In this document: positions 1 through 27,565 of the stretch, piece after piece
Numbering within the stretch: the first letter of the stretch is position 1
Layout of the letters: the number at the start of each line of letters is the position of its first letter
From: a virus
Length of the DNA: 27,565 bases
Strand: one strand, 5' to 3'
IMG/VR virus record: IMGVR_UViG_3300017969_000098
Coordinates: 1 to 27,565 of that record
Notes under the pieces: generated by a model
The model's input: only the letters and a program-made list of their open reading frames with translations
Database searches by the model: none
Told to the model about the DNA's origin: nothing
Translations under genes and position numbers: made by a program

Positions 1-368
1 CAATCCTCTGTGTAGTATGGCTCCAGAATTAGGTTTAAATTTTTGATGTGTTTGGCAAATTCAATGGAGTTTACAGAACGTGAATCTTTGTAATACAAGT
101 CATGATTGCCAACAATGAAATGGTTTTGTTCAAATGCAGATGCAATTTTTTCTAAGTTTTTTAATGAGTGTTGCAGTGTGGTGATGTTGATGGTGGCTCT
201 TTGATGATGCCAATCACCTAAGAATATACATGTTTCGCAGCCTTGTGATTGAGCGTGTTGAATGAACCAATCCACATAACGATCACAGTCTTCGTTGAAC
301 TGTCGTGAATTGCCTTTGTTGCCAAAGTGAATGTCAGCAAACACTGCCGCACGTTTGAAAGTTTGCAT
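1..368 (-). CDS. 47: gp47-like recombination endonuclease subunit (Mre11/SbcD family), partial
   Basis: This is the N-terminal 122 codons of a calcineurin-like metallophosphoesterase; the rest lies beyond the left edge. Visible metal-binding motifs are DIH (residues 12-14), GDWHH (51-55) and VGNHD (86-90), the order found in Mre11, SbcD and T4 gp47. In T4, gp47 pairs with the ATPase gp46 to process double-strand ends during recombination-dependent replication, so gp46 is expected just outside the window on the same strand. The start is the ATG whose complement is 366-368. It follows a TTGCAT-N17-TATAAT promoter by 8 nt, which supports this start. T4 gp47 is about 340 residues, so roughly a third is present. 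The fold is clear; assignment to gp47 rather than another SbcD-like nuclease rests on the T4-like context and on gp55 nearby. Confidence 0.88.
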   Translation of the reverse strand, partial: MQTFKRAAVFADIHFGNKGNSRQFNEDCDRYVDWFIQHAQSQGCETCIFLGDWHHQRATINITTLQHSLKNLEKIASAFEQNHFIVGNHDLYYKDSRSVNSIEFAKHIKNLNLILEPYYTED

Positions 369-376
369 TGAGTTTT

Positions 377-405
377 ATTATAAGATAATTATTATGATAA
401 TGCAA
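377..405 (-). promoter_or_regulatory. sigma70-like promoter of gp47
   Basis: On the minus strand, TTGCAT (complement of 400-405) is followed by exactly 17 nt and then TATAAT (complement of 377-382), 8 nt before the gp47 ATG. The -10 is a perfect consensus, and the -35 keeps the TTG. The same pair with the same spacing precedes gp55. The -35 lies within the first codons of the divergent SGNH-like gene. Confidence 0.55.
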
Positions 406-1062
406 TACGGATTTTATTCTAATACATTGATCAGATTTCCATCGTACGAAAATTACAAATGCAATGATCATGGTTTCCGCACACATGAATTTACTGATTG
501 GTCTAATTATTGCCTTGTGTTAGGAGAATCAAATGTATTTGGTATCGATGTGCCTGATGGCAAAACAGTAAGTGAAGTATTGGAACAAACCGTTGATTAT
601 AAAATTTATAATTTAGGTCAACCTGGCGCATCTTGTGAAGAATGTGTCAGAATACTTTACTCTTTTGGTGAAACGCCAGCACCGAAAAAAGTCATTATGA
701 TTTGGCCTTATTTTCTAAGAAGAAACTATCAAGATTTAGATAACATTGTAAGAATCACAGGCAGTCATAATCCTGAATACACTAAACATATTGTCAACAA
801 TAATCCTGACATGGATATTGCACATTTTCTACAACAAGTATTTTTTGTGGAACAGTGGTGTTCATGGAGACGTGTGGAATGTTATCATTTCTTAGTGTCT
901 GCAGAAAATTCTATTATGTTGCAGAGTCGTGGTAAAACTTTTGATAGATTATTTTTGCATTCTTTTGAAAATCATGCAAGGGATATTTCAGACACAGGTG
1001 GCCATTTTGGATCAGGCTCGCATAGAGCTTTTGCAAACTATATTAAAACTTCTTGCTTTTAG
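394..1062 (+). CDS. SGNH/GDSL hydrolase-like protein
   Basis: A 222-residue frame read from ATG 394; a second in-frame ATG follows at 400. The longer in-frame start at 331 would run through the divergent gp47 start and its promoter, so it was not used. Features resembling SGNH hydrolases are a nucleophile block LGES with Ser46 following a hydrophobic strand, an NLGQPGAS stretch like the glycine block, and a C-terminal D200-x3-H204-x-G motif followed by H210. Family members usually have D-x2-H, so the spacing is off by one and activity is uncertain. Substrates of the family include acyl and acetyl esters; none can be named here. There is no signal peptide or membrane segment. The gene sits between two minus-strand genes and its end overlaps the gp55 end by 20 nt. 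No good promoter is seen. The family call is tentative. Confidence 0.5.
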   Translation: MIMQYGFYSNTLIRFPSYENYKCNDHGFRTHEFTDWSNYCLVLGESNVFGIDVPDGKTVSEVLEQTVDYKIYNLGQPGASCEECVRILYSFGETPAPKKVIMIWPYFLRRNYQDLDNIVRITGSHNPEYTKHIVNNNPDMDIAHFLQQVFFVEQWCSWRRVECYHFLVSAENSIMLQSRGKTFDRLFLHSFENHARDISDTGGHFGSGSHRAFANYIKTSCF

Positions 1063-1828
1063 CATCAATTTCTCGCTCTGCTTTTTGTTTAATTTCCCAT
1101 TCCATTTGTCTAGTGTGTGAAGGCATCATTCCGTTTTCTTGTAAAATATCATCACGTAGAGCTTGATTTTTTTTCTCAACATTTAGAATGCGTGTAAATG
1201 AATTTGTTATTGCCGCTGTGTAATAAGCAAATGGATTGTCTGATTTAGATTCATCAAACTGTAGACCGATCTGACTCAACTGCATGAGTGCTTGTCCCTG
1301 CATTTCGTCATTGTAGGTGTAACCACGCCAGTTGCCTCTGGTGCCATATCTTTGTGTCAACAATAGAAACATTTTTGCTAGTTTGTTAGTCATCTTGCCA
1401 TGATCTACTGAAAATCGACCATTTTGCAGTCCGTCTTTCCAATGCGATTTTGCAACACACATCAATTCGTCTTGATCGTTATATCTCCAGTGTTGAAAAG
1501 GAGGAAAGTTAACTTTCATTTTAGAATCAGCAATAGTTTTTGGTTTTGCCTTTCTTGCAGAATTTGGTATGTGATCAAATGTCATGATTCTAAAAACAAC
1601 ATCATGTTTATCGAAGTTTTGTGGTTTGATTGTTTCTCCAGAACGTTTGCTCAGTCTTTTGGCTCGCTCTCTTTTTGCTTGTGCAACAGTGCGAATGTTG
1701 ATTTTGTCCACTGATGGTAGTATAAGATCATATTCTTTGTCTTCGTCTGTGAGAAAAGAACAGTATGTGGACTTTGACTTGTGTATTTCAGCCAACATGT
1801 CCTTGTTGTTAAGATAATTGACAGCCAT
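1043..1828 (-). CDS. 55: late-transcription sigma factor, gp55-like, with N-terminal extension
   Basis: A 261-residue protein. Residues about 118-220 align by eye with T4 gp55: an ELM...KDGL helix, then TQRYGTRGNWRGYT, EMQGQALMQ and FDESKSDNPFAYYTAAITNSF (188-211), matching T4's SGYT, QEMIADGI and [21 protein letters not shown]. This is the sigma region 2-like part that binds polymerase and recognises the TATAAATA box. T4 gp55 is 185 residues. Here an extra segment of about 115 residues precedes the core, is rich in Lys/Arg at 50-70, and itself begins with NNKDMLAEIHKSK. The C-terminus is highly charged and lacks the hydrophobic clamp-binding tail of T4 gp55. In T4 the protein works with gp33 and the sliding clamp gp45. 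A TTGCAT-N17-TATAAT promoter lies 7 nt upstream. The gene is divergent from gp48, whose late promoter it presumably activates. Confidence 0.85.
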   Translation of the reverse strand: MAVNYLNNKDMLAEIHKSKSTYCSFLTDEDKEYDLILPSVDKINIRTVAQAKRERAKRLSKRSGETIKPQNFDKHDVVFRIMTFDHIPNSARKAKPKTIADSKMKVNFPPFQHWRYNDQDELMCVAKSHWKDGLQNGRFSVDHGKMTNKLAKMFLLLTQRYGTRGNWRGYTYNDEMQGQALMQLSQIGLQFDESKSDNPFAYYTAAITNSFTRILNVEKKNQALRDDILQENGMMPSHTRQMEWEIKQKAEREIDAKSKKF

Positions 1829-1835
1829 GTATTGA

Positions 1836-1864
1836 ATTATAAACTATACAGTTAATTTATGCAA
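1836..1864 (-). promoter_or_regulatory. sigma70-like promoter of gp55
   Basis: Minus strand: TTGCAT (complement of 1859-1864), a 17-nt spacer, TATAAT (complement of 1836-1841), then 7 nt to the gp55 ATG. The arrangement is identical to that of gp47. The -35 shares two bases with the plus-strand late box of gp48 at 1863-1870, so the two promoters interlock. Confidence 0.55.
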
Positions 1865-1870
1865 TAAATA
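1863..1870 (+). promoter_or_regulatory. T4-type late promoter of gp48
   Basis: AATAAATA matches the T4/cyanophage late -10 box at seven of eight positions and stands exactly 6 nt before the ATG of gp48. No Shine-Dalgarno sequence lies between the box and the ATG. By T4 geometry the transcript would begin within one or two bases of the start codon. Confidence 0.75.
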
Positions 1871-1876
1871 TTTACA

Positions 1877-2758
1877 ATGGCATCTTTTTCGAACTTTTTA
1901 AACAAAGGATCTAATTTTTTAACCGGAGCAGCCGGTTCTATAGCCAATAGACTTGCACAAGCAGGTCTGCCAGTGGGTGGCATTTTTAATTCTAAAACGC
2001 AATCCAGTCTGCAATCAAATGTTGGAGCACCATCGTCAACAGGCGATTGGGCAGTTAAGGTTACTGTGTCAGATGCTGTGTTTAATGATTTGATGGCAGA
2101 TGCTCCTGTTTTTCCAGATTCGTTCAAAAAAGTAAAAGGCCTAAGATTTCCTGTGACACCATTTATCAACATGTCGCATTCTGCGGCTTATGATGCTCGG
2201 TCTGTCATACACAACAATTATCCTTATTATGCATACCAAAATTCGCAGGTTGATCAAATGACTATTGCAGGATCGTTTCCTGTGCAAAACAAAAATGATG
2301 GACTCAATTGGATAGCATCATTGCACTTTTTAAGAACTGTTACAAAAATGTATTATGGTGGAGGGAAAAATCAAGGCAATCCGCCACCAGTGTGTAGATT
2401 AAACGGATACGGAGATTATGTGTACAAAGATGTTCCTGTGGTTATCACAAACTTTACAGTTGAATTGAGAGAACAAGTTGATTACATTGGTGTTGATGTT
2501 CCTACTGGAGGTCGACCAGATGCTATTGCAGAGGCCCTCAATGGAACCGTTGATCCTGGATTGACAGCAGATGCTGGTTTTCTGCAAGGTTCTAATGTGA
2601 CCAGAGCAGTAGAAAGTTCTGGCTCAACAAACTATGTGCCAACAGATTCACTGATATCAATCACAGTGGTGCCAGTGTACTCGAGAAATAAAATTTCGAA
2701 TCAGTTTAATTTAAAAGATTTTGCTTCTGGTAAACTAACTGACAAAGGATTCATTTAA
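1877..2758 (+). CDS. 48: baseplate tail tube cap protein, gp48-like
   Basis: A 293-residue structural protein at the head of the baseplate operon. In T4-like phages gp48 and gp54 join the baseplate hub to the tail tube and start tube polymerisation. The sequence has an Ala/Gly-rich N-terminus (MASFSNFLNKGSNF), a central FPVTPFINMSHSAAYD and NNYPYYAYQNSQVDQMTI region (about residues 93-130), and a C-terminal SITVVPVYSRNKISNQFNL typical of this class, which resembles tube proteins. It is shorter than T4 gp48 (364). Position directly before gp53 and after gp55 supports gp48 over gp54; gp54 is usually not recognised in marine relatives. The start is fixed by the late promoter 6 nt upstream. It ends in TAATG, overlapping gp53 by one base. 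Confidence 0.72.
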   Translation: MASFSNFLNKGSNFLTGAAGSIANRLAQAGLPVGGIFNSKTQSSLQSNVGAPSSTGDWAVKVTVSDAVFNDLMADAPVFPDSFKKVKGLRFPVTPFINMSHSAAYDARSVIHNNYPYYAYQNSQVDQMTIAGSFPVQNKNDGLNWIASLHFLRTVTKMYYGGGKNQGNPPPVCRLNGYGDYVYKDVPVVITNFTVELREQVDYIGVDVPTGGRPDAIAEALNGTVDPGLTADAGFLQGSNVTRAVESSGSTNYVPTDSLISITVVPVYSRNKISNQFNLKDFASGKLTDKGFI

Positions 2759-3057
2759 TGGCACAATACGCAAAAACTTCTCCTTATTATTCTACTGGAC
2801 AAGGCACAGAAACTCTAGGGATCCTCAGCAAAAGATTGTTTGCCTTTGAAGCAGATGACATTTTGTATGAAATAGATTCATTTTATGAAAGACGTCCAGA
2901 TCTACTTGCACATGATCTTTATGGTTCTGCAAAATTATGGTGGGTATTCATGCACCGTAACATGGACACAATCACTGACCCGATATGGGATTTTGTTGCA
3001 GGCACACAGATTAAAATCCCTAAAAAAACAACACTTGAAAAATATTTAGGAATCTAA
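2758..3057 (+). CDS. 53: baseplate wedge protein gp53
   Basis: A 99-residue protein with the gp53 hallmarks: SPYYST near the start, an ILYEIDSFYERRPDLLAHDL segment, LWWVF (about 60-64), then DPIWDFVAGTQIKIP at 74-88, which resembles a LysM-like turn. gp53 clamps wedge subunits around the hub during baseplate assembly. It is about half the length of T4 gp53 (196), keeping the conserved core. The ATG shares a base with the gp48 stop, and AAGGA at 2745-2749 lies 8 nt upstream, so translation is coupled and Shine-Dalgarno driven. No separate promoter is seen. Confidence 0.85.
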   Translation: MAQYAKTSPYYSTGQGTETLGILSKRLFAFEADDILYEIDSFYERRPDLLAHDLYGSAKLWWVFMHRNMDTITDPIWDFVAGTQIKIPKKTTLEKYLGI

Positions 3058-3060
3058 AAG

Positions 3061-5349
3061 ATGACCATTAATAGACTTACTAATTTTAAGTCAGATGAAC
3101 TAGGATCTAAGTCAAACAAACAAAATACAATTGCTGATAATTCTTTTCTCAAGTTGCAAAGCGATCGCACAAAACCTGCAGATATACGTTTGGTTTTGGA
3201 TGACATGGATGAAATTGCAAAACGCAATAGCCTCATCGATCAAATAGGTGCACCCCAAACTAATTTTGCTTCATATGGTACAGGCCTTGCAAACGAATCA
3301 TCGTCCACTACAAATGTAGGTGCTTCTGTCACTCCTCCTAGATCAAATCCTCTACATGACTTTGAACCAGTCAATTACTTGATATCGCTCAGTGCTATCA
3401 GCAAAGACAATTTTAATTCTGGAGGGCAAGGACGGGAAATATTGATTGCTCGAAGTGGAGGCAAAGGCCCACAAGGTGAAGGTGTGCTAGGAAAAGACTA
3501 CTACATCGACAATCTTGTAATCCGAAACACAGTGTCTCCTACATCAGAAGGAAAGTCTGGCACAGTGTTTCAAATATTATTTGATGTGACAGAACCATAC
3601 GGCACTTCGTTTATTGATGCTTTGATAACCTCAGCCAACACACTGGGATTTGAAAATCATCTCAAAGCTGTCTACAAGTTAAAAGTTGAATTCAAAGGAG
3701 TCAATGATGACGGTGAACCATCTGGAGCACCGATTGATTATGCTACCAGAATAATCCCCATACACATCTACTCAGTGCAAATGAATGTTGCCGCCGGAGT
3801 GACCACATACAGTTTACAGTGTGTGCCAGCCACATATCTTGGTGTCACAGAATTGCACAGTGTTACACAGGAACAAATTACTGTCACAGGCGACACTGTA
3901 GGACAAGTGGTGACAGATTTCATGCAAAAATACAATGCAACATTAAAAACTCTAAAGAGTGAAAATAGGATACAAAATCCTGATGAATATGAATTGAGTA
4001 TATCTGAATCTGCAAAAGAAATAGTTGAATCAAAAATTCCTTATGATGCAAATTCCCGTTCGGCTAATATTATTAACATTTCGAACCAATTCGAAGGACC
4101 ACCAGGATATCAGGGACGGCGAGAGATCACAGTGCCTGCAAACACATCAATTCAAGCATTCATTGAAGCAGTGGTGCGAGAGAGCAATTTTTATAGACTA
4201 CAGTTTGATGCGAACGGTGATCCAAAAGATGATTTTTTAATGACATTAAGAACAAACACTAGATTAGAAATACTACAAGAAACTGGCGGAGGTGGAGGCA
4301 ACAGACCAGTCTATAAATTTATTTGGGTGTTGAGACCGCAAAAGGTAAGTGCTAGTTATGTAAACAAAGAAGCAGAAGATTTGGTCAGTAATGTTATTCC
4401 TGTGAGAACATACAATTATTTGTACACAGGACAAAACAAAGACATACTTGATTTTGATGTAACTTACAAATTTGGTTATTATCAGGCAATTCCATATTTT
4501 AAACGCACTGGAACCAACACAGAAAACGATGCATACTCTGGCGAAAACCCAGAAGAAACATCAAACGAAGACACCACAGGTCAACAGGGGTCTGGCACAT
4601 CACAAGTGACCACTGAAGCAATACGTCAACGCAAAGACGGATTCATTGCTGATTTAAACACAGAAAATGGCGAGGTCGCAACAATATTTGAACAAATCAT
4701 ACAAGACCCATCTGCAGACTTATTGGTTACTCAAATGGAAATTATTGGTGATCCCTGTTGGATAGAACAAAAAAGTGTGCTGAATGAGTCATATCAGAAT
4801 TCATATCTTGAAGGATCTCCTAACATAGATAGATTTGGAGCAGTAACAACTGACGAATATGAAGTTTATGTTAAAATACAATTCAAAACACCTACAGATT
4901 TAAATGATGAAACCGGTCTTTTCAACATTGATCAAGCGGCATTTTTTTCTGGAATATACAAAGTGTATATCTGTGAATCAAGATTTGCAGGCGGAATGTT
5001 TACAAATGTTTTACAAATGGTGAGAATGCGACATCAACCTACAGATAAAGAAATTTTTGACAACAGCAAAACAAAAACTTTTGTGGTAGACAGTCAAGAT
5101 GTGCAAGGAGGTAGCAAAGTCAACATAGATGAAATACTTTCTAATCTAGATGCTTTAGAAGACAACACCACAAGCAATGCTATCAAGTCACTGAACAAAA
5201 CACAAAAGTTGGCCTTTGATGTGCTGACAAGTAGAAATTATATTTTGAATCCTCTTTCTGAAGAAGAAGCTCTTGCTAGGGTAAAACAGCAATTCATTGA
5301 CAACAGATCTGCTGACACAAGACTACAAGATAGATTGGGTGACAACTAA
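3061..5349 (+). CDS. baseplate hub protein (gp27-like by position and C-terminal motif)
   Basis: A 762-residue protein of the hub type. Residues about 95-290 form a beta-rich region containing NYLISLSAIS and repeated FDVTEPYGTSFIDAL-like strands. A Gly-run loop (GGGGG near 411-415) and a polar low-complexity stretch (about 480-530, rich in Glu, Thr, Gln) follow. The C-terminal third has GDPCWI, then FFSGIYKVYICESRFAGGMF and LQMVRMRHQ. The pattern of SGxYxV...FxxGxFxxxLxxxR is characteristic of phage hub proteins of the gp27/gpD/gp44 class. Such proteins form the trimeric hub that holds the spike, and the next gene is the gp5 spike. T4 gp27 is only 391 residues, so this is nearly twice as long, and direct homology could not be shown by eye. 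AGGA at 3048-3051 lies 9 nt before the ATG. The stop overlaps the gp5 start by one base. Confidence 0.6.
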   Translation: MTINRLTNFKSDELGSKSNKQNTIADNSFLKLQSDRTKPADIRLVLDDMDEIAKRNSLIDQIGAPQTNFASYGTGLANESSSTTNVGASVTPPRSNPLHDFEPVNYLISLSAISKDNFNSGGQGREILIARSGGKGPQGEGVLGKDYYIDNLVIRNTVSPTSEGKSGTVFQILFDVTEPYGTSFIDALITSANTLGFENHLKAVYKLKVEFKGVNDDGEPSGAPIDYATRIIPIHIYSVQMNVAAGVTTYSLQCVPATYLGVTELHSVTQEQITVTGDTVGQVVTDFMQKYNATLKTLKSENRIQNPDEYELSISESAKEIVESKIPYDANSRSANIINISNQFEGPPGYQGRREITVPANTSIQAFIEAVVRESNFYRLQFDANGDPKDDFLMTLRTNTRLEILQETGGGGGNRPVYKFIWVLRPQKVSASYVNKEAEDLVSNVIPVRTYNYLYTGQNKDILDFDVTYKFGYYQAIPYFKRTGTNTENDAYSGENPEETSNEDTTGQQGSGTSQVTTEAIRQRKDGFIADLNTENGEVATIFEQIIQDPSADLLVTQMEIIGDPCWIEQKSVLNESYQNSYLEGSPNIDRFGAVTTDEYEVYVKIQFKTPTDLNDETGLFNIDQAAFFSGIYKVYICESRFAGGMFTNVLQMVRMRHQPTDKEIFDNSKTKTFVVDSQDVQGGSKVNIDEILSNLDALEDNTTSNAIKSLNKTQKLAFDVLTSRNYILNPLSEEEALARVKQQFIDNRSADTRLQDRLGDN

Positions 5350-6815
5350 TGGCAGAAAATAGAACCAAAAGAATCACAGACATAGAACAAGCCATCAAAC
5401 AGTTTCCTGGACCGTATGTTGGATATGTCAAAAACCCAACAGATGTTAATAGGATGGGAAGATTGTTTGTTCATATTCCAGAACTGCATGGCGAGTATGA
5501 TGAAACCAACAAACAGCAGTCTGCTCAAACTGTGCCATGTCAATACTGTTCACCATTTGCTGGGCAAACACCTTTAGGTGACACATCTCAAGATCCAAGA
5601 GAATTTGCCAACACTCAAAAATCATACGGGTTCTGGATGGTGCCACCAGACATCAACACCAAGGTGCTTGTTGTATTTGCAAATGGCAACACCAATCAAG
5701 CATATTGGATTGGTTGTGTGTTTGATGATTACATGAATCACATGACTCCGGGAGTAGCATCCTCTGACAGATTTGTAGGCAACAGTGATCAAAACTCAAG
5801 ATATTTTGATGAACTTGGTTTGAGCAAAGCACCTGTGGCTGAAGCACAACGGCGTGCAGAATCAAACAATGTGGCTAGAATCAACACCAAAGCCAGAGAA
5901 GATGTAGCATTTACAACTCGACCTATTCATGTGCCACAAACAGAAACGCTTGTAAATCAAGGATTGGTGTCTGATGATGTACGCGGTACAACAACATCAT
6001 CAGCAAGACGTGAAACACCTTCACAAGTGTTTGGAATATCAACACCAGGTCCAATTGATTTTGAAGGACAAAAAATTAACAAACGAGAATCAATCAACAG
6101 ACATGGCAAAATTTATAATAACTCATCTGATGAATTTGATTTTACTCGAGTGGCGCATTCACGCCTAGGCGGACATTCGTTTGTAATGGATGATGGAACT
6201 CCAAGGTTTAGAGAAGGCAACCAAGACAAGACAACTATTGAAAATGAATTGATTCGTTTGCGAACTCGTTCAGGTGCACAGGTCCTACTGCACAATTCCA
6301 AAGACGTTGTATACATTATTAATAATTCAGGCACTGCTTGGTTAGAATTCACGCAAGACGGTAAAATTGATATCTATGCAAAAGATTCTATTTCTGTTCA
6401 CACAGAAAACGACATGAATTTTAGAGCAGAACGTGACATCAATATTGAAGCAGGAAGGAATGTTAATTTAAAAGCAACTGGTGAAAACACTACAACTGGT
6501 CAAACCACAGGGCGTGTGCATGTAGATGCCGCAGGCAATTATGAATTGGTAGTTGGCACAGATGGTTTGATCAAAGCAGACGGCAGTATAAAGACATATG
6601 CAGGGACAGATTTTAATGTCAATACAGGTGAAGAAATACATTTTAACACAGATGGTAAGGTGTCTGCATCTGTTGTGTCTAGTTTATCAACTCATTCTAC
6701 TTCTTCAAAAACATCTATTCTAAAACGCATACCCACACAAGAACCGTGGGCAGATCATGAAGACAAAAAACGTGATGAAGTTACAGCAACACTGACAGAT
6801 AGGGAGCAATCATAA
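5349..6815 (+). CDS. 5: baseplate spike protein, gp5-like, no lysozyme domain visible
   Basis: A 488-residue cell-puncturing spike. Residues about 18-135 form an OB-fold (GPYVGYVKNPTDVNRMGRL, then PPDINTKVLVVFANGN and AYWIGCVFDDYMNHM). A polar linker runs to about 270. From GGHSFVMDDG the chain enters the beta-helix region: IRLRTRSGAQVLLHNS, AWLEFTQDGKIDIY, then short repeats such as DMNFRAERDINIEAGRNVNL. The C-terminus has PTQEPWADHE, also typical of gp5. T4 gp5 (575 residues) has a lysozyme domain between the OB-fold and helix; nothing like its catalytic Glu-Asp-Thr region is seen here, and the linker is too short for it. The trimer should sit on the hub (upstream gene) and carry the PAAR tip (downstream gene). 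Start and stop each overlap a neighbour by one base. The Shine-Dalgarno sequence is weak (GGGTGA, 5337-5342). Confidence 0.82.
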   Translation: MAENRTKRITDIEQAIKQFPGPYVGYVKNPTDVNRMGRLFVHIPELHGEYDETNKQQSAQTVPCQYCSPFAGQTPLGDTSQDPREFANTQKSYGFWMVPPDINTKVLVVFANGNTNQAYWIGCVFDDYMNHMTPGVASSDRFVGNSDQNSRYFDELGLSKAPVAEAQRRAESNNVARINTKAREDVAFTTRPIHVPQTETLVNQGLVSDDVRGTTTSSARRETPSQVFGISTPGPIDFEGQKINKRESINRHGKIYNNSSDEFDFTRVAHSRLGGHSFVMDDGTPRFREGNQDKTTIENELIRLRTRSGAQVLLHNSKDVVYIINNSGTAWLEFTQDGKIDIYAKDSISVHTENDMNFRAERDINIEAGRNVNLKATGENTTTGQTTGRVHVDAAGNYELVVGTDGLIKADGSIKTYAGTDFNVNTGEEIHFNTDGKVSASVVSSLSTHSTSSKTSILKRIPTQEPWADHEDKKRDEVTATLTDREQS

Positions 6816-7072
6816 TGCCAGGAGTTTGCAGAGATAACGACACAGCTGTTGGAGATCTTATTCCAAGTCAAACCACTGTGTACGCCAATGGTGAAGAAAT
6901 CATTGTTGATGGTGATTCTGTTGCCAATCACGGATTGCCTCCTCATGATGCACCTACTATGATAGCAGGATCCAACAATGTCTTTGTCGACAACAAGGCA
7001 GTGTGTAATGCAGGCGATCTTGCAACTTGTGGTGATGCAGCTACAGGTTCGGCCAATGTTTTTGTAGGTTAA
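6815..7072 (+). CDS. 5.4: PAAR-domain spike tip protein (T4 gp5.4-like)
   Basis: An 85-residue PAAR protein that should cap the gp5 beta-helix as a sharp metal-bound tip. It shows the PAAR pattern: an N-terminal MPGVCRDND, a strand pair around VYANGEEIIVDGD, HGLPPHDAPTM (39-49), SNNVFVDNKAVCNAGD (53-68) and a closing GSANVFVG. Candidate metal ligands are His39, His44, Cys64 and Cys72; which are used cannot be told. The length matches single-domain PAAR tips. AGGGAG at 6801-6806 lies 8 nt before the ATG, which overlaps the gp5 stop by one base. Its own stop codon lies inside the late promoter box of gp25. Confidence 0.88.
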   Translation: MPGVCRDNDTAVGDLIPSQTTVYANGEEIIVDGDSVANHGLPPHDAPTMIAGSNNVFVDNKAVCNAGDLATCGDAATGSANVFVG

Positions 7073-7075
7073 ATA
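7068..7075 (+). promoter_or_regulatory. degenerate T4-type late promoter of gp25
   Basis: GTTAAATA lies exactly 6 nt before the gp25 ATG, the same geometry as the other late boxes in the window. The last six bases match TATAAATA fully; the first two do not match. The box includes the TAA stop of the PAAR gene. A weak GTAGG is too far (13 nt) to be a good Shine-Dalgarno sequence. Confidence 0.45.
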
Positions 7076-7081
7076 TAAAAA

Positions 7082-7546
7082 ATGGCAGTTGTTACATACA
7101 AAGATCAAAAACGCACCAAGCGAACATCACAATCTTCACAGGTGTTCAAAGGGTTTTCAACACAAGGCAGAGAATTTCTTGACCCAAAATTGTATGATGT
7201 CGAGCTAGTCAAACAAGATCTTTTGAATCATTTCAACATTCGCAAAGGTGAAAAACTAGAAAATCCAGATTTTGGCACCAACATCTGGTTGTATTTGTTT
7301 GATCCACTAGATGATGACACAAAAAATGCTGTGATTCGTGATGTTGAAGAAGTGATCAATTATGATCCTCGTGTGACTTTGGATCAAATTGAAGTACAAG
7401 AAGCAGAGCAAGGTTTGTCTGTCAAAATGACAGTGTTGTACATTGGTTATGCAATTGGCGAAACCATCAATTTACTTTTTGATTCAGAACAAGGACTTTT
7501 ACAAGGTCCTGGACAATTTTTCAATTCATCAACAGCAAATTATTAA
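7082..7546 (+). CDS. 25: baseplate wedge protein gp25 (gpW/gp25 family)
   Basis: A 154-residue member of the gp25 family, part of the inner baseplate wedge and sheath-initiator core conserved in contractile injection systems. Diagnostic segments are DLLNHFNIRKGEKLENPDFG (about 44-63), IWLYLFDPLDDDT, then IRDVEEVINYDPRV and IGYAIGETINLLFD near the end. The KGEKLENPDFGT block with the following W/Y-L-FDP is the family signature. T4 gp25 is 132 residues; the extra length is an N-terminal basic segment (KDQKRTKRTSQ) and a C-terminal Gln/Gly tail. gp25 directly contacts gp6 and gp53, both encoded nearby. It starts 9 nt after the PAAR stop. Confidence 0.93.
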   Translation: MAVVTYKDQKRTKRTSQSSQVFKGFSTQGREFLDPKLYDVELVKQDLLNHFNIRKGEKLENPDFGTNIWLYLFDPLDDDTKNAVIRDVEEVINYDPRVTLDQIEVQEAEQGLSVKMTVLYIGYAIGETINLLFDSEQGLLQGPGQFFNSSTANY

Positions 7547-7565
7547 GTAGTCATATTTTGTTTAC

Positions 7566-7573
7566 AATAAATA
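7566..7573 (+). promoter_or_regulatory. T4-type late promoter of gp6
   Basis: AATAAATA stands exactly 6 nt before the gp6 ATG, in the 33-nt gap after gp25. It is the same octamer and spacing as at gp48, within a shared 12-nt stretch (TTTACAATAAAT is found here; gp48 has ATGCAATAAATA). No Shine-Dalgarno sequence follows. Confidence 0.75.
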
Positions 7574-7579
7574 TTCAAT

Positions 7580-10500
7580 ATGGCATCCAACACTAGACAG
7601 AACACTCTTTTGGCCAACACAGTGTGGCAAAAATTGTATAGAACTTTCAAACAAGCAGATTTTAAGTCATACGATTTTGACACCATTAGACGTACTCTCA
7701 TTGATTATCTGCAACTAAATTATCCAGAATCCTTCAACGACTTTATTGAATCATCAGAATATGTTGCACTCATTGATATGATTGCATATGTGGCACAGTC
7801 GATATCATACAGAGTTGATCTCAATGCCAGAGAAAACTTTATTGATCTTGCAGAAAGAAAAGAATCTGTACTGAGATTAGCAAGACTGATTTCATATCAA
7901 CCCAAGCGAAACACAGCAAGCTCTGGCTTTTTAAAAATTTTATCTGTCTCAACCACGCAGAATGTTTTAGATTCTAATGGTCAAAACATTGCAAACACTC
8001 CAATACTATGGAACGACTTGACCAATGACAATTGGCAAGATCAATTCAATGCTGTGCTTAATGCGGCACTGCCAAGAAACCAGTTTGTAAACAAACCTGA
8101 ATTGAGCGCCACCATTGCTGGCATTCCTTCACAATTGTATAGAATAAATGGTGCTAACCTTGATGTACCAATTGTACCATTTTCAAAAAATATCAACGGT
8201 GTGAACATGGACTTTGAAGTAGTGCCATGTTCATTTGCAAATCAAACATATGTGTATGAAGAATCGCCTATACCTGGAAACTCTATGACCATGTTGTATC
8301 GAAATGACAGCAGAGGATTTGGCTCCAACAACACAGGCTATTTTTTACATTTTAGACAAGGTGCATTAAATTCGCAAGATTTTACTATCACCAACACAGC
8401 ACCTAACACTGTGGTTTCTATCACTGAAAACAACATCAACAATGATGATGTATTTTTGTACAAACTAGATCAAAATGGCATCATTGATCAACGCTGGCAA
8501 AAGGTACCTGCAATTGTAGGCAACAATATAATTTACAATGAATTAGCAAATAACATAGTAAACCAATTTGCTGTGGTAACCAAAACAAATGATCAAGTTG
8601 ATCTTGTGTTTTCTGATGGTGTCTACGGCACTTTGCCACAAGGCAACTTTAGATGTTATTTTAGACAGAGCAATGGTTTAACATATAATGTAAATCCTGC
8701 TGATATGCAAAACATAGATATTTCGTTAGACTATGTCAGCAAAAATGGACAAGTAAACACACTAACAATTTCTGCAAGTTTACAAAGCACTGTAACAAAT
8801 GCATCACGATCACAGTCGATACAAGAAATCAAAACTCAAGCACCACAATCTTATTACACAAACAACAGAATGATTTCTGCAGAGGACTATCAAATACTAC
8901 CTTTGACTCAAAACCAATCAATTGCAAAAATCAAATCACAGGTAAGATCGGCATCTGGAATATCAAGATTTTTAGATGTAGTTGATCCAACAGGAGTCTA
9001 TTCGCCAGTGAATGTAGTGTCTGATGATGGATACTTGTATCAAGACGAAGGAACACAAACTTTTGATTTTCAATTTACCACAAGGGATGATGTTGAAAGA
9101 GTCATCAACAGCACTCTTGCTGATGTATTCACATCGCCGGCATTAAAGCAATATTACTATAAAAATTACGGAAGGATAACTCCACCCACAGGAGTTACTT
9201 GGAACAAGTCTACTCAAACCACAAATCAAGTCACAGGTTATTTTAAAGATTCTGGACCATTGAGTGTAGGAACATCTGTGACAACAAATCTACAATATGT
9301 TACTCAGGGTGCCTTGTGTAAGTTTGTACCTACATCTGGTTCTCATTTCATGCCACAATCTGGTACACAAATGACAGGTGCAGGCGGACATCCTGGATCA
9401 TCTGATGTAATATGGTCCAAAGTGGTATCAGTTGAGGGTGATGGCTCAAATGGTGGTCTTGGAAATCTAGCAGACGGTACAGGCCCAATTGTGTTGAATG
9501 ATCTTGTACCTGCATCAGCTGTGTTAGACGAAATTATACCAAATTTTGTTGATGACATCACAACAACACTTTCTAATGCAATTATTTCTAATGTGGTTGA
9601 ATATAATGATTTTGGATTGACATACAATGTAAACACTCAAACGTGGTCAATTATTTCACAAGATAATTTAGGAAGCGGCAGTTTTGATCTAAACCAACAA
9701 GGAGATACCAGCGGTAGTAATTTAGATAATTCGTGGTTAATAAAATTTGAAACTAATGGTGTAAGTTATACAGTGACTTATAGATCAACCGAATACACAT
9801 TCGAATCTGCCACACGCAACAAATTTTATTTTGATCCACAAGCAAAAATAGTAGATCCGCAAACAGGTGTTACTATTAAAGACAAAATTAGAATTCTAAA
9901 AAGTAACACAGGTCCTGATTTTACCACCAGCATCACATACAATTATGATTGGCAGATTGTAGGTAATGTTACTGGATCAGATGGATATAACGACACAAGA
10001 AAAATAAAAGTTGGATTTTTTGATTCAGATGATGACGGTGTGATTGACAATCCAGATCTATTCACAACTATAGTTGCACCACAAGATGATGTAACAAACA
10101 AATATGTGTTTTTTGAAACAGTGACGGTGAATGGTTTTGAACAGCAAAATGTTGTTGATCAAACAAACTTTTTTGTCACAGCACTAGAATCTGATATAAC
10201 TGATTTTTCATTGTACCCAGATGGTCAACTGTTTTATTTCTATTCCACAAACACCTTTGCAGAATATGACAGTACAACTGACACAACTTCAACACCTACA
10301 GTGTATTCTGCAAAACTAGGAAGACAAGATTTACTTTACAACTACAACCATGGAGCAAACAGAAACAGAAGAATAGATCCTGCTGTGTCTAACATTGTTG
10401 ATGTGTATGTGATGACCAAATCATATGATGAATCATTACGCACCTGGCTAAGAAACAATCAAGCAACCTCTAAACCTAGTGCACCAACAATTTTTGATCT

Positions 10501-11062
10501 TGAAAGCCAATATCTTGCTTCACTTGATGGAATCAAGTCTGTGAGTGATGAAGTAATATTCAATCCCGGTCAATACACTTTGTTATTTGGTCCAGGAGCA
10601 GATGCAAACCTACAAGCACAGTTTAAAGTTGTAAAAAATCCTTTGTCATCCGCAAGTGATAATCAAATTAAATCAAGTGTGATTGCAGCCATTGATGAAT
10701 ATTTTAGAATTGATTTTTGGGATTTTGGTGATACTTTTTATTTTACAGAATTGGCAGCTTATGTTCACAATCAACTTGCTCCAGACCTACTCAGTGTGGT
10801 CATAGTTCCTGCACAATCTACATCAGGCTTCGGTTCTTTGTTTCAAGTATTTGCTGACGACAATGAAATTTTTATTTCATCAGCAACTGTTGACAATGTT
10901 GAAATTATCAATTCACTTAGTGCAGAAAAATTAAAAGCAACTGGGACAGTGGTTACCAGTGCAGAAGTTACATCTACAGCGACTTCAGGTACAGTGGCAA
11001 CCACTAGCACTGCTTCGACTTCTAGTTCATCGACAGCATCGTCTAGTGGAGGCTACTACTAA
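7580..11062 (+). CDS. 6: baseplate wedge protein gp6, enlarged
   Basis: A 1160-residue protein recognised as gp6, which forms the wedge ring that links wedges and controls sheath contraction. The N-terminus carries the conserved block [20 protein letters not shown], then [34 protein letters not shown] and [10 protein letters not shown] (about 34-112). [11 protein letters not shown] near 430 is another family segment. The C-terminal domain has [20 protein letters not shown] (about 1050), as in T4 gp6. T4 gp6 is 660 residues; the excess is mainly a beta-rich insert of about 450 residues (roughly 520-980), including a Gly/Ser-rich loop and a [12 protein letters not shown] acidic turn near 815-825 that resembles a calcium loop. 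Residues 1121-1160 are almost purely Ser/Thr/Ala/Gly/Val. A late promoter fixes the start. The stop overlaps the giant gene by one base. Confidence 0.88.
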
Positions 11063-14000
11063 TGAGTAAATCAACTAGATCAAGTTCTCAACTTTTACCA
11101 CAAATTTTTCAAACAGAAAAAAACAAAAGGTTTATAAATTCAACAATTGATCAACTGATCGAACCAAGTGTATTAGAAAAATTAAGTGCGTATATAGGAC
11201 AAAGATTTCGTCCTTCTTACAGAACATCAGACATATATGTGCAAGAAAGCACCACACAAAGGCAAAATTATCAATTAGAACCAACAGTGGTTTATAAATC
11301 TGACGGCAACACAGTAGATTTTGCATCGCAATACATTGATGCTGTCAATGAAATCGCTGCCCAAGGAGGTTCTTCTGATAAACATGACAGATTATGGCAA
11401 CAAGAATCTTATGCATATTCTCCGCCAATCGACCATGACAAATTTGTCAATTACAGACAATATTATTGGATTGCAAACAATTTATCTCCAATTACTCTTG
11501 TGCTTGGTCCTGGAACACAATCGACAATTTCCGTAACTAACAACGGGTTGGGTGCTTACAAGTTTTCTAACAAAGTTGATCAAAACAATCCAGATATAAT
11601 TGTGTACAAAGGATGTACATATAATTTTGAAATTGATGCTCCGGGTCATCCATTTTATATCAAAACACAATATGGTACAGGAGATGCTGATCAGTTTGAT
11701 TCAACTTATGTTGAAAATAATGGTGCATCTGAAGGAACAGTAAAGTTAAAAGTTCCTGCATCTGATAGTAGCACTACAGTAGATAACGTACTGTTCTACC
11801 AATGTGGCAACCACATATCTATGAAAGGTAGAATCATTATTAAAGATTTAGAATTAGAAGATTTTGATCCTGCTGAAGCAATAGAAGGATGTAAAAATTT
11901 TATCGATGCAACAGGCTTCGAGTTGACTAACACAGTCAATGTTCAAATTACATCAGGAGCAGTATCTAATTACACTAATGTAAAGTATTTTGTTAACGGT
12001 GTAGGAAACAGAATTTCATTCACTGATATTTCTCAACACGAAGTTGTAGAATCTTATGGCATAGAATCTGGAGAAATATTTGATGAAAATGGCACAGTTG
12101 GTTGGGACACAGTTGGCTTTGATAACAGCACGAGTCAAAGTACAGCACCAGATTATTGGACAATCAATAGAGAATCGCAAGATTTAAATGCATGGACCAG
12201 AGCAAATAGATGGGTACACATCGATGCTGTTAGACAGACAGAAAGCAAATTAAACACAACCATACCACTAAGCGAAAATATTAGAGCAAAAAGGCCAATT
12301 ATTGAGTTTGTTGCTAATCTTGAACTGTACAATCACGGAAACAACGGAAGATTGATCGATGTAATTGACACAGAAACTACTGATGCACTTTCTAAGGTAC
12401 AGGGAGAAGAAGGTTATTTTTCTGATGGAACCGCTTTAAGAAAAGGCGACCTTGTGATTTTTACTGCTGATCCTAACCAACAGAAACGGATTTTTGAAGT
12501 TGACTTTGCAGAAGTTTCCAACGCAGTTGATTCAACCACTGTTTTACAATTAGTCCTGAGTGAATCTTTTACTGCCCAAGAAATGTTGAGTGTGACAGCA
12601 AGAAGAGGAAACAACAGAGGAGTCACATACCACGTAGAAAATGATGTATGGAAAGCGTCTCAATTAAAAACAAAAATCAATCAAAAACCATTATTTGATG
12701 TGTTTGATAACAATCACGTTTCTTTGAGCAACTTAGACACATATGTGTCTAGTAATTTTACTGGAACAACTTTATTTGAAATTGCAACAGATGCCAGTCA
12801 AGGCACACCAGACACAGTATATGGCACAAATGTAATTTATGAAAGATTGGGACTTATTAATGATTTAAGGATAAATGATACTTTCAATTCGTCTAGTTTT
12901 CAGTATGTTAATGAAGGAGTAATTGTTGAAGAACCTATTAGACAATATCATATTCACAAATATCAAAAAGGATCAACCAATCATGTCAGTATAAACAATT
13001 GGCAAAAAACAAAAATTAAAAATAGTCAACGCATTGTCCAAACGTATGAATCCAACCACAATGAACACTATTTTGAAATAAATCATTATCTTAATGCAAG
13101 TACATTGACTGATCTTACATTCCAAGTGTTCTTGAACGGAGACTTTATTACAACTTACAGTACAGAAACAATCAATGGTAGATTTTACGTCAAGACTGAT
13201 AATGTGATAAAGCCAGGCAACGTAATCACAATTAAGTGTCATTCTAAAACTGGAACCCCATCTGGTAAAGGATTTTTCGAAACACCGTTGTCACTTCAAA
13301 GAAATAGTAAAAATGAAAATTTTGAAAAATTTACCCTAGGCGATATTGTCAAACACTATAGATTAGCCACACATGAAAATTCTTCTTTTGATGGTACACC
13401 AGTTGGCATAAACAATTCTCGAGATATACATCAATTGTTTACATACGGTTCTCTCATCATGCAACACTCTGGATCTGATGTGTTAGCACATATATTACTG
13501 AAAGATGATGTGATGAGTCTTGCAAAATCTATGCGTTTTGCAGCTAGAGAATATGAAAAAATTAAACAGAGCTTAGTTGAAAGAAGCAAGGAAATTTCGC
13601 TAGATGGTAATGATGATGAAAACTTAAATCGGGTGTTAGAATTAATAAACGAAAATAAGACTGATTCAATGCCGTTTGCAAACACAGACATGGTTGGGTT
13701 TGGCAATGATAGGATAGTGACCTCCTATACAGTGGTTGATTCAGAAGTTGTAAACTATCCAATAAGTCAAAGACACAATCTTAATGAATTGTCAAAAAGA
13801 TCTGTATATGTATACCTTAACAATGTTCAACTAGTACACGAATTAGATTATGAGTTTACTGATGTATCTGACTCTTCTAATCAACATGGAGTTGAAATCA
13901 AAACAGATTTATCTGTAAATGATGTGATAAAAGTTGTGGAGTATGATTCTACCGATAGCAGTTTTGTTCCAGATACACCTGCAAAATTAGGATTGGCACC

Positions 14001-17000
14001 AGTGTATCAGCCAATTAAATTCAAAGATGACACTTATCAAACTGATGATGGTTTGGGTTTAGATGTCATCAAAGGTCATGACGGATCTATTACACTTGCA
14101 TACGGTGATTACAGAGATAATCTTTTACTTGAATTTGAAAAAAGAATTTACAACAATATAAAAACAAAGTACAATCCGGATGTTCTAAACATAAACTATG
14201 GCTTCTTCAGAGATAACGAGTACACTAACAAAGAAATCCTTGATGTATTTGCTAGAGATTTTTTCAGTTGGACTGGAACAAATGCCATAGATTACACAAC
14301 CAATGACACATATGATGCATCCAACGATTTTACATGGAATTTTGCACAATATAAAAATTCTATAGACAACACATCACTTCCTGGCCATTGGAGAGGTATC
14401 TACACACAATGGTTTGACACAGATACTCCACACACTACACCTTGGGAAATGTTAGGATTCAGCATTAAACCTGATTGGTGGGAAACAAGATATGGACCTG
14501 CTCCTTATACTAGAGGCAATCTACTGTTGTGGAATGACATTGCGGACGGATTCATTGCACAAGGAGAAAGGCAAGGCTATTATACGCAATACAGAAGAAC
14601 GAATGACTTTTACAGTGTGATTCCTGTAACAAATGACGGCAAGATCGCATCGCCATCTGATGCAGGGATATTAGGGCAGTCAACAATATTAGATCGCGAT
14701 CAACAAAACAACTGGACGTATGGCGATTCTGGTCCACCAGAATCAGCTTGGAAAAAATCTTCTTCATATAGATTTGCTGAACAGGTTGCAAAATTTTTAT
14801 CGAAACCAGGTCAATACGCCGGCATGTATTTTGATACATCAAGAATTAATAAAAATGTTGTAAATCAGTATGTCTATAATGGCAAATATAGACAACCTGT
14901 TAACAACTATTTCTTACCATCAGCAACAGTGTTTACATCTGGTTATATCAACACTGTATTTGATTACATCAAACATTTGGGATATAATGCATCAACATAT
15001 GTTGCAAATAGATTTGATAACATTAGTGTTCAATTGTCCTACAAACTAGGTGGATTTACAAACAAAGATAATCTTCAAGTTTCTGTAGGTAGTGTATCAC
15101 CACAGACCACAGCACAAGGAGTATTTTTACCACAGGAAAACTTTGATATACTGCTTTACAAAAGTGCTCCAGTGGCAACTGTAAATTACAGTGGTGTGAT
15201 TGTTCAAAAGACAGACAATGGGTACAAAGTGTCTGGATATTCAAATTATGCAAGAACTTTTTCTTACTATAAACCTAAACAGTACAATGATCATGTGCTT
15301 GTAAGAGTTGGAGCCACCACTGAATCTTTTAGCCAATGGCAGCCAGGAGGTTTTTACGCAAATGGTTCAATTGTAAAAAATGCTGGAAAGTTTTACAGAG
15401 CACTGCAGAGCATCAGTTCTAATCAAACCTTTAATGAATCTAATTGGAATGAAATTGGTTCTGCTCTTCCTTTGAAAGGCGGTGTGTCGGTCAAACAATA
15501 TAAAAACTATGAAACTACAGCAACAATTGTGCCATACGGAACTGAGTTAAAAAACGAACAAGAAGTGGCTGATTTTTTGTTTGGTTACAGCAAATATCTT
15601 GAACAACAAGGATTTATATTTGATAATTTTGTTTCGGAACTTAATCTTCCTGCAAACTGGGAACTTAGTGTCAAGGAATTTTTGTTTTGGTCAACTCAAA
15701 ATTGGAATACAAATGCAGTAATTACACTTTCGCCTGCGGCTCAGTCTCTGAAATATAAAAAAGAAAATACAATAGGTGATGATCTTACAGACTCTGATCA
15801 ATACTATTCAGTGCTTCAGCAAGATGGACTGCCGATTAATCCCTACAATTTAAGCACAAAAAGACAGGATGGGATTTTTGAAATTATTACAAATCCTGCA
15901 GAAGACGGCATTTACAATGCAGACATCAAAGCAGTCCAAAAAGAACACTTAATATTACTAGACAACTCATCTCAATTTAAAGATGTTATTTTTGATGAGG
16001 CTCTAGGAAATAGACAAGACCGTGTAAAATTAGTTGGATTTAAAACAGCAAATTGGAATGGCGATCTATATGCACCAGGATATGTAATCGATCAAGCAAA
16101 AATTAGTGAATGGCAACCTTTTAGCGACTATAGAATAGGTGAAAATGTTTCACATCAAGGCAAATATTATACAGCAATACAAAACCATACAAGTGATGAA
16201 AATTTTGATAGCAAAAATTGGTCTGCTAAAACAGAATCTCCTCAACAACAGATGCTACCTAACTGGGATGCCAAAGCCGAAGCATTCAGAGATTTTTATT
16301 CTTTAGACTCAGACAATTTCGATGCGGAACAACAAAGATATGCTCAACATTTAATTGGCTATCAACAAAGAGATTATTTTAATGATCTTGGTTTAGAAGA
16401 ACTTACACAATTCAAATTCTATCAAGGTATGCTCAAGGAAAAAGGCACAGTGTCTCCAATCCAAAAATTTAAATCTCAACCGCAAACCGGACAAACAGTT
16501 TCTTACAATCTTTTTGAAGATTATGCATTCAGAGTTGGAGAATTTGGCGGCCACAGAACTCAGCAAGAATTCGCTTTCAAAGTTGACGAATCTATTCACA
16601 TAAAAAATAAATTGATTTACAATATTACAGATGGAAGTCAAGCAGATACAGAAACAATTATAAATGTAAATGCTGTAAATGATGAGTTATTGATAAAACC
16701 TTATGCATTCAGTGGATCACCATTTATAACTTATGATTATGATCAGCATCAAAACACCACACAATCTATATTTTCTTATCCCATAGCAGGATATGCCTTA
16801 CCAGAGCAAGTTACAAAAACTGTGTTCCATGAAAGTGAACTTCTTGATTTAGATGTAAGTGATCTCAAAGAAGGCTCTACTGTATGGATTGCAAACACAG
16901 CCAGTGGTGATTGGGATGTCAAAAGAGTAAACAGTATTAATGCAAATGCAACAGTGTACAAACAATTTGATAACACACTGCAGATTTCATCGAACAGACC

Positions 17001-20000
17001 GCATGGTTTATCAGAAGATGACTACGTGGTTATAACAAGCACTGACGCATCAATCAATGGCATATATAAAGTCAAACTTACAGATAGCACTGATGATCTG
17101 AATACTTTCAGTGTAGATTTTACAGGTAATTTTGATAGCACAAACACTGTTGGGGTGATTTCTAAACTTACAAGCATCAGAATAAATTCTATTGACAACA
17201 TAGAGTCCATTACTCCAACAAAAGGATTTCAAATCGGAAACTATGTGTATGTTGATAACAATTACAATGAGCAATATCCTAACAATGGATTATGGAAAGT
17301 ATATCAAAAATCTGTTGATACAGATTATACCATAGGCGAGCAAACATTTAGTGACGAACTTTCTCAAGATGGTGAAACTGCCACAGCAATTGCTGTGTCT
17401 GACAACAATCTGTATCTAGGAGTAGGTGCTCCTGGATCTAACAAAGTATTTGTTTATTTGCGTGGTAACGTGACAGATGATTTTACACTTCGCAATGATA
17501 TTGAACTTGATATAGGCAACACAGCAAATGATGATAGATTTGGTGAAAGTTTAGCCATCACTACAGATGGAGCAAGACTTTTTGCAAGTTCGCCTGGAAC
17601 ATTTGACATTGTTAAATTGACACTCAGTGCAACAGCAAGAACTTATTCCCGTGGTACAACCATCACAGGAGCAAACAGTGGTGCCACTGGTACAATTTTA
17701 GACATAGATTGGGACAATGATATCATATGGGTAAAAAATACCGGCAATCAAGATTTCGAAGTAGAAACATTGGACATAGGTGATTCGTCATCGGTGTTGA
17801 GCATCACAGCAATACTAGGATCGGATTATGCATCACAAGGTGCAGTGCATTGGATCAACAGAGACGCAAGATTAAGTTTTGGCATCAATCAATCGATAAT
17901 TGCACCCAATGTTGACGCAGGAGGAGAATTTGGTAAAGCAATTGCTGTATCTGGTGATGGCACATACCTTGCTGTTGGAGCTCCAGGATCACCAGATGAT
18001 TCTGTAACCAATGATAGAGGTGCAGTGTTCATCTACAAATATGCCAAAGATGGTTCGTCTGCTAGATATGATCTTCACCAAACGCTGATTCCTTCATCAA
18101 ACAGTCAAGTTGATTCAAGATTTGGCGATAAAATTGCTTTTGCAGAAGATGGAAATACTTTGGCAATCTCTGCACCTTTGTATGATAATGACAGCACAAC
18201 TGCAAATGCAGGCACAGTTTATGTTTATAGATTAAAAAATGACACATTTTTTGAGCATGAAAAAATTGAACCAAATCTTATAGATGATGTGCAGTTTGGA
18301 AATGGAGTAGCTATCAGTGAAGATGGCACTGACTTACTAGTAGGTGCACCAAAATATACAGATGTATTAGGTGATCAAGGAGGAGTATTCCATTACATTC
18401 AAAACACATCTGAACATGTTGGAGATGGCAGTACAACTACATTTACTGTTGGTTTCAATATTGATCATTCAATACATTTGGGTGTTTTTGTAAACAACGA
18501 CAATCTTGTACAAAATGATGACAGTAGCACAGCACCATTTTACACACTAGATGGTTCTAGCAACACAATTACATTCGGCACCGCTCCTACTTCAAGTGCT
18601 GTGATTGTAATCAAACAATTTGCATTTGAAGAAATCATCACAGCACCAAAAATACAAAGCAATCAACAATTTGGTAATAATTTGTATGTCAAAGATAACA
18701 CTCTTTTAATCCAAAGCAACAAGGGTGACGCTGAATTATCTACAACATTTGACACTGTGACTGATGATGGGTCAACTGCTTTGTCTGGGACTACGTTTGA
18801 TAGATCAACAACAAGATTTATAGATCTGCAATTAGATAGTGGACAAGTTCATGTATACAATAAATTAGACACACAATTTAAGTATGTGCAAAATTTGCCT
18901 ACAAGTGTAAATTTACAGACTGGTGCAAATTATGGCGGTGCGTTAGCATTGTCTCAACTTTCTGCTTATATTGGTGCACCAAAACTTGATACTACACTGT
19001 CAAATAGTGGCAGACTGTTTGTGTTTGAAAAACCAACATCTGATTTAGGATGGAAAACTGCTTATACCCAACCTGATCTAGTTCGTTCAGCAAACATAAC
19101 CAACAGTTTCTTATACAACAAAGACACTGGAAAAACACTCACTCAACTAGCTTTAATCGATCCTGCCAAAGGAAGATTATTTGGCGAAGTACAAAAAGCC
19201 ATTTCTTATCAGACACCTTATGATCCAGCAAACTATTCATCATGGGATGACGATCATAATGGAGAAATTTGGTTAGACGTTTCAAAATTCAAATACATTT
19301 GGTATGAACAAGGATCACTAGATGAAAAATTGACAAATTGGGGCAAACTGCATCCAAGCAGTTCGGTTGAAGTTAATGTTTGGATTGAAAGTGATCTTAC
19401 ACCAACTCAATACAATGCTCTGTCAGGAACTAATGAAGGAGAAAGTCAAAATATAACAGGAACTGCAAAAACAAACTTTTTAACCAAAAGAGTTTTTGAT
19501 GCAAACAAATCAACATTTACAAACAAATATTTTTATTGGGTAACCAATAGAAAAACTGTTGACAGCAACAACAGTGTATCTGCTCAACAAGTTGCTAATG
19601 CAATACAAAATCCCGATTCGTTTGCAAACAATTATGGTGCTGTGGTTAGTAACAGAGCAGTGTTGTTAAATCTTGATCGTTCTCAATTAGAGCAAGATAG
19701 AATTATTTTTAAAATTGAAAATACAACTGACAATGAACAGCTACAAAAACACACTGAACATGTTTTAATATCAAAGGATGATGCAAATTCAGAAATTCCT
19801 CAACAACTTACTGATAAATTTTTTGATAGTCTTATTGGTTTTGATAATTTTGGTAGATCAGTACCGGATGTAACTCAACCAGAAGGATTAAGATATGGTT
19901 CGTTAAACAGACCAAGGCAGAGTTGGTACAAGGATAGATTAGGGGCTTTAAAAATTATTGTGCAATTTATAAACGATAATCTAACAAACAAGCCTTATGC

Positions 20001-23000
20001 CACAACAAAGGATTTAACAAAATTTTTAGAAAAATCAACACTGCCCAGTTTGACATTAGGTGAGTATGATAGATCTGTAGATACAGATGTTGATTTATTA
20101 TATGTTAATACAGATGAACTGAGTGCAGGGTATAAAATTTTAGTACTTGTTGATTCCAATGTTGCACAAGGTTGGTCAGTAAATGAATGGAGCGGGACTG
20201 CTTGGTCAAGAACATCGCAACAGACTTATGACACTGCGGATTATTGGGATTATGCTGATTGGTATGCTAATGGCTATTCTTCTAGTACAGTTGCCAATTA
20301 TATTGTTGCAGATGAAAGAGCAAGATTGAATGGAACTTACAATGTCAAAGATATTGTAAAAGTCCAGACATCATATGATGGTGAGTTTAGAATGTATGAA
20401 AAAACACCTTCTAGCTGGAAAGTGGTTGCTATACAAAATGGAACTATTCAACTATCAACAAAATTATATGATTATGTAAACAATCAAGTGGGTTTTGGAG
20501 CAGACGCATATGGTTCATCATTGTATGATGCTGAAGCAGTTACAGAATTAAGAAATATTTTAGAAGGTATAAAATCATGGGCTATTGATGAAGATGCTCT
20601 ATTGTTCAACAAATTATTTTTTATAGGTGTAAGAATTGCACAACAAGAACAAAAAGATATTGATTGGGTGTTCAAAACATCGTTTGTAAAACTTATAAAC
20701 ACATATTCAAATCTAGAACAATTGCGTGAGTTCCAGATCGATTCTTCTGATGCTGTGCAAAAGTTTTTAGATGAAGTTCTACCATTCAAAACAAATGTGC
20801 GAGAAGACATTACATTATACAACAATCAAGATGTTTTTGAAGGTGACATCACAGATTTTGACAATAAAACTTATTTTGACAAAACCATACAAGAATACAT
20901 CACTCCAACTCTACGTCAAGATGATTCATCATATCCTGATGTGTACAGTAAAAATCCATGGAAATTGTACGCAGACAACTTTAAATTTGTAATAGATTCT
21001 ATTGTTGTTGATCGTGGTGGATCAGGATACACAGAACCACCAAGAGTTGTCATATCAGGTGGTGGCGGCACCGGTGCTACAGCAACAGCAAGTATAGGAG
21101 ACGGAAAAGTTACACGGATAACAGTTACTAATAAAGGGTCGGGTTATTACACAACACCAACAGTTACACTACAAGGCGGAGGAGGTAGCACTGTGACTAC
21201 AGTTGCACTTGCTCATGCAGAACTCGGAAACGGAAAAGTTAGATCAATAGATTCGCAAATAAAGTTTGATCGTGTGAACACTCTAAAAGAAATCAATAGT
21301 TCTAACATTTTAGAATGGGCACCCTTTACATCTTATTCGATAGGTGACAATGTCAGATATCTAAATGAAATATATAGAGTGCAAGAATCATTTACAAGTG
21401 GCAAGACTTTTGACGACAATGCGATTTTATCTGATTCTTCTTCGGTAACAAACACAAGTCCTATTACAAGATGGACAGCTACAGATAGAATTGCAAGTTT
21501 CTATTCACCAACAACTGGTATGGCAGGACTAATTGGTGATGGCTCAACTACAATTAATGCTTATTCTCAACTAATGACTGGGATAGAATATCCAGGAGTA
21601 AAAGTTTCAGGCTTATCGTTTGCTTCGTCAACTGGTTATGATTTAACAGGATTTGATTTAGTGCAATACGACACAAATATTATTGTTACAGAGGATAGCG
21701 ATCCAGAAAATTTAGATCAAGTACTAGATTCAAAAACATTTACTACTGAACTAGGTATTAGAGCAGAAGATATTAATGTAGTTGGCGATGCTTTTATTTC
21801 GGAATATTCAGCTCATGCACCAGAAGAGGTGTTGCCAGGTGGAGTGTATGACACCATGGATCTCAAGGTGTACACAAAACAAACTGACGGTGCCTCAACT
21901 GTAAGCAAAAAAAATTATTATGGTGATGGTAGCACAGTTAACTATGCAACTCCATCTTTATCTGCTGTTGATGGCTTGCGTGTATTCAAAAACAATCTAT
22001 TCCAAAGAAGAGGTATTGAATATACGCTTGATTATCCCAATAAAACTATACAATTTGCAATTGCTCCTAGTTCAGGGGATATTATTTCTATCACCGCAAT
22101 CCGAGTAGCTACAGACAATTTGATAGGCAAGTTTGAGTTTACTGCTACAGATAGTTCTAATACATTTGAGTCAAAAATAAATTTTGATCTAATCACACAA
22201 CAATATGTTTTGGTCAATGGAATCAAACAGACTGTATCTTTGCAACTTAATGCTGATGGAGTGACAGCAGATGTAAAATTTACTCAAGCACCTGCTGTGG
22301 GTGATCAAGTGCAGGTATACCTATTTGATTTACCTTCTGGAACAAAAGCGTTCAGCGAAGTGGTTACCACACAATATGACAATATTCAAACTGATTCAAC
22401 TGAATTTGTTATTCAATTAGATCCTGTGTCTTTAATAACAGGACCTCATCATCACAAAGTTATAGTTGAAGGAGTCAGTGGTGCTGACAAATCAAATCGA
22501 TACAGGCTGCAACCACCTCAGATTGCTTATTATTTGGGAGATGGTTCAACAGTTGATTTTGTTGTGCCTAACGAACCAGTTGAGTCAGCTACTGCTGACA
22601 TCACAAACACAGAAGTTTGGAAAAATGGAATCCAACTTGTGGGTGTATCAGACTTTTCAATGAGCACTACTTTAGGTGGTGATAGATCGGTGGCTTTGAC
22701 AACTGCTCCAGCAGATGGCGATGTAGTTGCTATTGTTTACAAATCTGGTCATGATTATGAACTTGATGCTAGTGGAAAATTAGTTTTACAGGCAGGATGG
22801 AACGGCGATTCTAGCATAGATGCTGAGAGTGTGTTTGTAACAACATTTTCTAATCATGACACACAATCATTGAGAACTGAAGTATTTGCAGGTTCAACAG
22901 GTGCTCTTGCTGTGAATAGATTAAATTATGGTGGAGTGGTTGACTCTATTGATAACACAGAAGATTTTGGTGATCTTGGCGCTCTTGATCAACCAAATGA

Positions 23001-23889
23001 AGATTTTGGTTTTACTGATGGTAACATCTTTGTTGTAGACATACAGTCTAAAAGGTATAGACTGAGTGCTACACCAGTCAATGAAAGTTATGTATTTGTA
23101 GCAGTGAACAAAGAATACCTCACAGCAAATCATGATTTTATTTTGGAAGGCAATGAGATTGTGTTACCTAATAGAAATTTAGGTGTAAATGATGTAATCA
23201 CCATTACATATGTTGCTGGTGGTGTGTCTAAACCTGCGATTGCTTATAGAGTTTTCAAAGACATCATCAACAGATATCACTACAAAAGAATCAGCACAGC
23301 ACATTCCACATATCTATCATCTGATGTGAATATAAGTGATACCGAAATCACAGTGAGTGATGCAAGTGCATTAGGTGATCCAGACACTGATGCTAATAAT
23401 CCAGGTGTTGTGTTCATAGGCACAGAAAGAATTGCATATTTTGAAAAAGATGGCAACACACTGCGTAGGTTATTCAGAGGCACGCTCGGCACTGCAATTC
23501 AACAACACACAAGAAATGCCAAAGTTGTTGATGCCAGCGGAATTCAAACAATGCCATATCAAGACACTACCACAACAACTACATTTACTGGCGACGGAAG
23601 CACAGTGTCATTTGCGTTAGATTATGTTCCGTCAAACAAAGACCAAGTGCTTGTATTTGTTGGAGGTGAAAATATCAAAACATTTAGTGTTGGAAGTGAT
23701 TCTAGTTCAGCAGTAATTTTAGACACAGCACCTGCATCAGGGGTTCAAATCAACATCATAAGGAAAACAGGTTCAGTGTGGTACAATCAAGGTGCGACCA
23801 CAGGTGCTGACGGACAAGGACTTCAACAATCTACAAATATAAATGTGGCGTTTCTGCAAGACAAATCAGCAGATCTAAGTCTAATTTAA
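11062..23889 (+). CDS. giant multidomain virion structural protein (gp7/gp8 position)
   Basis: A single 4275-residue frame with no interruption. The first 140 residues ([39 protein letters not shown]) look like a conserved baseplate-attached N-terminus. In order, I see an amicyanin-like cupredoxin domain (155-262), a long unrecognised region with [15 protein letters not shown] near 1140, CBM5/12-like modules (1424-1466, 1682-1723), a probable seven-bladed FG-GAP propeller (2104-2657), an unrecognised region, a GSGY repeat (3314-3397), a third CBM-like module (3417-3455), and GDGST modules (starts at 2454, 3492, 3621, 3826, 4177). It directly follows gp6, where T4 encodes gp7 (1032 residues) and gp8, neither recognised elsewhere here. 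It is therefore likely a peripheral baseplate or adhesion protein on the virion. No signal peptide or membrane segment. TGGAGG at 11047-11052 lies 9 nt before the ATG, which overlaps the gp6 stop. Its role is inferred from position and domains only. Confidence 0.7.
11524..11847 (+). other. amicyanin-like cupredoxin domain within the giant protein
   Basis: Residues about 155-262. APGHPFYI supplies His196; the C-terminal strand [10 protein letters not shown] gives Cys248, His251 and Met254, followed by KGRIII. A distant His and then Cys-x2-His-x2-Met is the type 1 copper ligand pattern, with the short loop spacing of amicyanin. Copper binding itself is inferred. Confidence 0.6.
15331..15459 (+). 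other. CBM5/12-like module 1 in the giant protein
   Basis: Residues 1424-1466. W1426, Y1432, then [15 protein letters not shown] and a closing W1462 follow the pattern W-x5-Y-x2-G-x-x-V-x4-G-x-x-Y...W of chitin-binding CBM5/12 modules. Ligand unknown. Confidence 0.5.
16105..16230 (+). other. CBM5/12-like module 2 in the giant protein
   Basis: Residues 1682-1723. W1684, Y1690, [15 protein letters not shown] and W1720 repeat the module 1 pattern with clearer agreement to the family. Confidence 0.55.
17371..19032 (+). repeat. FG-GAP-type beta-propeller repeats in the giant protein (apparent seven blades)
   Basis: Seven repeats between residues 2104 and 2657 share the pattern FG-x-x-x-A-x-x-x-DG-x-x-L-x-V-G-A-P, then GxVYVY. 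FG (or YG) pairs are at 2160, 2290, 2354, 2412, 2537 and 2624; the first blade keeps only the VGAPGS half (2121-2126). The calcium loop of integrin FG-GAP repeats is reduced to a lone DG, as in the FG-GAP_2 type. Two inserts break the series: about 2186-2285 and a GDGST module at about 2454-2520. Confidence 0.65.
21001..21252 (+). repeat. GSGY glycine-rich duplicated repeat in the giant protein
   Basis: Residues 3314-3397. Two half-repeats, [20 protein letters not shown] and [18 protein letters not shown], separated by a [12 protein letters not shown] strand. The second is followed by GNGKVRSI. The pattern resembles short beta repeats common in phage fibres. Confidence 0.6.
21310..21426 (+). 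other. CBM5/12-like module 3 in the giant protein
   Basis: Residues 3417-3455. W3419, Y3425, [14 protein letters not shown] follow the same pattern as modules 1 and 2, but the closing Trp is not at the expected place, so this copy is the most degenerate. Confidence 0.45.
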
Positions 23890-25199
23890 ATTTTTATAAA
23901 AATAATTCTAGGATGAGTTTGATCATCATCAACAAGTGATCTGCCTATCACAGCAAATGGGTTAGGAGTGTCTGAGGCAACTGCATGGCCTGGAGTATTA
24001 GAAGTAACCAAAAGATCACCTTTTCTTACAGAACCTACCACTTTGCATTCAACTTTGCCTTTGAGTGCAATAGCTGGTCCGTCTTCTTGTTGATTCATTA
24101 GATAGGCCCATTTTTCACTCACTACGCCTGCAATTTTTGTATCATTTTCTACAGTGGACTGTGTAATTTCATGAGTGCCACCGTGTATCATCACATGGCC
24201 TACATCGTAGGTTGCATCTGCTGAGTATTTTTCTGCCAAGTCAGCGTACTGTGCCTGTGATGCTGTGGTTGATAAAATATTTGTAGATGGATTATATGAT
24301 AATCCTGTGTCGGTCTCAATGCCTTGTGTGCCTGTGGCACCATCGACAAAAGTGATATAAACAGTTTCATCAGTGGTATTGTTGGCTGTAACTGTGACAT
24401 TGGTTGCTTCTGTGGCAACTGCAGAAGTTCCTGTAGAAACAGCGTTGTCAACATATGCTTTTACTGATTGTTGAGTGGGTATCAAAGTAGCTGAATCTGA
24501 AGCCATGTTGTCTTCATCAACAAAAGCAGTGATGGTTATTGTACCATCTGAAATTGATCCATATTGTACAGTGCCAGTGGCAGTGATATTTCTTAAACTT
24601 GCAATATCAATGTTACTGTCAGCAACTAAAGCTTTGTTTGCGGCAGCTGTTCCATTAGTGATGCCATCTAATTTTTCTAAATCAGTCTCGTTCATATCAG
24701 CAGATCCGATTATAAATGAGCCTGTGGCAGTGATGTTTCCACCGGATGTCACAGCACCTGAAATTGACATTGCTCCGTCAACACTGACTGTGCCTGAATC
24801 TTCTGATCTTAACACACCAGCTAGGTTTATATCATCGTTTATTGTAATAGCTGTAGAATCACTAGATGAAAGAGTGTTAGCAGTCAAATCAGAATTTGTA
24901 GCAATAATAACTGTGCCTGCTGAATCTGTAGATGTATTGATGTTAGTACCACCAGCGAATCGCAATGTTTCAGTTCCGTCGGCTGTGACAGTCAAAGTTG
25001 CACTGTCATCTGCAACAAAATCTATGCTGAATGTTGAAGGAATTTCAGAATATTTTGCTATCCTTATACCACCAGCAGTTGCTCCGTCATGCACTCTGAT
25101 TGTATCAAGAGTAGTGTCAACAGTTACTTCGCCAATAGCTCCTGTGAATGAAGTGTGTTCGGCTGTAGTTCCTCTTCTAAACTGTACTTGTGTTGCCAT
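23886..25199 (-). CDS. tail fibre-like protein with Mtd-type N-terminus, inverted
   Basis: A 437-residue fibre-like protein. Residues 1-50 ([20 protein letters not shown], then VHDGATAGG) match the short attachment domain seen at the start of many fibres, including the major tropism determinant. The middle is Ser/Thr/Asp-rich shaft sequence with [23 protein letters not shown] and [14 protein letters not shown], both recurrent in marine phage fibres. The C-terminal domain (about 315-437) begins [19 protein letters not shown] and ends RIIFIKI; it recurs at fibre ends and may serve as a trimerisation or chaperone-like tip, which is inference. It is the only structural gene on the minus strand, has its own late promoter, and its stop overlaps the giant gene stop (23886-23889). 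Several sampled 60-nt lines are G+C-richer (up to 31 of 60) than sampled lines of the giant gene (14-25 of 60). It could be host-range related. Confidence 0.75.
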
Positions 25200-25206
25200 G
25201 TGTTAG

Positions 25207-25214
25207 TATTTATA
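25207..25214 (-). promoter_or_regulatory. T4-type late promoter of the inverted fibre gene
   Basis: The complement of 25207-25214 is a perfect TATAAATA, 7 nt before the ATG of the minus-strand fibre gene. No Shine-Dalgarno sequence lies between. It faces away from the box at 25247-25254. Confidence 0.8.
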
Positions 25215-25246
25215 GTCATCAAATATGTACTGCTATATTTGTTCAG

Positions 25247-25254
25247 TATAAATA
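25247..25254 (+). promoter_or_regulatory. T4-type late promoter of the 216-residue gene
   Basis: A perfect TATAAATA followed by GATGAT and the ATG at 25261, so the 6-nt spacing seen at gp48, gp25 and gp6 is kept. No Shine-Dalgarno sequence is present. Confidence 0.8.
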
Positions 25255-25260
25255 GATGAT

Positions 25261-25911
25261 ATGACTGATTCAACACAAGATAATCAAACACAAACAACAG
25301 TTAAACCTGATGAACAGCAGGGTATAAACATTGAAGGTTATATTAAAATCTTTGATCCAGACTCAGGTGATGTTTATGTAGACAAAAAGAATGCAATACA
25401 TTATGAAAATTTTTCTGAAGCACTTGCAAAATCTATAGCAAACAGATCAACAGGCTTCATTGAAGAAATGCACTTTGGAAATGGTGGTACTTCTGTAGAT
25501 AACACAGGTATCATAACATATCTTACACCAAATACCACAGGTGCAAATGCAAATTTATATAACAGAACTTATTACAAAAGTGTAAATGATCAATCATCAC
25601 TAAACACAGATACAACAAGAAACAAAATTACAATTGCACACACAGATGGAACAACCTATACTGACTGTATAATATCTTGTCTGTTAGACTTCGGTGAGCC
25701 AGCAGGTCAACAAGCGTTTGACAACACAACCACAGTGAATGACACATATGTGTTTGATGAAATTGGACTGTTTTCATGGGAAGGCACAGCAGGCGCAGGC
25801 AATCTATTGACACATGTGATATTCCATCCTGTGCAAAAATCGTTGAATAGATTGATACAAATAGACTATACCATAAGGATTCAAAGTTTGACAAACTTTG
25901 TTGATGTTTAA
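25261..25911 (+). CDS. unrecognised virion structural-type protein
   Basis: A 216-residue protein that I do not recognise as a T4 gene product. The first 20 residues are polar (Gln/Thr-rich, no membrane or signal segment). Next comes IEGYIKIFDPDSGDVYVDKKN (24-44), then an AIHYENFSEALAKSIANRS helix and the FGNGGTSVDNTGIITYL turn (about 76-92). The end, FHPVQKSLNRLIQIDYTIRIQS, reads as beta strands. The composition (Asn, Thr, Asp, Gly) matches neighbouring structural proteins. It does not resemble T4 gp8 or gp9, although a wedge or fibre-connector role would fit its place between two fibre genes. It has its own perfect late promoter, so late expression is likely. The start at 25261 is set by the promoter spacing; an ATG at 25256 is out of frame. 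Confidence 0.72.
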   Translation: MTDSTQDNQTQTTVKPDEQQGINIEGYIKIFDPDSGDVYVDKKNAIHYENFSEALAKSIANRSTGFIEEMHFGNGGTSVDNTGIITYLTPNTTGANANLYNRTYYKSVNDQSSLNTDTTRNKITIAHTDGTTYTDCIISCLLDFGEPAGQQAFDNTTTVNDTYVFDEIGLFSWEGTAGAGNLLTHVIFHPVQKSLNRLIQIDYTIRIQSLTNFVDV

Positions 25912-25916
25912 GGAGC

Positions 25917-25924
25917 GGTAAATA
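25917..25924 (+). promoter_or_regulatory. degenerate T4-type late promoter of the right-hand fibre gene
   Basis: GGTAAATA keeps the TAAATA core and the 6-nt gap to the ATG at 25931. A GGAG at 25912-25915 is 15 nt from the ATG, too far for an ordinary Shine-Dalgarno sequence. It could be a weak late promoter, or the gene could be read from the promoter at 25247. Confidence 0.4.
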
Positions 25925-25930
25925 TAACAC

Positions 25931-27565
25931 ATGGCATACACAATTAATAAAACAGATGGAACAATAGTAGCAACAGTAGAAGATGGTGTCCTTGATACAA
26001 CCACTTCGCTTCAATTAATAGGAAGAAACTATCAATCCTATGGTGAACCATTTAATGAAAATCTTGTAAAACTATTAGAAAATTCTGCTTCGACCACAGC
26101 ACCATCAGCTCCACTTACTGGTGAGTTATGGTATGACAAATCATCTAGTTCTTTAAAAGTTTATGACGGATCTAATTTTAATCCAATTGGCATAAGAAAT
26201 TCCGCAACAGCACCGACCACAGGTTTATCAACAGGCACACTTTGGAATGACACCACTAATGATCAACTATACATGTATGATGGGTCTGCTTTTGATTTAA
26301 TTGGACCGATATTTAAAACAGGTGACGGTGTATCGGGTTGGAAAGTTGATGTAGAAGATTTATCAGGTGGTGGCACAGCAAATGTGTTGTCTTTGTATCA
26401 AGATGGTACAAGAGTTGCAATACTTACAAAAACTGCAAGAACACTAGATTCCGTGCCAGCTGGTTTTCCTTCAGCTACTTTAGATGCAGGCCTTACATTT
26501 TATGAACAAACAGATTCAACAACATTTAGATTGCATGCCACTGCACAGAACTCTCTAGAGTTAGGTGGCAGAGAAGCCGCAAGGTATTTGGTAGATGATC
26601 AAAACCAAACAACTACTGGTTCATTTGCCATAGCAAACAATTCTGGTTTAACTGTAGGAGCAGCCAGTGATGCAACACTTTCTATTTCAAGCAGTGATTT
26701 AATCATTACTAATAACAACGCTGATCAAAATATTATTTTTAAAATTAACCAAGCATCTGTAGTAACAACAGCAATGACAATAACAGACACTGCTGATGTC
26801 AACATTGCAGGAAATCTAACTGTTCAAGGAAATTTAACCACAGCGGGTTCTTCGTCATCATTTGCTGACAATGTGATTGCAATCAATGATGAAGACGGCA
26901 ATGGCGGTTCAAGAGATTCCAATCAAAATGCCGGACTGCTTATAGATGGTGCAACAGCAGGTAATGATGTAACATTCCAAGTGACAGGATCAGATGGCGG
27001 ATATTTAGAATCGTCATCAGGTTTATCCGTTGCAACAGGCGAAGCATTCTATGTGAATGGAACTTCTGTGTTGAATGCAACCACATTAGGGTCTGCAGTG
27101 GTGACATCATCTCTTACCACAGTTGGTGCACTTGATTCAGGATCTATTACAATAGGATTTGGCGATATTGATGTTGGAGATGCTAACAAAGTTTCAGCAG
27201 GCACCATCAGCACAAGTGCTTTGATTCTTCCATCATCAGAAAATCCAGACTCGTCAACAAGATTTCAAATTGACAATGTTTCAAACGATGCTGATCTAGG
27301 CACTTCAACAAGCACAATATTGACAGAGTATGCAGTAAAAACTTATGTTGACTCTCAAATTTCTGGTATAGTAACAGACCTTGTGTTTTCTATGGACATA
27401 TCAGGACTAAGCAATGCCGCCATAGCAACTATACTTGAAACTCTAGCACCAACTTCTGATTATGCTGTAGGCACCAAGGCAAGAATTGCAGGAGTTTCAT
27501 ATTCGCCTACATCATCTTCATCTTACAGTGCTGGTTCAATTGGAAATCCTGCTTCAGTGACAACA
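25931..27565 (+). CDS. tail fibre protein, partial (3' end beyond the window)
   Basis: An open frame of 545 codons running off the right edge without a stop. It begins MAYTINKTDGTIVATVEDG, a recurrent start of marine T4-like fibre proteins, followed by NLVKLLENSA and ELWYDKSSSSLKVYDGS (about 69-85); the latter is repeated as TLWNDTTNDQLYMYDGS (about 103-119). A ladder of shaft motifs follows, including NIAGNLTVQGNLTT and FADNVIAINDEDG (about 295-322). TEYAVKTYVDSQI (about 465-477) matches a motif of the inverted fibre. The tip domain is outside the window. It is likely a receptor-binding or structural fibre attached to the baseplate. The start is set by ATG 25931, 19 nt after the preceding stop. 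Confidence 0.8.
   Translation, partial: MAYTINKTDGTIVATVEDGVLDTTTSLQLIGRNYQSYGEPFNENLVKLLENSASTTAPSAPLTGELWYDKSSSSLKVYDGSNFNPIGIRNSATAPTTGLSTGTLWNDTTNDQLYMYDGSAFDLIGPIFKTGDGVSGWKVDVEDLSGGGTANVLSLYQDGTRVAILTKTARTLDSVPAGFPSATLDAGLTFYEQTDSTTFRLHATAQNSLELGGREAARYLVDDQNQTTTGSFAIANNSGLTVGAASDATLSISSSDLIITNNNADQNIIFKINQASVVTTAMTITDTADVNIAGNLTVQGNLTTAGSSSSFADNVIAINDEDGNGGSRDSNQNAGLLIDGATAGNDVTFQVTGSDGGYLESSSGLSVATGEAFYVNGTSVLNATTLGSAVVTSSLTTVGALDSGSITIGFGDIDVGDANKVSAGTISTSALILPSSENPDSSTRFQIDNVSNDADLGTSTSTILTEYAVKTYVDSQISGIVTDLVFSMDISGLSNAAIATILETLAPTSDYAVGTKARIAGVSYSPTSSSSYSAGSIGNPASVTT

Follow-up and report, generated by a model that had tools for sequence, protein, structure and literature searches.

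How does a phage late gene mark its start codon when the promoter lies almost against it? The question is raised by the window analysed here, a 27.6-kb virus contig taken over its whole length. Among cultured phages, its nearest relatives are jumbo phages like PA5oct, Phosso, Atu_ph07, RaK2 and CBB. We searched both strands for the T4-type late box as the hexamer TAAATA. Ten copies occur, against 26.5 expected from shuffles (both strands), a roughly 2.7-fold depletion. More than half of these ten are positioned at a start codon, and the hexamer is depleted elsewhere. An earlier note on this DNA had described five plus-strand genes with an octamer ending in TAAATA exactly 6 nt before the ATG, and both positions and octamers were verified. 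TAAATA-N6-ATG is found on the plus strand at 1865, 7070, 7568, 25249, and 25919; the expected number is 0.61, and none of 100 shuffles reaches five. The sixth box, reported for an inverted fibre gene, is likewise present: it occupies 25207-25212 on the minus strand and is separated by 7 nt from the fibre ATG (25199). Called genes begin at each of the six ATGs and encode gp48-like, gp25, and gp6 proteins, a phrog_11259 protein, and two fibre-like proteins.

The late genes carry a TATAAATA-like octamer upstream, in which the TAAATA core is fixed by the search and the first two bases are variable. On the plus strand, AATAAATA-N6-ATG at 1863..1879 precedes the gp48-like tail-tube-cap gene (1877-2758), and the box lies at 5-6 nt in all 10 orthologs that are at least 60% identical. 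The gp25 gene (7082-7546) follows GTTAAATA-N6-ATG at 7068..7084 (plus strand), with a box at 4-8 nt in 28 of 30 orthologs; the TAA of this box also terminates the reading frame of the PAAR gene upstream. A second AATAAATA-N6-ATG at 7566..7582 (plus strand) serves gp6 (7580-11062), where 24/24 orthologs at least 60% identical have the box at 5-6 nt. Near the right end, TATAAATA-N7-ATG at 25197..25214 on the minus strand belongs to the inverted fibre gene (23886-25199), which is divergent from the gene at 25261. The latter, a 216-aa gene of the virion region (25261-25911, phrog_11259), has TATAAATA-N6-ATG at 25247..25263 (plus strand; 11/12 orthologs at 4-8 nt). The right-hand fibre-like gene (25931 to the end) has GGTAAATA-N6-ATG at 25917..25933 (plus strand; 7/9 orthologs at 6 nt). 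The operon-internal genes for gp53, a 762-aa protein, gp5, and PAAR (2758..7072, plus strand) start at or adjoining the preceding stop. Three of these four have a Shine-Dalgarno (SD) sequence, or four of five when the giant gene starting at 11062 is counted. That giant virion protein gene (phrog_10938, 11062-23889) has 4275 codons and takes up nearly half of the contig.

Late transcription in T4 is textbook knowledge. In the T4 late octamer the first base is at -13 and the end at -6, so that +1 is the sixth base after the octamer (PMC2988020). Because the T4 octamer ends at -6, spacings of 5, 6, and 7 nt predict leaders of 0, 1, and 2 nt. The earlier suggestion that transcripts start no more than one or two bases from the ATG agrees with this numbering; the T4 box position given there needed a small correction to a span of -13 to -6, by which 6 nt would give a 1-nt leader and 5 nt none. 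Among the 46 boxes at 6 nt, only 24 have a purine where T4 position +1 would be, so the exact start may be the A of the ATG or may vary by one base. A start at the ATG would leave the mRNA of the first gene without room for an SD.

We consider it very probable that the TAAATA boxes are gp55-type late promoters placed for a start at, or 1-2 nt before, the ATG, with leaderless first genes and a coexisting SD-led class of abundant proteins. In the proposed mechanism the phage's own gp55-like sigma, acting on host RNA polymerase, would read the TAAATA late promoters, and transcription would begin with the A of the start codon or 1-2 nt upstream of it. For the first gene of a unit, translation would then be initiated without a leader, at an AUG forming the 5' end of the mRNA, and the downstream genes of the operon would use ordinary SD or coupled starts. 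Sigma70-type promoters would have been given the same geometry in a clade-wide design. Two classes would thus coexist, one leaderless and encoding low-copy proteins, the other with SD leaders for the major capsid, sheath, tube, and scaffold core.

A candidate for the reader of the boxes is encoded in the window itself. The gp55-like late sigma factor gene (1043..1828, minus strand) matches phrog_12791 (E 1e-78) and phrog_234 (E 6.6e-24), and its product is 44% identical to the PA5oct late sigma, the maximum among cultured relatives; it is presumed to read the late boxes. TAAATA boxes at 5-9 nt lack a conserved -35 element, with TTG at -35 in 8%, against 76% for TATAAT. A T4-type gp45 clamp (PF09116) was found neither in the incomplete fragments G001-G005 nor in complete PA5oct; the same search gave matches in T4 and HTVC008M. 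The window's own late sigma goes beyond the earlier note, as do the sigma70-type copies of the geometry, the SD class, and the cultured case of HTVC008M described below.

Relatives were gathered via gp6, gp55, capsid, tube, and gp48, and fourteen related contigs were read; the contigs of the close clade are fragments. We counted spacings over 611 kb of close relatives, relative to the ATG of open reading frames of at least 60 codons, and used fourteen control hexamers matched in composition for the expectation. The distribution of spacings in relatives, set beforehand as a test that could refute the idea, peaks at 6 nt: the range of 4-8 nt before an ATG holds 79 boxes, against 6.5 expected, with 46 at 6, 18 at 5, and 8 at 7 nt. 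These counts and the ortholog counts are drawn from related sequences and are not independent. A further 22 boxes at 9-16 nt (5.9 expected) fit neither class neatly. The close clade has 206 copies of TAAATA, against 805 for the mean control hexamer, a depletion that suggests selection against stray boxes. The relatedness of the sequences lends something to the reading that the spacing descends from a small number of ancestral promoters in AT-rich sequence, without functional constraint. We regard that as very improbable, since spacer length is kept while the letters diverge (10 distinct spacers among 10 u216 genes, 11 among 22 gp6 genes), a box close to the ATG is shared by many unrelated gene families, HTVC008M from another family has it at 5 nt, and control hexamers have no such pattern.

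Where the box is close, the ribosome-binding site is absent. None of 75 genes with the box at 4-8 nt has an SD between box and ATG, compared with 14 of 23 whose box is at least 17 nt away (Fisher 3e-11, ignoring relatedness). In the usual window, SD sequences are found for 13% of the leaderless class, its own background being 15%, and for 39% of operon-internal genes. Among the six late-box genes of the contig, the sole SD-like motif is an AAGGAG of the right-hand fibre-like gene, upstream of the late box and 15 nt from the ATG. At N6 spacing the start codon is ATG in 48 cases, and GTG and TTG are absent among the eight commonest codons listed. A position just before the ATG would also fit a translation signal, AU-rich and S1-type or Kozak-like, carried on a longer mRNA with no promoter involved, and gp25, gp6, and the right fibre do sit downstream of co-directional genes, so that leadered read-through mRNAs could exist as well. 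We nevertheless think a translation signal improbable. In the same genomes the same hexamer stands at least 21-24 nt upstream of the SD-led core, sheath, and tube genes, which is the T4 layout, and operon-internal genes do without a box at 4-8 nt (gp53 0/70, giant gene 0/40). In the tube-like family an intrinsic terminator directly before the box (57/65) cuts off the upstream mRNA, and upstream transcripts therefore should not supply a leader there. As a general feature, an upstream terminator was discarded, being found for this one family and a few single genes only.

Host-type sigma70 -35/-10 pairs with the same spacing also argue against a translation signal and for promoters set against start codons. 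In the close-clade contigs, TATAAT lies 5-9 nt from an ATG 42 times (10.7 expected), with a peak at 6-8 nt. A TTG -35 accompanies 76% of these, in most cases 17 nt away; for TATAAT elsewhere the share is 17%. None of the 42 has an SD. Two such promoters are in the window, both on the minus strand. That of the gp55 gene (1826..1864) consists of TTGCAT at 1859-1864, N17, TATAAT at 1836-1841, N7, and the ATG at 1826-1828; its predicted leader is about 1 nt, and the layout is the same, with no SD, in six close contigs. That of an SbcD-like gene (366..405) consists of TTGCAT at 400-405, N17, TATAAT at 377-382, N8, and the ATG at 366-368, with a predicted leader of about 2 nt, and is conserved in four close contigs. 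From this layout, the gp55-like and SbcD-like genes are predicted to be leaderless as well. No excess of TATAAT near the ATG was seen in HTVC008M, T4, or PA5oct, and contig G027 has some (11 vs 4.6). Since sigma70-type promoters share the geometry, we take it to be a general design of the clade and not a property of gp55. The sigma70-type copies also bear on whether the boxes are late promoters with start sites farther upstream or downstream than in T4, which would make the mRNAs not leaderless. The start positions are indeed taken over from T4 numbering, and the gp55 is at most 44% identical to those of cultured relatives. Such a shift is nonetheless unlikely: transcription beginning within the gene would remove the N-terminus, which is conserved, and the late and sigma70-type promoters, though unrelated, both predict a start at the ATG.

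Promoters set against the start codon are not a general property of T4-like phages. In T4, Syn9, PA5oct, Phosso, Atu_ph07, and CBB the excess of boxes is found chiefly at distances of 17-30 nt, and an SD often intervenes; there is no excess at 4-8 nt, and these phages were rejected as carriers of the close spacing. P-SSM2 was rejected too, with an excess at 17-30 nt and only a slight one at 4-8 nt (6 vs 2.6), and the pattern is weak in Mosig (10 vs 5.4) and Melnitz (4 vs 2.1). The cultured Pelagibacter phage HTVC008M has 12 late boxes at exactly 5 nt (16 at 4-8 nt, 4.1 expected) and no excess at 17-30 nt. These 12 match independently annotated CDS starts, including gp2, gp4, gp48, gp25, gp3, and the tape measure, and the capsid, sheath, and tube genes have SDs. 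As HTVC008M is in a different family, its geometry is read, from this placement, as a parallel origin. More broadly, we give about even chances to a scenario in which a clade of the T4 superfamily rebuilt both sigma70- and gp55-type promoters, leaving the promoter alone to define the start codon and the presence or absence of an SD leader to set protein dose, with low-copy virion parts leaderless and high-copy ones SD-led. In this scenario the late design had a separate origin in Pelagibacter phages and may be an adaptation to hosts with efficient translation of leaderless mRNA. A phage bS21 was considered as an enabling factor and set aside: it is present in the leadered PA5oct, Phosso, and Atu_ph07 and was not found in the incomplete close-clade contigs. 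A gp6 relative was sought in bacterial genomes to identify the host, and none was found.

Orthologous genes switch between the two layouts. Among gp6 orthologs less than 60% identical, 0/39 have a box at 5-6 nt, 33 have one at 13 nt or more, and 28 have an SD. The gp6 N-termini align across this switch, and the start codon is thus the same. Orthologs of Ad2, neck, and v533 in Phosso have an SD with boxes 18-32 nt away, as do Ad2 and neck in Atu_ph07 and PA5oct; the Ad2 and v533 boxes of contig G018 are at 5 nt. The leaderless layout is held by close orthologs of the terminase (32/33) and neck382 (6/6), as by those of gp48 (10/10) and gp25 (28/30), and by the tube-like gene in 5/5 close and 60/63 distant orthologs. 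The genes for core (18/18), sheath (10/10), tube (63/63), and major capsid (82/87) carry an SD and are free of boxes at 4-8 nt. Abundant proteins therefore keep SD leaders, and the leaderless genes encode proteins expected at low copy, such as baseplate, terminase, neck, and fibre proteins. It may be that leader class sets protein dose; the leaderless tube-like gene is a case against a firm link to copy number. A gp48 ortholog (contig G004, 5359) is an exception within the leaderless clade, with a 16-nt spacing and AGGAG between box and ATG. In 34 tube loci the sequence TAAATAGGAG has its box at 10 nt merging directly with the SD; if T4 geometry holds, the SD would then form the 5' terminus of the mRNA or not be part of it. 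Given the overlap, these boxes were left out of the leaderless count. The leaderless late mRNAs proposed in the earlier note, a mode of translation that we infer as well, are strongly supported by spacing, absence of SD, ATG starts, ortholog switching, terminators, and short divergent regions. The proposal is incomplete, since the geometry is not late-only, occurring with sigma70-type promoters too, is not universal, as abundant virion proteins keep SD leaders, and extends to the cultured HTVC008M.

The boxes resemble T4 late promoters (gp55/gp33/gp45; PMC2988020, PMC7892883) in their TAAATA core, the lack of a -35, the phage gp55-like sigma, and the late structural genes downstream. They differ in that in T4 a distance of 17-30 nt between box and ATG predominates and an SD often lies within it, whereas many boxes of the window clade are at 5-7 nt with no SD, and the first two octamer bases are looser. 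In bacteria, TA-led leaderless genes are recognised by a -10-like element some 10-12 bp ahead of their start codon (PMC3160421). The likeness extends to a -10-type element at a fixed 5-9 nt, above chance, with no SD and an AUG start. Those genes, however, are on bacterial chromosomes with sigma70-like signals, whereas the window clade has a phage-encoded sigma and a split by gene class within one phage. The late promoters of phiKZ (PMC7598289) also have an element, 5'-TATG-3', at the transcription start itself, but they belong to another lineage and mechanism, with a phage multisubunit RNA polymerase and +1 at the G of TATG instead of the A of ATG. Lambda cI (PMC9031893) is likewise a phage mRNA translated without a leader; it is a single repressor gene, unlike the genome-wide late programme of the window clade. 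Among open-licence papers we found no report of T4-type late promoters fused to start codons.

With this finding, start sites and gene starts can be predicted in many marine phages that are uncultured. Methods made for cyanophages did not find late promoters in pelagimyophages (PMC7029224), and close placement of box and ATG may help explain that failed search. Orthologous genes that gain or lose a leader offer a natural experiment, and the prediction is directly testable in culture with HTVC008M on Pelagibacter HTCC1062.

Intergenic regions are correspondingly short where divergent genes have one box each. The two ATGs are 29 nt apart in G001, 26 nt in HTVC008M, and 27 and 36 nt at two places in G027; in the window, the fibre pair (ATGs at 25199 and 25261) has 61 nt between its divergent ATGs. 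The HTVC008M case, at 18916-18943, is the gp2/gp4 pair, whose two late boxes stand head-to-head only 4 bp apart. Boxes on opposite strands also meet in TAAATATTTA at 1865-1874, a palindrome with one box per strand. Its minus-strand box, 40 nt from the gp55 start, could by its position act as a second, late, leadered promoter for the gp55 gene.

Follow-up and report, generated by a model that had tools for sequence, protein, structure and literature searches.

Does a giant structural protein from a virus tail carry a copper site of the kind found in small electron carriers, and, if so, what would such a site do in a baseplate? The question is raised by a 27.6-kb virus record (27,565 nucleotides, referred to here as the window, that is, the whole stretch of DNA analyzed), which contains a run of tail genes. 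The window is probably a fragment and its source was probably a marine virus of bacteria. A preliminary description of its sequence had proposed an amicyanin-like blue copper site near the start of a phage tail protein. Here, we have examined the gene context, predicted fold, distribution, and ligand conservation of the corresponding domain, and weighed several explanations for its presence in a virion protein.

The Megaprotein and Its Gene Neighborhood

The tail gene run encodes structural and hub-type proteins, a PAAR-like protein, and gp25-like and gp6-like wedge subunits, followed by a virion megaprotein of 4275 aa (11062..23889, + strand, ATG start). A late sigma factor gene (1043-1828, − strand, phrog_12791) adjoins the tail genes. 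The gp25-like baseplate wedge subunit (7082..7546, + strand) matches phrog_261 with an E-value of 4.4e-19, and the gp6-like baseplate wedge subunit directly upstream of the megaprotein (7580..11062, + strand) matches phrog_10646 with an E-value of 6.8e-291. With genes starting at 7082, 7580, and 11062, the window follows the T4-type order gp25-gp6-gp7, so that the megaprotein stands where gp7 would be expected in a T4-like baseplate operon. The same gene order is found in P-TIM68, whose third gene encodes a 4307-aa "baseplate wedge initiator"; sequence kinship between the window megaprotein and P-TIM68 gp7 was sought, and no convincing match was obtained.

The megaprotein matches phrog_10938 ("virion structural protein") in four stretches (E = 4.6e-301), a strong match that extends over a large part of the protein, and the record of its PA5oct homologue carries the note ESI-MS/MS. 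The designation as a phage tail protein is thus supported by the preceding wedge genes, the profile match, and the PA5oct annotation. The N-terminal part (residues 1-150; 11062..11511, + strand) is common to jumbo-phage megaproteins without a cupredoxin-like domain. In addition, matches to CBM_5_12 chitin-binding-type and FG-GAP repeat models were observed within residues 1683-2325 (window positions 16108-18036).

A Predicted Cupredoxin Fold with a Type 1 Ligand Set

The cupredoxin-like domain occupies residues 151-265 of the megaprotein (11512..11856, + strand). An AlphaFold2 model built from an alignment of the window domain and 27 viral relatives has a mean pLDDT of 91.9 and contains eight strands. 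Among the Foldseek matches listed against the PDB, the best was AcoP (7z3f, E = 2.3e-5, probability 1.0), followed by rusticyanin, plastocyanin, and copper oxidases and reductases, and VIA-align gave Z-scores of up to 10.5, the highest being to Cu nitrite reductase (rmsd 2.1 over 94 residues). At the sequence level, a profile of 31 relatives compared with PDB sequences placed Cu nitrite reductases, azurin, pseudoazurin, amicyanin, and plastocyanin at the head of the list, with a best E-value of 1.2e-4. When the single window domain was used, phmmer returned only chance matches in the PDB, and searches of Pfam and NCBIfam gave no significant match. The Pfam Copper-bind model, which covers plastocyanin and azurin, did not match the window domain and matched 12 of the 31 relatives weakly (best E = 1.4e-4). 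A profile search of PDB sequences found no solved structure containing this domain. Structure prediction, Foldseek, VIA, and the family profile agree on the cupredoxin fold that had been claimed: on its predicted structure, a Greek-key beta-sandwich, the window domain belongs to the cupredoxin fold superfamily.

The predicted ligands, all on the + strand, are His196 (CAT, 11647..11649), Cys248 (TGT, 11803..11805), His251 (CAC, 11812..11814), and Met254 (ATG, 11821..11823), the last being the predicted axial ligand. In a profile alignment with amicyanin, whose sequence was confirmed to be identical to 1AAC, all four pair with amicyanin residues (H46/C98/H101/M104 in domain numbering with H53/C92/H95/M98). 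Upon re-reading of the positions, the complete type 1 set H196 and C248-x2-H251-x2-M254 was found as claimed, with the spacing of amicyanin, and the segments APGHPF, LFYQC, and KGRIII were likewise present as first given. The label "amicyanin-like" is therefore apt for the ligand spacing; by sequence, the window domain reaches no Pfam copper family. The whole megaprotein contains only 4 Cys in 4275 aa, and among 10,000 shuffles of its sequence the C-x2-H-x2-M pattern appeared in 0.05%, and the pattern together with an upstream His in 0.01% (1 of 10,000). Free copper is scarce in the cytosol, where phage proteins fold, a point in favor of zinc or another metal being bound in place of copper for stability. 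Against this stands the nature of the ligands, as Cys, two His, and Met spaced as in cupredoxins are a combination typical of copper sites, and we regard a metal other than copper as highly improbable.

Distribution in Phages, Bacteria, and Giant Viruses

The domain is widespread. A tblastn search with the copy from P-SSM2 found 352 phage records, nearly all of cyanophages and including two Pelagibacter phages and one actinophage, and most of the matches listed fall at the C-terminal end of the baseplate wedge tail fiber connector, gp9. There are 307 records with the gp9 N-terminus and 326 with the gp9 copy of the domain, such that the domain forms the end of gp9 in nearly all T4-like cyanophages (about 300-350 records). 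Further copies belong to tail fibers that also have collagen repeats or an S74 chaperone, to proteins with matches to wedge-initiator and tail-lysozyme-hub profiles, and to a podovirus protein. In IMG/VR, 422 relatives were reached from the peptide HPFYIKT. The initial guess that CxxHxxM strands might be widespread in marine phage structural proteins is borne out by these tblastn, IMG/VR, and gp9 counts. The assignment would also offer a likely name for the C-terminal domain of cyanophage gp9, whose records refer to nothing more than its baseplate position. A divergent second subfamily, with long inserts and with the His and CxxHxxM kept, was observed in the P-HM2 gp7 frame (residues 1661-1775, L164) and in a MED4-213 protein of similar size (L175).

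Outside phages, the domain was found in bacteria, in lipoprotein-like proteins encoded by 19 of 199 genomes of Flavobacteriaceae and by Myxococcales and Bdellovibrionales, and plasmids gave no match to it. In the flavobacterial proteins (L130, L152-L157, L159, and L161) the domain lies at the C-terminus, and L130 also has a CHRD domain. Since none of the flavobacterial proteins scanned matches a copper family of Pfam or NCBIfam, they look like an unnamed bacterial cupredoxin family. The best domain tree, based on 99 columns that resolve little, needs eight changes between virus and cell, three of which are forced by well-supported branches, suggesting that the module has probably moved between virus and cell more than once. 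In the viral fold library BFVD, the same fold is present in cyanophage proteins, whose names as shown do not mention copper, as well as in a giant-virus "Blue type 1 copper protein"; the giant-virus proteins predicted to have this fold (A0A7D3QVK4, A0A481YVH3, and A0A481Z6J5) belong to Fadolivirus, a Marseillevirus, and a Pithovirus.

The overwhelming presence of the domain in phages of aquatic hosts would agree with the possibility that copper or another metal on the tail acts as a lure, helping the phage to use an outer-membrane metal receptor. The nearest published idea concerns iron: iron-binding HxH motifs in phage tail fibers and a "Trojan horse" mode of entry have been described (PMC11705849), and the sites studied here, if they hold copper, would be a copper counterpart to that idea. 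However, the domain of the window sits in a baseplate wedge protein whose exposure is only putative, and we consider such a lure highly improbable.

Conservation and Probable Loss of the Ligands

Across the wider family the ligands are strongly conserved. A diverse domain alignment has seven invariant columns, among them all four ligands (including His196), and H, C, H, and M are all present in 178 of 187 domain matches. These counts and that of the 422 IMG/VR relatives are subject to seed bias, several seeds containing ligand residues. In less biased sets, CxxHxxM is present in 58/58 distinct domains seeded on HPFYIKT, and all four ligands are present in 23/23 complete isolate copies from tblastn; two gp9 proteins reached via the gp9 N-terminus also keep all four, which brings the complete isolate copies to 25/25. 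Some individual departures were also noted. A Synechococcus phage S-SKS1 copy (L177) has C-x4-H-x2-M, a longer Cys-His spacing than that of other copies. In the proteins with three domain copies (L026-L028), the middle copy (L026:3553-3828) has lost all four ligands together (Y/S/S/L) and the other two keep them.

For the megaprotein family, near-universal conservation, as first read from the seeded counts, fails in a scan seeded only on residues 1-153 of the megaprotein, which yielded 78 relatives. The domain is in the same place in nearly all of the relatives long enough to show it. In a tree of the N-terminal part, the ligand-bearing megaproteins form one clade (support 100/99), in which the ligands are intact in 13 of 15 distinct rows and broken in two, L182 (Y/S/N/M) and L190 (K/C/H/M); L182 is close to the window (84% in the N-terminus) and yet has lost three ligands. 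Outside this clade, the ligand set is absent in all 36 of the distinct rows of the same family. Conservation of the ligands among homologues, which had been set as a check on the site, thus holds for the window's clade and the wider domain family and does not hold for these 36 homologues, which lack the ligands as a set, or for L182 and L190.

The ligand-free domains are related to the ligand-bearing ones. The sister ligand-free clade matches the diverse domain alignment in a profile comparison (E = 3.3e-26), and a model of the ligand-free form (pLDDT 84.8) has AcoP as its best Foldseek match (E = 7.8e-6). When the four ligand columns were taken out of the alignment, the domain tree grouped the megaprotein domains with and without ligands in a single clade (100/89), separate from other families, which argues that the domain was inherited with the megaprotein; the deepest rows without ligands align only in part and lie outside that tree, so that their history is less sure. 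Because the outside families carry the ligands and a regain of four is unlikely, it is simpler to assume that the whole set was lost. The four ligand positions of the sister clade are mostly Asn, Ser, Asp, and Leu, respectively, with a Ser and an Asp that are invariant in ten sequences; these stand at the former Cys and second His (L249, L237, L211, and others), as if the site had been reused.

These losses bear on whether the site in the window could be a relic of the fold, a site that came down from a copper protein of cells and has ceased to bind metal. Such a relic would fit the missing ligands of the sister clades, the broken sets of L182 and L190, the finding that the ligand columns are unexceptional within the window's clade (conserved in 11, 12, 12, and 13 of 13, that is, no more than the best third of the domain, in which 35 of 103 columns are invariant), and cellular relatives that are lipoproteins resembling ordinary cupredoxins. 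However, relative to the window, dS is near saturation and dN is 0.1-0.5 in this clade, and all four ligands are kept in 11/11 rows while C185 and C277 vary, so that Cys248 is retained where other Cys change. Since 13 of 15 distinct rows keep the full set at near-saturated synonymous divergence, and retention elsewhere is 58/58 and 25/25, the window's clade is less likely to carry a relic, and we judge this reading unlikely overall.

The same comparison weighs on a working redox or copper-sensing center, in which the copper would change state at the cell surface and assist in baseplate triggering or in contact with an electron carrier of the host. The type 1 ligand set is complete, and it is near-universal in the cyanophage gp9 tail fiber connector, a position close to host contact, but sister baseplate proteins manage without the ligands and no redox partner was seen. 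We consider a working center of this kind very unlikely; more generally, a further redox or host-contact role may be possible as an unsupported speculation.

A Proposed Structural Module that Probably Binds Copper

We favor, with somewhat better than even confidence, a structural cupredoxin module whose ligand set was lost in some lineages and kept, probably as a copper-binding site, in the window's clade. Such a module would be set into the start of a giant wedge protein at the gp7 position, between the N-terminal part and the next domain. Its basic job in the baseplate may be to act as a spacer or docking unit with a stable beta-sandwich fold, as suggested by the persistence of the module in proteins without the ligands. 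For the window's clade, one copper ion would most likely be bound at the site, possibly picked up after assembly from the lysate or sea water, and the bound copper could stiffen the ligand loop. Judged from sequence, metal binding by the predicted site of the window is likely; copper is plausible yet not essential for the place of the domain in the tail.

On a broader scale, the chances are about even that cupredoxin domains loaded with copper occur on the baseplates and tail fibers of marine phages, among them, by way of gp9, nearly all T4-like cyanophages, that these virions would thus be an unnoticed class of extracellular copper protein, and that some lineages later dropped the metal while retaining the fold. 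Copper in these sites would mean that viruses common in the sea have metal-bearing tails, a point of relevance for the stability of phages, for their contact with hosts, and for the trace-metal chemistry of sea water. Because some members of the megaprotein family have the ligand set and others lack it in a domain that is otherwise the same and equally placed, the family offers a natural experiment in which the value of the metal site is directly testable.

Comparison with Known Systems

In the open-access literature, we found nothing on a cupredoxin or blue copper domain in phage tails, and reports elsewhere or database superfamily assignments are possible. Several known systems share part of the features described here. 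Amicyanin, plastocyanin, and pseudoazurin resemble the window domain in the predicted beta-sandwich, in His...Cys-x2-His-x2-Met at amicyanin spacing, and in the pairing of the four ligands; they are secreted electron carriers, whereas the window domain is a module in a 4275-aa virion protein, with other loops and without a Copper-bind match. AcoP, a cupredoxin of Acidithiobacillus, ranks first in Foldseek with the ligand-bearing form as well as with the ligand-free form, although sequence identity is low (12-20%). The flavobacterial and myxobacterial lipoproteins share the motif and all four ligands and differ in having a lipoprotein signal and sometimes extra domains such as CHRD.

Among phage proteins, the phrog_10938 megaproteins of the jumbo phages PA5oct and Phosso are homologous to the window megaprotein over much of its length and likewise follow a gp6-like gene, but lack the cupredoxin-like domain at this place. 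Conversely, cyanophage gp9 ("baseplate wedge tail fiber connector", phrog_677, T4-GC 398) has a C-terminal domain with the same ligands, which ends a protein of about 400-500 aa, and no match to the window megaprotein was seen outside the domain. The fold and the ligand set are already known, and the open-access literature searched gave no account of their place in virion baseplates or in cyanophage gp9.
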